Part shown: positions 1 through 45,148 of the stretch, in pieces | Layout: every line of letters begins with the position of its first letter | Numbering within the stretch: the stretch's first letter is position 1 | NCBI GenBank assembly: GCA_007122455.1 | Contig: SKTU01000113.1 | Span: forward strand, 1 to 45,148 | DNA: 45,148 nt | Direction of reading: 5' to 3' | Source: Haloarculaceae archaeon | GTDB taxonomy: Archaea; Halobacteriota; Halobacteria; Halobacteriales; Haloarculaceae | Made by a program: the position numbers and the translations under genes | Notes under the pieces: model-generated | Seen by the model: the letters and a program-made list of their open reading frames with translations, nothing else | The model's database searches: none | Told to the model about the DNA's origin: nothing

Positions 1-600
1 CACACGTTACCGCCGAGAGGCGATCGGGGTTTTCTCATCGTCAGGGGTCCGGACGGCGAGTTTCGCGGAGCGATGGGGATCGACCATCTGCAGGCGGTCG
101 TCTCACCGGAGATCCACCCGCCGTGGCCCCTCGGAGATCCCGACGCGAGCGAATCCGATCTCCTCGATTTCCTCGACAACACGGTCTTCACGTCGTACGA
201 CCGCCGTCAGTTGTTGGCGATAACGCGGGAGATCGAAGAACGGGCGTGGCGAGCAAACGCCGGGCGGCTGTACGTCGGCTTCCAGCGGTTCGAAGCGTTC
301 ACCGCACAGGCCCCAGTGTACGATCGCTTCGCCCGCGACAGCGACGTTTCCGTCCGGATCTTCGTCGGGGATAGTTGGGAGGCGGAGATCGACGACTCCG
401 TGGAGGTCGTCTCCGAAGCGGGCGAGGAGATCGGCCAGTTCTGGTTCGTGCTCTTCGTCGACGACGAACGCGAACTGAACACGTGCGGCGTGATCGCAGA
501 GGAGCGTACACCGGGGCAGTACTACGGGTTCTGGACGCACGACATCGAGCGTATCGACGCGATCGTCTCGTACCTCGACACCGCGTACGGCCGCGGCTGA
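1..600 (+). CDS. DICT sensory-domain protein, C-terminal part (runs in from the left edge)
   Basis: The frame is open from base 1, so the ATG at 73 is internal and the true start lies outside the window. About 199 residues are visible. The part after residue ~45 resembles haloarchaeal DICT domains, which are found with diguanylate-cyclase and two-component sensors and are presumed signal-input modules. Features seen: a LLDFLDNTVFTSYD-type opening, an RQLLAITREIEERAW helix, a FWFVLFVDDE core strand, and a terminal segment ending YLDTAYG. No transmembrane segment or DNA-binding motif is visible in this part. The 246-bp gap before the next gene makes co-transcription uncertain. The family assignment rests on recognition of conserved blocks; the ligand is unknown. 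Confidence 0.7.
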   Translation, partial: HTLPPRGDRGFLIVRGPDGEFRGAMGIDHLQAVVSPEIHPPWPLGDPDASESDLLDFLDNTVFTSYDRRQLLAITREIEERAWRANAGRLYVGFQRFEAFTAQAPVYDRFARDSDVSVRIFVGDSWEAEIDDSVEVVSEAGEEIGQFWFVLFVDDERELNTCGVIAEERTPGQYYGFWTHDIERIDAIVSYLDTAYGRG

Positions 601-846
601 CGTCTCCCGTTCGGGTCCACCCGAACGAGAGGTACGACGAAACGTGAAGACGGTCGGGCGATCGTTCGAGAGTGAGTGGCCGGCTCGAGGGGAACGTACG
701 GACTCCTCCACCGTGGACGGTGAGTATCGTCGCCGTCGCAGCCCCGGTGGAATCGCCGTTCACGTTCTCTTTGAAGGATTTGGCCATCGAACATCTGCAC
801 GAGGGGCACCCACATCTCTATGTAGTTGCGGACCGACCACCACTCG

Positions 847-1683
847 ATGGATCGAGAGGACGAACAGGTCGTTCGGGTACTCGCCGACGCGGATCACCGA
901 GCAGTGCTCGCGACGCTGTCCGACGCTGCCGGAACCCTCACCGTGGAAGCGCTCGCCCGGCGGCTCGCGAGGAACGCGAGTTACTCGGCAGCCGGAGGCG
1001 CAGACGTCGAGTCAGTAATGCTCTCGCTTCACCACAACCACCTCCCGCGTCTCGACGAGGCCGGCCTGATCCGATACGACCGCTTCGGACGAACGGCACG
1101 TTACACTGGAGACGTTGCGCTCGAGAACCGCTGGGACGGGATCGAGACTATCGAAGAGCTGCTCTCGGAGTTCGACGACGAACTGACTGATGGCGACTCC
1201 ATCGAGACGCTCGAGAGCAGTGCCGAGATATACGAGCGCGGTCGTCGACTCGCCGACGAGGCCGAGCGGGAACTGTTCCTGATCTACACGTCCGACGAAC
1301 TGCTCGTCGAGGGCTGTGTTCCGCATGCGAAGGCCGCGATCGAGCGCGGCGTCGAGTTCCACGCCGGAGCGAAGAGCCCCTCGACCCGGAAGTTCTTCCG
1401 TGATTACCTCCCGGATGCGACGATCTGGGATCCACAGCTGGACTGGATGAACGAGGGAACGAGTCGTCCGGGAATAAGCCGACTCATATTCGCCGATCGT
1501 GAGGCGGTCCTGGTCGGTCTCTGGCACGGATCCCAAAGCGGGACGAAGACGGAAGTCGCGATGTTCGGAACGGGCGCGACCAATCCGCTCGTCGTCCTGA
1601 TACGCGAGCTACTCGGCCCGCGGCTCGATCACCTCGACTATCAGAGCGAAGCGTTCCTCGGAGATCTCCCGTTTGAACCATGA
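847..1683 (+). CDS. Winged-helix regulator with TrmB-like C-terminal sensor domain
   Basis: 278 residues from the ATG at 847; a TTG 21 bp upstream is in frame but gives an unlikely His-rich N-terminus. Residues ~1-80 form an acidic winged-helix module (VVRVLADADHRAVLATLSDA..., then HHNHLPRLDEAGLIRYD) of the type found at the N-terminus of many haloarchaeal regulators. The remainder has a RELFLIYTSDELL strand and a later RLIFADREAVLVGLW block, resembling the phospholipase-D-like effector fold of TrmB-type regulators. It probably senses a small molecule and controls transcription. Its stop overlaps the ATG of the HalOD1 gene, so the two are likely translated together. Target genes are not evident. 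Confidence 0.7.
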   Translation: MDREDEQVVRVLADADHRAVLATLSDAAGTLTVEALARRLARNASYSAAGGADVESVMLSLHHNHLPRLDEAGLIRYDRFGRTARYTGDVALENRWDGIETIEELLSEFDDELTDGDSIETLESSAEIYERGRRLADEAERELFLIYTSDELLVEGCVPHAKAAIERGVEFHAGAKSPSTRKFFRDYLPDATIWDPQLDWMNEGTSRPGISRLIFADREAVLVGLWHGSQSGTKTEVAMFGTGATNPLVVLIRELLGPRLDHLDYQSEAFLGDLPFEP

Positions 1684-1973
1684 GCGATCGACACATCCCG
1701 GACGGCGGATCGGACCCCTCACCGCATCTGACGCACCGAATCGGTAATCGAACGCCGAGCGAGGCCATCGTTCGCGCCGTCGCTGCAGCTACGGACACGG
1801 CGATACTCGATCTCGATCCCCTGTACGACGTGATCGATCCCGACAACCTGGACGGCGCGTTCGCCAGCGGTGGGGACGGAAGCCACCTCGAACTGACGTT
1901 CACCTTCAACGGCTGTGCGGTTCGCGTGACGCAGGATCGCGTCGACGTAACCCTGATCGACGACAACGGCTGA
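1680..1973 (+). CDS. HalOD1 output-domain protein
   Basis: 97 residues. The sequence fits the HalOD1 output domain, a small alpha/beta domain almost confined to haloarchaea and proposed to be a signalling output: a PSEAIVRAVAAATDT helix, a LDPLYDVIDPDNLDGAF block (the conserved L.PL...ID.D.L motif) and a LTFTFNGCAVRVTQDRVDVTL strand pair. It is a stand-alone copy without receiver domain. The ATG at 1680 overlaps the stop of the preceding wHTH/TrmB-like gene in an ATGA arrangement, which suggests coupled expression and a joint regulatory role. No biochemical activity is known for the family. Confidence 0.85.
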   Translation: MSDRHIPDGGSDPSPHLTHRIGNRTPSEAIVRAVAAATDTAILDLDPLYDVIDPDNLDGAFASGGDGSHLELTFTFNGCAVRVTQDRVDVTLIDDNG

Positions 1974-2453
1974 CCGCTCGGCGATAGCGAACGCCGACAT
2001 CGAGTTCGGAACTGTTCCGTTATGCAGGTCGGAACGTGCAAACCGGCGTCCATCCATGCTCTCGAAACGGCTCTCACGTCATTTACCGGCGGAAGCAGCG
2101 CGAAAGCCCACGAGTTCACTCGTGGGATGAAGCGCGTGAACTTGATTGGCAGGCCGCCCGAAAGGTGGCCTGCCGAGGTCGGGGCGAGCTCACCAAAGCC
2201 GCTGTCCCGGCCGGGAGCCACACTGACTTGGCTACTTCAGCAACTACTGTGACGTCGTGGGAGACGTCAGACTCGACGGAATCGATACACTGACGCGATC
2301 TGGTGATTCAACGCAGCCGATTCATTCTTCTCAGGGATCTGAGATATATGGGATGATGAACACAGGGTGCGTCTCTCGCATCGTTTCCCACCGGAATCCA
2401 CCCCAAAAGTATCCGAAGTGAACAGTTAATGAGGAGATCCCCGTCTCTGAACT
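1974..2453. other. 480-bp intergenic region with decayed IS200/IS605 end
   Basis: No convincing gene. Two strong hairpins lie at 2107-2126 and 2148-2174 (separate entry). A perfect CCCGGCCGGG palindrome lies at about 2208. Open frames across 2022-2293 have atypical composition and no start context. The last 100 bases are AT-richer and should hold the promoter of the VOC gene at 2454. Confidence 0.5.
2064..2174 (+). mobile_element. Remnant of an IS200/IS605 (IS1341/TnpB) 3' end with right-end hairpin
   Basis: The stretch GAAAGCCCACGAG-TTCA-CTCGTGGG-ATGAAG carries an 8-bp stem (2107-2114 with 2119-2126) and TTCA loop. This is the right-end hairpin arrangement that follows TnpB genes of IS200/IS605-type elements in haloarchaea and also forms the 3' part of the guide-type RNA. 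Just upstream, frame 2064 reads ETALTSFTGGSSAK, resembling the variable C-terminus of haloarchaeal TnpB proteins. The rest of tnpB is absent. A second hairpin (2148-2158 with 2164-2174, CGAAA loop) follows. It is probably a dead relic; a residual guide-RNA role cannot be judged here. Confidence 0.5.
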
Positions 2454-2861
2454 ATGGCGTCTATCGGAAACATCACGTTCGCGTGCGAGGATCCCAATGC
2501 CTTGGCTACGTTTTGGACCGCAGCAGTCGGTTACGAGATGCAGGAGCCACCGCCGGGCATTCTTGAGACAATAGAGGCTGAGGGCGGCGATCCGAACGCA
2601 GTCGCGGCGGCAATTGATCCCGCGGGTTACGGTCCCCGGCTGTTCTTCAAGAAAATGCCCTGCTCGTCGCCTGAACATATTCCGATTCACCTCGACCTCA
2701 ACGCTGCTGACCGCGAGGAAGAGGTCGAACGACTCGTCAACCTCGGTGCGTCTGTTGTTGAAACGAAGATCGAAACCACTGGTCCGTACACCGAGACCTG
2801 GACAGTCATGCGTGACCCTGAAGGGAACGGCTTTTGCGTGCAGTCACCGCCAGAGCAATAA
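2454..2861 (+). CDS. VOC-superfamily (glyoxalase/bleomycin-resistance fold) protein
   Basis: 135 residues forming a single VOC module of two beta-alpha-beta-beta-beta repeats: NITFACEDPNALATFWTAAVGYE opens repeat one and PIHLDLNAADREEEVERLVNLGASVV opens repeat two, ending TWTVMRDPEGNGFCVQS. Likely metal-ligand positions in this subfamily (glyoxalase-like) are His in the IHLDL strand and Glu in DPEGNGF. Members act as small lyases, dioxygenases or drug-binding proteins; the substrate cannot be told from sequence. The gene stands alone, with a 92-bp upstream gap after the IS relic and 213 bp to the next gene. Codon use is somewhat less GC-biased than its neighbours, which fits arrival with the element, though weakly. 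Confidence 0.85.
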   Translation: MASIGNITFACEDPNALATFWTAAVGYEMQEPPPGILETIEAEGGDPNAVAAAIDPAGYGPRLFFKKMPCSSPEHIPIHLDLNAADREEEVERLVNLGASVVETKIETTGPYTETWTVMRDPEGNGFCVQSPPEQ

Positions 2862-3074
2862 GCGGCGTTCGAAATGGGGTCCGTTTGCTGCATCAGCCTC
2901 CGTATCTGCACGCGATTTCTATTCGCTACTGGATACGTTGAACGAAGCATGGGAGATACAGAGCACGAATTCGGCACGAGTCGGACCGCGATCACTGATC
3001 ACGGTATCCTCCAACGAGCGAGGGTTACGGAAAGAAATCACTATACGGTCTCGATGTGACAGAGTTGATGTTTC

Positions 3075-3653
3075 GTGGAAACGATTCTGTTCGTTGGTGT
3101 GTGGTTGTTCGCTGTAACCCATCTCGATACGCTACTCGTCATCAGTGCCTTTTGTGCGGACAACGATTACCGGCACTGGGAGGTGTTCGTCGGACACTAC
3201 GTCAGCTTCTCTGTCGGACTGATCGTGGCGGTCGTCGGAGCGATTCTCGCCGTCGAACTCCTACAGGAGTGGACGTTCCTCTTGGGTGTCGTCCCCCTCA
3301 GTTTGGGGCTGTGGGGGCTGCTCCGACAGCCGCCGGAAGCGACGGTCGAGGAGTCATCGGTCGTGCCGAACTCCTTCGGCCGTATCGGCATCGTGACCGT
3401 CGCCGGACTCGGTCTCAGTGGTGAAAATATCGCGCTCTTCGTCCCGTTTTTCGTTGATCTCTCACCATCCGAACTGACATTCATCATCATCGTCTACCTG
3501 ATCGGTGCCGGCGTCGTGTTTCTCACTGCGTTCGTGATCGTATCTCGCGTCGCCACCGACGGCATTCCTGACTGGTTGGACCGCTGGTTCGTCCCCACTG
3601 TACTGGTACTCGTCGGCGGGTACGTCATGATGGCCGGATGGATCATTACCTGA
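3075..3653 (+). CDS. CadD-family cadmium resistance/export membrane protein
   Basis: 192 residues with about five to six transmembrane helices. The N-terminal block FAVTHLDTLLVISAFCA followed by a tract ending GHYVSFSVGLIV matches CadD-type permeases (the D-x-x-L-L-V and G-[HQ]-Y motifs), which belong to the LysE superfamily and confer cadmium or cation resistance in Gram-positive bacteria and haloarchaea. The central LGLSGENIALFVPFF helix is also typical of the family. It would act in the cytoplasmic membrane. It stands alone between two non-coding stretches; no ArsR/CadC-type regulator is adjacent, so metal control is not visible. The substrate is inferred from family only. Confidence 0.8.
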   Translation: METILFVGVWLFAVTHLDTLLVISAFCADNDYRHWEVFVGHYVSFSVGLIVAVVGAILAVELLQEWTFLLGVVPLSLGLWGLLRQPPEATVEESSVVPNSFGRIGIVTVAGLGLSGENIALFVPFFVDLSPSELTFIIIVYLIGAGVVFLTAFVIVSRVATDGIPDWLDRWFVPTVLVLVGGYVMMAGWIIT

Positions 3654-3858
3654 ACGCCGGATTTTCACCGAGCCGATCGAATCCCGTTCTCGGTTCCCAT
3701 CGATTCCGAGATCAACAGCTAGCTTCTGCCATGCGTTGAACGAAGGGAGACCGTCGCCCAACGTGTCGGCTTTATCCATCTACACGTTTGCAAAGTCGGC
3801 ATCAGTTTTATTGACGATTTGCTTAACAGTCCGTTCCGCGAGCACGCTGTTGAGCCGA

Positions 3859-4500
3859 TCAGTTCAGTCCGGAGGGATACTCACCCGTCTCCCGGTAGTG
3901 GGAGACGACCTTGGCGAACGCGGCGATCTGGAGCACGACGACGAGAACGAGCGTGAGTAGGTATAGCCAATGGAGCGGGTCGTCAGGTGGGAACCCGGGT
4001 CGGAGGTAGGCCCTGTCGTAGATGTGGACGGCGAGGAGCCAAAAGATTGCGTACGCACCAACAGTCTGGTGCCACTTCCACGCCTTCCCACCCATGTAGT
4101 CGTACGCCCGGTTGTTCGAGGTAGCCGCGAGCCCGACCGTGATGATCACGGCCACGAACGAACCGAAAGCCCACGGGCTCATTCCGGACAGGTAGCCGAC
4201 GACGTCCCAGTTCCTCGCCTGGAACACGAAAAGCAGGTGAACGACACTCCAGATAGCGAACCAGATCCCCAGTTCTGCCCGCCAGTTCACCGGGAAATTT
4301 CCCGAGAACCGGCGCCTGATTCCGGGCCAGAGTCTTACCGTCGGCCCGACGATCAACACCAGAACCAGGAGAAACCACGGAACTGCTCCTGCGACCCGCC
4401 CCTCGTGATACCCAGCCACCCACAGCAACGCGGCGAAGACCACGCTACCGATACCCACCGCCAGATGGTGAGTGAGTTCGTTGTTTGTGTCTACCGTCAT
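3859..4500 (-). CDS. Ferric-reductase-like (MsrQ/YedZ-type) membrane protein
   Basis: 213 residues from the ATG at 4500 (an upstream in-frame ATG at 4584 would cover the promoter palindrome). Six or so transmembrane helices are visible. Likely heme b ligands are His in WSVVHLLFVFQ, WHQTVGAYAI and WLLAVHIYDR, spaced as in ferric-reductase-like transmembrane domains (FRD/MsrQ). No FAD/NAD domain is fused, so it would be a heme-bearing membrane electron-transfer subunit working with a partner, in MsrQ style feeding a periplasmic molybdoenzyme. The only sulfite-oxidase-fold candidate in the window is far away at 34039. A 17-bp palindrome (4527-4543) sits in its promoter. The role is inferred. Confidence 0.75.
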   Translation of the reverse strand: MTVDTNNELTHHLAVGIGSVVFAALLWVAGYHEGRVAGAVPWFLLVLVLIVGPTVRLWPGIRRRFSGNFPVNWRAELGIWFAIWSVVHLLFVFQARNWDVVGYLSGMSPWAFGSFVAVIITVGLAATSNNRAYDYMGGKAWKWHQTVGAYAIFWLLAVHIYDRAYLRPGFPPDDPLHWLYLLTLVLVVVLQIAAFAKVVSHYRETGEYPSGLN

Positions 4501-4915
4501 CCAGTCTCTACAGTGTCGTTCGTATCTATCATTTAAAATGATAAGGGTCCTGGCATAATCCCACGGATGTATTTGAACCCCCACGTCTGAATCCGGATCC
4601 CCGATATATCCCTCTTCCAGTGCTGATGTTCACGCCGACAGTTGCGACCTCGGACGGGGATCGATCGCCGCAGTTTCGATGGGGTGTCTCCTATCGCCCC
4701 AGACGGAACCGGAGTCAACCGGCAACGGTTCGGGTGCTCAACAACGGTCGGGACGCTTTTCGATCGGGGACTGGGGCGGTGTGCGGTCAAATCGACATCG
4801 CCACTGTAGTGATGGGTTATTTCGCGACTGACCGCTAGCTGGTGACACTACATGATCACGCCGCCAGGAACCAATCCACAATAGTTAGGTCAGCAGACAA
4901 ATCACGTTTGACCGG
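4501..4915. other. 415-bp intergenic region, no gene seen
   Basis: It contains the AT-rich palindromic promoter of the minus-strand ferric-reductase-like gene (4527-4543) and, at its right end, the unassigned promoter of the ClC gene at 4916. Short open frames (for example 4620-4838 on +) have basic, low-complexity translations and no family resemblance. No RNA gene could be recognised. Confidence 0.5.
4527..4543 (-). promoter_or_regulatory. Palindromic AT-rich promoter/operator of the ferric-reductase-like gene
   Basis: TATCATTT-A-AAATGATA is a perfect 8+8 bp inverted repeat with a 1-bp centre. It lies 26-43 bp before the start codon at 4500, where the TATA element of a leaderless or short-leader transcript would sit. 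A dimeric repressor bound here would block TBP, so this is a candidate operator. Confidence 0.5.
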
Positions 4916-6286
4916 ATGAACGTACCCACGAGCCCCGGTCGGCTCGCCCGTCGATTCAAGGCGCCGTTCGTGGGGCGGATGCTCTTCCTCGCCATCGTCG
5001 TCGGAATCGTCGGCGGTCTCGGTGCTGTCGTCTTCCGCTATCTAATCCTCGCGTTCACCTTCCTCTTTTTCGGGGCGCAATCCCAGGATGTCCTCATCGA
5101 ATCGGTCATCGCTCTGCCCTGGTATTATCGAATCCTCGCACCGGCGATCGGCGGTGCACTCGTCGGATTGATCGTCCTGTACGGTAGCGAACAGGTGCGC
5201 GGTCACGGCGTTCCCGAAGTCATGCAAGCGATGGACTGTCGAGATGGACGTATCTCCCCCCGGACGGCACCGGCGAAGGCGCTCGCGTCCGCGATCTGTA
5301 TCGGTTCCGGTGGCGCGACCGGTCGGGAGGGCCCCATCGTCCAGATCGGTGGAACGTTCGGATCGGTCGTCGGCCAACGATTCGATCTGTCGGTCGCAGA
5401 GACGAAGGTCCTGTTGACGGCAGGTGCCGCAGCCGGCATCGGCGGGACGTTCAACGCTCCAATCGGCGGCATGATCTTCGGATTGGAGGTGCTTCTCGGT
5501 CGGGCCACGAAGGAGAACGTTCCGCCGATCGCCGTTGCTTCCATCGTCGGAACGGTGATGGCGAACGTCATCATCGGGATGCCTGAGCCGATATTTTCGG
5601 TGCCAGGGATCGAAGTCGTGAGTTACTTCGAGGTGGTCGCCTACTTGGGACTCGGAATCGTCGGTGCGGTGGTCGCGTTGACCTACATCACGACGCTGTA
5701 TTCGGTCGAGGCGGCCTTCGATCGGCTCCCGGTCGGCGTCGCTGCGAGCCCGGCGCTGGGCGGGCTCTGTCTGGGCGTCCTCGCGCTGTACGTTCCACAG
5801 GTTCACGCGACCGGATATCCGGTGATCCAGGACACGCTTTTCGGAGTGTTCTCCCTCGAGATCCTGATCCTCTTCGGGATCGCGAAGCTGATCGCGACGA
5901 GTCTCACCCTGGGGAGCGGAGGATCCGGCGGGATCTTCGCGCCGGCGCTTTTCATCGGCGCGATGGCCGGTGGGGCCTACGGAATGTTCGTCCGGGACGT
6001 GTTCCCCTCTCTCGTTGCGGATCCGACGACGTACGCCGCCGTCGGCATGGGGACGGTCTTCGCCGGGGCCGCCCACGCCCCGCTTACGGCGATCGTTATC
6101 GTCTACGAGCTGACGGGGGACCCGCTTATCCTGGCGCCGCTCGCGATCGCCTGTCTCTTCAGTACGGCGCTCGTCAGGCGCGTGAGAGAACAGAACATAT
6201 ACACGATCGGGCTCCTCGAACGTGGTGTCGACGTCGAACCGCGCCGTCTGCTCTCAACGGCATGGAAGGCGGTCCGGGGGAAATAG
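4916..6286 (+). CDS. ClC-family chloride channel/transporter
   Basis: 456 residues, about 10-12 membrane helices. The three ClC selectivity-filter signatures are present: GSGGATGREGPIVQ (residues ~131-143, gating Glu at ~138), FGLEVLLGR (~188-196, Glu191 near the internal proton-glutamate position) and GSGGSGGIFAPALF (~333-346). It would move chloride across the cytoplasmic membrane, either as a channel or as a Cl-/H+ antiporter; presence of both glutamates is compatible with antiport. There is no C-terminal CBS pair. The gene is followed 143 bp later by a universal-stress/ferredoxin fusion on the same strand. Several haloarchaeal ClC genes have UspA neighbours, so co-regulation under salt stress is plausible but inferred. 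Confidence 0.93.
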   Translation: MNVPTSPGRLARRFKAPFVGRMLFLAIVVGIVGGLGAVVFRYLILAFTFLFFGAQSQDVLIESVIALPWYYRILAPAIGGALVGLIVLYGSEQVRGHGVPEVMQAMDCRDGRISPRTAPAKALASAICIGSGGATGREGPIVQIGGTFGSVVGQRFDLSVAETKVLLTAGAAAGIGGTFNAPIGGMIFGLEVLLGRATKENVPPIAVASIVGTVMANVIIGMPEPIFSVPGIEVVSYFEVVAYLGLGIVGAVVALTYITTLYSVEAAFDRLPVGVAASPALGGLCLGVLALYVPQVHATGYPVIQDTLFGVFSLEILILFGIAKLIATSLTLGSGGSGGIFAPALFIGAMAGGAYGMFVRDVFPSLVADPTTYAAVGMGTVFAGAAHAPLTAIVIVYELTGDPLILAPLAIACLFSTALVRRVREQNIYTIGLLERGVDVEPRRLLSTAWKAVRGK

Positions 6287-6319
6287 TGTGGTGACGTATC
6301 GTTTGCTCTCTCTGCCGGC

Positions 6320-6415
6320 GTGGTCCCCGGCCTCGCCTTCGTCGTCGCCGGCGCGATAGCCGCGGTGTTCACCGTCGTCGTTCTCGGGCGCGTCCCACTG
6401 CTTTCCATCCGGTAG
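6320..6415 (+). CDS. Possible 31-residue single-helix membrane peptide after ClC
   Basis: A GTG at 6320 opens a 31-codon frame ending TAG at 6413-6415, dominated by one hydrophobic stretch (GLAFVVAGAIAAVFTVVVLG) followed by RVPLLSIR, a positive-inside tail. The same frame is open all the way back to the ClC stop codon, so it may instead be a former C-terminal extension of ClC cut off by the TAG at 6284. No homologue is recognised; existence is uncertain. Confidence 0.25.
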   Translation: MVPGLAFVVAGAIAAVFTVVVLGRVPLLSIR

Positions 6416-6462
6416 AACGAGGAGGCGGTTTGATATGGGCAGGAGCGGTATCTCGATCCGGT

Positions 6463-7635
6463 ATGTACGACAGAATCCTCGTACCGGCGGACGGGAGCAA
6501 AGTCGCGGAGCGAGCCGGGACCGTCGCCGTCCGCATGGCCGAACTGTTCGACGCGGAACTGTCGGTCGTCTCCGTCCGAGAGCCGGGCGCCGAGGATCAG
6601 GCGGAACACGCTGTCGGAGCGATCCAGGATGTTGCGACCGAGGTCGGGCTCACCCCACAGACCGAGATCATCGACGACGAGGAAACGGCGATTCACCGGG
6701 CAATCATCGACTATGCCGAAGAGCATGGCATCGATGTCGTCGTGATGGGAACGCACGGCCGGACGGGGATCGGTCGGTTCCTGCTCGGCAGCGTGGCCGA
6801 ACAAACCCTCCAGGAATCTCCGATCCCCGTCGTGACCGTCCACGAGGACACCGTCATCGACTTCGAGATCGATAACGTCCTCGTCCCAACCGACGGGAGC
6901 GAGGGAGCCGAAGCCGCCACGGAGCACGCGATCGACCTCGTTACAGAAGTCGGTGGGACGATCCACGCACTTCACGTCACCTCGGGCGGGCGCGAGAAGG
7001 AGTCGTCGCCGACCGACGACGTACGCGAGCGGGGCGAAGCCGCCGGCGTGGAGGTCGTCACGGCCACGCGGAGCGGCCGGCCACACGAGGCGATCACCGG
7101 ATACACGGCGGAGGCAGGGATCGACGTCGTCGTGATGGGGACGCACGGCCGTACCGGCCTCAGACGATACCTGCTCGGGAGCGTCACCGAACGCACGGTT
7201 CGGTTCTCGCCGGTTCCGGTCGTCTCCGTTAAACCGGAGTCGGTCGGTGCCACTGTCGAGTTCCTCGACTACGAGTTCGTGGAAGAGAAGGACTGGTCGC
7301 TGGAGGACGACGACCTCTTCGAGAAGGCGGCCGAGGCTGACCTGACGGCGGAGACCTACGGGACGATGGCCGTCGAAAAGGGAGAGTACATCCTCGAAGC
7401 GGCCGAGGCCGAAGGCTACGACTGGCCGTTCTTCTGTCGGGGCGGCGGCTGTATCAACTGTGTGGCGGTACTGGTCGATGGCGAGGTTGAGATGGAGGTC
7501 AACCGGAGCCTCTCCGACGAGGAGGTGGAGGAGATGAACCTACGGTTGACCTGCGTCGCCACGCCGACGACCGACGAGGTAAAACTGGTCTACAACGCCA
7601 AGCAGCTCGACCAGCTCCGGGAGCGGATTATCTAG
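6463..7635 (+). CDS. Tandem universal stress protein fused to a halophilic [2Fe-2S] ferredoxin
   Basis: 390 residues from the ATG at 6463 (MYDRILVPADGS, the usual UspA start; the TTG at 6430 is rejected). UspA domain 1 covers ~1-128 and domain 2 ~133-257; each ends with the nucleotide-binding motif GTHGRTG followed by LLGSV. Residues ~262-390 are a full haloarchaeal plant-type ferredoxin including the acidic halophilic insertion (SLEDDDLFEKAAEADL). The cluster cysteines are intact as C325-x4-C330-x2-C333-x30-C364 and the C-terminus has the family's VYNAK block. The protein therefore joins ATP/nucleotide-binding stress modules to a one-electron carrier in the cytoplasm. No frameshift lies at the junction. 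The start, both USP motifs and all four Cys argue for a functional protein. Confidence 0.92.
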   Translation: MYDRILVPADGSKVAERAGTVAVRMAELFDAELSVVSVREPGAEDQAEHAVGAIQDVATEVGLTPQTEIIDDEETAIHRAIIDYAEEHGIDVVVMGTHGRTGIGRFLLGSVAEQTLQESPIPVVTVHEDTVIDFEIDNVLVPTDGSEGAEAATEHAIDLVTEVGGTIHALHVTSGGREKESSPTDDVRERGEAAGVEVVTATRSGRPHEAITGYTAEAGIDVVVMGTHGRTGLRRYLLGSVTERTVRFSPVPVVSVKPESVGATVEFLDYEFVEEKDWSLEDDDLFEKAAEADLTAETYGTMAVEKGEYILEAAEAEGYDWPFFCRGGGCINCVAVLVDGEVEMEVNRSLSDEEVEEMNLRLTCVATPTTDEVKLVYNAKQLDQLRERII

Positions 7636-7919
7636 AGCGCTGTTTCCACCCGAGAGGCCGGGTATCGACGACTGTTCGGCGACGGCCTCCGCGGCACTCG
7701 AATGCAGAATCTGCCGAAATTTCGAGAACTAACTCCTCGAGGGTGGGGTTTTCTGCGTGTAGCTTCACCCCTCGACTTGTGGGTATCGACATCCGTGCAG
7801 TGGCAGATGAAACAGTGAGCTGACCGTAACGATCTGCAAGAGATAGAGCGTAAGTACAGCACGAAGAGCACCTTTGATTCGAATCTGTTGGATCACATTA
7901 GCCGCACGGACGCTGTTGT
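7636..7919. other. 284-bp intergenic region, no gene seen
   Basis: It lies between the stop of the USP-ferredoxin fusion and the 3' end of the minus-strand pseudogene. Open frames here are basic and Cys/Ser-rich without family resemblance. It probably contains decayed sequence from the lost 3' half of the enolase-superfamily gene, but no coding signature could be read. Confidence 0.4.
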
Positions 7920-8594
7920 TCAGCATAATTCGAGGTGGAGCTTCCGTTCGTAAGAATCGACCACGGCCTCGGCGATCGCCCGACGGTGTTCGATCTCCGG
8001 CGGCCGGAGGTGGCGGTTGGCGTGATCTCTCTCGACGCCGCTGTGGAGGTCGAAGTTGAATTTGATGGCGTCGAACCCGTACTCATCGACGACCCGTTCG
8101 GCCTCGTCGGCAAACTGTTCGGGTTCCCAGCCGCGCTCGTGGTCGCAGTCGCAGTAACACCGCACGCTATCGCGATACTTCCCGCCGAGGAGCTGGTACG
8201 CCGGGACGTCGAGTGCCTTTCCCGCGATGCCGTGAAGCGCGATCTCGATCCCAGAGATCGCCGAGACGATCGTTCAACCGATCGATCCCTCCAGCGTCAT
8301 CCGCTCGTACATCTGTTCGGTGAGGCGGTCGATGTCGAGCGGGTTCTCACCGACTAACAGCGGTTTCATCCGTTCGACGTCTCTCGGAACGCCGCCGCTC
8401 GCGAACGATTCGCCGGTGCCGACGACTCCGGCGTCGGTGTAGACCCGGACGAACGTCCACAGGAAGCTCCCGTACTGGCCGCTCTCGCCGACGACGGCCG
8501 TCTGAACGTCGGTGATCTCGATCTCTCGAAACGGCGGTTCGCGGTCGGTCGTCAACGAGAGCCGATCCTTCGACAGAGTGCGCTTTATTCCCAT
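7920..8594 (-). pseudogene. Broken mandelate racemase/muconate lactonizing enzyme family gene
   Basis: Reading from the ATG at 8594, the first ~106 codons give an enolase-superfamily N-terminal domain (FREIEITDVQTAVVGESGQ..., VRVYTDAGVVGTGES, PLLVGENPLDIDRL). An in-frame TGA at 8276-8274 interrupts it; the frame then continues without shift as TIVSAISGIEIALHGIAGKALDVPAYQLLGGK and into DAIKFNFDLH, the first barrel strand. A CGA to TGA change (Arg lost) would explain the stop. The text ends after ~225 codons at 7920, short of the ~380-400 usual, so the catalytic His/Lys and two of three acidic metal ligands are missing. Both lesions mark it as dead; it was probably a sugar-acid dehydratase. Confidence 0.88.
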
Positions 8595-8652
8595 GCCAAT
8601 CATGGCAATACCGCCGCTGAATACTTTCCCAACGGCGGGCGTCGTCGATCGC

Positions 8653-9069
8653 TCAGCGGACGACCGTCACCGGGACGGGCGCGCGTCGAACGATGTTTTC
8701 GGCGACGCTGCCGAGGACGATCCGCGAGAGGCCGGTTCGTCCGTGACTACCCACGATTATCTGATCGTACTCGTCCTCCTCGGCCGCCGCAATTATCTCG
8801 CGACTCGGGTTCCCGTTTCGGAGCTCGGTCTCGATCTCCGCGTCGTGGGTCGTTGCGAGTTCTGCCATCTCCTCGAGCAACTGTTCGGCGCGTTCGGCCT
8901 GGGCCTCGAGGACGGATTCGGAGACGTACTCGGCGCCGTAGATCGCCTCGACCGGGTCGACGACGTGTAGCGCGGTGATCTCGGCGTTCGGGAACTCATC
9001 GATCGCGAACTCGAGTGCTCTCTTTGCCTTCGTCGATCCGTCGACCGGAACGAGGATGCGTCGCGTCAT
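8653..9069 (-). CDS. UspA-family universal stress protein
   Basis: 138 residues, one UspA domain: MTRRILVPVDGSTKAKRALEFA at the start, then ALHVVDPVEAIYGAEYV, and the ATP-binding signature GSHGRTGLSRIVLGSVAENIVRRAPVPVTVVR at the end, with the G-x2-G-x9-G(S/T) spacing intact. It is a cytoplasmic nucleotide-binding protein induced by stress in related organisms. The ATG at 9069 was chosen because a TTTTTAT box sits 22-28 bp upstream (9091-9097), consistent with a leaderless message; longer in-frame extensions have shadow-like composition. It is divergent from the UspA gene at 9219. Confidence 0.95.
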   Translation of the reverse strand: MTRRILVPVDGSTKAKRALEFAIDEFPNAEITALHVVDPVEAIYGAEYVSESVLEAQAERAEQLLEEMAELATTHDAEIETELRNGNPSREIIAAAEEDEYDQIIVGSHGRTGLSRIVLGSVAENIVRRAPVPVTVVR

Positions 9070-9090
9070 ACCCGCTCGTCGGTCGGCGCC

Positions 9091-9097
9091 ATAAAAA
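9091..9097 (-). promoter_or_regulatory. TATA-like box of the minus-strand UspA gene
   Basis: TTTTTAT on the minus strand, centred about 25 bp before the ATG at 9069; the spacing fits a leaderless haloarchaeal transcript. Confidence 0.55.
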
Positions 9098-9184
9098 CAG
9101 TACTGGACAGCTCCCAGGGCGTGGGACCGAGAACTCGCTGTGGACGATCCCGATCCGATTCCCGGTGTTTGGGACGCGAGGAGG

Positions 9185-9190
9185 TTTATA
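9185..9190 (+). promoter_or_regulatory. TATA box of the plus-strand UspA gene
   Basis: TTTATA, ending 28 bp before the ATG at 9219; the spacing implies transcription starting at or within a few bases of the start codon. Confidence 0.6.
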
Positions 9191-9218
9191 ACTCGCTCGC
9201 GTCCATACTTTCGGACGG

Positions 9219-9668
9219 ATGATCGACCGAATCCTGCTTCCGACTGACGGTGAGGAAGGTGCGACGAACGCGACCCAGCACGCGATCGAGCTCGCAGCCG
9301 AACACGACGCCGTGCTGTACGTCCTGTACGTCGTCGACGAGACCGCCTACTCCGCGTATCCGGGCGACGAGTACGTCCACGAGGACGAGGGACTGGAGGC
9401 AGCCCTCGAGCACGTCGGTCGAGACGCGATCGATGCAGTGACCGAGCGTGCGACTGCGGCCGGCGTCGAGACGCAGGCCGACGTTCAGTACGGTTCACCG
9501 CACGACGTCATCGTCGACTACGCCGAAGAGAACGACGTCGATCAGATCGTGATGGGATCCAAACAGCGCTCCGGCGAATACCGCCAGCTTCTCGGGAGCG
9601 TGACCGATCGCGTCGCGAGACTCGCCGACCGACCAGTGACGATCGTCAAGACGGCGGTCGAGGAGTGA
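9219..9668 (+). CDS. UspA-family universal stress protein
   Basis: 149 residues, single UspA domain: MIDRILLPTDGEEGATNA opening, VLYVLYVVDETAYSAYPGDEYV after strand two, and a C-terminal MGSKQRSGEYRQLLGSVTDRVARLADRPVTIVK. The nucleotide-binding signature is altered: the usual GTHGRTG reads GSKQRSG, so the loop is retained in length but the His-Gly-Arg-Thr core is changed. It may bind ATP poorly and act as a regulatory paralogue. It has its own TATA box and is divergent from the UspA gene ending at 8653. Its stop is 7 bp from the stop of the convergent hydrolase gene. Confidence 0.92.
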   Translation: MIDRILLPTDGEEGATNATQHAIELAAEHDAVLYVLYVVDETAYSAYPGDEYVHEDEGLEAALEHVGRDAIDAVTERATAAGVETQADVQYGSPHDVIVDYAEENDVDQIVMGSKQRSGEYRQLLGSVTDRVARLADRPVTIVKTAVEE

Positions 9669-9675
9669 GGCGGGG

Positions 9676-10245
9676 TCACTTCGCCGCGTCTCGAGCGGAT
9701 CCGAGGATGTCGTCGACCGAACTGACCGTCGCGAACTCCCCGTCGAGCTGTGCGAGCGCCGTCCGGTGCATCAGCGACGCGCCGAAATGCTCCCCGTCGA
9801 ACGTTCGGTCGAACGTCGCCGTCGCGTCCCGCGGAACGGTGACGTCGAACCCACGGTTCTCGGCCATTCGTATCGTCGTCGAGACGCAGTGATCGGTCGT
9901 TAGCCCGCAGACGACCAGCGACTCGTGGCCGCGCTCTCGGAGCCACGATTCGAGGTCGGTGTCGACGAACGCTCCGTTGACCCGCTTTTCGAACGCCGCC
10001 TCGTCGTCGCTGGGTTCGAATCCCCGCTTGAACCGGAATCCCGGTCGGTCGCCACGGAGCGGTGATTCCGCTTCCGTCGAGTCGTGGCGCACGTGGACGA
10101 CCGGCCAGCCGAACTCCCGCCACGCCGAGAGCAGTTTGCCGGCGTTTTCCTCGGCCGTCGGGTTGTTCCGCTCACCCCACGCGGGATCGTCGAACCCGCG
10201 TTGAAAATCGACCAAAGTGAGCACCGGCGGGAGCGAGTCCCACAT
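9676..10245 (-). CDS. Isochorismatase-family cysteine hydrolase
   Basis: 189 residues. The cysteine-hydrolase triad is visible: Asp13 in [10 protein letters not shown], Lys87 in FEKRVNGAF and nucleophile Cys120 in [13 protein letters not shown], the last within the family's cis-peptide G[LV].T..C motif. Family members hydrolyse isochorismate, nicotinamide or N-carbamoyl amines; the substrate here is open. The length is typical. The ATG at 10245 overlaps the TGA of the upstream YqcI/YcgG gene in a TGATG arrangement, indicating a two-gene operon with coupled translation. Confidence 0.9.
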
Positions 10246-11066
10246 CACTGTAGCCTCGGCGCGTCTCGCACATCGACGAGGCGCTCGGACTTCGGATGTT
10301 CCCGCGTGACGTTGATCGGACAGCGCTCCGGCGCTTGGTCCGGCTCCTCCGAGAGCATGTACTGCTTCCACTCGCGATCGCCGTCGTTGCCCCAATCACC
10401 GAGATCCACGTGCGGACAGACCCCGTCGTACCCTTCGAGCCGATCCTGTATCAGCTCTCTCGCCTGCTGGCCGGCGTCGGTGTCGGCGGTGACGTTCAAG
10501 CTCTCGAAGAGCGCTCGGGGCTGGAAGGTGATCTCAAGGCCGATCGGGCAGTACCGGCTCCGTCGAACGTCGTAGAACGGTGCTCGACAGGTCGGAAACA
10601 TCGGTTCCCCGCCGAAGCTGAACTCCCAGTAGGGATCGTCGGGATCGGTCGGGATCTCCTCGGGCCACGGGCGCGGATCGTGGACGTGGAGGAACTGGAG
10701 GATGTGCCAGAGGCTCTCGTGGTACTCCGCCTCGGAGAGCGGCTCGTCGGGGGGTTTGAAGAACGTGACCAGCGACGCCCGGTCGCTGTGGCTCCGGTAC
10801 GTTTCGAGATACTCCAGCAGCGTGCGCCCCAGCGCCAGCAGGGCGTCCGCATCCGTCATCGAGGGGACCGCGGTGTAGAGCGGATCACCGTTTCTGACCG
10901 ACTCCGCCCCGAAGAAGCAGGGAAACGGCGTTTCGTTCCGGGTTCCGAGCAATCCGTCGCGGAACGTACGCCAGTGTTCGGCGACCCACTCCGGCGAGGC
11001 GCCGGAGTCGACCCGACGGGCAACGGTTTCTTGGTCGTGGAGGCTACCGACGATGGGTTCGACCAT
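10245..11066 (-). CDS. YqcI/YcgG family protein
   Basis: 273 residues from the ATG at 11066. It matches the YqcI/YcgG family: an early [18 protein letters not shown] block, then [63 protein letters not shown], and a late [13 protein letters not shown]. The family is widespread, with unknown biochemistry; conserved Cys and His residues suggest a cofactor or metal. The start is favoured because a TAAAATA box (11091-11097) lies 24-30 bp upstream. The downstream gene, an isochorismatase-like hydrolase, overlaps by TGATG and probably works in the same pathway. Confidence 0.85.
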
Positions 11067-11090
11067 TACGCGAAAACAGGGGACGCTGGA

Positions 11091-11097
11091 TATTTTA
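11091..11097 (-). promoter_or_regulatory. TATA-like box of the YqcI/YcgG operon
   Basis: TAAAATA on the minus strand, 24-30 bp before the ATG at 11066, fitting a leaderless transcript of the two-gene operon. Confidence 0.5.
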
Positions 11098-11138
11098 CTC
11101 ACCGGTTTCGGAAATCCCTCGAGCGATTCGAACGACGA

Positions 11139-11474
11139 TCAGGAGCCGTCCTGATCGAACGTTCCCGGGGCGTGCGCGTACACCGCGTAGAGAACGATTC
11201 CTGCGATGAGAAAGTCGAGGCTGTGTTCGACGAAGTGGTGGATCGGCATCGAAACGTAGCCGAAGAGCGTGCCGGCACCGACGATCGAACGCGTCCACAG
11301 CGCTCCGACGGCGATCGTTATCAGGAGGAACTGCGTGGTTCGGCGACGGAGGTAGGCGATGAGACTCACCACGAACAGCACGCCGGTTCCGATCCCGGCG
11401 GCGGCGACGGCGATCACGAGCGGGGTCGATCCCTCGACACCGCCAGACTGCAGTAGTGGAACCGAACTGATCAC
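11139..11474 (-). CDS. Small haloarchaeal membrane protein of unknown function
   Basis: 111 residues from a GTG at 11474; the ATG at 11540 adds a basic, shadow-like stretch. About three transmembrane helices: LVIAVAAAGIGTGVLFVVSLIAYL, FLLITIAVGALWTRSIVGAGTLFG and LDFLIAGIVLYAVYAH, with an RRRTTQ loop after helix one. The region between helices has a HHFVEH motif that could bind metal or heme, unproven. It is divergent from the double-wHTH regulator at 11587, a pairing I believe is common for this regulator type in haloarchaea, so the regulator may control it. No family function is known to me. Confidence 0.6.
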   Translation of the reverse strand: MISSVPLLQSGGVEGSTPLVIAVAAAGIGTGVLFVVSLIAYLRRRTTQFLLITIAVGALWTRSIVGAGTLFGYVSMPIHHFVEHSLDFLIAGIVLYAVYAHAPGTFDQDGS

Positions 11475-11586
11475 GGATCGTTCTCGTATCGGTAACCGAG
11501 GGTAAAAGCGTTGTCGCGGCTGTCTCACTCGATGGGACACCGCGACGCCGTTATAGGTCGGACTCCGATACTACAGATATCGACGA

Positions 11587-12090
11587 ATGGTGGATACGAG
11601 ACAGCAAATCAGACACCACGTGGGTGAGCTCCCTGGAGTCCACTTCAATCGGCTCTGTCGAGAGCTCGACATCGCAACCGGACAGGCGCAGTACCACCTC
11701 TACCGCCTCGTTCGCGAGGGAGAAATCGTCGCCGAGGAGCTCGGCGGAAAGACCCACTACTACGCGCCCGGTTTCGAGCCGTGGGAGCGGCGGACGGTCG
11801 CGTTTCTCCGCCGGGAGACGACCCGCGGACTCATCGTGCGGCTTCACGCCGACGGACCCGCACAGCCGAACGAGTTAGCGTCCGAACTCGATCTCGCGCG
11901 GAGCACGATCTCGTGGCACGTTTCGAAGCTCGTCGCACACGACATCGTCGAGAAGTCCGACGACCGTCCGGTGACGATCTCGCTGGCCGATCCCGAGCGG
12001 ACCGCCGAACTGCTCGAGGCGGTCTCCCCGTCGCTTCCGAGCCGGGTCGTCGACCGGTTCGTCAGAACCGTCGATCAGCTGTTCGACTGA
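11587..12090 (+). CDS. Double winged-helix transcriptional regulator
   Basis: 167 residues with two consecutive winged-helix modules. Module one (~1-60) reads IRHHVGELPGVHFNRLCRELDIATGQAQYHLYRLVREGEIVAEELGGKTHYY; module two (~75-135) reads RRETTRGLIVRLHADGPAQPNELASELDLARSTISWHVSKLVAHDIVEK. Both recognition helices (TGQAQYHLYRL, STISWHVSKL) are clear. There is no ligand domain, so it probably responds through a partner or by simple DNA occupancy. It is divergent from a small membrane protein. A sequence resembling TATA (GTTATAGG) lies ~35 bp before the ATG. The target is unknown; autoregulation and control of the divergent gene are the simplest guess. Confidence 0.85.
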   Translation: MVDTRQQIRHHVGELPGVHFNRLCRELDIATGQAQYHLYRLVREGEIVAEELGGKTHYYAPGFEPWERRTVAFLRRETTRGLIVRLHADGPAQPNELASELDLARSTISWHVSKLVAHDIVEKSDDRPVTISLADPERTAELLEAVSPSLPSRVVDRFVRTVDQLFD

Positions 12091-12149
12091 TCGTCGCGGA
12101 TCGATTCCACTGTTCACAATGAATCTCACGGCGTGGGAACCACGTCGCC

Positions 12150-12155
12150 TTTTTA
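12150..12155 (+). promoter_or_regulatory. TATA-like box before the 12195 gene
   Basis: TTTTTA at 12150-12155. The ATG at 12159 would fall inside the promoter only 4 bp after the box, so translation is better placed at the in-frame ATG at 12195, about 15-20 bp after the expected transcription start. Confidence 0.45.
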
Positions 12156-12194
12156 CGAATGGCCCGATCGAATCCACGGTTACTGACCCCTGGG

Positions 12195-12995
12195 ATGAGG
12201 CCGGACGAACAACCGAGAACGCGGCTCCAGACCCCGATGTACGACGAGAGACTCTCGAAGGCGATAGCGAGGATCGACGCCGAACGGGAGGCGGTACGCA
12301 CCGAACGGGCGGCGTTCGAGGAGTTCGCCGAGGAACTCCGCGCGCTGGAGGTCCCCGTTCGACGCACCGACGTCGCTGGCGCCCCGACACTCGTCGAATC
12401 GACGCCGGATACCGAACTCCTTCAGTCGGTTCGACGGGCGTACCGATCGACGGTGATGGCCGTTCCGGAGTACGACGAGCAGTACGGGGAGTCACTTCGG
12501 GAAAACATGGCTGCCGAACTTGACGAGGACGTGGCGGTCGCAGTCGTGGACGGAGCTCGGTTCACCCGCCCGCTGAAGTCGGTCCTCCTGCAACAGATTC
12601 GAGTCGCCGTCGAAACGAGAACCGATCTGCTCGACGCGCTACGGCGGGAGCGAGCCGCGATACGTGACGCATCCGAACTGCTCGAGCGGGGCGAAGACCG
12701 TCTCGAACCGCTGACTGCAGGCGGCCTCACGTCCCGGCCGTTCGACGAACTGGTGACCATCGAGCGGCAACTCCGCCGCGAAATCGATCGGTGCGAACAG
12801 CTGCTGGACGATCGCCAGCGCGACATCCACAGACAGCGCTGGCAGTTTCCGAGAGGCGACACGCAGTTGCTGCAGGAGTACCTTTACCGGGAGTTCGACA
12901 CTACGTATCCGGTCGTGACGACCGCACTCGATCGGATCGACCAGCTCTCCGACAACCACTCGACGGTCGTTCGGGCGATCAGCCGCTCGAGCTGA
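12195..12995 (+). CDS. Haloarchaeal alpha-helical protein of unknown function
   Basis: 266 residues from the ATG at 12195 (in-frame ATGs at 12159 and 12237 are alternatives; the first lies too close to a TATA-like box). The sequence is highly charged and helical: a likely coiled coil around KAIARIDAEREAVRTERAAFEEFAEELRALE, a second around RTDLLDALRRERAAIRDASELLERGEDRLEPL, and a third around RQLRREIDRCEQLLDDRQRDIHRQRW. A LLQSVRRAYRSTVMAVPEYDEQYGES segment joins the first two. No membrane segment or catalytic motif is seen. I recall similar uncharacterised haloarchaeal domain families but cannot name a function. It is convergent with the mrp gene at 13084. Confidence 0.65.
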   Translation: MRPDEQPRTRLQTPMYDERLSKAIARIDAEREAVRTERAAFEEFAEELRALEVPVRRTDVAGAPTLVESTPDTELLQSVRRAYRSTVMAVPEYDEQYGESLRENMAAELDEDVAVAVVDGARFTRPLKSVLLQQIRVAVETRTDLLDALRRERAAIRDASELLERGEDRLEPLTAGGLTSRPFDELVTIERQLRREIDRCEQLLDDRQRDIHRQRWQFPRGDTQLLQEYLYREFDTTYPVVTTALDRIDQLSDNHSTVVRAISRSS

Positions 12996-13083
12996 GTTCG
13001 AACTGCGGGGTCGCCACGAGAATTGTCCCCCGTGAGACGACGCGCGATTCGGAAGCGGCGTCGATCCGCTCGATTCGCGACGC

Positions 13084-14169
13084 TCAATCTGCCGGTTCCG
13101 TCGGTACCGGATCCGTCTCGTCGTACTCTGCGACCGTCCGCCGATTGATCGCACTCACCCGATCGAGGACGTCCCCGGCGAGGTCGTCCATCGATTCGCT
13201 GACCGGGCTCTCCTCGTCTTTAACCACAGGCACGGATCGATCGCCGTCGCCGAAGTCGGGGTGGATCGGAAGCCGCCGGAGCAGCGGGACGCCGTACTGT
13301 TCCCGGAGCACGTCGGCGCCGTCGCGGCCCAACACTTCGTGGTCGTCCTCGCAGTTCGGACAGCGGAACGTGCTCATGTTCTCGACGACGCCGAGGATCG
13401 GCGTCTCGTGCTCCTCGAACAGCCGGAGCCCCTTCCGGGCGTCGTCGACGGCCATCTGCTGGGGTGTCGTCACGATCACGACGCCGGTCACGGGCAGCGT
13501 CTGCAACAGATCTAGCGACGCGTCGCCGGTCCCCGGCGGTAGATCGACGATCAGGTAGTCCAGCCGCCCCCACTCGACCTCGTCGAGGAAGTGCCGCATC
13601 ACGTTGTTGACCATCGGCCCCCGGAGGATCGCCGGATCGTCGTCGTTCTCCGTGAGGAGCCCCATGCTCATCACGCGGACGCCGTCCGACGGCGGGGGGA
13701 CGATCTCGCCGTTCGGCGTGACGCCGGGTTCGTTCTCGATCGGCAACAGCCGCGGAACGTTCGGTCCGTGGACGTCGGCATCGAGGACGCCGACGCGGGC
13801 TCCGCGTTTTTCGAAACCGGCGGCGAGGTTCGCGGCGACCGTCGTCTTGCCGACGCCGCCTTTCCCGGAGGCGACGGCGATCACGTTCCGAACGTTCGGG
13901 AGGATCTCCTCGTCGAACCCCTGCCGTTCACCGGCCTCCGCTCGGAGATCCGGTTCGAGACCGCACGATTCGATGACCTCTCGGATCCGCCGCCCGAGTG
14001 CCATCTCGGTGGGTGCGTACGGCGTGTTGAACGCCAGGGAGATCCGTGCCGTGTCGTCGTCTTCGTCTATTCGGATGTCGTTCACGAGGCCGAGCGAGAC
14101 GATGTCGTCGTCGTGGGCGTCGTCCTCGATCGCTTCGAGTTCGGATTCGAGTTCACGTACAGTTGTCAT
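13084..14169 (-). CDS. Mrp/NBP35-family Fe-S cluster carrier ATPase
   Basis: 361 residues. The N-terminal ~90 residues are a MIP18/DUF59-like domain (VNDIRIDEDDDTARISLAFNTPYAP). The P-loop with deviant Walker A, GKGGVGKTT, is at ~102-110; DADVHGPNVPRLL and IVDLPPGTGDASLD follow, all diagnostic of Mrp/ApbC. The conserved CPNC pair (Cys270, Cys273) that bridges a [4Fe-4S] cluster between subunits is present. It loads Fe-S clusters onto target proteins in the cytoplasm. It lies 45 bp downstream of the FeS/NrfD operon and on the same strand, so it may mature the 16-Cys ferredoxin subunit encoded there. Confidence 0.93.
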   Translation of the reverse strand: MTTVRELESELEAIEDDAHDDDIVSLGLVNDIRIDEDDDTARISLAFNTPYAPTEMALGRRIREVIESCGLEPDLRAEAGERQGFDEEILPNVRNVIAVASGKGGVGKTTVAANLAAGFEKRGARVGVLDADVHGPNVPRLLPIENEPGVTPNGEIVPPPSDGVRVMSMGLLTENDDDPAILRGPMVNNVMRHFLDEVEWGRLDYLIVDLPPGTGDASLDLLQTLPVTGVVIVTTPQQMAVDDARKGLRLFEEHETPILGVVENMSTFRCPNCEDDHEVLGRDGADVLREQYGVPLLRRLPIHPDFGDGDRSVPVVKDEESPVSESMDDLAGDVLDRVSAINRRTVAEYDETDPVPTEPAD

Positions 14170-14214
14170 TAGTCTGGATTGCGTGGTCGAACGGCGATAC
14201 GACGGCGGCGGCGC

Positions 14215-14424
14215 TCAGAAGAAGACGAGATCTATCACCACCGTCTTGAGGAACAGCCCCGTCCACAGCAGGACGGTCAGGCCGACGAGATAGGCCAGTC
14301 CCATCGTCGCGGTTCTCACGTCCGAGGGCTTCCCGAAGTACCAGCCGAGGATGACCGTGTAGACGGGAAGCCCGATGATACCGAATATCAGCCACGTTCC
14401 GGGTGCAATCAGTTCCCACGTCAT
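14215..14424 (-). CDS. Small two-helix membrane subunit of the FeS/NrfD complex
   Basis: 69 residues with two hydrophobic helices (LIFGIIGLPVYTVILGWYFG and MGLAYLVGLTVLLWTGLFLKTVVIDLVFF) separated by a KPSDVRTA loop. The start overlaps the stop of the NrfD-type gene (ATGA), so it is almost certainly part of the same complex. Its size and position recall the small membrane subunits that accompany NrfD/ActC-type integral proteins in quinol-oxidising complexes. No family name is known to me. Confidence 0.7.
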   Translation of the reverse strand: MTWELIAPGTWLIFGIIGLPVYTVILGWYFGKPSDVRTATMGLAYLVGLTVLLWTGLFLKTVVIDLVFF

Positions 14425-15740
14425 GGTTCTGCCTCCGTTTCGTGTTCCGCCTCGACAGCGTGTAGTTCGATCACCGGGACGACCTTCGCGACGACCATGA
14501 AGAAGAGGACGACGATGCCAACGGTGCCGACGACCGAGGCCAACTCGACGAGGCTCGGGACGTAGTCACCCGGAATCGACGCGTACAGGTCGAACGTCGG
14601 GTACATCAGTCCCTCGACGACGAACAGCACCTTCTCGACGAGCGTCGCCGTCAGCACGGCGACCCCCGCGATCACGCTCCGGAGCGGGGAGAACACCGTC
14701 GGGTCGAGCGCCTGCGCGAAGACGTACGCGAGCGTGAGCACCATCATACCGATGGCGTAGACGTACGCCGGGTGGGTCACCATCGCACTCGTGACCGCTC
14801 CGAGATCATTCGACGGTGCGTAGACGCCACCGATCACTTGCTGGAGCTGAAGCCACAGGAACAACAGCCCGAACAGGCCCAACCAGAGGGTCAACCCGCG
14901 GAAGACGTCGTCCGAGAGGATGTGTGCCCAGTCGTACGTTCGACGGAAGGCGTAGGCGGCGACGATGACGCCGCTGATCGCCGAGGTGAGTGCGATCGAG
15001 AGGAACTGTGGCCCCTGTACCGCACCGAACCACCCCGGCATCGACGGGATCAGCGCGAACAGCCACGGGATCACGCCGCCGTGGAGCAACAGCGGTGCGA
15101 GCACGATGATACCCAGCGCGAGCCACCAGACCATCCGCTCGACGATTTCGTCCTCGCGTTCGGTGTAACCGATCGTCATGAGCCGGTAGAGCGGTTCGAA
15201 CCGCTCCGGAAGCTCCCCGCGAAGCCGCGTGACGTCGTAGCGGAGTGTCAGCCCGAGATACGTCGCCGTCATCACGAAATACAGCGTGATGACGGTGACG
15301 TCCCACACGAGCGGGGAGGAGTGAATCGTCTCGTGGTAGTTCAACAGGATGCTCGTCACGATCCGATCCGGTCGCCCGACGTGGACGACGATGTAGATCC
15401 CGGCGACGCTGAGTCCGGCGATCGTGAGTAGTTCGGCGAGTCTCGCGACCGGCTGATACCGCTTCATCCCGAAGAGACGCACCGCAGCCGAGAGGATGAT
15501 CCCTCCGTGTGCGATCCCGACCCACCAGATGAACGCGCCGATATACAGCCCCCATGTGACGCCGCCGCCCGATCCCCAGTCGGCCAGCCCCGTGACGACC
15601 ATCCCGTGGTAGAGCTGGTAGCTCCACGCGGCGACGAAGAGCCCGATCGCGACCAGAACGGCGCCGAGCAGCACGTAGTACTGTCGGCTCGTCCGCTGAA
15701 TCGGTCGCAGGATGTCCGCCTCGCTCGCGTCGGTGCTCAC
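14421..15740 (-). CDS. NrfD/PsrC/ActC-type quinone-interacting membrane subunit
   Basis: 439 residues with about 10 transmembrane helices. The pattern WGLYIGAFIWWVGIAHGGIILSAAVRLFGMKRYQPVARLAELLTIAGLSVAGIYIVVHVGRPDRI matches the NrfD/PsrC superfamily, where this stretch lines the quinone pocket; a second repeat appears around WLFALIPSMPGWFGAVQGPQFLSIALTSAISGVIVAAYAFRR. It would exchange electrons between menaquinone and the outward-facing ferredoxin subunit. At ~440 residues it is nearer ActC/DmsC-like proteins of alternative complex III than short NrfD. The start overlaps the ferredoxin gene by ATGA, and a small membrane subunit overlaps at the other end. Confidence 0.88.
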   Translation of the reverse strand: MSTDASEADILRPIQRTSRQYYVLLGAVLVAIGLFVAAWSYQLYHGMVVTGLADWGSGGGVTWGLYIGAFIWWVGIAHGGIILSAAVRLFGMKRYQPVARLAELLTIAGLSVAGIYIVVHVGRPDRIVTSILLNYHETIHSSPLVWDVTVITLYFVMTATYLGLTLRYDVTRLRGELPERFEPLYRLMTIGYTEREDEIVERMVWWLALGIIVLAPLLLHGGVIPWLFALIPSMPGWFGAVQGPQFLSIALTSAISGVIVAAYAFRRTYDWAHILSDDVFRGLTLWLGLFGLLFLWLQLQQVIGGVYAPSNDLGAVTSAMVTHPAYVYAIGMMVLTLAYVFAQALDPTVFSPLRSVIAGVAVLTATLVEKVLFVVEGLMYPTFDLYASIPGDYVPSLVELASVVGTVGIVVLFFMVVAKVVPVIELHAVEAEHETEAEP

Positions 15741-16978
15741 GAACGGACACCTCCGAAGGTACCGTCATCGAGCACCTCTTTTCGCCGGTCGACCTCCCCG
15801 ATGTCCTCGTAGGTGACTGGCCCCTCGACCTGCTCGGCTTCCTCGGAGGGTTCGTTGCCGACGTAGACGACGTTCGGGTCGGTTCCGAACTCCTCGAGCA
15901 ATCTGAACGTCGAAACGGTGTTCGTCGGCCGGTTCGGGTACGTGTCGAGATCGTTCGGCTGTTCGTTCCTGACGCGCTCGAGGTGCTGTTGGGGGTCGTC
16001 GTCCGGATCGTTCATGTCCCCGAAGTGGATCGCGTCCATCGCGCACGCCTGCTCGCAGGCGGTCGTTCCCACCTGCTCTTCGCCCATCTTTCCGTCCTGA
16101 CGACTCGGGCACATCGTGCACTTCCCCATTACGCCCTTCGGCGGTCGACTGTCGACGCGACGATCCCGTTCGTCGTAGACGTGGTTCTCGTCGAGCTCCG
16201 ATCCCGGCGTGTCGGGCTCTCCCCACTGGAAGTAGTTGACCCCGTACGGGCAGGCGACCTGACAGTACCGACAACCGATGCAGACGTCGTAGTCCGTGAG
16301 GACGAGTCCGTCCTTGCTTCGGGTGTGTCGGGCCGTCGTCGGACAGACCTTCTCACAGGGCGCGTTCGTGCAGTGCTGGCAGGGTCTGACGAGGAAGTTC
16401 TGCGTCTCCTGGTTCGGCTCTTCGTACGTGAAGACGTACATCCAGTTGGCGCCCGTCGAGGTGTTGTTCTCCTGTTGACAGGCGGTGACGCAGGCGAGAC
16501 AGCCGTCACATTTGTTGAGATCGATGACCATCCCCCACTGGGTTCCGTCGTCGTCTTCGCTTCCGGTCGGCGTCGCCGCGGCGGCTTCCTCGCTCGCTTC
16601 CTTCGTCGCCGCGGCGCCGAGTCCGAGAAACGCCGCCCCGGCCCCGAACTTCTTCAGCAGCTCGCGACGATCGACGTCGTCGGCAGTCTCCGCGTCGGCC
16701 AATCGCTGGAGGAGCCCTGGGCCGTCGTGACCGCGCATCGCTTCGACGACACCCTCCTCGGTACCCACGGGCCGGTCGTCGACGCCGAACTCCTCGACGA
16801 CTGCGCCGTGGTACCGCTCGTAGAACTCCGCCTCCGAGAGATCTCCGGCGACGAGCCGCTGGGCGTCCTTCGCCATCTCCAGGCCGAGTTCCGTGTCGTA
16901 CTCCGTCTCCTCGAGGACCGATTCCATCTCGGCTTCCCACTCGTCGGTGTGGAGTTCTTCGAGCGGATCGTCGCTCAT
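15737..16978 (-). CDS. Tat-type 4x[4Fe-4S] ferredoxin subunit (DmsB/NrfC/ActB2-like)
   Basis: 413 residues. Sixteen cluster cysteines are visible in four groups: CDGCLACVTAC, CQHCTNAPCEKVC, CIGCRYCQVAC and CTMC...ACEQAC, the standard set for four cubanes in DMSO-reductase-type electron-transfer subunits. A twin-arginine sequence DRRELLKKFGAGAAFLGLGAAA lies at residues 103-125, preceded by ~100 acidic residues containing LGLEMAKDAQRLVAGDLSEAEFYERYHGAVVEEFG. A Tat signal that far from the N-terminus is odd. The gene heads an operon with NrfD, a small membrane subunit and probably mrp. No molybdopterin catalytic subunit is in the window. A regulon site (17019-17030) lies 40 bp before the ATG. 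Reaction and substrate are unknown. Confidence 0.88.
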   Translation of the reverse strand: MSDDPLEELHTDEWEAEMESVLEETEYDTELGLEMAKDAQRLVAGDLSEAEFYERYHGAVVEEFGVDDRPVGTEEGVVEAMRGHDGPGLLQRLADAETADDVDRRELLKKFGAGAAFLGLGAAATKEASEEAAAATPTGSEDDDGTQWGMVIDLNKCDGCLACVTACQQENNTSTGANWMYVFTYEEPNQETQNFLVRPCQHCTNAPCEKVCPTTARHTRSKDGLVLTDYDVCIGCRYCQVACPYGVNYFQWGEPDTPGSELDENHVYDERDRRVDSRPPKGVMGKCTMCPSRQDGKMGEEQVGTTACEQACAMDAIHFGDMNDPDDDPQQHLERVRNEQPNDLDTYPNRPTNTVSTFRLLEEFGTDPNVVYVGNEPSEEAEQVEGPVTYEDIGEVDRRKEVLDDGTFGGVRS

Positions 16979-17018
16979 CCGCTCACCTCCCGTCCGTTCC
17001 GTCTCACGTCTCGACTGT

Positions 17019-17030
17019 CGAACATCTTTC
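17019..17030 (-). promoter_or_regulatory. CGAACAT-type regulon site before the FeS/NrfD operon
   Basis: Plus-strand text CGAACATCTTTC, ten of twelve bases as in CGAACATNTTCG, ends 40 bp before the ATG at 16978 on the minus strand. The spacing equals that of other sites in the window. Confidence 0.6.
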
Positions 17031-17103
17031 AGAGCCTCGCCTCCGAGTTCTCGCCGGATCCACCTAGTAGGTCGTGCTGTGTCTCACTCTCTGAGATCGG
17101 TGA

Positions 17104-17115
17104 CGAACATGTTCG
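17104..17115. promoter_or_regulatory. Perfect palindromic copy of the regulon site, partner gene unclear
   Basis: CGAACATGTTCG, a perfect 12-bp palindrome, lies in the divergent region between the FeS/NrfD operon and the DUF2249 gene. It is 84 bp from the plus-strand start and 125 bp from the minus-strand start, too far for the usual 37-40 bp, and overlaps a second GTTCGAAC palindrome. It could be an auxiliary binding site. Confidence 0.6.
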
Positions 17116-17147
17116 AACGGCGAACCGTCTGGAGAGTTCGTCGGTGT

Positions 17148-17159
17148 CGAACATCATCG
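17148..17159 (+). promoter_or_regulatory. CGAACAT-type regulon site before the first DUF2249 gene
   Basis: CGAACATCATCG followed by GGGAAA; it ends 40 bp before the ATG at 17200. The trailing GGGAAA is shared with the sites at 17723, 36958 and 39806 and may be the BRE/TATA-side part of the promoter. Confidence 0.7.
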
Positions 17160-17199
17160 GGGAAACGCCGAACCCGGTACCACCCGACCGTTCAACCGT

Positions 17200-17466
17200 A
17201 TGGCTACTGATTCAGACGCCCGTCGCGTGCTGGACGTCCGAACGCTCGAGGAGCCACCGTTCGGACCGATCATGGAAGAGCTCGACGCGCTGTCGGAGGA
17301 CGAATCGCTCGTCGTCGTCAACAGCTTCGAACCGGAACCGCTCTACGGCGTGCTCGAAGCGCGTGGGTTCAGCTACGAGACGCTCCGGGTCGACGACGAC
17401 GAGTGGCGGATTCACGTCGTTCACGCGGAAGCCGATCGTGCTCCGCGTTCGGGGGGTCCCGCGTGA
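17200..17466 (+). CDS. DUF2249 protein (TusA-like fold)
   Basis: 88 residues: RRVLDVRTLEEPPFGPIMEELDALSEDESLVVVNSFEPEPLYGVLEARGFSYETLRVDDDEWRIHV in outline, which carries the DUF2249 signatures (LDVR.L.PP..., the E.L..L...E.L.V.N..EP.PL......G). The family has a TusA-like two-layer fold; it lacks a catalytic Cys here. DUF2249 genes are frequently found beside nitric-oxide reductase, hemerythrin or denitrification genes, but the reaction is unknown. Preceded by a regulon site at 17148; the stop overlaps the next DUF2249 gene (GTGA), so they form a pair. Confidence 0.88.
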   Translation: MATDSDARRVLDVRTLEEPPFGPIMEELDALSEDESLVVVNSFEPEPLYGVLEARGFSYETLRVDDDEWRIHVVHAEADRAPRSGGPA

Positions 17467-17702
17467 CGGACGATGCCGTGACCCTCGACGTGCGGGACGT
17501 TCCGCCGCCACAACGGCATCCGAAGATCCACGACGCCTTTGCCGGCCTGGAGTCGGGAGGGACGCTCCTCGTCGTCAACGACCACGAGCCGAAGCCGCTC
17601 TACTACGAGTTCGTAGCGGAGATCGACGCGTTCGACGCGGAAGGGTACACGGTCGAACGAACTGGTCCCGAGGAGTTCGTCGCCGCGTTCCCGAAGCGGT
17701 AG
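17463..17702 (+). CDS. Second DUF2249 protein
   Basis: 79 residues from a GTG at 17463 that overlaps the TGA of the preceding DUF2249 gene; upstream in-frame codons give a Ser/Arg-rich shadow. It reads TLDVRDVPPPQRHPKIHDAFAGLESGGTLLVVNDHEPKPLYYEF, the DUF2249 core with the LDVR-PPP-RH signature and NDHEPKPL motif; the conserved HEPKPL His is kept here but replaced by Phe in the upstream copy. The two proteins may form a heterodimer. The ~70-bp gap to the Htur_1727-like gene contains its own regulon site. Confidence 0.88.
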   Translation: MTDDAVTLDVRDVPPPQRHPKIHDAFAGLESGGTLLVVNDHEPKPLYYEFVAEIDAFDAEGYTVERTGPEEFVAAFPKR

Positions 17703-17722
17703 CGATACTGCCGGGCGAGTGA

Positions 17723-17734
17723 CGAACATCTTCG
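17723..17734 (+). promoter_or_regulatory. CGAACAT-type regulon site before the Htur_1727-like gene
   Basis: CGAACATCTTCG followed directly by GGAAAAA; it ends 37 bp before the ATG at 17772. Confidence 0.7.
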
Positions 17735-17771
17735 GGAAAAATCGTTCGAGCGGTCGGGGCGATCGGTTGGC

Positions 17772-18068
17772 ATGGTCGAGCGACCGCAGCGACGACGAAC
17801 CGGTGACCACGAGCGCGCACCGAACGGCATCGAGTGGGAGCTGTTCGTCAGGGAGTCCGCGTCGGATCCGCTCCGACACGTCGGGAGCGTTCGCGCCCAC
17901 GACGTCGAGGAGGCGTACGAACTGGGGACGAGACTCTTCGCGTGGTATGCGGACGATCTGTGGATCTGTCCCGCCGATTCGGTCACACGGTATTCGACGC
18001 ACGACCTCGACGCGAGCGCTACGGCTGCAGACATCGCGGTGGAGGGGGAGCCGCGCGCTCACGAATGA
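17772..18068 (+). CDS. Htur_1727-like, radical-SAM-partnered candidate protein (PaaB-like)
   Basis: 98 residues: EWELFVRESASDPLRHVGSVRAHDVEEAYELGTRLFAWYADDLWICPADSVTRYSTHDL in outline. This agrees with the haloarchaeal family I know as Htur_1727, described as a radical-SAM-partnered candidate RiPP, and is also reminiscent of PaaB of phenylacetyl-CoA oxygenase (E-V-F-x-x-.. HVGS...A). It has a single Cys, in WICPAD. The presence of a TIGR04053-type radical SAM/SPASM enzyme under the same promoter signature at 39425 fits a functional link though 21 kb away. Whether it is modified or acts as a scaffold is not known. A regulon site lies 37 bp before its ATG. Confidence 0.7.
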   Translation: MVERPQRRRTGDHERAPNGIEWELFVRESASDPLRHVGSVRAHDVEEAYELGTRLFAWYADDLWICPADSVTRYSTHDLDASATAADIAVEGEPRAHE

Positions 18069-18080
18069 CGTGGCGTCTTC

Positions 18081-18749
18081 TCAGGCGGGATCCATCGGGG
18101 GAGGCGACGCCGATTCGAGACCGCTCTCGTGCTCGTAGAACTGCTCGATGATCGCGCTCTCGATGCGGTGGAGCATCTCGCTGCAGGTCGATTTCGCGAT
18201 CCCGAACTCCTCCGCGAGTTCGGTCAGCGAACAGTTCCGCGGGACGTCGTAGTAGCCGTGCTCGATCGCTGCCGCGAGCAGCTCGCGTTGTCTATCCGAG
18301 AGGAGCCGGTCGCGGTCGGCGCCGTCCCGAACGGATTCGAGCGTGTAGGCGAGGCCGAACCGATCGAGCTGCTCGCCGAGCTCGGAGAGCTTCTCGTGGG
18401 GCAGGAGGAGCTCGACGGTCGCGACGCTGTCCTCGATGACGACCGGCGGTTCGATCGGCACGCCGGAGGCACGTGCCGAAAACAGCAGCAGCGGTGCCGT
18501 CGTCTCGATCTGCGTGACGACTCGAGAGGACTCGTGGTGGAGCGGCTCCACCGAACTGAGTGCTTCGTGATCGACCATCGACTCGAGGACCGGAACGAGA
18601 TCCGGAGCGGTCAGTTCGACGAGTGCGAATCCGACGTCTTCCCCGGGGATTGCCGCGAGAACGCGGAACGTCGCCTCGGGGAACTCGCTCGATACGTCAC
18701 CGATCCACGTTCTGTCGGGTAACGTGATTTTGAGGCGTGCGTGTGGCAT
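18081..18749 (-). CDS. HTH-10 (bacterio-opsin-activator-like) regulator, DmsR/NarO type
   Basis: 222 residues from the ATG at 18749. The first ~150 residues are a sensor/dimerisation region typical of the DmsR/NarO branch (MPHARLKITLPDRTWIGDVS..., FPEATFRVLAAIPGEDVGFALVEL). The C-terminal HTH-10 domain is clear: LSDRQRELLAAAIEHGYYDVPRNCSLTELAEEFGIAKSTCSEMLHRIE. Its only two cysteines are in the HTH, so it has no N-terminal Cys cluster of the kind described for NarO and probably does not bind an Fe-S cluster itself. It is divergent from a copper ATPase that carries a regulon site. It is the best candidate in the window for the protein that reads CGAACATNNTCG; this is inference. Confidence 0.88.
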   Translation of the reverse strand: MPHARLKITLPDRTWIGDVSSEFPEATFRVLAAIPGEDVGFALVELTAPDLVPVLESMVDHEALSSVEPLHHESSRVVTQIETTAPLLLFSARASGVPIEPPVVIEDSVATVELLLPHEKLSELGEQLDRFGLAYTLESVRDGADRDRLLSDRQRELLAAAIEHGYYDVPRNCSLTELAEEFGIAKSTCSEMLHRIESAIIEQFYEHESGLESASPPPMDPA

Positions 18750-18861
18750 CAGTTGCTCCCGTTTGTTCGCAACGGAACGTTCGCCTCGATCGGGAAAAGC
18801 CCCCTCGGCGGGTCCCAACATCTGGGATTTCGACCCGTTCGGGGCGCTACCGACGGCGGAG

Positions 18862-18873
18862 TGAACATGTTCG
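18862..18873 (+). promoter_or_regulatory. CGAACAT-type regulon site before the first copper ATPase
   Basis: TGAACATGTTCG ends 38 bp before the ATG at 18912. An in-frame ATG at 18867 lies inside the site, which argues that 18912 is the real start. Confidence 0.7.
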
Positions 18874-18911
18874 GACGTACGACTTGGGATCTCCTGGCCC
18901 AACTTCGACCG

Positions 18912-21344
18912 ATGAGCATCTGTCGTCTCTGCGATCTTCCGACCCCGGAGCCGCCGGTGACCGCTCACGGTGTCGAGGGAACGTTCTGCTGCCGCGGCTG
19001 TCTGAACGTCGCCGACGCGCTCGACGGCGTCGAGGCGGTCGAGGTGGACGCCGAGGCGTCGACACCGATCCCGCGGGAGATCCCTGACGACGCCGCGGAA
19101 ACCTTCCTGGCCGTCGATGGGATGCACTGCACGACGTGCGAGCTGTTCCTCGGTCTCCGCGCCGACGGGATCGACGGCGTCCTCGCAGTCGATGCGAACT
19201 ACGCGACCGAAACGGCGCGGGTCGTCTACGAACCGGATTCGATCGAGGAGAGCCAGCTCCCGGAACTGCTCTCGGGCCACGGCTATACGGTACGAAAGCG
19301 GACTGCCGACTCGAACGGTGACGACCCGGCGGCGATCCGACAGCGCGATACCGCCCAGCGGCTCGTCGCCGGCGGGTTCTTCGCCATGCTCGTCATGCCG
19401 TGGTATCTGTTCTACCTCTACCCGAGCTACGTCGGTATCGAGACGGGGATCCTCGACGTCGACGCGACGACCGCGGTCGGTGTCTATCTGCCGCTCGTGA
19501 TGCTCGGTCTGTTGACGTCCGTCGTCCTCTTTTATACCGGTTATCCGGTTCTGCGGGGTGCGTGGGTCAGCGTCCGAACGCGACAGCCGAACATGGATCT
19601 GCTCGTCTCGATCGCCGCAGTATCCGCGTACGGCTACAGCACGGTGGCGCTGGCGACCGGCAGCACGCACCTGTATTACGACGTCAGCGTCGCGGTGATC
19701 ATGGTCGTCACGCTCGGTCGATACTACGAGGGGAAGATCCGGTCGGAGGCGACCGGCTTGCTCTCGTCGCTGACGACCGCGCGCGTTCGAAGCGCGACGA
19801 GACGAACCGACGACGGCAGGGAGACCGTTCCGGTCGAGGAGCTCGAAGCCGGGGACCGAGTCGTGGTGACGCCGGGCGAGCGGATCCCCGTCGACGGGAT
19901 TGTCGTGGAGGGTGTCGCCGACGTCGACGAGTCGATTCTCACCGGTGAGTCGGTTCCAGTGACCAAACGTCCCGGAGAGACGGTGATCGGCGGTGCAGTC
20001 ACCACCGACGCGGCGCTGATCGTCGAGGTCGGGCCGAACGCCGAGAGCACGGTCGATCGAATCGCCACGATGCTGTGGGGAATCCAGAGCGACTCGCCGA
20101 GCGTCCAGCGGTTCGTCGACGCGCTCGCGACGGTCTTCGTTCCAGTCGTGTTGACGCTCGGCGTCGTCGTCACCGCGTGGCAGTTCGCCACGGGTGGGAC
20201 GGTCGCCGCCGCGCTACTCGCCGGGCTGACGGTGTTGGTCGTCTCCTGTCCGTGTGCGATGGGGCTCGCGACGCCGCTCGCGATCTCGGGGGGACTTCGC
20301 GACGCGCTCCGCCGCGGAATCGTCGTCGCGAACGACTCCGTCTTCGAGATCGCGCCCGACGCGGAGACGATCGTCTTCGACAAGACCGGGACGATCACCA
20401 CCGGTGATATGCGTGTCACTGAAACGTTCGGTGACGAGCGGGCGCTCCGGTTGGCGGCGGCGGTCGAGCGGCGCTCGGATCACCCCGTCGCCGATGCGAT
20501 CCTCGACGCTGTCGGGTCGGCCGTCGATTCCGACGCCGTCGCCGACGGCGGTGCCGTGGTCCCCTACGGGACCGACGGGATCGATTCCTCGGAGCCGCTA
20601 CCCGAGATGACCGATTTCTCTCGACATCCAGGAGAGGGTGTCTCCGGAAGCGTCGACGGAAGAGTGATCGTCGTCGGGACTCCCGACCTCGTTCGGCGTC
20701 AGGTCGGGGCGATCCCCGATCGGCTCGTGGCGGCGATACGTCGAATCGAACGGGATGGCGGCCTTCCGGTCGTCGTCGGGTGGGGCGATCGAGGGCGGGG
20801 CGTGATCGCCGTGGCCGATCGGGAGCGCGAGGAGTGGGAGACGGCCGTCGAGGCGTTCGCCGATCGAGACGTCGTCGTGTTGACCGGCGATTCGGGGCCG
20901 CGCGTCGATCGATATCGGAACCATCCCTCGATCGACGAGCTGTTCGCCGGCGTCCCGCCGGAGGGGAAGGCCGAAACCGTGCGCCGGTTGGCCGCGACGT
21001 CGACGACGGTAATGGTCGGTGACGGGACGAACGACGCGCCGGCGCTGGCCGCGGCCGATCTCGGTATCGCGATGGGTGACGGCACGGCCCGGGCCGCCGA
21101 CGCGGCCGACGTCGTCGTTCTCGAGAGCGATCTCACGGCACTCGAGGACGTCTTCGATCTCGCCAGCGGGACGCGTCGACGGATTCGAGAGAACGTCGGA
21201 TGGGCCCTCCTCTACAACGCCGTCGCGATCCCGCTCGCCGTCGTTGGCCTCATCAACCCGCTGTTCGCCGCCGTCGCGATGGCCGCCAGCAGCCTCATCG
21301 TCGTCTCGAACTCGAGACGGCCGGTCGTTCGCGTCTCGGAGTAG
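18912..21344 (+). CDS. Copper-type P1B ATPase (FixI/CtpA-like)
   Basis: 810 residues from the ATG at 18912, placed by the promoter site at 18862. N-terminus: a five-Cys metal-binding module (C4, C7, C26, C27, C30), then an HMA domain with GMHCTTC (Cys73, Cys76), eight membrane helices, TGES, the membrane metal site SCPCAMGLATP, the phosphorylated Asp in DKTGTITTG, and GDGTNDAPALAAADLGIAMGDGT. CPC and the extra N-terminal Cys module are typical of FixI/CcoI-type pumps that export Cu(I) for oxidase assembly rather than for detoxification. It lies divergent from the HTH-10 regulator and has a paralogue at 26691. With the oxidase and NO-reductase-like genes, it probably feeds copper to CuA/CuB sites. 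Confidence 0.92.
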   Translation: MSICRLCDLPTPEPPVTAHGVEGTFCCRGCLNVADALDGVEAVEVDAEASTPIPREIPDDAAETFLAVDGMHCTTCELFLGLRADGIDGVLAVDANYATETARVVYEPDSIEESQLPELLSGHGYTVRKRTADSNGDDPAAIRQRDTAQRLVAGGFFAMLVMPWYLFYLYPSYVGIETGILDVDATTAVGVYLPLVMLGLLTSVVLFYTGYPVLRGAWVSVRTRQPNMDLLVSIAAVSAYGYSTVALATGSTHLYYDVSVAVIMVVTLGRYYEGKIRSEATGLLSSLTTARVRSATRRTDDGRETVPVEELEAGDRVVVTPGERIPVDGIVVEGVADVDESILTGESVPVTKRPGETVIGGAVTTDAALIVEVGPNAESTVDRIATMLWGIQSDSPSVQRFVDALATVFVPVVLTLGVVVTAWQFATGGTVAAALLAGLTVLVVSCPCAMGLATPLAISGGLRDALRRGIVVANDSVFEIAPDAETIVFDKTGTITTGDMRVTETFGDERALRLAAAVERRSDHPVADAILDAVGSAVDSDAVADGGAVVPYGTDGIDSSEPLPEMTDFSRHPGEGVSGSVDGRVIVVGTPDLVRRQVGAIPDRLVAAIRRIERDGGLPVVVGWGDRGRGVIAVADREREEWETAVEAFADRDVVVLTGDSGPRVDRYRNHPSIDELFAGVPPEGKAETVRRLAATSTTVMVGDGTNDAPALAAADLGIAMGDGTARAADAADVVVLESDLTALEDVFDLASGTRRRIRENVGWALLYNAVAIPLAVVGLINPLFAAVAMAASSLIVVSNSRRPVVRVSE

Positions 21345-21351
21345 TCTCCCC

Positions 21352-22041
21352 TCACGCCGGGACTGACCGCACGTGGCGCTGGATCCGCTCGCCGCGTTCG
21401 TCCCGGAACTCGACGGTGAACTCCTTCCCGGTCCGCGTCTCCTCGAGGGCCTCAGTCTCGATTTCGAACCCGAACGGGGGTTCCTCGACGACTGCGATCG
21501 TTTCACCGCCGGTGGTCACGACGACGTGATCGATCCCTCGGGCGTTCTCGACGTGGCAGGCGACGAGCTCGTCATCGACATCGCAGACCAGGTCACCGCC
21601 GGCGCCGGCGTCGGCGCCGGACCCCGGGACCGTCGGCGAGAACTCCAACAGCATGATCCCCGGAGTGAGTGTCCCGAAGACGACGACGAGCGCGACGAAG
21701 ACGGTGAGGCTGATCTTGCTCGCGTGTCTGGCGAACGTCCGCGCCGTCCGACTCTCCGCGGTTCGGCGGAGTTTGATGGCCGTGGGGACGACGACGAAAT
21801 GCGTAAACGGTCCCCAGACGATCAACAGGAAGCCGTAGGCCATCGCGTAGTGGAGCGCGGTCCACTGCGGCTTGACGGAGAGCAGTACGGCGCCGCCGGT
21901 CCACGCAAAAAAGCCCAGGAAGAGGAGCGCTGCGCTCTTGAGCCACCGCCAGATCGGCGTGTTGGCGTAGTAGACGCTCAAGAAATCCCGCCAGGTCCGT
22001 CGAACGGCGCGTCGTATCGTGGGGATCAAATGGACATGCAT
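21352..22041 (-). CDS. Membrane protein of unknown function next to the CuA oxidase-like genes
   Basis: 229 residues with four transmembrane helices (WLKSAALLFLGFFAWTGGAVLLS, LHYAMAYGFLLIVWGPFTHFVVV, ISLTVFVALVVVFGTLTPGIMLL) and a C-terminal extracytoplasmic beta-rich segment with two cysteines (DLVCDVDDELVACHVENARGIDHVVV) ending in a FGFEIETEALEETRTGKEFTVEFRD stretch. His residues in helix two and a Cys pair could bind heme or copper, but nothing confirms this. It follows subunit I of the NO-reductase-like complex on the same strand after 97 bp, so an accessory or assembly role is plausible. I do not recognise the family. Confidence 0.7.
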   Translation of the reverse strand: MHVHLIPTIRRAVRRTWRDFLSVYYANTPIWRWLKSAALLFLGFFAWTGGAVLLSVKPQWTALHYAMAYGFLLIVWGPFTHFVVVPTAIKLRRTAESRTARTFARHASKISLTVFVALVVVFGTLTPGIMLLEFSPTVPGSGADAGAGGDLVCDVDDELVACHVENARGIDHVVVTTGGETIAVVEEPPFGFEIETEALEETRTGKEFTVEFRDERGERIQRHVRSVPA

Positions 22042-22138
22042 CGTCTCTCTGTTGAGGTATTCCGCATCGGCGAAACGAATCTCCGTGTCTCGGTTCGGGC
22101 GGTCGTCCGCCCGGTGATACTGAACCGCTCGCTGGGCG

Positions 22139-23869
22139 TCAGGCGCCGATCGACCACAGTTGCGTGAGCAGGAACCAGTTCAGGACGTAGAGCAGGACGA
22201 ACGTCGCCATGAACACGAGACAGAGGGTGAACGTCCCCCGCATGTCGGCGGCGTGAACCGAGTCGCCGCCGTCCGAGAGTACGCCGCCGTCGGGAACCAT
22301 TCCGCCGTCGTCGCCGCTCTCCAGGCGCCGCCCGAACAGCAGCGATCCCGCCGCCACCGCCAGAAACAACACGCCCGCCAGAATCGCCAGCACCGCAAAG
22401 ATACCGAACAGCGTCATCAGCGGCGCCGCCGCAGACAGACTGAACTCCGTCCCCGGAATGTTCCGAACTACGCTCGAAGTCCGACGCGGCACCCCGTAGA
22501 GGATTCCCACGTACATCATCATCAGCGTCGCGATCCCCATCGCTCCCGCGTAGAAATACGGCACCAGCGACGCCGCCCGTTCCGAGATGAATGCCCGACG
22601 AAACATCGTCTTGATCACGAAAAACAACAAGCCCATGAAGGCGAGCGTCGTCCCCAGCGCGACCGTTCCGTGGAAATGTCCGACCGTCGCGAACGTGTTG
22701 TGCCAGGTCATGTTGAGCTGGAGTTGACCCATCAGGACGCCGGTGATGCCGCCGACGAAGCCGAAGAGGATGATGCTGAAGATCGTCGCCGAAAACACCG
22801 GATTCCGCCACGGCGCCGACGTCAACCAGCCGAACAGCCCGCCGCCGAACCCCCGCTGGCGACGTCCCGCCTCCAATCCAGCTGGGATCGCGAAGGCGTG
22901 GATCATACTCGCAAACGCCGCCCCGTAAAAGGCATACGAGGTGTTGAAGATCCGCCAGCCGACCGACACGCCCGGATCGACCATCAGGTGGTGAGCCGCC
23001 CCGAGGTTGATGAAGAACAGATAGAGGATAAATGCCGATCGCGATACCTTCTCGGAGACCAAGACGGCGCCACCGACGACGTGGGTGAGGAAATACCACA
23101 CCGTGATCATCGCCAACAGGTTGATCTGCTGGGTCCCGTGACCGACGATCCAGTAGAGCTGCCGATAGATCCCGGTATTTATTGTCTCGATAAGTCCGAG
23201 TTGCCAGATCAGCGCGTATCCGAACGCGGCGATCCCACCGAGGATCGCCTCGACGGCGATGATGCTCGTGATGAACGCGCCGAAGACCACCAGCGGAAGC
23301 GTCTTGTCGGGCGCCCCGCGCTTTTCGAACCAGATCGTCGCCAAAAACGGCAGCGCGGCGATCGTCGCTCCGATCAGGAAGACGATCGCGCTCGCGTAGA
23401 ACTCCATCGGCACGTTGAGGGGAACGTACGCCGTCAAAAGCGGTGCCTCCTGGGATCCGGAGACCGTCCAGATGGAGTAGTTGACGCCGAGTGCGCCGGC
23501 GACCATGGTGATCCAGCCGGCTTTCGCGAGTTTCGTCAGCGGAAGCTTCCGACCGAGCACCATCGGGCCGCCGACGTAGAGGATCGCGATCTCCATGAAC
23601 ACCATCCAGAAGATGAGGATGTTCCAGGCGTGCATGCTGAGATGTCTGTAGTAGCCGTCCTCGGGGAGGAGGCCGATCAGTTCCCAGCGGGTCGTCGCGA
23701 CGGTGAACGCGAAAATTCCGCCGACGATCAGCGCGACGACGGCGGTGAGCCCGAACAGTTTGACGTGGGTTTCGACGGATCGGTGGACGTCGAGACCGGT
23801 GACCGAACAGCGACGAAACCCCTCCTCGTCGTAGTCGTTCTCGAAGAGCTGTCGGATCGTCGACACCAT
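22139..23869 (-). CDS. Heme-copper superfamily subunit I, probable eNOR-type NO reductase
   Basis: 576 residues, at least 12 membrane helices. The six conserved histidines are present: H80 (low-spin heme), H244 (helix VI), H293-H294 and H398/H400 (HFH). In oxygen reductases of the A and B types the residue four after the helix-VI His is the cross-linked Tyr (HPEVY, HAVVY; the ba3 gene of this window has H228/Y232). Here that position is Gln248 (GHGTQQ), so the Tyr is missing. NO reductases lack this Tyr, and a Gln-containing, CuA-linked family called eNOR has been described in archaea. The gene is in operon with a CuA subunit II and a small membrane peptide. NO reduction is inferred; oxygen reduction with another radical donor is not excluded. 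Confidence 0.85.
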   Translation of the reverse strand: MVSTIRQLFENDYDEEGFRRCSVTGLDVHRSVETHVKLFGLTAVVALIVGGIFAFTVATTRWELIGLLPEDGYYRHLSMHAWNILIFWMVFMEIAILYVGGPMVLGRKLPLTKLAKAGWITMVAGALGVNYSIWTVSGSQEAPLLTAYVPLNVPMEFYASAIVFLIGATIAALPFLATIWFEKRGAPDKTLPLVVFGAFITSIIAVEAILGGIAAFGYALIWQLGLIETINTGIYRQLYWIVGHGTQQINLLAMITVWYFLTHVVGGAVLVSEKVSRSAFILYLFFINLGAAHHLMVDPGVSVGWRIFNTSYAFYGAAFASMIHAFAIPAGLEAGRRQRGFGGGLFGWLTSAPWRNPVFSATIFSIILFGFVGGITGVLMGQLQLNMTWHNTFATVGHFHGTVALGTTLAFMGLLFFVIKTMFRRAFISERAASLVPYFYAGAMGIATLMMMYVGILYGVPRRTSSVVRNIPGTEFSLSAAAPLMTLFGIFAVLAILAGVLFLAVAAGSLLFGRRLESGDDGGMVPDGGVLSDGGDSVHAADMRGTFTLCLVFMATFVLLYVLNWFLLTQLWSIGA

Positions 23870-23870
23870 G

Positions 23871-24416
23871 TCAGTTCTCCTCCACGATGAGCGTCCCGTG
23901 CATGCCGTTGTGGCCTCGACCACAGAACTCGTTGCAGATGACGTGGTACGTTCCGGGTTCTTCGAAGGTCATCGGAACGATCCACTCGGTGTCGGGGAAG
24001 ATTTGGAGGTTGATCTGTTTGCTGAGCGTCTCTTCGGGCCGGATCGAGAAGCCGTGCTGGACGTCGTAGGCACCGAGATGAATGTCGTACTCGCGGTTGG
24101 CCTCCAGAACGACGGGGAGGCCGTCCCAGTGGAATCGCAGCCCTGCGATGTAGACCGAATCGCCGGGTGGGACGAGATACCCTTCGTCGGTCTCGCCGGC
24201 GGCGTCCTTGTATTCGGCGACGGCGGCCTGGAACTCCTGTGGGTCGACGGCGTACGTTTCGCCGATGGGGTTCTGCTCGCCGAAGCGGGTGAAGCCGCTC
24301 ATCCAGCCGAAGATGGCGAGCGACCAGAGACCGGCGATGCCGAGCCAGATCGACTCCCGTCGGTTGACCGGTTCGTCCCACCAGTTACCCTCCGGCGGAT
24401 CGAGTGGATTTGGCAC
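23871..24416 (-). CDS. CuA-containing subunit II of the heme-copper enzyme
   Basis: 181 residues. One N-terminal membrane anchor (IWLGIAGLWSLAIFGWMSGF) is followed by a cupredoxin domain with the CuA set intact: His121 in DVQHGFSI, Cys161-x3-Cys165-x3-His169-x2-Met172 in CNEFCGRGHNGM. The domain faces outside and accepts electrons from a halocyanin or cytochrome. It has an unusual ~35-residue insertion after the anchor with EYKDAAGETDEGYLVP. The stop lies 1 bp before the ATG of subunit I at 23869; the small TM peptide precedes it by 6 bp, giving a tight operon. Confidence 0.92.
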   Translation of the reverse strand: MPNPLDPPEGNWWDEPVNRRESIWLGIAGLWSLAIFGWMSGFTRFGEQNPIGETYAVDPQEFQAAVAEYKDAAGETDEGYLVPPGDSVYIAGLRFHWDGLPVVLEANREYDIHLGAYDVQHGFSIRPEETLSKQINLQIFPDTEWIVPMTFEEPGTYHVICNEFCGRGHNGMHGTLIVEEN

Positions 24417-24422
24417 GCACGA

Positions 24423-24569
24423 TCACCTCGGTGGAACTGAGAGGACGTCGATCAATCCCCAGCCGACGTAGACGACGAGGAAGAACGCCAGTGCGGCCGC
24501 TGCTAGTAGCCAGATCCGATTGTACAGCCGTTGCATCGTCGGGATCTGTTCGGTCGATGAACTGCTCAT
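24423..24569 (-). CDS. Small single-helix subunit of the CuA heme-copper enzyme
   Basis: 48 residues from the ATG at 24569, with one transmembrane helix (IWLLAAAALAFFLVVYVGWGLIDVL) after a polar N-terminus. It lies 6 bp upstream of subunit II, which supports it as a real small subunit comparable to those of ba3-type oxidases. The upstream in-frame extension to 24671 has shadow composition and is rejected. A CGTACATGTTCG site at 24619 lies 49 bp before the start. Confidence 0.7.
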   Translation of the reverse strand: MSSSSTEQIPTMQRLYNRIWLLAAAALAFFLVVYVGWGLIDVLSVPPR

Positions 24570-24618
24570 TGCTGGCTCACGGACGGTAATTCCAAGTGTC
24601 GATCCGTGGGAATTGCCG

Positions 24619-24630
24619 CGTACATGTTCG
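24619..24630 (-). promoter_or_regulatory. CGAACAT-type regulon site before the CuA/subunit I operon
   Basis: CGTACATGTTCG ends 49 bp before the ATG at 24569; one base differs from the palindrome CGAACATGTTCG, and the spacing is 11 bp (one helical turn) longer than at most other sites. Confidence 0.55.
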
Positions 24631-24692
24631 GTGCCACTGGCTTCGATCGTGGTTACGGCCTGTGCCCCCAACGGAGGCGAGTTCGCCCAAAT

Positions 24693-26021
24693 TCAGGCGC
24701 TTCGAGCGACGCGGTCGAAGAGGATTCCGACGATCGTCTGGGGACTGTGCCGAACGAGCACGAGCAGCATGTTCGCGACGAACAGCGACACGCCGATCGC
24801 GAAGGCGATCCGACCGCCCGTCGCGACTACCGTGGACGTACCGAGGAGATCACCCGCGACGATCGTGGCCGTTCCAGCGACGAGCAAGCCGAACTCTACG
24901 GCGGCAACGCGGCCATCGTAGAGCTCGTCGATCATCGGAACGTCGCGTAGACCGAGGTGGTCGCTGTAGCGGTGAATCCAGACGATGAACGGAACGACGT
25001 GGTAGAGCGTCCCGAAGACGACGAAGCCGATGACACCGATTGCGAGCAGGTGGACGGTCCCCGGAGCACCGTACAGCGTGGTCGGATCGAGCGGCGCGCG
25101 GATCCACGCCGGTGCGGTCAGAAGCGCCCACGCGATCATCGCGAGGGAGACGACGACGTACCGGCGAAGCATCGGCGTCCACTCGACCCGCGTCTCGTAC
25201 AGTCGGCGTGCGAGCAGTACGCCGATGCCGAGGACGCTGACGACGATCAGCGCGCCGCCGATGCGACCCGCCGTGGGAACGCCGAACAGTCGCCCACCGG
25301 CCAGCGAGACGACGCCGACCGGATATCCGATTTCCTCGAAGCGACGGATGTGGACGTCGATTCCGCGTAACTCCGACTGGGTGAACATCGTCGCGAGCTG
25401 GTAGAGCGCACCGATCACCGTCGTGAGCACCGCGCCGAACACCGCGACGGTCACGTGAGCCATCCGTGCCGACTCGTGGGTGACCGGTACGTTCGCGAGC
25501 GTGAACACCGGCCGCGAGAAACCGACGGCGAGCGAGAGCCCGAGCACCGAGAGGAGCAGAAAGAATCCCAACGCGACTGCGAAATGCCGCTCCGTCACGT
25601 CCCACGGACGGACGCCGAGTAGCGTCCGGGCGACGTTGTAGACGAACAGCCAGAAGCCGCACAGAACCACTGCGCCACCGAGCCACGGGGCGGCGCCGAG
25701 GACGAGCGCCCCGACGAATCCGACTAACCCTCCGGCGACGAGCCACAGCTGTACCGTCGCGATCCGCCTCGAGTGTAGCTCAGTCCCGGACCACACCGGA
25801 ACGAACTGCGTCATTGCCCCCATGATCGTGACGCAGACCCATCCCGCGAGTAGCAGGTGGACGTGGACGAGCGGGAGCGACCCTCCGGTAGTTGCGAATC
25901 CGTTGGTCGCTCCGGAGAGCACGCCAGCGAGGAGAAATCCGAGCCCGACGACGAAATGCCGTAGTGGAACCGTCATCGGCGGGCCGCGGTCCGTGTCGAT
26001 ACCAGCCGGAATTGCAGCCAT
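24693..26021 (-). CDS. 12-TM heme-copper-oxidase-like / NnrS-like membrane protein
   Basis: 442 residues from the ATG at 26021, fixed by the site at 26060; later in-frame ATG codons (25976) are possible. About twelve hydrophobic helices. His pairs sit where heme ligands would be (PLVHVHLLLAGWVCVTIMGAMTQFVPVW, ARMAHVTVAVFGAVLTTVIGALYQL, GTVHLLAIGVIGFVVFGTLYHVVPFIVWIHRY). It resembles the single-subunit, cbb3-subunit-I-like proteins annotated near NnrS/NO genes in haloarchaea, but the binuclear-centre motif is not complete. It is likely a heme and/or copper membrane protein of NO metabolism. It lies upstream of the eNOR-like operon with 123 bp between. Confidence 0.75.
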   Translation of the reverse strand: MAAIPAGIDTDRGPPMTVPLRHFVVGLGFLLAGVLSGATNGFATTGGSLPLVHVHLLLAGWVCVTIMGAMTQFVPVWSGTELHSRRIATVQLWLVAGGLVGFVGALVLGAAPWLGGAVVLCGFWLFVYNVARTLLGVRPWDVTERHFAVALGFFLLLSVLGLSLAVGFSRPVFTLANVPVTHESARMAHVTVAVFGAVLTTVIGALYQLATMFTQSELRGIDVHIRRFEEIGYPVGVVSLAGGRLFGVPTAGRIGGALIVVSVLGIGVLLARRLYETRVEWTPMLRRYVVVSLAMIAWALLTAPAWIRAPLDPTTLYGAPGTVHLLAIGVIGFVVFGTLYHVVPFIVWIHRYSDHLGLRDVPMIDELYDGRVAAVEFGLLVAGTATIVAGDLLGTSTVVATGGRIAFAIGVSLFVANMLLVLVRHSPQTIVGILFDRVARSA

Positions 26022-26059
26022 GGTCGCTGATACGATTCTACGGTCCGTTCGTATACTCG

Positions 26060-26071
26060 CGAACATCTTCG
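26060..26071 (-). promoter_or_regulatory. CGAACAT-type regulon site before the 12-TM protein gene
   Basis: CGAACATCTTCG on the plus strand ends 38 bp before the ATG at 26021 on the minus strand. Confidence 0.7.
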
Positions 26072-26082
26072 TCCCGAGCCGA

Positions 26083-26631
26083 TCAAAACGAGGGTTTGAG
26101 GGTGTCGGGGAACTCCGACTCGATGTCCGATTCGACGGCGGAAACGGTGCCGGTTTCGAGATACGTCGATTCGAGGTCAGTCAACGTCTCGTTGATCGCG
26201 TCGCTGTATTGGTGCATCGGCGCGACGCGGACGCGGACGAGGTCGTAGTCGTGACGATCCGAGAGGCCGTTCCACGCCCGGAAGGAACCGACTGCGAGCG
26301 TGTGCGCCTGCGGACAGAACGGCGTCGTCGGCGAAAACTCCGCCCGGAGGACTGCCGGATCGTCCGCCTGCTCGGCGTACCGATAGCCCGCGTCGGGGTG
26401 GCGCCTATCGAGATTCAGCCGCGCGAGGTTGTAGCCGAACGTCGCGTCGTAGACCGTTCGCCGTTCGAACAGCTCCCTGGCCGTCTCGTGGAATTGGACG
26501 TGTTCCCCGTCGGTCAATACGCCGTGACCTTCGAGAAACGGCCCCGGCTCCGGAAGCGTTGCCGGGACGAACGAGCCGTCGTCGTCGAATAGCTCCTCGT
26601 CGGTACCGAAGATCGAGCGGAGTCCGGACAT
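26083..26631 (-). CDS. Unknown haloarchaeal protein in the CGAACAT regulon
   Basis: 182 residues from the ATG at 26631, fixed by the site at 26670. The C-terminal half has AEFSPTTPFCPQAHTLAVGSFRAW followed by YDLVRVRVAPMHQYSDAINETL, distantly like MIP18/DUF59 (a T-x-x-x-C-P motif, then a V.V.V..P strand), hinting at Fe-S or metal-centre maturation. A single Cys and several His residues in PFCPQAHT support metal binding. No membrane segment is present. Its neighbours are the copper ATPase and the 12-TM protein; a helper role for metal-cofactor assembly is inferred. I cannot name the family. Confidence 0.7.
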   Translation of the reverse strand: MSGLRSIFGTDEELFDDDGSFVPATLPEPGPFLEGHGVLTDGEHVQFHETARELFERRTVYDATFGYNLARLNLDRRHPDAGYRYAEQADDPAVLRAEFSPTTPFCPQAHTLAVGSFRAWNGLSDRHDYDLVRVRVAPMHQYSDAINETLTDLESTYLETGTVSAVESDIESEFPDTLKPSF

Positions 26632-26669
26632 GGGCGAACGTTGGTCCGATCCGGACCTATGGCTACGGC

Positions 26670-26681
26670 CGGACATGTTCG
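26670..26681 (-). promoter_or_regulatory. CGAACAT-type regulon site before the 26631 gene
   Basis: CGGACATGTTCG, one base off the palindrome, ends 38 bp before the ATG at 26631; it lies just 3' of the copper ATPase stop. Confidence 0.7.
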
Positions 26682-26690
26682 AGACGTCGG

Positions 26691-29117
26691 CTACTCGTCG
26701 AGCAGCGGTCGGATCGAGTTGCCGACGACGATCGTACTCGAGGCGGCCATCGCGACCGCAGCGAGGAGCGGGTTGAGCAGTCCCGAGATCGCGAGCGGAA
26801 TCGCGATCCCGTTGTAGACGAACGCCCACGCGAGATTCTGTTTGATCCGGCCGTTCGTCCGCTCGGCGATCGCGAACGTCTCGCCGACCGATCGCAACTC
26901 GTCGGTGACGATGACGGCGTCCGCCGCGTCGGTCGCGAGCTTCGTGCCGCTCCCGAGGGCGATGCCGAGATCGGCCGCGGCCAGCGCCGGCGCGTCGTTC
27001 GTCCCGTCGCCGACCATCGCAACCGTGCCGCGACGGCGAAGCCGGCGGATCGCTTCAGCCTTCCCCTCCGGCGGGACGCCGGCGAACAGCTCGTCGACGC
27101 CGTCGACGTCCCGGAATCGGTCGGCGCTTCTTCCCTCGTCGCCGGTGAGCACAACGACGTCCCGTCCGTCCGACAGCGTCTCGACGGCCTCCCTGAACGC
27201 AGCTCGCGGTCGGTCGGTCACGACGATCACGCCCCGCCCTCGATCGCCCCACCCGACGACGACCGGGATATCGCCCGCTCGACGAGCGTCCTCGATCCGC
27301 CGCTCGATCTCGGCATCGAGGCCAAAGCCGCGACGCCGAAGGAGCTCGGGATGGCCGACGACGACGTTCGTTCCGTCGACGGGGGCACTGACGCCACGCG
27401 CGTCTCGATCGAACGCGTTCGGATCGGCGACCGTTCGCGTCCCGCCATCGGTGACCGCGGATCGTCGGTCGTCGAACGTCGCGTCGGCGTGTTCGACGAT
27501 CGCCGACGCGATCGGATGCTCGGAGAGCGCTTCGACGGCCGCGGCGCGGCGAAGCAGCTCGTCCGGGCGGTCGGCGTAGACGGACGCGACGGACATCGAT
27601 CCCTCCGTGAGCGTCCCCGTCTTGTCGAGGACGACGACGTCGACGTTCGGCGCGTCCTCGAAGACGCTCTCGGTTGCGACGACGATCCCGCGTTCGGTGG
27701 CCGCTCGGAGCCCCGAGGCGATCGCGAGCGGCGTCGCGAGCCCGAGCGCGCACGGACAGGAGACGATGAGCACCGTCAGTCCGAGCAAAAGCGCCGTCGT
27801 GAACGGAGCCCCACTGAGGAGGAGCCAGCCGGTGACGATCGTCGCCACGACGATCACGAGTGGAACGAACACGGTCGCGAGTTTGTCCGCCAGTCGCTGG
27901 ACGCCGGGGGAGCTGCTCTGGATCGACCAGAGCAGTTCGACGAGTCGGTCGACCGTGCTCTCGGCGTCCGGACCGACCTCGACGACCAGCGCCGCATCGG
28001 TGACGACCGTTCCGCCGCGGGCGTGGTCCCAGACCGCCTTCTCCACCGGGTGAGATTCGCCGGTGACGAGCGATTCGTCGACCGCCGCAGCGCCCTCTAC
28101 GACGGTTCCATCGAGGGGGATCCGCTCCCCTGGCCGAACGAGCAGCTTCGTCCCCGGCTCGACGTCCGCCACTGGGACGACGTCCCCGCTCTCGAGGAGG
28201 CGAGCCTCCGCTGCCTGCTGGGCTGTCAGTTCCGAGAGCAGATCCACCGCCCGCCGCTTGATCGTCCCCTCGTAATACGTCCCGGCGGTCACGACGAGGA
28301 CGATCGCCACGCTCACGTCGAAGTAGAGATCGGTCCGACCGACGACCATCGCGAGCGTGCTGTACGCGTAGGCACTGAGGGCGGCGATCGAGACGAGCAG
28401 ATCCATGTTCGGAACGCCGGCGCGGAGGCTGACGACCGCTCCGCGGAGGATCGGCCACCCGGTATAAAAGAGAACGAACGACGACATCAGCCAGATGTTC
28501 GCGACGACGTAGCGGCCGTCGTAGCCGCCGAACTCGACGATCGGATCGTAGCCGAAGTAGGTGGGATAGAGGAAGATTGCGTACCACACCATCACCATCA
28601 TCCCGAACAGACCACCGCCGACGAGGAACTTCGCGAGTTCGCCGCCGCGGCTCGCGTCCGAGCGTCCGTGGCTGCGGTCGTGAGCCGTGTAGCCGTAGCC
28701 GGAGAGTAGCTCCGGGAGCTCGCTCTCCTCGACGACGTCGGGATCGTAGACGACTCGAACGGTGTCGGTGGCGTAGCTCGCCGCGACGCCGTCGACGCCG
28801 TCGATCCCAGCGGATCGCCCTTCGATGAACGCCTCACACGTCGTGCAGTGCATCCCCTCGACCGTGAGGAACGCACTTTCGCCATCGGTCACCGCACTCG
28901 TCCGCTCCGTGTCGCGTTCGCCCTCGACAGCGTCCCGGATCGCGGCCGCTTCGACGTCGGGAACGTCGCCGAGCGCCCGCTGTACCTCGAGACAGCCGCG
29001 ACAGCAGAACGATCCCTCGACGTCCTCGCCGGTGATCGGTGTCGCCGGGACCGGAAGGCTACAGAGCTCACACTCCGGATCGGCCGTCGCTTCCTCGTGC
29101 CGAGATCTTCCTGACAT
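26691..29117 (-). CDS. Second copper-type P1B ATPase (FixI/CtpA-like)
   Basis: 808 residues. The N-terminal metal module has five Cys (C16, C19, C38, C39, C42), then an HMA domain with GMHCTTC, eight membrane helices, TGES, SCPCALGLATP, DKTGTLTEG and GDGTNDAPALAAADLGIALGSGT. Domain order and the extra Cys module match the paralogue at 18912; the membrane site is CPC in both. The gene lies between the regulon gene at 26631 and the ba3 genes, divergent from the cbaD-like gene. No regulon site precedes it, so the two pumps appear to be controlled differently. Role: copper delivery for CuA/CuB of the ba3 oxidase, inferred from context. Confidence 0.92.
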   Translation of the reverse strand: MSGRSRHEEATADPECELCSLPVPATPITGEDVEGSFCCRGCLEVQRALGDVPDVEAAAIRDAVEGERDTERTSAVTDGESAFLTVEGMHCTTCEAFIEGRSAGIDGVDGVAASYATDTVRVVYDPDVVEESELPELLSGYGYTAHDRSHGRSDASRGGELAKFLVGGGLFGMMVMVWYAIFLYPTYFGYDPIVEFGGYDGRYVVANIWLMSSFVLFYTGWPILRGAVVSLRAGVPNMDLLVSIAALSAYAYSTLAMVVGRTDLYFDVSVAIVLVVTAGTYYEGTIKRRAVDLLSELTAQQAAEARLLESGDVVPVADVEPGTKLLVRPGERIPLDGTVVEGAAAVDESLVTGESHPVEKAVWDHARGGTVVTDAALVVEVGPDAESTVDRLVELLWSIQSSSPGVQRLADKLATVFVPLVIVVATIVTGWLLLSGAPFTTALLLGLTVLIVSCPCALGLATPLAIASGLRAATERGIVVATESVFEDAPNVDVVVLDKTGTLTEGSMSVASVYADRPDELLRRAAAVEALSEHPIASAIVEHADATFDDRRSAVTDGGTRTVADPNAFDRDARGVSAPVDGTNVVVGHPELLRRRGFGLDAEIERRIEDARRAGDIPVVVGWGDRGRGVIVVTDRPRAAFREAVETLSDGRDVVVLTGDEGRSADRFRDVDGVDELFAGVPPEGKAEAIRRLRRRGTVAMVGDGTNDAPALAAADLGIALGSGTKLATDAADAVIVTDELRSVGETFAIAERTNGRIKQNLAWAFVYNGIAIPLAISGLLNPLLAAVAMAASSTIVVGNSIRPLLDE

Positions 29118-29159
29118 TCGATTACTCGTTCCTCGCGAGCCGTGTTGCGGTCGGAACGG

Positions 29160-29360
29160 TTACGCCGACGTCCCGTCGTGTCCGTGATCGTCGTCGATGG
29201 GCTGCATCGCGACGTACAGCGCGACGAAGACGATAACGACGTTGATCGCCGCGAAGACGCCGGCGGTACCCGAAAGAGTCAGCGCGTACCACGCGACGGG
29301 GAGAAGTGCGAGCAGTCCGAGAGCGACGACCTGGTGTGGGCCGAGCTGATCGACGTCCAT
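29160..29360 (-). CDS. Small membrane subunit associated with ba3 oxidase
   Basis: 66 residues from the ATG at 29360 (a second ATG at 29378 is in frame), with two helices (VVALGLLALLPVAWYALTL and GVFAAINVVIVFVALYVAMQ) and a His/Asp-rich tail (PIDDDHGHDGTSA). It resembles the small haloarchaeal proteins annotated as ba3-oxidase subunits. It is on the opposite strand to the cba operon and upstream of the copper ATPase, with which it may be co-transcribed (42 bp apart). Confidence 0.65.
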   Translation of the reverse strand: MDVDQLGPHQVVALGLLALLPVAWYALTLSGTAGVFAAINVVIVFVALYVAMQPIDDDHGHDGTSA

Positions 29361-29461
29361 GTGGGCGTCGTACGGCAACTCGACTAATAGTGGGTCGGTG
29401 GATTCTCAGTTGCTGGGAATCCCTAGAGCGAATTTGAAAACCCCCGTCCAAGCGATGGTGT

Positions 29462-29623
29462 ATGACTGAGCTGGAGCGCGAAATCGGCCACGACGAGTAC
29501 GATCCGATCGGGACCTTGGCCCTGATAGCGGTCTACTCCGCGATACTGGTCGTCATGTGGCTGTTCATGTACTTCGTCGAATTCCTCGGGAACGATCTGA
29601 CTGTCGTGGGGGTGATCGGATGA
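29462..29623 (+). CDS. Small ba3-oxidase subunit (CbaD-like)
   Basis: 53 residues from the ATG at 29462 to a TGA at 29621-29623 that overlaps the ATG of subunit II (ATGA). It carries an acidic N-terminus (MTELEREIGHDEYDPIG) and one transmembrane helix (TLALIAVYSAILVVMWLFMYFVEFL). Its position as first gene of the oxidase operon and its single-helix form match the small subunit IIa/CbaD of ba3 oxidases. The overlap with the next gene argues that it is translated. Confidence 0.8.
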   Translation: MTELEREIGHDEYDPIGTLALIAVYSAILVVMWLFMYFVEFLGNDLTVVGVIG

Positions 29624-30123
29624 ACATTCACACCTACGAGAAACTCTGGTTGGCCGCCGCGATGGTGCTCATCGTCGGGTTCATCGCGACGATCACGTAC
29701 GGCTCCGTCGGCGTCGGCGTCGCCATGATCGACGACTCGGAGGCGACGCTCGATCCGAACGATCTGGGCGAGGACGAGCGATTCGCCGAGCCACGAGTCG
29801 AACACGTCGGCGACAACGAGTACGAGGCATACGTTGTCGCCCGTCAGTTCATCTTCCAACCGAACCCGATCGAAGTACCGGCAGGGAGTACGGTGACGTT
29901 CTACGTTACCAGTGCCGACGTCATTCACAGCTTCAGCATCGTCGGCACCAACGCGAACACGATGGTGATCCCGGGCGAGGTTGCGACGATGACCGTCGAA
30001 ATCGACGAACCCGGCGAGTACGGGATCCTCTGTAACGAATACTGCGGTGCCGGTCACCACGACATGGAAGGATTGCTGATCGTCCACCCCGAAGACGAGT
30101 TCGACCTGGAGGGTGAGGAATGA
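29620..30123 (+). CDS. cbaB: ba3-type terminal oxidase subunit II (CuA)
   Basis: 167 residues from the ATG at 29620. One membrane anchor (LWLAAAMVLIVGFIATITYGSVGV) is followed by a cupredoxin domain with complete CuA ligands: His103 in DVIHSFSI, Cys138-x3-Cys142-x3-His146-x2-Met149 in CNEYCGAGHHDM. It collects electrons (halocyanin in other haloarchaea) outside the membrane and passes them to subunit I. The stop overlaps the ATG of cbaA (ATGA), and the start overlaps the CbaD-like gene. Gene symbol by analogy with the Natronomonas operon. Confidence 0.92.
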   Translation: MNIHTYEKLWLAAAMVLIVGFIATITYGSVGVGVAMIDDSEATLDPNDLGEDERFAEPRVEHVGDNEYEAYVVARQFIFQPNPIEVPAGSTVTFYVTSADVIHSFSIVGTNANTMVIPGEVATMTVEIDEPGEYGILCNEYCGAGHHDMEGLLIVHPEDEFDLEGEE

Positions 30124-31853
30124 GCGCCTACGTCGACCAGTTCCCGGCCGAAGCCAGGATCGTTCGCGCCGCCTTCTGGAGTTCGTTCATCGCACTCGGC
30201 GTCGGCGGGCTGCTCGGCCTGGTGCAGGTTCTCCACCGGACGGACGTCGTTCGGTTCATGAGCGGCGCCGACTACTACACCGTGCTCACGCTCCACGGCG
30301 TGTTGCTTGCGATCACGTTCACGATCTTCTTCCTCGTCGGCATCTTCACGTGGGCGATCACGACGAGTCTCGATCGGGGTCTCGAGAACCTCCGATTCAC
30401 CTGGCTCTGGTACGGGCTGATGTCGGTCGGGACGGTGCTGGCTGCGATCCCGATTCTCGCCGGCTTCGTCGGATCGGTCGACATGAGCGCGAGCGTCCTC
30501 TTTACCTTTTACGCACCGATGCAGGCGCACCCGCTGTTCTACCTCGGCCTGACGATCTTCGTCGTCGGGACGTGGCTCGCCGGCGCCGACTGGTTCCGGA
30601 CGTGGTTGGTCTGGAAGCGCGAGCACCCAGACGAACGGATCCCACTGCCGACGTTTATGGTGCTGACGACGATGCTGTTCTGGTATCTCTCCAGCCTCGG
30701 CGTTGCGCTGTCGATTCTGCTTTTCCTTCTGCCCTGGTCGCTCGGCATCTGGGAGCAGGTGAACGCGTTGCTGACGAGAACGCTCTTCTGGTATTTCGGC
30801 CACGCGGTCGTCTACTTCTGGCTGATGCCAGCCTACATGATGTGGTATCTCATGCTACCGAAGATCTCCGGTGGGAAACTGTTCAGTGATCCCCTGGCCA
30901 GAGTGGTGTTCGTGCTCTTTTTGATCCTCTCGACGCCGACCGGGATTCACCACCAGTATCTCGATCCCGGGATCGCGGAGGGGTTCAAGTTCATCGTGAT
31001 GACGAACACGTTCTTCCTCCTGTTGCCGAGTTTGCTCACGGCATTCACCGTCGTCGCGAGCATGGAGCACGGTGCTCGACAGCGCGGCGGAACGGGGTAT
31101 TTCGGCTGGCTGAAGGCGCTCCCGTGGCGCGACCCGATCTTCACGGGGATGGCACTCGCCGGTCTGATGTTCGCCGCGGCCGGCTTCTCGGGGATGATCA
31201 ACGCCGGGATGAACATCAACTACCTCGTTCACAACACGTTCTGGGTCGTCGGTCACTTCCACCTCACCGTCGGTACGGCGGTCGCGCTCACGTTCATGGC
31301 CGCCAGTTACTGGTTCATCCCGCAGGTGACCGGCAAGCGGCTGTGGAACAAGTCGGTCGCGCTCTGGCAGGTGCTGCTGTGGTTCGTCGGCATGACGTTC
31401 ATGTCGAACGCGATGCACCGCGCCGGTCTGCTGGGCGTTCCACGGCGAACCGCCGAACCCCAGTACGCCGGCTTCGAGTTCGAGGCCGGGCTCGGATCGG
31501 TCGCGGAGCTCGACGCACAGATCGCACTCGGGGGGACGCTGCTTTTCGTCTCCGTCGTGCTGTTCCTCGCGAACGTCGTCATGACGGCCGTCGGCGACCG
31601 CATCGACGACCTCCCGGATAACGAGTACGCCGACACGCTCTCGGGAGCCGACGACGCGCCGCTGGTGCTGGACAACCTCAAGCTGTGGACCGCGATCGCG
31701 GTCGTGCTCGTGATCCTCGCGTACACGCTGCCGCTTCTCTCGATCATCGACCGGGGCGGCGTGTTCGGTCCTGGCGGCGGCGCGTTCCCGATGGTTGCCG
31801 AGTCGCTCCGACTCGTCGTCGTGGCTGCGGTCGACGCGGGGGTGATCGGCTGA
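30120..31853 (+). CDS. cbaA: ba3-type terminal oxidase subunit I
   Basis: 577 residues, about 13 membrane helices. Ligands of a B-type oxygen reductase are complete: His59 in LTLHGVLLA (low-spin heme b), His228 with cross-linked Tyr232 in GHAVVYFW, His277/His278 in HHQYLDP, and His379/His381 in VVGHFHLTVG. It reduces O2 to water and pumps protons by the single K-type channel expected of this type. The stop overlaps the start of the next small subunit by TGATG. It is the positive control against which the Gln-containing subunit I at 22139 differs. Confidence 0.95.
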   Translation: MSAYVDQFPAEARIVRAAFWSSFIALGVGGLLGLVQVLHRTDVVRFMSGADYYTVLTLHGVLLAITFTIFFLVGIFTWAITTSLDRGLENLRFTWLWYGLMSVGTVLAAIPILAGFVGSVDMSASVLFTFYAPMQAHPLFYLGLTIFVVGTWLAGADWFRTWLVWKREHPDERIPLPTFMVLTTMLFWYLSSLGVALSILLFLLPWSLGIWEQVNALLTRTLFWYFGHAVVYFWLMPAYMMWYLMLPKISGGKLFSDPLARVVFVLFLILSTPTGIHHQYLDPGIAEGFKFIVMTNTFFLLLPSLLTAFTVVASMEHGARQRGGTGYFGWLKALPWRDPIFTGMALAGLMFAAAGFSGMINAGMNINYLVHNTFWVVGHFHLTVGTAVALTFMAASYWFIPQVTGKRLWNKSVALWQVLLWFVGMTFMSNAMHRAGLLGVPRRTAEPQYAGFEFEAGLGSVAELDAQIALGGTLLFVSVVLFLANVVMTAVGDRIDDLPDNEYADTLSGADDAPLVLDNLKLWTAIAVVLVILAYTLPLLSIIDRGGVFGPGGGAFPMVAESLRLVVVAAVDAGVIG

Positions 31854-32053
31854 TGCGCATCTCCCGCGCCGGACTGCTCGTCGTCATCGCGATCATGATT
31901 CCGATACTCGTCGAGCTCCGGACCGTACTGGCGTATTTCAGTGTCAGTATCTCCGTCATGGAGACCGTCCTCATCGGAGCACTCGCCGTCGGTGCACTCG
32001 TCCTCTGGGCCGTCTTCCCGTCGACCGATACCAACAGACCGAACGGGGAGTGA
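31853..32053 (+). CDS. Small membrane subunit after cbaA
   Basis: 66 residues with two helices (AGLLVVIAIMIPILVELRTVL and METVLIGALAVGALVLWAVFP), ending in a polar tail. The ATG overlaps the TGA of cbaA (TGATG), which indicates coupled translation and membership of the ba3 complex. Seven bases separate it from the SCO1 gene. I do not assign one of the historical cba letters. Confidence 0.75.
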   Translation: MRISRAGLLVVIAIMIPILVELRTVLAYFSVSISVMETVLIGALAVGALVLWAVFPSTDTNRPNGE

Positions 32054-32060
32054 CGACGGA

Positions 32061-32780
32061 ATGAACCGACGAAGCTACCTCGGTACACTCGGATCGGTGG
32101 GGGTCGCCGCGACGGCCGGCTGTCTCGATGCGGTCGCACTCACCGACGACAGCCGGACGGCACTCTCTCCCCCCGAACAGCCGCGGGGCGAGCCGATCCA
32201 CCCGACCCACGACGACGAGTTTCCGCCGTTTCGACTCATGGATCCGATCGCCGACGCCGAGATCTCGCTCGAGGGACTCACCGGCGATCGGGCGTTCGTG
32301 ATGACGTTCATCTACACGTCGTGCACCGAACAGTGCGGAACGCTCGTCCGACTCCTCCAGCTGATACAGGAGGACGCCCGCGAGCGTGGCTACGGCGACG
32401 ACGTCGCACTGCTCGCGATGACGTTCGATCCCGAGACGGACGGGCGAGACGAGCTCCGGGAGTACGGCGAGCTGTTCGGCGTCGATCTCGAGGCCGGGAA
32501 CTTCCACTTCCTCCGGCCGGAGAGCAACGACGAGGCGCTCGAGATCATCAACGAGCGGTTCGGCGTCCCGGCCGAGTTGGACGACGTGGGGGATCACGAT
32601 CACAACCACGACGACCACGATCACGACGATCACAACCACGGCCACGGAATCCACTACTACATGCTCTTTATCGTCAACGAGGAGGGGATCGTCGAGCGCT
32701 CCTACCCGAACGTCGTCGACAGCCGCGAAGAGACGAGACCGAAGGCGATCATCGAGAGCGTCCGGACGGTGGTGGAGTAG
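32061..32780 (+). CDS. SCO1/SenC-type copper chaperone lipoprotein with His-rich insert
   Basis: 239 residues. N-terminus MNRRSYLGTLGSVGVAATAGC is a Tat-like signal with lipobox (Cys21). The SCO domain has the copper pair Cys88-x3-Cys92 in TSCTEQC and the third ligand His198 (GIHYYMLF). Unusual is an insert at residues ~179-197 made almost only of His and Asp (with Asn and Gly), just before the ligand His, absent from standard SCO proteins; it could buffer copper or other metal. It inserts Cu into CuA of subunit II on the outer face. It lies 7 bp after the last cba gene and 1 bp before the thioredoxin-like gene. Confidence 0.92.
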   Translation: MNRRSYLGTLGSVGVAATAGCLDAVALTDDSRTALSPPEQPRGEPIHPTHDDEFPPFRLMDPIADAEISLEGLTGDRAFVMTFIYTSCTEQCGTLVRLLQLIQEDARERGYGDDVALLAMTFDPETDGRDELREYGELFGVDLEAGNFHFLRPESNDEALEIINERFGVPAELDDVGDHDHNHDDHDHDDHNHGHGIHYYMLFIVNEEGIVERSYPNVVDSREETRPKAIIESVRTVVE

Positions 32781-32781
32781 C

Positions 32782-33324
32782 GTGCGTCGTCGCGATGTCG
32801 TCGCCGGAATCGTCGGCGTCGGGGCACTCGGCAGCGCCGGCTTCACTGCCGTCTACGGACTCCCCACGAGTTCCGAGGGCGAGGATCGACGACACGAGCC
32901 GATCGATCTCGAAACCGTGGCCGCGACCGGCAGCGATGCGGGAACGGTCACGGTCCCCACCGAGAGCGGAGTGACGTTCGTGGATCTGTTCGCGACGACC
33001 TGCGACGTCTGTCGGGAGCAGATGCCAACCCTCGGCGAACTACACGACCGGTACGGCGAGGAGATGACGTTCGTCTCGGTCACGAACGAGCGGGCGCAGT
33101 TCGTCGACGACGATGCGCTGGCGGCGTGGTGGGATGACCACGACGGCCGGTGGACGCTCGCTCGGGATCCCACGTCCGAACTCATCGTCCACTACGGCAC
33201 CTCGACGCCGACCGCCGTCCTCTTCGATTCGGCCGGCAACGTCGTCTGGGAGGATACCGGACGGAAGTCACTCGAGGAGTTCGAGGCAAACGTTCGGCCG
33301 GTCCTCGAGCGCGAGCGGGCGTGA
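32782..33324 (+). CDS. TlpA/thioredoxin-like exported reductase
   Basis: 180 residues from a GTG at 32782. N-terminus MRRRDVVAGIVGVGALGSAGF is a signal-anchor or Tat-like sequence. A thioredoxin fold follows with Cys74-x2-Cys77 in ATTCDVCREQMPTLGELHDRY and a cis-Pro in TPTAVLFD. TlpA-like proteins keep SCO or CuA cysteines reduced outside the cell. It is immediately downstream of SCO1 and 7 bp before CcdA, its likely electron donor, so the three form a copper-site assembly module. Confidence 0.85.
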   Translation: MRRRDVVAGIVGVGALGSAGFTAVYGLPTSSEGEDRRHEPIDLETVAATGSDAGTVTVPTESGVTFVDLFATTCDVCREQMPTLGELHDRYGEEMTFVSVTNERAQFVDDDALAAWWDDHDGRWTLARDPTSELIVHYGTSTPTAVLFDSAGNVVWEDTGRKSLEEFEANVRPVLERERA

Positions 33325-33331
33325 GCGAGCG

Positions 33332-33985
33332 ATGGTAACCGCGCTGGATCTACTGTTCGCACTCACAGCCGGTTTCGGGACGTTCTTTTCGCCGTGTGCG
33401 TATCCGCTCTTACCGGGCTACGTCGGCTACTACGTGAGTCAGACCGAGGGGACGGGACGGTCGCTCGGCGGACCGCTTCTCCGCGGGATCACGGCTGGCG
33501 TCGGAATATTCCTCACGTTCGCCGTTTCGATCGGTCTCGTCTTTACGGTCGGCTACCACACAGTCGCCGGCATCGAGCTACTCGAACCGATCGTCGGAGT
33601 CGCGTTGCTCGTCCTCGGCGCGCTCGTCGCTGTCGACCGTGCGCCGTCGCTCTCGGTCCCGCTTCCGAAGCGTCGTTCGAGCGTGCTCGGCTTCGGCGTC
33701 TTCGGTGCTGGCTACGCGGTCGCGGCGATCGGCTGCGTTGTACCGCTCTTCGTCGGCGTCGTCGGACGGGCGCTCGCGCTACCGACCGGCGGCGCACTCC
33801 TCGTTCTCGGTACGTACGTCGGTACCGTGCTGGTGTTGATGGTCGCGCTGACCGTCGTGGCGGGTGTCGGCGTCGCCACCGGGGCGGGTCGACTCTCCGC
33901 CCGAGCTTCCCTGCTCAAACGGGCCGCAGGAGTGGTGATGGTTGCAGCGGGAATCGGACAGCTGGCGGTCGCGGGCGTCGTCTGA
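33332..33985 (+). CDS. CcdA/DsbD-type transmembrane thiol transporter
   Basis: 217 residues with six transmembrane helices. The redox pair of the family is present: Cys in TFFSPCAYPLLPGYVGYYV (helix I) and Cys in AAIGCVVPLFVG (helix IV). It carries reducing equivalents from cytoplasmic thioredoxin to outside thiols. It lies directly after the TlpA-like gene (7 bp), completing an SCO-TlpA-CcdA set for assembling CuA. Both cysteines argue that it is functional. Confidence 0.88.
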   Translation: MVTALDLLFALTAGFGTFFSPCAYPLLPGYVGYYVSQTEGTGRSLGGPLLRGITAGVGIFLTFAVSIGLVFTVGYHTVAGIELLEPIVGVALLVLGALVAVDRAPSLSVPLPKRRSSVLGFGVFGAGYAVAAIGCVVPLFVGVVGRALALPTGGALLVLGTYVGTVLVLMVALTVVAGVGVATGAGRLSARASLLKRAAGVVMVAAGIGQLAVAGVV

Positions 33986-33988
33986 TCG

Positions 33989-34000
33989 CGGAGATATTCG
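33989..34000 (+). promoter_or_regulatory. Weak CGAACAT-type site before the sulfite-oxidase-fold gene
   Basis: CGGAGATATTCG shares nine of twelve bases with the relevant consensus variants and ends exactly 38 bp before the ATG at 34039. The spacing is what makes it credible. Confidence 0.4.
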
Positions 34001-34038
34001 CCCAAACCGTTTTGCGCACGGACTCCGCAGTTCACCCG

Positions 34039-34545
34039 ATGAGTGGGCTCGAACGCCACGAGGTTCCGGACGACGTCGACGGTGACGAGTGGCGGCTCCG
34101 GATAACGGGCGCGGTCGAACGTTCCGTGGAGCTGTCCGAACGCGATCTCGAAGCGTACGCGATGGAGACGTTTACGTCCGATTTCGACTGTATCGCGGGA
34201 TGGACGGCGGCGGGGCTCTCGTGGAGGGGAGTTCGCGTCGGGACGCTTCTCGATCGCGCGACGCCGACGGCCGACTGCCGATACGCGCTCGTTCGTGCAG
34301 CGGACGGGGAGTACGCCTGTTCGTTCCCGCTGGATCGTCTCCGGAGCGCAGTTCTCGCCGTCGAACTGGACGGCGAGCGGTTGCCACTCGAACACGGCGG
34401 CCCGGCCCGGTTAGTTCCGACGGCGACCGACGCCGATTGCTGGGAGTCGATCAAGTGGGTCGAGGGTATCGAACTCCACCGTTCCGAGCCGGCGGCGTCC
34501 GACACCGCGAAAGCGACTGCGCTCTCCCGGATCGATGCGCAGTAA
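34039..34545 (+). CDS. Small sulfite-oxidase-fold (molybdopterin-binding) protein
   Basis: 168 residues forming only the oxidoreductase molybdopterin-binding domain: WRLRITGAVERSVELSERDLEAY, then FDCIAGWTAAGLSWRGVRVGTLL with the Mo-ligand Cys (FDC), and a SVPLDRL-type SFPLDRLRSAVLAVELDGERLPLEHGGPARLVPT block. There is no Tat signal and no dimerisation domain. Small cytoplasmic members like this are common in haloarchaea; substrate unknown. It overlaps the methyltransferase gene by 11 bp, so they are co-translated. Confidence 0.85.
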   Translation: MSGLERHEVPDDVDGDEWRLRITGAVERSVELSERDLEAYAMETFTSDFDCIAGWTAAGLSWRGVRVGTLLDRATPTADCRYALVRAADGEYACSFPLDRLRSAVLAVELDGERLPLEHGGPARLVPTATDADCWESIKWVEGIELHRSEPAASDTAKATALSRIDAQ

Positions 34546-35152
34546 CGTCTCGAAGTGGGAGCGTCGGTTCCGGAACCGGGAGTATCCCACCGATCCCGAG
34601 CCGTCGGCGGTGCTCCGCCGATACCTTCCGAGCTGTCCGGATGGGCGCGCACTCGACGTCGCGACTGGAACCGGACGGAACGCCGTCTTCCTCGCGGAAC
34701 GGGGATACGAGGTCGACGCGATCGACCAGTCCCGCGCCGGGTTGGAGATCGCCCGAGAGACGGCGACCGACCGTGGCGTCGAGAGAAGGATCGAATGGAT
34801 TCAGGCCGACCTCTCGAGACACGTCTTTCCGCCGTCGACGTACGACCTCGTCACGATCAGCTTCTATCGGCCGGTCGATCGACTGCCCGACATCAAGGCG
34901 ACGCTGCGCGACGGTGGCGTGCTGTTCGTACAACACCACCTTCGGTCCTCGAAACCGACCGAATCCGGCTCGAGCGACGATCGGTACCGGTTCGCGGCCA
35001 ACGAACTGCTCCACGCCGCGATCGATCTGACCGTACTCTACTACGCGGAGCGAGGCGGCGTCCGGGACGACGGCCGCCGAAGCGCCACCGTCGAGTTGCT
35101 CGCACGGAACTCCTCGGGGACAAACCAGACGTATCCCCGTATCGAGGAGTGA
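34535..35152 (+). CDS. Class I SAM-dependent methyltransferase (TehB-like)
   Basis: 205 residues. Motif I is ALDVATGTGRNAVFLAERGYEVDAIDQS, motif II/III are near EWIQADLSRHVFPPSTYDLVTISFY. The early WERRFRNREYPTDPEPSAVLRRYLPSCP segment is as in TehB/SAM methyltransferases that act on tellurite, selenite or thiols. The substrate cannot be told. It overlaps the sulfite-oxidase-fold gene by 11 bp and converges on the cupin gene with 2 bp between stops. Confidence 0.85.
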   Translation: MRSNVSKWERRFRNREYPTDPEPSAVLRRYLPSCPDGRALDVATGTGRNAVFLAERGYEVDAIDQSRAGLEIARETATDRGVERRIEWIQADLSRHVFPPSTYDLVTISFYRPVDRLPDIKATLRDGGVLFVQHHLRSSKPTESGSSDDRYRFAANELLHAAIDLTVLYYAERGGVRDDGRRSATVELLARNSSGTNQTYPRIEE

Positions 35153-35154
35153 GT

Positions 35155-35457
35155 TCAGTCGATGCGTCGGGCGAGCACCAACAGCGCGTCGCTCGTCTCG
35201 ATCGCCTTCGGCGACAGTTCGTGTCGGCCGTCGACCCGGACGACGTCCCCGGTTTCGATCGTCTGCGTCTCGTCGTCGACATCCAGTTCCAACCGCCCCG
35301 AACGGAGATAGAGGACGACTCGGCGCTCCGGATGGGTGTGCGGCTCGACGCGCTCGCCGGCGTCGAGCTGTAGCCGGATTACGACCGGTTCGCCGCCGTC
35401 GAACGGTCGGGCGTGCGGTGCTGCAGTCAGTTCGTCGAGGGATCTGCGCTCGATCAT
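35155..35457 (-). CDS. Cupin-fold protein
   Basis: 100 residues, a small double-stranded beta helix. Motif one reads GERVEPHTHPERRVVLYLRSGRLELDVDD (H-T-H with a later E/R replaced by R) and motif two ETGDVVRVDGRHELSPKA with a His; a metal site with three His is likely. The ATG at 35457 overlaps the stop of a 14-codon leader ORF (ATGA). The regulon site at 35539 belongs to this transcript. Possible roles are a metal-bound sensor or dioxygenase-like protein; not specified. Confidence 0.85.
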   Translation of the reverse strand: MIERRSLDELTAAPHARPFDGGEPVVIRLQLDAGERVEPHTHPERRVVLYLRSGRLELDVDDETQTIETGDVVRVDGRHELSPKAIETSDALLVLARRID

Positions 35458-35498
35458 CGTTTCTTCGGGGGAATCGTTTTGACGGCTATCTCCAACAT
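35454..35498 (-). CDS. Possible 14-residue leader peptide before the cupin gene
   Basis: ATG at 35498, 40 bp after the regulon site at 35539, opens MLEIAVKTIPPKKR and stops with a TGA overlapping the cupin ATG. The overlap and canonical spacing favour translation; the Pro-Pro-Lys-Lys end could slow ribosomes. No homologue is known. Confidence 0.4.
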   Translation of the reverse strand: MLEIAVKTIPPKKR

Positions 35499-35538
35499 AC
35501 GCGCGATCGTTCGCGCCGCGCACGGCTCGCTGTTGTCG

Positions 35539-35550
35539 CGAACATCTTCG
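35539..35550 (-). promoter_or_regulatory. CGAACAT-type regulon site before the leader/cupin genes
   Basis: CGAACATCTTCG, 40 bp before the leader ATG at 35498 and 81 bp before the cupin ATG at 35457. Confidence 0.65.
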
Positions 35551-35556
35551 GGAGCG

Positions 35557-36882
35557 TCACACCAGTACGGCCTCGACGAGGATCCCAACGAGGACGCCGC
35601 CCAGATAGACGTTCGAGGCGACGAAGCTGCGGTAGGTCGCCGCTGGCGTGTCGAGACGGTACTGCTGGACGATACTGAGGAGGAAGATGGCACCGGCGAG
35701 AACTGCGATAGCCGCGTAGATCGTGCCGAACTCGACGGTAACTCCGAGATAGACGGCGACCGCGAGGGTGGAACCGAACCAGAAGACGATCCGGCGACGT
35801 GTGGCCGCGATCCCTCTCTCGACCGGGACCATCGGGTAGGACGCGCGGGCGTAATCGTCGCGATAGACGATCGCCAGGTTGTAGAAGTGAGCCGGTGTCC
35901 AGCAGACGACGAGTGCAGCCAGAAGCAACGCCGGGAGACCGACGCCGTTCGTCACCGCGGCCCAGCCGATCACTGCCGGTAGGGCACCGGAACCGCCACC
36001 GATTACGGTGTTCCACGCCGTCGTCGGCTTCAGGACGACCGTGTAGACGACACTGTAATAAACGATAGCTGCGAGCGTGAGGACCGCGGCGACCACGTTG
36101 ACGAGCGCGACGAGAATCACCATCGAGGCGACGCCGAGCGAGAGCCCGAACGCCGTCGCTCGACGCGGACTGACTTGGTGCGTCGCGACCGGGCGTTCGG
36201 TGGTCCGCTCCATCCGTCGGTCCCTGTCGCGCTCGTAGACGTGATTGAACGTTCCCGACGCCCCGACAGCGAGCACGCCGCCGGCGAGCGTCGCCACGAC
36301 GGTTACGCCGTCGATCGACGCGCCGGTCGCGACAGCCAGCGCCATCCCGGCGAGTGCGAGCAGACAGAGGAGCCACATCAATCGCGGTTTCGTGAGCGCG
36401 ACGTAGGCCCGGACGCGATCGCGGAGCGTTGGGTGGCGGTCCAGAATCGGCGAGGTCGTCACCGCGTCGTCGGTCGGTGCAGATTCGGTGGGGACTCCGC
36501 TCTCGTGTTCGAGTTGCCAGACGAGCGTCAACAGGAGGAGACCGAACACGGCGACGCCGCCGAGCAGGTGTAGCTGGTCGACGGGCGCTCCGACGTTGAG
36601 GGGGATCGTCCCGACGGCGTGTGCCATCCCGAGGAGTCCCTGTATCGGGACGATGGCGACCGCTACGGCGGTTCCGAGCCGGACTCTACTCGGCGCGTCA
36701 CCGAGAAAGACGCCGACGGCGGCGACGACGAGCAATCCCCAGACTGTCGCGGCCGCGACGTAGTGTGCCCCCGCAACGACCGGCGTGCCGCCGGTGGCCG
36801 CGGTCGTCGCACCGAAGGCCACCGCGACGTACGTACCGAGAACTGCAGCGGTCAGTAGTCCCGAAGGACGAACCCCTCTCAT
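35557..36882 (-). CDS. ctaB: Heme O synthase (protoheme farnesyltransferase) with CtaA-like N-terminal domain
   Basis: 441 residues. The C-terminal ~280 residues are a UbiA-superfamily prenyltransferase: NHVYERDRDRRMERTTERP (N-x3-D-x3-D, residues ~214-232) and YRDDYARASYPMVP (second Asp-rich motif), with about nine helices. The N-terminal ~150 residues add four helices resembling the CtaA/COX15 half (GAHYVAAATVWGLLVV, MAHAVGTIPLNVG, VDQLHLLGGVAVFGLLLLTL), an arrangement usual in haloarchaea. It makes heme O from heme B for the terminal oxidase. A CGAATATGTTCG site at 36921 ends 38 bp before its ATG. It is divergent from ahbC, so heme production and modification share one control region. Confidence 0.9.
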   Translation of the reverse strand: MRGVRPSGLLTAAVLGTYVAVAFGATTAATGGTPVVAGAHYVAAATVWGLLVVAAVGVFLGDAPSRVRLGTAVAVAIVPIQGLLGMAHAVGTIPLNVGAPVDQLHLLGGVAVFGLLLLTLVWQLEHESGVPTESAPTDDAVTTSPILDRHPTLRDRVRAYVALTKPRLMWLLCLLALAGMALAVATGASIDGVTVVATLAGGVLAVGASGTFNHVYERDRDRRMERTTERPVATHQVSPRRATAFGLSLGVASMVILVALVNVVAAVLTLAAIVYYSVVYTVVLKPTTAWNTVIGGGSGALPAVIGWAAVTNGVGLPALLLAALVVCWTPAHFYNLAIVYRDDYARASYPMVPVERGIAATRRRIVFWFGSTLAVAVYLGVTVEFGTIYAAIAVLAGAIFLLSIVQQYRLDTPAATYRSFVASNVYLGGVLVGILVEAVLV

Positions 36883-36920
36883 ACTCCGGCATAAACCGGC
36901 CGCCGTCCCGTCGGTTGTGG

Positions 36921-36932
36921 CGAATATGTTCG
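36921..36932 (-). promoter_or_regulatory. CGAACAT-type regulon site before ctaB
   Basis: CGAATATGTTCG ends 38 bp before the ATG at 36882. Confidence 0.7.
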
Positions 36933-36957
36933 GACCGCTGTGGTGACGCTCCCCGGG

Positions 36958-36969
36958 CGAACATCATCG
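36958..36969 (+). promoter_or_regulatory. CGAACAT-type regulon site before the leader ORF/ahbC
   Basis: CGAACATCATCG followed by GGAAAA ends 38 bp before an ATG at 37008 and 126 bp before ahbC at 37096. Confidence 0.7.
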
Positions 36970-37007
36970 GGAAAACGGACTGAGTCGTTCGGCGATTTGT
37001 CGAACGT

Positions 37008-37088
37008 ATGTCGGAGCACAGTCGCGGTCGGACGGCCGAGCCTCGTTCGGAGAGCAGACGACCACAGATCGGTGTTGTAGGGGCGTAG
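37008..37088 (+). CDS. Possible 26-residue leader peptide before ahbC
   Basis: The ATG at 37008, 38 bp after the site at 36958, opens 26 codons (start MSEHSRGRTAEPRSESRRP, end IGVVGA) and stops at 37088, 7 bp before the ATG of ahbC at 37096. The frame differs from ahbC. The canonical spacing argues that the message starts here, and that ahbC is translated after this short ORF. Arg-rich; no homologue known. Confidence 0.4.
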   Translation: MSEHSRGRTAEPRSESRRPQIGVVGA

Positions 37089-37095
37089 CGCAGAG

Positions 37096-38310
37096 ATGAT
37101 CTCCATCAGTAAACTGCTCTGTGGACTGGACGCCGAGAGCGACGGTCTTCGGTACGACGCCGCTACGGAGTCCACAGAGCCGCAGATCGCCGACCGGTAT
37201 CAGCGTCGACCGGTCGTCGTCTGGAACGTCACGAAGCAGTGTAACCTCTACTGTCAGCACTGTTACGCCAGCGCCGATCGGGAAGTCGCCCCCGGAGAGC
37301 TGAGGACGGCCGAGGGAAAGCGGTTGCTCGACGAGCTCGCGGGCTACGGCGTCCCGGTCGTCCTCTTTTCGGGCGGCGAACCGCTCGTTCGGGAGGATCT
37401 GGTCGAACTCGTCGACTACGCCGACGATCGAGGCATTCGACCGGTGCTCTCGACCAATGGGACGCTCATCACGCCGGAGACGGCGACCGAACTCCGAGAG
37501 GCCGGCCTGAAATACGCGGGTATCTCCGTCGACGGTATGCCCGAGCGGAACGACCGATTCCGTGGTCGCGAAGGCGCGTTCGACGCGGCCGTTCGCGGGA
37601 TCGAGGCCACCCTCGAAGCGGGAATAAAAACCGGACTCCGATACACGATCACCGAGCGGAACGTCGCGGATCTCGAGGCTGTCGTCGAGCTGTTACACGA
37701 GATCGGCGTCGATCGGTTCTGCTTTTACCACCTCGATTACGGTGGTCGTGGCGCCGACATCTCCGACGTGGACCTCGATCCGCTCGAAAAGCGAACGGCG
37801 GTCGAGACGCTCTGTGAGTTGACGCGCGCCTACTACGATCGGGGGGAGGCGATCGAGACGCTGCTGGTCGGCAACTACGCCGACGCCGCGTTCCTCGTCG
37901 AGTACGTGGCCGCGGAGCTCGGTCGAGAGGCCGCGACGGCAGTGTACCGGAAGCTCCAGCGCAACGGCGGCGACCCGGCGGGCGAACGCGTCGCCGACGT
38001 CGACTACCAGGGGAACGTCCATCTCACTCAGTTCTGGCAGGGGTATTCGCTCGGCAACGTCCGCGACCGACCCTTTAGTGCGATCTGGGACGACGAGGCG
38101 AATCCGTTGCTGACTCGGCTCCGAGAGCGGGAGAGCCACCTTTCCGGACGGTGTGTCGACTGCAGTTATAAGGGAATCTGCCGCGGCGGCTCGCGACTCC
38201 GCGCGCTCGCGGTCCATGGCGACATCGACGCCCCGGATCCGCAGTGTTATCTCACCGACGAGGAGATCGAATCGCCGCCACCGATCGAGCCAGCCTCGCC
38301 GGCCGGCTGA
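37096..38310 (+). CDS. ahbC: AhbC-like radical SAM/SPASM enzyme (Fe-coproporphyrin synthase, siroheme route)
   Basis: 404 residues. The start MISISKLLC is that of AhbC/NirJ-type enzymes; the radical SAM cluster is Cys49-x3-Cys53-x2-Cys56 in TKQCNLYCQHCYASA, followed by FSGGEPL and STNGT. The SPASM half has GNVHLTQFWQGYSLGNVRDRPFSAIW and a final CVDCSYKGICRGGSRLRALAVHGDIDAPDPQC. AhbC removes two acetate side chains from 12,18-didecarboxysiroheme to give Fe-coproporphyrin III in archaeal heme synthesis. The radical SAM enzyme beside it (stop 14 bp away, convergent) is a different family. NirJ (heme d1) is the alternative assignment. Confidence 0.85.
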   Translation: MISISKLLCGLDAESDGLRYDAATESTEPQIADRYQRRPVVVWNVTKQCNLYCQHCYASADREVAPGELRTAEGKRLLDELAGYGVPVVLFSGGEPLVREDLVELVDYADDRGIRPVLSTNGTLITPETATELREAGLKYAGISVDGMPERNDRFRGREGAFDAAVRGIEATLEAGIKTGLRYTITERNVADLEAVVELLHEIGVDRFCFYHLDYGGRGADISDVDLDPLEKRTAVETLCELTRAYYDRGEAIETLLVGNYADAAFLVEYVAAELGREAATAVYRKLQRNGGDPAGERVADVDYQGNVHLTQFWQGYSLGNVRDRPFSAIWDDEANPLLTRLRERESHLSGRCVDCSYKGICRGGSRLRALAVHGDIDAPDPQCYLTDEEIESPPPIEPASPAG

Positions 38311-38324
38311 TCGGAGGAGTGAAT

Positions 38325-39425
38325 CTACGTGCTCGTGAGAGATCGATTCGGAAGTGGCCCGTCGTAGGCCTCCGGAACGTAGCTGCAGAGCGGATCGCTC
38401 TCGAGCGGATCGCCGGTGTAGGCGTACGCTCTCGACCGACTCCCACCGCAGACGTGCCGGAACTCGCAGGCTCCGCACTTCCCTTCGAGGGCGTCGCAGT
38501 CCCGCAACGTCTCGAACAGCGTCGACTCGCGGTAAATGTCGACGACACCCCGGTCCCGGACGTTCCCGGCCGATTCCGGGAGGAATCCCGAGGGGTAGAC
38601 CTCGCCCGTGTGACTCACGAACGCGAACCCGTTTCCGGCCGTGATTCCGGTGCGGCGGCCGATCCCGTCCGGCGGCGTGGCGTCGGCGCCGGCGTCGCTG
38701 CGACGTCGCTGGAGTGCGACGCGTCGGTAGTGCGGCGCCTCGGTCGTCTTGACGCCGAACGATGAGGCCTCGTTTACTTCGGCGAGCCACTCCATGACGC
38801 GCTCGGCCCGCTCGGGAGCGATCGGTTCGAGCAGCCGACCGCGACCGACCGGAACCAGGAAAAACACCGACCACAGCACCGCCTCGAGCTCCGAGACGAG
38901 TTCGCGGATCCGGGGGAGTTCCGAGACGGTTTCCGCACAGACGGTCGTGTTTATCTGTAAGGGTAGCCCGGCGGCGTTCGCGGCGCGAGCGGCGCCGATC
39001 GTCTGCTCGAAACTCCCCCGTTCCCCCCGGAACGCGTCGTGGCGTTCGGCCGACGCGCCGTCGAGGCTCAGTGCCATGCGGCGGACCCCGGCCTCTTGGA
39101 GCGATCGGATCGACTCGGAGGTGAGCGAAGCGGTCCCACTCGGCGTCAGCGTCATGAGCAGTCCCCGGTCGACGCCGTACTCGATCAGCTCGTGGACGTC
39201 GTCGCGGTAGAGTGGGTCGCCGCCGGAGAGGACCACGAGCTGGTTTTCGCCGAACTCCCGCGCGGCGTCGAGTAACCGCTTCCCCTCGGCGGTCGACAAC
39301 TCCTCCGGATGCCTGTTCGGCCTGGCCTCCGCACGGCAGTGCTTGCAGGCCAGATCGCACGCCTGCGTCAGTTCCCAGATGAGGACGAACGGCCGCTCGC
39401 TCGTGTCGACGGCGCCCGGCCTCAT
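38325..39425 (-). CDS. TIGR04053-type radical SAM/SPASM enzyme
   Basis: 366 residues from the ATG at 39425, which overlaps the stop of the CGCGG gene (ATGA). The SAM cluster is Cys23-x3-Cys27-x2-Cys30 in QACDLACKHCRAEA; LSGGDPLYRDDV, SPSGT-like TPSGTASLTSE, and LSLDGASAERHDAFRGERGSFEQT follow. The SPASM part has SGFLPESAGNVRDRGV and CGACEFRHVCGGSRSRAYAY. This pattern belongs to the TIGR04053 group, whose haloarchaeal members occur beside CGCGG and Htur_1727-like proteins. It is likely to modify a peptide; heme chemistry as in AhbD is the alternative. Translational coupling to a candidate precursor is the best evidence for RiPP maturation. Confidence 0.88.
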   Translation of the reverse strand: MRPGAVDTSERPFVLIWELTQACDLACKHCRAEARPNRHPEELSTAEGKRLLDAAREFGENQLVVLSGGDPLYRDDVHELIEYGVDRGLLMTLTPSGTASLTSESIRSLQEAGVRRMALSLDGASAERHDAFRGERGSFEQTIGAARAANAAGLPLQINTTVCAETVSELPRIRELVSELEAVLWSVFFLVPVGRGRLLEPIAPERAERVMEWLAEVNEASSFGVKTTEAPHYRRVALQRRRSDAGADATPPDGIGRRTGITAGNGFAFVSHTGEVYPSGFLPESAGNVRDRGVVDIYRESTLFETLRDCDALEGKCGACEFRHVCGGSRSRAYAYTGDPLESDPLCSYVPEAYDGPLPNRSLTST

Positions 39426-39739
39426 CGTGATTCGACGTGAACGCGCGTCACGTGGCCGCCGCACCCACACCGTTCGACGTATTCGACGTCGGCCCGGTTC
39501 TCGAACGCCGCCTCGAGCGGGCCGTACAGATACTGTTCTGGATGGCCGTGGTCGCCGTGGGTGACGAGGTTGACGTGGTTCCCCGGCGTCGTCCGTTCGA
39601 TCGCCTCGATCGCGTGCTCGACGAGTAATCCAGGGTCGACCGCGTACTGTGGCGTTTCGAGGTTGGCCGACCACGAGTTGTCGTGTACTCGATCGGTGAC
39701 CGGTTCGACGCCCTCGACGTCGCGAGTACTGTTCGACAT
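39422..39739 (-). CDS. CGCGG-family candidate radical-SAM-modified RiPP precursor
   Basis: 105 residues from the ATG at 39739. The ending VEYVERCGCGGHVTRVHVESR carries the CGCGG motif (Cys91, Cys93), the only cysteines, in a conserved GNHVNLVTHGDHGHPEQYLYGPLEAAF context. I know this family as CGCGG, a putative radical-SAM-modified RiPP. The stop overlaps the start of the TIGR04053-type radical SAM gene. The N-terminal ~90 residues are long for a leader and may form a stable His-rich (HGDHGH) domain that binds metal. A regulon site (39780) lies 40 bp before the ATG, shared with a divergent DUF2249 gene. The product structure is unknown. Confidence 0.8.
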   Translation of the reverse strand: MSNSTRDVEGVEPVTDRVHDNSWSANLETPQYAVDPGLLVEHAIEAIERTTPGNHVNLVTHGDHGHPEQYLYGPLEAAFENRADVEYVERCGCGGHVTRVHVESR

Positions 39740-39779
39740 ACGGCTCGAACTCCGACGCCCATCCCGGAAAGCGACCCGC

Positions 39780-39791
39780 CGAACATCTTCG
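39780..39791 (-). promoter_or_regulatory. CGAACAT-type regulon site before the CGCGG gene
   Basis: CGAACATCTTCG on the plus strand ends 40 bp before the ATG at 39739 on the minus strand. Confidence 0.7.
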
Positions 39792-39805
39792 GAGTTCGGA
39801 CGAAC

Positions 39806-39817
39806 CGAACATTATCG
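39806..39817 (+). promoter_or_regulatory. CGAACAT-type regulon site before the third DUF2249 gene
   Basis: CGAACATTATCG followed by GGGAAA ends 38 bp before the ATG at 39856; together with the site at 39780 it makes a back-to-back divergent control region. Confidence 0.7.
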
Positions 39818-39855
39818 GGGAAAGCCACTGCTCCGTTCGGAACCGTCTGTCGACA

Positions 39856-40119
39856 ATGCCGTCGCTCGCGACCTACCTCGACCGAACGAGTGCGCCCGCT
39901 GATCGACCGAACGAGACGCTGGACGTGCGGGAGCTGCCGCCGCCGAAACCGCTCCAGGAGACGCTCGAACTGCTCGCGGAGATCGACGACGACACCGTCC
40001 TCGTTCAGCTGAACGATCGAGCGCCGCAGCACCTCTATCCGAAGCTCGAGGACCGCGGCTACCGGTACGAGACGATCGACGACGACGGGACCGTCGTGAC
40101 GATCGTCTGGCGAACGTGA
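39856..40119 (+). CDS. Third DUF2249 protein
   Basis: 87 residues: ETLDVRELPPPKPLQETLELLAEIDDDTVLVQLNDRAPQHLYPKLEDRGYRYETIDDDGTVVTIVW in outline, with the DUF2249 core LDVR-PPP and the L-N-D-R-A-P-Q-H-L-Y variant of NDHEPKPL. It is closer to the copy at 17463 than to that at 17200. It is divergent from the CGCGG/radical SAM operon and shares a control region with it. The role, presumably in the same process, is unknown. Confidence 0.88.
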   Translation: MPSLATYLDRTSAPADRPNETLDVRELPPPKPLQETLELLAEIDDDTVLVQLNDRAPQHLYPKLEDRGYRYETIDDDGTVVTIVWRT

Positions 40120-40155
40120 CGACGTGTCGATCGGTGCCTCCGGACTAGGCTTCCG

Positions 40156-41085
40156 TCACAGAACTCGATTGACCGGGTCCGCCCCCGCGTCGATCCGTCG
40201 GACGCTCTCGCGGACGATCGCCGCGACGTGGCGATAGTAGTCCCGACTGAGCCCGCCGGCGTGGGGGGAGACGATGACGTCGTCCATCGTCCACAGCGGG
40301 GACGTCTCCGGAAGCGGTTCGGTCTCGAAGACATCGAGCGCCGCCCCGGCGATAACGTCGTCCCGTATCGCGTCGACCAGCGCCGACTGGTCGACGACGT
40401 CGCCGCGGGCGACGTTTATGAGGTACGCGTCGTCGTCCATCGCCGCCATCGCCTCCGCGTCGATCAGCTTCCGGGTTTCGTCGGTCAGCGGGACCGCGAG
40501 CACGACGAATCGGGCCCCGGAGATCGCCTCGTGAAGCTCGTCAATCGGGTAGATCCGGTCGACGCCCGGTTCGGGCGTTGGCGTTCGACGGACGCCGACG
40601 ACGTCGAGATCGAGCCCCGTCAGTCGGTGGACGATCCCACGTCCGAGGCTGCCGAGGCCGACGACACAGGCGCCCTCTCCAGCGACCGTCCACGCGTCGT
40701 CCCACCCGAGAGGTGACCACTCCCTCCGATCCTGGTTTCGAACGTGAACGTGGAGTCGTCGCGACAGTGCGAGGACGTACGCCGCCACCATCTCGCCGAT
40801 CGCGTCGCCGTGGATCCCCGTGCTGTTCGTGAGGACGACCCCCTCTGCTCGGAACCGATCCCGAGGGAAGCGATCGATCCCCGCCTGAATCGAGTGGACC
40901 CACTCGAGATCGAGGAACGCGTCGTAATGTTCGAGCGTGACCACCGCCTGACACTCCGACAGCGAGTCGGAGCGGCCGGTCACCTGCGTGACCGTCGCCG
41001 ACAGTCCATCGAGCGCTTCGAGCAGTTTCTCTGGCGGAAATACGGCCGAGACGGATTCGTCGATGCCGATCCGATCAACGTGCAT
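40156..41085 (-). CDS. D-isomer-specific 2-hydroxyacid dehydrogenase
   Basis: 309 residues from the ATG at 41085 (MHVDRIGIDE); an upstream ATG at 41100 adds five residues. NAD-binding motif is GLGSLGRGIVHRL with a VGVRRTPTPEP loop that ends strand two; an Arg-Arg there suggests NADP. The catalytic set is present: Arg in NVARGDVVDQ, Glu in FETEPLPE and His in SPHAGG. It reduces or oxidises a 2-keto/2-hydroxy acid such as glyoxylate or pyruvate; substrate open. It stands alone between DUF2249 and the beta-propeller gene on the minus strand. Confidence 0.92.
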   Translation of the reverse strand: MHVDRIGIDESVSAVFPPEKLLEALDGLSATVTQVTGRSDSLSECQAVVTLEHYDAFLDLEWVHSIQAGIDRFPRDRFRAEGVVLTNSTGIHGDAIGEMVAAYVLALSRRLHVHVRNQDRREWSPLGWDDAWTVAGEGACVVGLGSLGRGIVHRLTGLDLDVVGVRRTPTPEPGVDRIYPIDELHEAISGARFVVLAVPLTDETRKLIDAEAMAAMDDDAYLINVARGDVVDQSALVDAIRDDVIAGAALDVFETEPLPETSPLWTMDDVIVSPHAGGLSRDYYRHVAAIVRESVRRIDAGADPVNRVL

Positions 41086-41141
41086 GTCTGACGGTTTCAC
41101 GCCTCCGCCCTAACAGTTTCTGCGGGTCGATTTCTGGGACG

Positions 41142-42509
41142 TCACTCTTCGACGATACAGTAGGCGTGGCCGGGGACCTCCGTCGTGGTCTCTTCGTCGT
41201 CGTCCCAGTAGCCGGAGACGACGGCGCGCTCGGCGTAGTAGATACGTCCGTCGCGGGGTACCGGCTCGCTCGTGACGTGGCCGTTGTGCTCGAGGAACCA
41301 GCGCAGTTCCCCCGTCTCCTTCTCGAGTGCGCACATCTCCGCCGCCGTCGTGCCGGCCAGAACCGCGTCCGCAGTCACCGTTACCGCCCCCATCACGCGC
41401 CCCTGAACGTTCGTCGCCCACAGCGCTTCGCCGGTGTCTGCGTCGAGGGCGTAGACGTGCCAGTCGTCGCTGCCAACGTAGACGACGCCTGCCTCAGGAT
41501 CGATCGCGGGTGCGGACATGACGATGTCGTCGGTCTCGAACGACCACTGTTTGGTTCCGTCTTCGAGGTCGACGCGGTAGACCTTCCGGTCCCACGAGCC
41601 GACGAAGGCGCTCCCGTCGTACGTCGCGATCGGTCCCTTGACGTCGCCGTCCGTTTCGAACGACCACGTAAATTCCAGGGAGGGAAACTCCCAGCAGTAG
41701 AGTAGCCCGTCGTTCGAGCCGGTCAGCAACCGCTCGTACTCGGGGTGGATCGCCACCGTCGGATGTGGCATGTCGACGATTCGGTCGTCGCTGAACAGCG
41801 GCATGCCGCTCTCGGCGTCGAACACCCACAGTTCACCCTTCTTTTCGGGGTGACGGTGCTCGACGACGACGTAGAGGTAGCCGTCCCAGTAGCCGGCGCT
41901 CGACCCGATCGCGACCGAGCCGGTCATCACGTCGGTTCGCCACAGCACTTCACCGGACTGGACGTCGAAGGCGTACATCGCGGCGTCCTGTCCGGCGTTT
42001 GCGCCGTCGTAGCCGCCGATATAGGCGACCCCGTCGACGATGACCGGCGTCGCGTGGAACCCCTGTCTCGTCGCTCGCGTCTGGGTGGTCCACCGATGTT
42101 CGCCCTTCGGCGTCATCGCGTGCATCCGTCCGGTGTCGGCCGGGATCAGGATGGTCTCCCCGTCCGGTGTGGGGAGCGGACTCGACTTCGCGGCGTTGTG
42201 ACCGATGTAGTTGACCGGAAGCTGCCAGTTGACCGAGACGGCGTCGGGAACCGTCTCGTCGGGGTAGTATCCCAACCGTCGAAGCCCCCCTCGAAACATC
42301 GTGACGGCGTCGTCGTCGGGATAGGTCCGATCGTACGGTAGCAGCTCCGGATCGAAGGAGTTCTGGTCTACGTCGTAGCCACCGCGGCTCGTCAGAGGAG
42401 TCGTACATCCGGCGAGAGCTACAGTCGCGGCCGCTCCGGCACCGACGAGAAACCCCCGTCTCGTCGTGTCGGAACCACGGAATCCGTCAGACCCAGCCAT
42501 CCCAGCCAT
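41142..42509 (-). CDS. Exported PQQ-type beta-propeller lipoprotein
   Basis: 455 residues from the ATG at 42509 (a GTG at 42530 is possible). N-terminus has a Tat motif with lipobox, TTRRGFLVGAGAAATVALAGC, so it is exported folded and lipid-anchored. Then come repeats of the PQQ-like propeller, such as GEVLWRTDVMTGSVAIGSS, LEDGTKQWSFETDDIVMSAPAIDPEAGVVYVGSDDWHVYALDADTGEALWATNV. No catalytic Asp/Ca2+ set of quinoprotein dehydrogenases is evident, so a scaffold or binding role is more likely. It sits upstream of the dehydrogenase on the same strand (56 bp apart); a joint role is possible but unproven. Confidence 0.85.
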   Translation of the reverse strand: MAGMAGSDGFRGSDTTRRGFLVGAGAAATVALAGCTTPLTSRGGYDVDQNSFDPELLPYDRTYPDDDAVTMFRGGLRRLGYYPDETVPDAVSVNWQLPVNYIGHNAAKSSPLPTPDGETILIPADTGRMHAMTPKGEHRWTTQTRATRQGFHATPVIVDGVAYIGGYDGANAGQDAAMYAFDVQSGEVLWRTDVMTGSVAIGSSAGYWDGYLYVVVEHRHPEKKGELWVFDAESGMPLFSDDRIVDMPHPTVAIHPEYERLLTGSNDGLLYCWEFPSLEFTWSFETDGDVKGPIATYDGSAFVGSWDRKVYRVDLEDGTKQWSFETDDIVMSAPAIDPEAGVVYVGSDDWHVYALDADTGEALWATNVQGRVMGAVTVTADAVLAGTTAAEMCALEKETGELRWFLEHNGHVTSEPVPRDGRIYYAERAVVSGYWDDDEETTTEVPGHAYCIVEE

Positions 42510-42621
42510 CGACAGCGGTGGGTTGGTCACTGAAAAGGATATGTGCTTCGCTCGGAGGTGAACGCCGAACCACCGCGAAGAACCGAAAGCTACGCGAGTC
42601 GACGGCCTCTACACGACCGGC

Positions 42622-42762
42622 ATGATGCTGATCGAGTTCACGTGTCACGACTGCGACGACTCGTTCGAAGCTGACGTCGAAAACCGGTGGGAAACGTACG
42701 AGTTCACCCGGTGTCCAGTGTGCGGTAGCGCCCGAACGACGCTGAAGCCGAACGCCGAATGA
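42622..42762 (+). CDS. Small Zn-ribbon protein
   Basis: 46 residues from the ATG at 42622 (or 42625). It contains CHDCDDSFEADV and, 20 residues later, CPVCGSARTTLKPNAE: a CxxC-CxxC zinc ribbon of the kind common in haloarchaeal small proteins. It may bind RNA, DNA or protein partners. The 5' position of the ATG is uncertain. Confidence 0.65.
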   Translation: MMLIEFTCHDCDDSFEADVENRWETYEFTRCPVCGSARTTLKPNAE

Positions 42763-42791
42763 TCGCCTCAGGCCGTCGGTAGCGGGCGTAT

Positions 42792-42968
42792 TCACCGATG
42801 ATCAGTTAGCTCGTGAACGATCTCCTTCGTCTGGTCGCCGAGCGAGACGTGTTCGTCGACCACGAGCACGTTCTGCGGCGTCGGGGGCACCGGCCGCTCG
42901 GCCTTCAGTCGTCCGACCGACCACCCCAGCTCTCGGAGTTCGCGCCGACTCTTATACGTCAGTCGCAC
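42792..42968 (-). CDS. Small unknown protein
   Basis: 58 residues from a GTG at 42968, ending TGA at 42792. It starts MRLTYKSRRELRELGWSVGR and ends QTKEIVHELTDHR, with LVVDEHVSLGD between; the composition is that of a real acidic haloarchaeal protein rather than a shadow. The ORF is intact with no obvious promoter. Family not recognised. Confidence 0.5.
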   Translation of the reverse strand: MRLTYKSRRELRELGWSVGRLKAERPVPPTPQNVLVVDEHVSLGDQTKEIVHELTDHR

Positions 42969-43453
42969 CGGCTCTCACCTCGCGGTCGTTTCAGTCCACA
43001 CCCGGCTCCGGTCGATCTGAACCGGCCACGGATGGTCTGGTTCGATTCCACACACCGTCGGCTCTGTACCGGCCGAATCAGTGGCAACACTGCCGATACG
43101 ATCGGTACTGCCCTCGGTTCGATTTGCTCTTCCATCGCTGGTTCACCTCGTGTTCGCGTTCGAGTGCCGTCGCGTCCACTCGAAAGTCATGCGAACGAGT
43201 AGCAAAGTGCTGCTTACAACAGGTGTTGCACCGGATCCACAACTGGGGCAACGTGCGTAGCCACTCCCGCCTGCGACCATACTGTGTGGCGGCTGCGGTC
43301 CGGTGGCAAACGCAGAGTGAACCACCGTATGCCTCCGTGGGAATCTCCCGCTTCAGCGCACGGTGGATGTCTACCAATCGGCGTCCCTTCGATTTCCGGT
43401 CTCGAGATCGGTACTGTTCGACGGCGAACTACCGAGTAGGAGCCGTCGATCTC
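42969..43453. other. 485-bp region with little coding signal
   Basis: Composition is different from the surrounding genes (more A and T, fewer G+C third positions). An open frame at 43078-43377 on the minus strand encodes a Cys-rich 99-residue stretch (separate entry). Nothing else could be recognised; it may contain decayed gene sequence. Confidence 0.4.
43078..43377 (-). CDS. Possible Cys-rich 99-residue protein, uncertain
   Basis: The frame reads MVDIHRALKREIPTEAYGGS, then CVCHRTAA, and RCNTCCKQHFATRSHDFRVDA, a possible zinc-binding CxxCC cluster with a His pair. The Leu/Pro/Trp-containing middle (WLRTLPQLWIR) looks like protein rather than noise. There is no promoter or family support, and the composition is atypical. 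A fragment of an older gene is as likely. Confidence 0.3.
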   Translation of the reverse strand: MVDIHRALKREIPTEAYGGSLCVCHRTAAATQYGRRREWLRTLPQLWIRCNTCCKQHFATRSHDFRVDATALEREHEVNQRWKSKSNRGQYRSYRQCCH

Positions 43454-44326
43454 TCAACGAACAGAGAGCGTCGGCCGCTTGGAGCCTCGAATCACGCGTT
43501 CGGTGGTACTCCCGAGATGGACCTCACTCGTTCGGCCGTGCGCGCCCAGCGTGAGGAGATCCACGTCGCTCTCGTCGGCGTAGTCGAGGAGTTTCCGGGA
43601 CGGTCTTCCGCGTCGGAACGCCGTCTCGACCTCGATACCTCGCTCCCGGCCCATCTCTGCAATTTCGTCTAACGCGGTGTTTCCACTCTCTTTGAGTAAT
43701 CCAACGACGTTCCGCGAAACGTCCTCGAAGGCGTAGGTGTTCGTGTCCAAGACGTAGAGGGCGTGAACCGTTGCACCGTACATTTCGGCGATGTCGAGGC
43801 CTTGCTCGGCGGCGGCCATGGAGCCGTCACTGCCGTCAGTCGCCACGAGTACGTCGTCGTAGATCTCGTAGTATCCCGCCGTATCAATCTCGATCCCCTC
43901 ACGAAAGCGGACCGTCAACGCAGGCACGTTGACGTTTCGAATAACTCTGAGCGTCGTACTGCCGAGGTCCGGACCCACCCCGGACCGACCGTGTGTACCC
44001 ATCACCACGAGATCGATCGCCTGGCTATCGACGTAGTCGAGTATCTCCTCGGAGGGCGTTCCCCGACGGAGTTCGCGCTCGGCCGGCAGATCGAACTCGT
44101 CGGCCATCTCGACGATCTCGTCGGTCGCTCGGCGTCCGACCGCCTCGGCTGCGGATCGCAACTGGTCGCGCGCCTCCGCCGCCGGTACGGTCGAGTACTC
44201 GGTCTCGTCGGTCACGTAAAGCACGTGAACCGTCGCGTCGTAGGTTCGCGCGAGGCCCAGGCCGTGGCCGACAGCCTGTTCGGTCTCGGTGCTTCCGTCA
44301 GTCGGAATGAGGATCCGATCGTACAT
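43454..44326 (-). CDS. Tandem UspA universal stress protein
   Basis: 290 residues with two UspA domains. Domain 1 (~1-145) starts MYDRILIPTDGSTETEQAV and has GTHGRSGVGPDLGSTTLRVI; domain 2 (~155-290) starts DDVLVATDGSDGSMAAAEQG and ends LGAHGRTSEVHLGSTTERVIRGSKRPTLSVR. The signature of domain 2 is GAHGRTS, slightly altered. Cytoplasmic nucleotide binding is expected. A perfect palindrome TTCATATATGAA containing the TATA-like core is at 44341-44352, before the ATG. Confidence 0.92.
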   Translation of the reverse strand: MYDRILIPTDGSTETEQAVGHGLGLARTYDATVHVLYVTDETEYSTVPAAEARDQLRSAAEAVGRRATDEIVEMADEFDLPAERELRRGTPSEEILDYVDSQAIDLVVMGTHGRSGVGPDLGSTTLRVIRNVNVPALTVRFREGIEIDTAGYYEIYDDVLVATDGSDGSMAAAEQGLDIAEMYGATVHALYVLDTNTYAFEDVSRNVVGLLKESGNTALDEIAEMGRERGIEVETAFRRGRPSRKLLDYADESDVDLLTLGAHGRTSEVHLGSTTERVIRGSKRPTLSVR

Positions 44327-44682
44327 GTAGTTCCCTGCTATTCATATATGAACCGTAGCAAGAAGTAATCACGTGGGCGATGGCGTTTGCCGTATGCTTC
44401 CCATCTCGGCATGAAACGCCACGGCAGCGGTTTCCGCGACGTCACGATAGATCGCATTTACTTCGCATCCGCGTTTATCCGTGTCGAGTGATCCGCTCGT
44501 GCGGACTACCTATTTCAGGCCATTTCGGCAGCTACTGCTGTTCTGCACTCCCTGAAACGGATCAACAGCTGGTATCCGGAAGCGATTGTGACGGATGCTG
44601 CTCCTGTTTACCACTCCTCGTCACTCTCACGGATGGATGAGAACACAGCAGAATAGGTATTTACCACCGCCCGGCTACTGGA
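44327..44682. other. 356-bp intergenic region, no gene seen
   Basis: It holds the palindromic promoter TTCATATATGAA (44341-44352) of the tandem UspA gene. The remaining bases give only Cys/Arg-rich short frames on + (about 44380-44640) without family resemblance. The right end is AT-rich and holds the 3' flank of the FilR1-type gene. Confidence 0.45.
44341..44352 (-). promoter_or_regulatory. Palindromic TATA region of the tandem UspA gene
   Basis: TTCATATATGAA is a perfect 12-bp inverted repeat, 15-26 bp before the ATG at 44326, with a TATATA core; possibly the TATA box with an overlapping operator. Confidence 0.4.
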
Positions 44683-45148
44683 TTATCGCTCTCTGATTCG
44701 TTGAGATTCGATTGGTCGAGCATCAGATCTGTACGAGGCGTAGACCGAATTTGCCCAATCGCGGACCTCCGGCACGTCGGTATCGATCATTGCTTGCACT
44801 GTCCCACTGTCCTGCTCATAACAGCTGATGGCGACTCGGTCATCGAGGAGACCGATTCCGTAGGAGGGGAGTTCGTTGTGTTCTAGAACCGTGAAATTAT
44901 CCTGTTTCAACATCTCTGAACTACGATCCGGGTACATCGATAAAAAATACGTGTGACAGCTTGATCGATCGATCAACGTTATGTCTACTCCGTCATCGAT
45001 CAGTTGATGAAGAACGTCCAGACAGGGTTCCATTAAGCCAACCTCGGGTCGAATGCATCGGAACCTGTTCGTTCTTCGGAACAGCGTCCTGAACCGGTTC
45101 ACCGGACGGTATGGGGAATCGGGGTCAGCGACCGTGACGGTCATCTCC
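44683..45148 (-). CDS. FilR1-type transcriptional regulator, C-terminal part (runs off the right edge)
   Basis: The frame is open to the last base, so the ATG at 45144 is internal and the N-terminal winged helix lies outside. The visible ~155 residues match the FilR1 middle domain of haloarchaeal regulators: VTVADPDSPYRPVNRFRTLFRRTNRFR, then LDVLHQLIDDGVDITLIDRS, YPDRSSEMLKQDNFTVLEHNELPSYGIGLLDDRVAISCYEQDSGTVQAMIDTDVPEVRDWANSVYASYR. Members are ligand-sensing repressors/activators; effector unknown. The lower GC content here compared with neighbours may mark a recently acquired gene. Confidence 0.75.
   Translation of the reverse strand, partial: EMTVTVADPDSPYRPVNRFRTLFRRTNRFRCIRPEVGLMEPCLDVLHQLIDDGVDITLIDRSSCHTYFLSMYPDRSSEMLKQDNFTVLEHNELPSYGIGLLDDRVAISCYEQDSGTVQAMIDTDVPEVRDWANSVYASYRSDARPIESQRIRER

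Follow-up and report, generated by a model that had tools for sequence, protein, structure and literature searches.

Gene content and promoter sites of the window

In a 45,148-nucleotide stretch of haloarchaeal DNA (hereafter the window) a 12-bp site recurs between genes. An earlier note had placed the site at 14 positions, all of which we recovered, and had described ten of them as ending 37-40 bp before a start codon, which is also what we find (40, 40, 37, 38, 38, 38, 38, 38, 40 and 38 bp, in order of position). Two of the start codons call for caution: the ATG after 36958 opens an ORF of 26 codons and that after 35539 one of 14 codons. Beyond what the note reported, site 18862 faces two ways and also stands before the gene of the cluster's HTH_10 protein, P0003, on the opposite strand. 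The features are as follows.

17019-17030, minus: site 40 bp before the FeS/NrfD operon (15737-16978 and 14421-15740, minus)
17104-17115: perfect palindrome with no start at about 38 bp; nearest starts 78-125 bp away (84 bp before 17200, 125 bp before 16978)
17148-17159, plus: site 40 bp before two DUF2249 genes (17200-17466, 17463-17702)
17723-17734, plus: site 37 bp before an Htur_1727-family gene (17772-18068)
18081-18749, minus: P0003, HTH_10 regulator (PF04967), 222 aa, proposed activator
18862-18873, divergent: site 38 bp before a copper ATPase gene (18912-21344, plus); on the minus strand, P0003 has an in-frame upstream ATG (18821) at 40 bp and its ATG 18749 at 112 bp
22139-24416, minus: putative eNOR-type operon, COX1-family subunit I (22139-23869) and CuA-type subunit II (23871-24416)
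24619-24630, minus: site 49 bp before ORF 24423-24569, which codes for a 48-aa membrane peptide and heads the eNOR-type operon
26060-26071, minus: site 38 bp before the gene of a 12-TM protein (24693-26021)
26670-26681, minus: site with a gap of 38 bp to 26083-26631, which encodes an uncharacterised 182-aa protein
33989-34000, plus: weak site with a gap of 38 bp to 34039-34545, the gene of a molybdopterin-domain protein
35539-35550, minus: site 40 bp before the 14-codon ORF and 81 bp before a cupin gene (35155-35457)
36921-36932, minus: exact palindrome 38 bp before ctaB (35557-36882)
36958-36969, plus: site 38 bp before the 26-codon ORF (37008) and 126 bp before a TIGR04347 AhbC/NirJ-like gene (37096-38310)
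39780-39791, minus: site 40 bp before a CGCGG-family gene (39422-39739), which is followed by a TIGR04053 radical SAM gene (38325-39425)
39806-39817, plus: site 38 bp before a DUF2249 gene (39856-40119)

The Pfam scan behind these assignments left out three short membrane-protein ORFs (29160-29360, 29462-29623 and 31853-32053). Several pairings of site and gene recur elsewhere. In one other genome (G287) the target of site 17723, named by eye, and the site sequence are found again at a gap of 38 bp, and a single locus of that genome (L159) holds both a gene similar to 34039-34545 with an exact palindrome at 71 bp and a similar cupin with a palindrome gap of 37 bp. Proteins similar to the 12-TM protein stand behind palindromes in other genomes, as do proteins similar to the 182-aa protein (at gap 38, judged by eye from N-termini); a PHROGs search with the latter returned one match, at E 0.18.

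Subunit I of the oxidase-like operon carries Gln in place of the oxygen-reductase Tyr (HGTQQ aligned to HPIVY of ba3 oxidase), the replacement by which eNOR is recognised (PMC8756737). A cupredoxin (CuA) subunit II is encoded directly upstream, its product resembling oxidase subunit II models at scores below their cut-offs. By these features of its sequence, operon 22139-24416 is a putative eNOR-type nitric oxide reductase.

The site is a palindrome enriched between genes of the window

The site is best described as the palindrome CGAAYATRTTCG, of which the 2.93 Mb assembly (149 contigs) holds five exact copies: one each upstream of a narG-like gene, nirK, nosZ and ctaB, and the unpartnered copy at 17104. 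The same five (the narG, nirK, nosZ, 17104 and 36921 sites) match the published consensus CGAAYATDKTYG exactly, and the remaining 12 window sites depart from it by one mismatch (8 sites) or two (17019, 17148, 33989 and 36958). One half is degenerate in many window sites, a difference from the published Haloferax mediterranei motif.

The 12-mer CGAACATNNTCG occurs exactly at 9 places in the window and at 26 in the remaining 2.89 Mb, against an expectation of 0.41 for the window (Poisson 6e-10). All nine window copies lie between genes; outside it, 21 of the 26 fall within coding regions as called by a simple codon model trained on the window. Two of those 21 (L014, L023) lie in short low-scoring ORFs. 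Across genomes the raw 12-mer is not specific: each of the 292 haloarchaeal genomes surveyed contains it (9 to 59 strand hits per genome), and because coding sequence supplies it we discarded its counts as uninformative and counted the palindrome instead. With up to one mismatch, CGAAYATRTTCG has 9 matches in the window, all intergenic and 6 of them at a gap of 36-41 bp, where 192 distinct shuffled half-site controls gave a mean of 0.2 matches and none at that gap. Allowing up to two mismatches gave 22 matches, 16 intergenic and 9 at that gap, compared with control means of 3.1, 0.8 and 0.05.

The site has a preferred distance to the start codon

Among 35 other haloarchaea, the distance from site to start codon peaks at exactly 38 bp. 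This set comprised 130 distinct palindromes from 19 genera, 120 of them intergenic, after those with duplicate or too short context had been dropped; the choice of genomes was not random, since 12 were picked by hand, several for their high counts, and some are close relatives. There were 147 start-codon gaps below 150 bp; 56 fell at 35-44 bp and 28 at exactly 38 bp (27 palindromes, 11 genera), while every other 5-bp bin held between 0 and 8. No called start lies at 35-46 bp for 68 of the 120 intergenic palindromes, and a broader second group of gaps occupies 65-84 bp. Such distances are also seen in the nir, nor and nos promoters published for H. mediterranei, where 66-79 bp separate site and start codon rather than the 37-40 bp that prevails here.

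Promoter composition, analysed for 26 of the 28 gap-38 cases, was 85% AT at -27 and 88% and 85% AT at -11 and -10; the seven window promoters with this gap had A or T in 6/7, 5/7 and 7/7 at the same positions. The sites thus appear to abut the core promoter of apparently leaderless genes, as an activator would. Spacing, promoter composition and controls together support the earlier proposal that these genes form a regulon whose site lies, as for an activator, immediately ahead of the core promoter, and the possibility that the same note set against itself, a random placement of matches relative to start codons, is contradicted by the 38 bp peak and by shuffled controls near zero. Its restriction of the regulon to 23 kb does not survive, since sites also stand upstream of narG-like, nirK, nosZ, MoaD-like and NifU-like genes elsewhere in the genome.

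The sites precede nar, nir, nor and nos genes, the set by which the motif's regulon is known; here NirK scored over its cut-off, NosZ was matched by a partial protein, NarG-like and NarH-like, below cut-off, are named by similarity only, and nor is represented by the window's putative eNOR-type operon. Targets recurring across genomes are the P0003 orthologue, DUF2249, MoaD-like, halocyanin, NOR, nirK, nosZ and CGCGG genes, with the named examples taken from plasmid records; a related-locus search with a single sequence gave only 6 loci.

P0003, an HTH_10 protein encoded in the cluster

P0003 matches PF04967 at 69 bits (cut-off 23.1). Use of the upstream ATG at 18821 would lengthen it by 24 aa. 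It shares its C-terminal HTH_10 domain with the bacterioopsin-activator family of archaeal activators and differs from that family in that the Pfam scan found neither PAS nor GAF in it, and in its N-terminal part, modelled as two ferredoxin-like units (our reading of the secondary structure of a model with pLDDT 87 and pTM 0.63). A fold search with the model gave three matches at E <=0.001, none convincing, the best TM-score being 0.45 (5m86).

Another point of comparison is NarO of Haloferax volcanii, reportedly (Hattori, in 2016) a regulator of denitrification genes that is of the HTH_10 type and lacks PAS and GAF. Near its N-terminus NarO carries a cysteine motif, CXnCXCX7C. P0003 resembles it in domain type and in the absence of PAS and GAF, but its cysteines are confined to the HTH and the NarO motif, which is present in L028, L119, L125 and L128, was not found in its N-terminal part; nor did the alignment of 30 sequences contain an invariant Cys. 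Its gene is also away from narG: in this assembly of 149 contigs P0003 is on contig C131 and the narG-like gene on contig C4, whereas the NarO gene is described as lying upstream of the nar operon (PMC10062603).

Orthologue promoters often carry the same palindrome. Among 29 orthologue loci, some from close relatives and the window's own gene excluded, 12 have a site at a gap of 34-46 bp, where column-permuted matrices gave a mean of 0.35, although one permutation also reached 12; in 10 the distance from a site to the start is 0-10 bp, and 5 have none within 200 bp. Ten further HTH_10 genes of this genome were examined, and one had a site within 200 bp, a weak one (3 of 13 start outside their locus, and one has little upstream sequence). 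In the 78 of 292 genomes for which coordinates were available, a P0003 orthologue lies within 20 kb of a strong nirK in 46, with about 1.1 expected.

An orthologue is present in 252 of the 292 genomes; 13 with an intermediate match (E 3e-25 to 2e-36) were kept out of the main contrasts. KU306_RS18205 of Haloferax larsenii is one such orthologue, and E6P09_00735 of H. mediterranei is a candidate. Mean palindrome number is 3.19 with an orthologue and 0.59 without (n = 27; p 3e-11), and in genomes without nirK it is 1.99 (93 genomes) against 0.64 (25 genomes; p 6e-6). The within-genus comparison, the only one to allow for kinship among genomes, gave a mean difference of 2.5 over 14 strata (permutation p 5e-5). 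There are exceptions, with 18 of the 252 genomes lacking a palindrome and 11 of the 27 having some (three in G036), and sites in the orthologue's own promoter feed the contrast, their removal lowering the mean from 3.07 to 2.07 in 15 chosen genomes.

Proposed mechanism and alternatives

We consider it probable that P0003 is the regulator sought, binding the palindrome as a dimer upstream of BRE/TATA and activating the regulon. Relative to the start of transcripts that seem to be leaderless, the dimer would occupy about -50 to -39, and from this place directly upstream of weak BRE/TATA elements would activate transcription. Its own promoter would be under the same control, and the second site right at the start codon in several relatives suggests negative feedback. 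Site enrichment, preferred spacing, promoter-like composition, target identity, orthologue-promoter sites, nirK linkage and the deficit of palindromes without the gene were all computed here; binding of P0003 to the site, its dimer state, activation and an NO or nitrite signal are what we infer. In H. mediterranei, mutation of the site is reported to lower nos and nor promoter activity (PMC10062603).

A different reader of the palindrome, such as the Cys-rich HTH_10 family resembling NarO/DmsR, with P0003 merely one of its targets, is unlikely in our judgement. Members of that family do stand behind palindromes at 38-39 bp (L119, L125, L128), and orthologue genomes that also have the family average 3.44 palindromes against 2.0 for those that do not, so the family may matter too; NarO, moreover, is cited as the denitrification regulator of H. 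volcanii (PMC10062603). Yet, in a contrast drawn for this one rival family, 21 of the 27 genomes without P0003 possess the Cys-rich family and average only 0.71 palindromes, compared with 2.0 in the 44 genomes with P0003 alone of the two (p 6e-4), and the promoter of L028, which represents the family in this genome, contains no site. The Cys-rich paralogue is no explanation for the scarcity of palindromes in orthologue-less genomes. The earlier note had pointed to a NarO-dependent repeat; the consensus is the palindrome published for H. mediterranei, and we ranked NarO lower as its direct owner because H. mediterranei, where the motif functions, is reported to be without NarO (PMC10062603) and because palindrome counts follow the P0003 family.

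That P0003 is instead a repressor released by NO or nitrite, as NsrR is in bacteria, seems to us quite unlikely: the 10 of 29 orthologue promoters with a site 0-10 bp from the start offer a repressor position, but the common position is upstream of BRE/TATA, and the H. mediterranei site mutation lowers rather than raises promoter activity. Chance or codon-usage matches near start codons are hardly credible. The ubiquity of the raw 12-mer and its frequency in coding regions outside the window would fit such an origin; against it, three of only five exact palindromes genome-wide precede narG-like, nirK and nosZ genes, shuffled controls are near zero and the spacing is common to other genera.

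Returning to P0003 as activator, a broader reading is tentative and, taken whole, somewhat improbable: its family might be a class-wide archaeal activator and the missing NO/nitrite-responsive regulator of denitrification, sensing through paired ferredoxin-like domains rather than conserved Cys/His ligands and acting with the 38 bp geometry, with a smaller, perhaps older, NO-defence set in nirK-less genomes. In bacteria, DNR/NNR, NsrR and NorR are NO-responsive, one regulator governing nir, nor, nos and accessory genes. They offer a functional analogy to the present regulon, from unrelated protein families and at bacterial promoters.

Relation to the known motif

CGAAYATDKTYG is known from the nar, nir, nor and nos promoters of H. 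mediterranei (PMC10062603, PMC11218638), where its regulator is described as undisclosed (PMC11218638) and nirK, norZ and nosZ appear responsive to unknown NO/nitrite sensors (PMC7188791). The palindrome is identical there, and nar, nir, nor, nos, DUF2249 and a bacterioopsin-activator-like HTH gene likewise lie in motif-rich clusters; to the set described in those accounts the window adds CGCGG/radical SAM, Htur_1727, ctaB, FeS/NrfD and eNOR-type genes. The locus thus looks like a new instance of a known regulon whose motif was already published, and comparison with relatives points to P0003 as a specific candidate for the missing regulator. With a single-gene candidate, an operator, a spacing and a target list in hand, the question of which regulator reads the motif becomes directly testable, and a number of uncharacterised genes, namely those of DUF2249, the 12-TM protein, the 182-aa protein, the MoaD-like protein and the RiPP/radical-SAM pairs, are marked as likely partners in haloarchaeal denitrification.

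Sites in the window and the genome

The earlier note had listed 14 copies of a 12-bp site between 17019 and 39817, and all 14 are present in the window; the ten for which it gave an end 37–40 bp before a start codon do lie at that distance ahead of an ATG. The assembly amounts to 2.93 Mb (87% complete), the window being one entire contig (C131). Exact CGAACATNNTCG occurs nine times in the window versus 26 times in the remaining genome, a rate from which 0.41 would be expected in the window. By the window gene map all nine are intergenic; elsewhere 21 of the 26 lie within called coding regions, and three of the five that do not are upstream of narG-like, nirK and nosZ genes. The other two (loci L013 and L020), which adjoin no recognisable denitrification gene, may be chance occurrences.

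The palindrome CGAAYATRTTCG is found exactly five times in the genome: at the narG-like, nirK and nosZ genes, at ctaB (36921) and at 17104. Allowing one mismatch gives 40 copies, nine of them in the window, where six have a start codon at 36–41 bp; the other 31 include 16 intergenic copies, three of which have a start at that distance. Shuffled half-site controls (192 distinct) averaged 0.2 matches in the window, none with a 36–41 bp gap. Very short ORFs also start 38–40 bp behind sites 36958 (37008–37088) and 35539 (35498, minus strand), upstream of annotated genes, and may be leader ORFs or mere markers of the transcription start.

Sites outside the window
CGAACATNNTCG, intergenic: 182 bp ahead of a narG-like gene, then a narH-like gene
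CGAACATNNTCG, intergenic: 277 bp to the called start of nirK
CGAACATNNTCG, intergenic: 93 bp ahead of nosZ
CGAAYATRTTCG-type: MoaD-like gene, 38 bp (name from a match below the models' cut-offs)
CGAAYATRTTCG-type: NifU-like gene, 39 bp (name from a match below the models' cut-offs)
CGAAYATRTTCG-type: gene of an 87-aa protein, 39 bp

Spacing across haloarchaea

We examined spacing in 130 distinct exact palindromes (120 intergenic) from 35 genomes of 19 genera. A called start lies less than 150 bp away in 147 cases: 56 of these gaps measure 35–44 bp, 28 of them exactly 38, and the other 5-bp bins hold 0–8. A start at 35–46 bp follows 52 of the 120 intergenic palindromes, spread over 14 of 17 genera, and is absent from the other 68. 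A broader group at 65–84 bp in other haloarchaea is like the published sites of Haloferax mediterranei nir, nor and nos (66–79 bp).

Leaderless haloarchaeal promoters carry a BRE, a TATA box and a -10 element. AT content in 26 gap-38 promoters reaches 85% at -27 and 88% and 85% at -11/-10, with weaker rises at -35, -33 and -29, and the seven gap-38 promoters of the window agree (7/7 at -34, -33 and -10; 6/7 at -27). We read this base composition as that of a leaderless promoter whose upstream side the palindrome would abut.

Target genes

Grouping the targets of 124 palindrome–gene pairs (gaps 30–130 bp) placed the orthologue of P0003, the HTH_10 protein of the window, at the head, and several window targets were found again at the same gap in other genera.

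Target groups, in pairs (many names assigned by eye from N-termini, or via genes annotated nearby in Halorussus halophilus and Haloferax larsenii)
P0003 orthologue: 26
DUF2249: 16
MoaD-like protein: 10
Halocyanin-like: 10
Group containing the 12-TM protein: 8
Small HTH protein: 5
TIGR04053-type radical SAM: 5
NOR: 4
Short helical protein: 4
CGCGG: 3
nirK: 3
182-aa protein: 2
nosZ: 2
Acyl-CoA-dehydrogenase-like protein: 2
Remainder: singletons, including a hybrid-cluster-like protein

The COX1/CuA operon of the window is of eNOR type and is predicted to supply the nor step here. The genes around it, and others of the window, are as follows.

17772–18068: Htur_1727-family RiPP-type gene, with a site
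18081–18749, minus: P0003
18912–21344: copper P-type ATPase, Cys-rich N-terminus, with a site
24423–24569, minus: 48-aa peptide with one membrane-helix-like stretch, heading the eNOR-type operon; it may be an unannotated small subunit
26691–29117: second copper P-type ATPase, Cys-rich N-terminus, without a site, preceding site 26670 and adjoining the next operon
29620–31853: second COX1/COX2 operon, with none of the reported sites
38325–39739: CGCGG-family RiPP-type gene and radical SAM gene, with regulon sites

At one locus of another genome (L157, G001), which has no strong nirK match, palindromes at 1650 and 4148 lie ahead of a hybrid-cluster-like gene (116 bp) and a P0003 orthologue (31 bp), hinting at a role in NO defence apart from denitrification.

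The published motif

One study reports CGAAYATDKTYG in the H. mediterranei promoters of nar, nir, nor and nos and, over the whole genome, in 83 promoter regions; point mutations in it significantly reduced nos and nor promoter activity, reduced nir activity without significance and did not lower nar (PMC10062603). The same study credits a similar motif in other haloarchaea to Hattori 2016 and gives NarO as absent from H. mediterranei. RNA-seq work ties the motif to DUF2249 genes and to the bacterioopsin-activator-like E6P09_00735, in the nirK/nor cluster of that species, and states the identity of the regulator as undisclosed (PMC11218638); an earlier paper holds that nirK, norZ and nosZ are controlled by NO/nitrite sensors yet to be named (PMC7188791). 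Our literature search, with most subscription papers outside its scope, found no named regulator for the motif. E6P09_00735 is probably the P0003 orthologue, judging by where it sits among the nirK/nor genes and by a comparable cluster in H. larsenii.

P0003 as candidate regulator

Among the scanned proteins of 17–40 kb, P0003 alone has a DNA-binding domain. Its family is discrete in the set compared (51 distinct orthologues have E values no worse than 2e-49, after which the values leap to 2e-13), and its structure model shows two beta-alpha-beta-beta-alpha-beta units together with an HTH at the C-terminus; an alignment of 30 orthologues has no invariant Cys or His, and a fold search with the model identified no ligand.

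P0003 has an in-frame ATG upstream of its called start, and site 18862 lies 40 bp from that codon. In 29 orthologue promoters a site was found at a gap of 34–46 bp in 12, at 0–10 bp in 10 and within 200 bp in 24, leaving five with none in that range. Permuted matrices averaged 0.35 at 34–46 bp, one reaching 12, presumably because near-identical columns were swapped. Of ten further HTH_10 genes of the genome that were examined, one has a site, a weak one. At three loci (L130, L135, L140) the orthologue's own promoter carries paired sites, about 39–44 and 1–9 bp ahead of the start, and three more (L054, L056, L059) have the same layout with a variant half; this arrangement suggests activation combined with self-repression.

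In 46 of 78 genomes a P0003 orthologue and a strong nirK are no more than 20 kb apart, versus 1.1 expected. Palindromes average 3.19 per genome with the orthologue (252 genomes), 1.46 with an intermediate match (13) and 0.59 without (27), and within 14 genera the mean difference between presence and absence is 2.5. The means are 1.99 (93) versus 0.64 (25) in genomes lacking nirK, and both nirK-positive genomes without the orthologue have zero palindromes. The association is imperfect: 18 of the 252 genomes with the orthologue lack the palindrome, one or more palindromes occur in 11 of the 27 that lack it, and own-promoter sites make up about a third of the count (mean falling from 3.07 to 2.07 in 15 genomes checked).

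Another candidate is a Cys-rich HTH_10 family, whose CXCX7C-type cysteine motif resembles that of NarO/DmsR. Members stand 38–39 bp behind palindromes at L119, L125 and L128 (genomes G258, G178 and G016), which suggests a regulatory cascade. Genomes with this family and no P0003 orthologue average 0.71 palindromes (21), and those with the reverse 2.0 (44); where both occur the mean is 3.44, and the Cys-rich family may therefore have an added role.

Interpretation

The regulon is real and statistically strong, and most of the listed genes almost certainly belong to it. Judged from sequence, P0003 is quite likely its direct activator. Under low oxygen and NO or nitrite, P0003 would bind the palindrome, roughly at positions -50 to -39, and aid the general factors where the core promoter is weak. 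It would also act on its own gene, whose expression may be limited in several relatives by a site at the start. The motif was already known and the genome is new; the proposal that P0003 is its regulator makes a specific prediction that can be tested.
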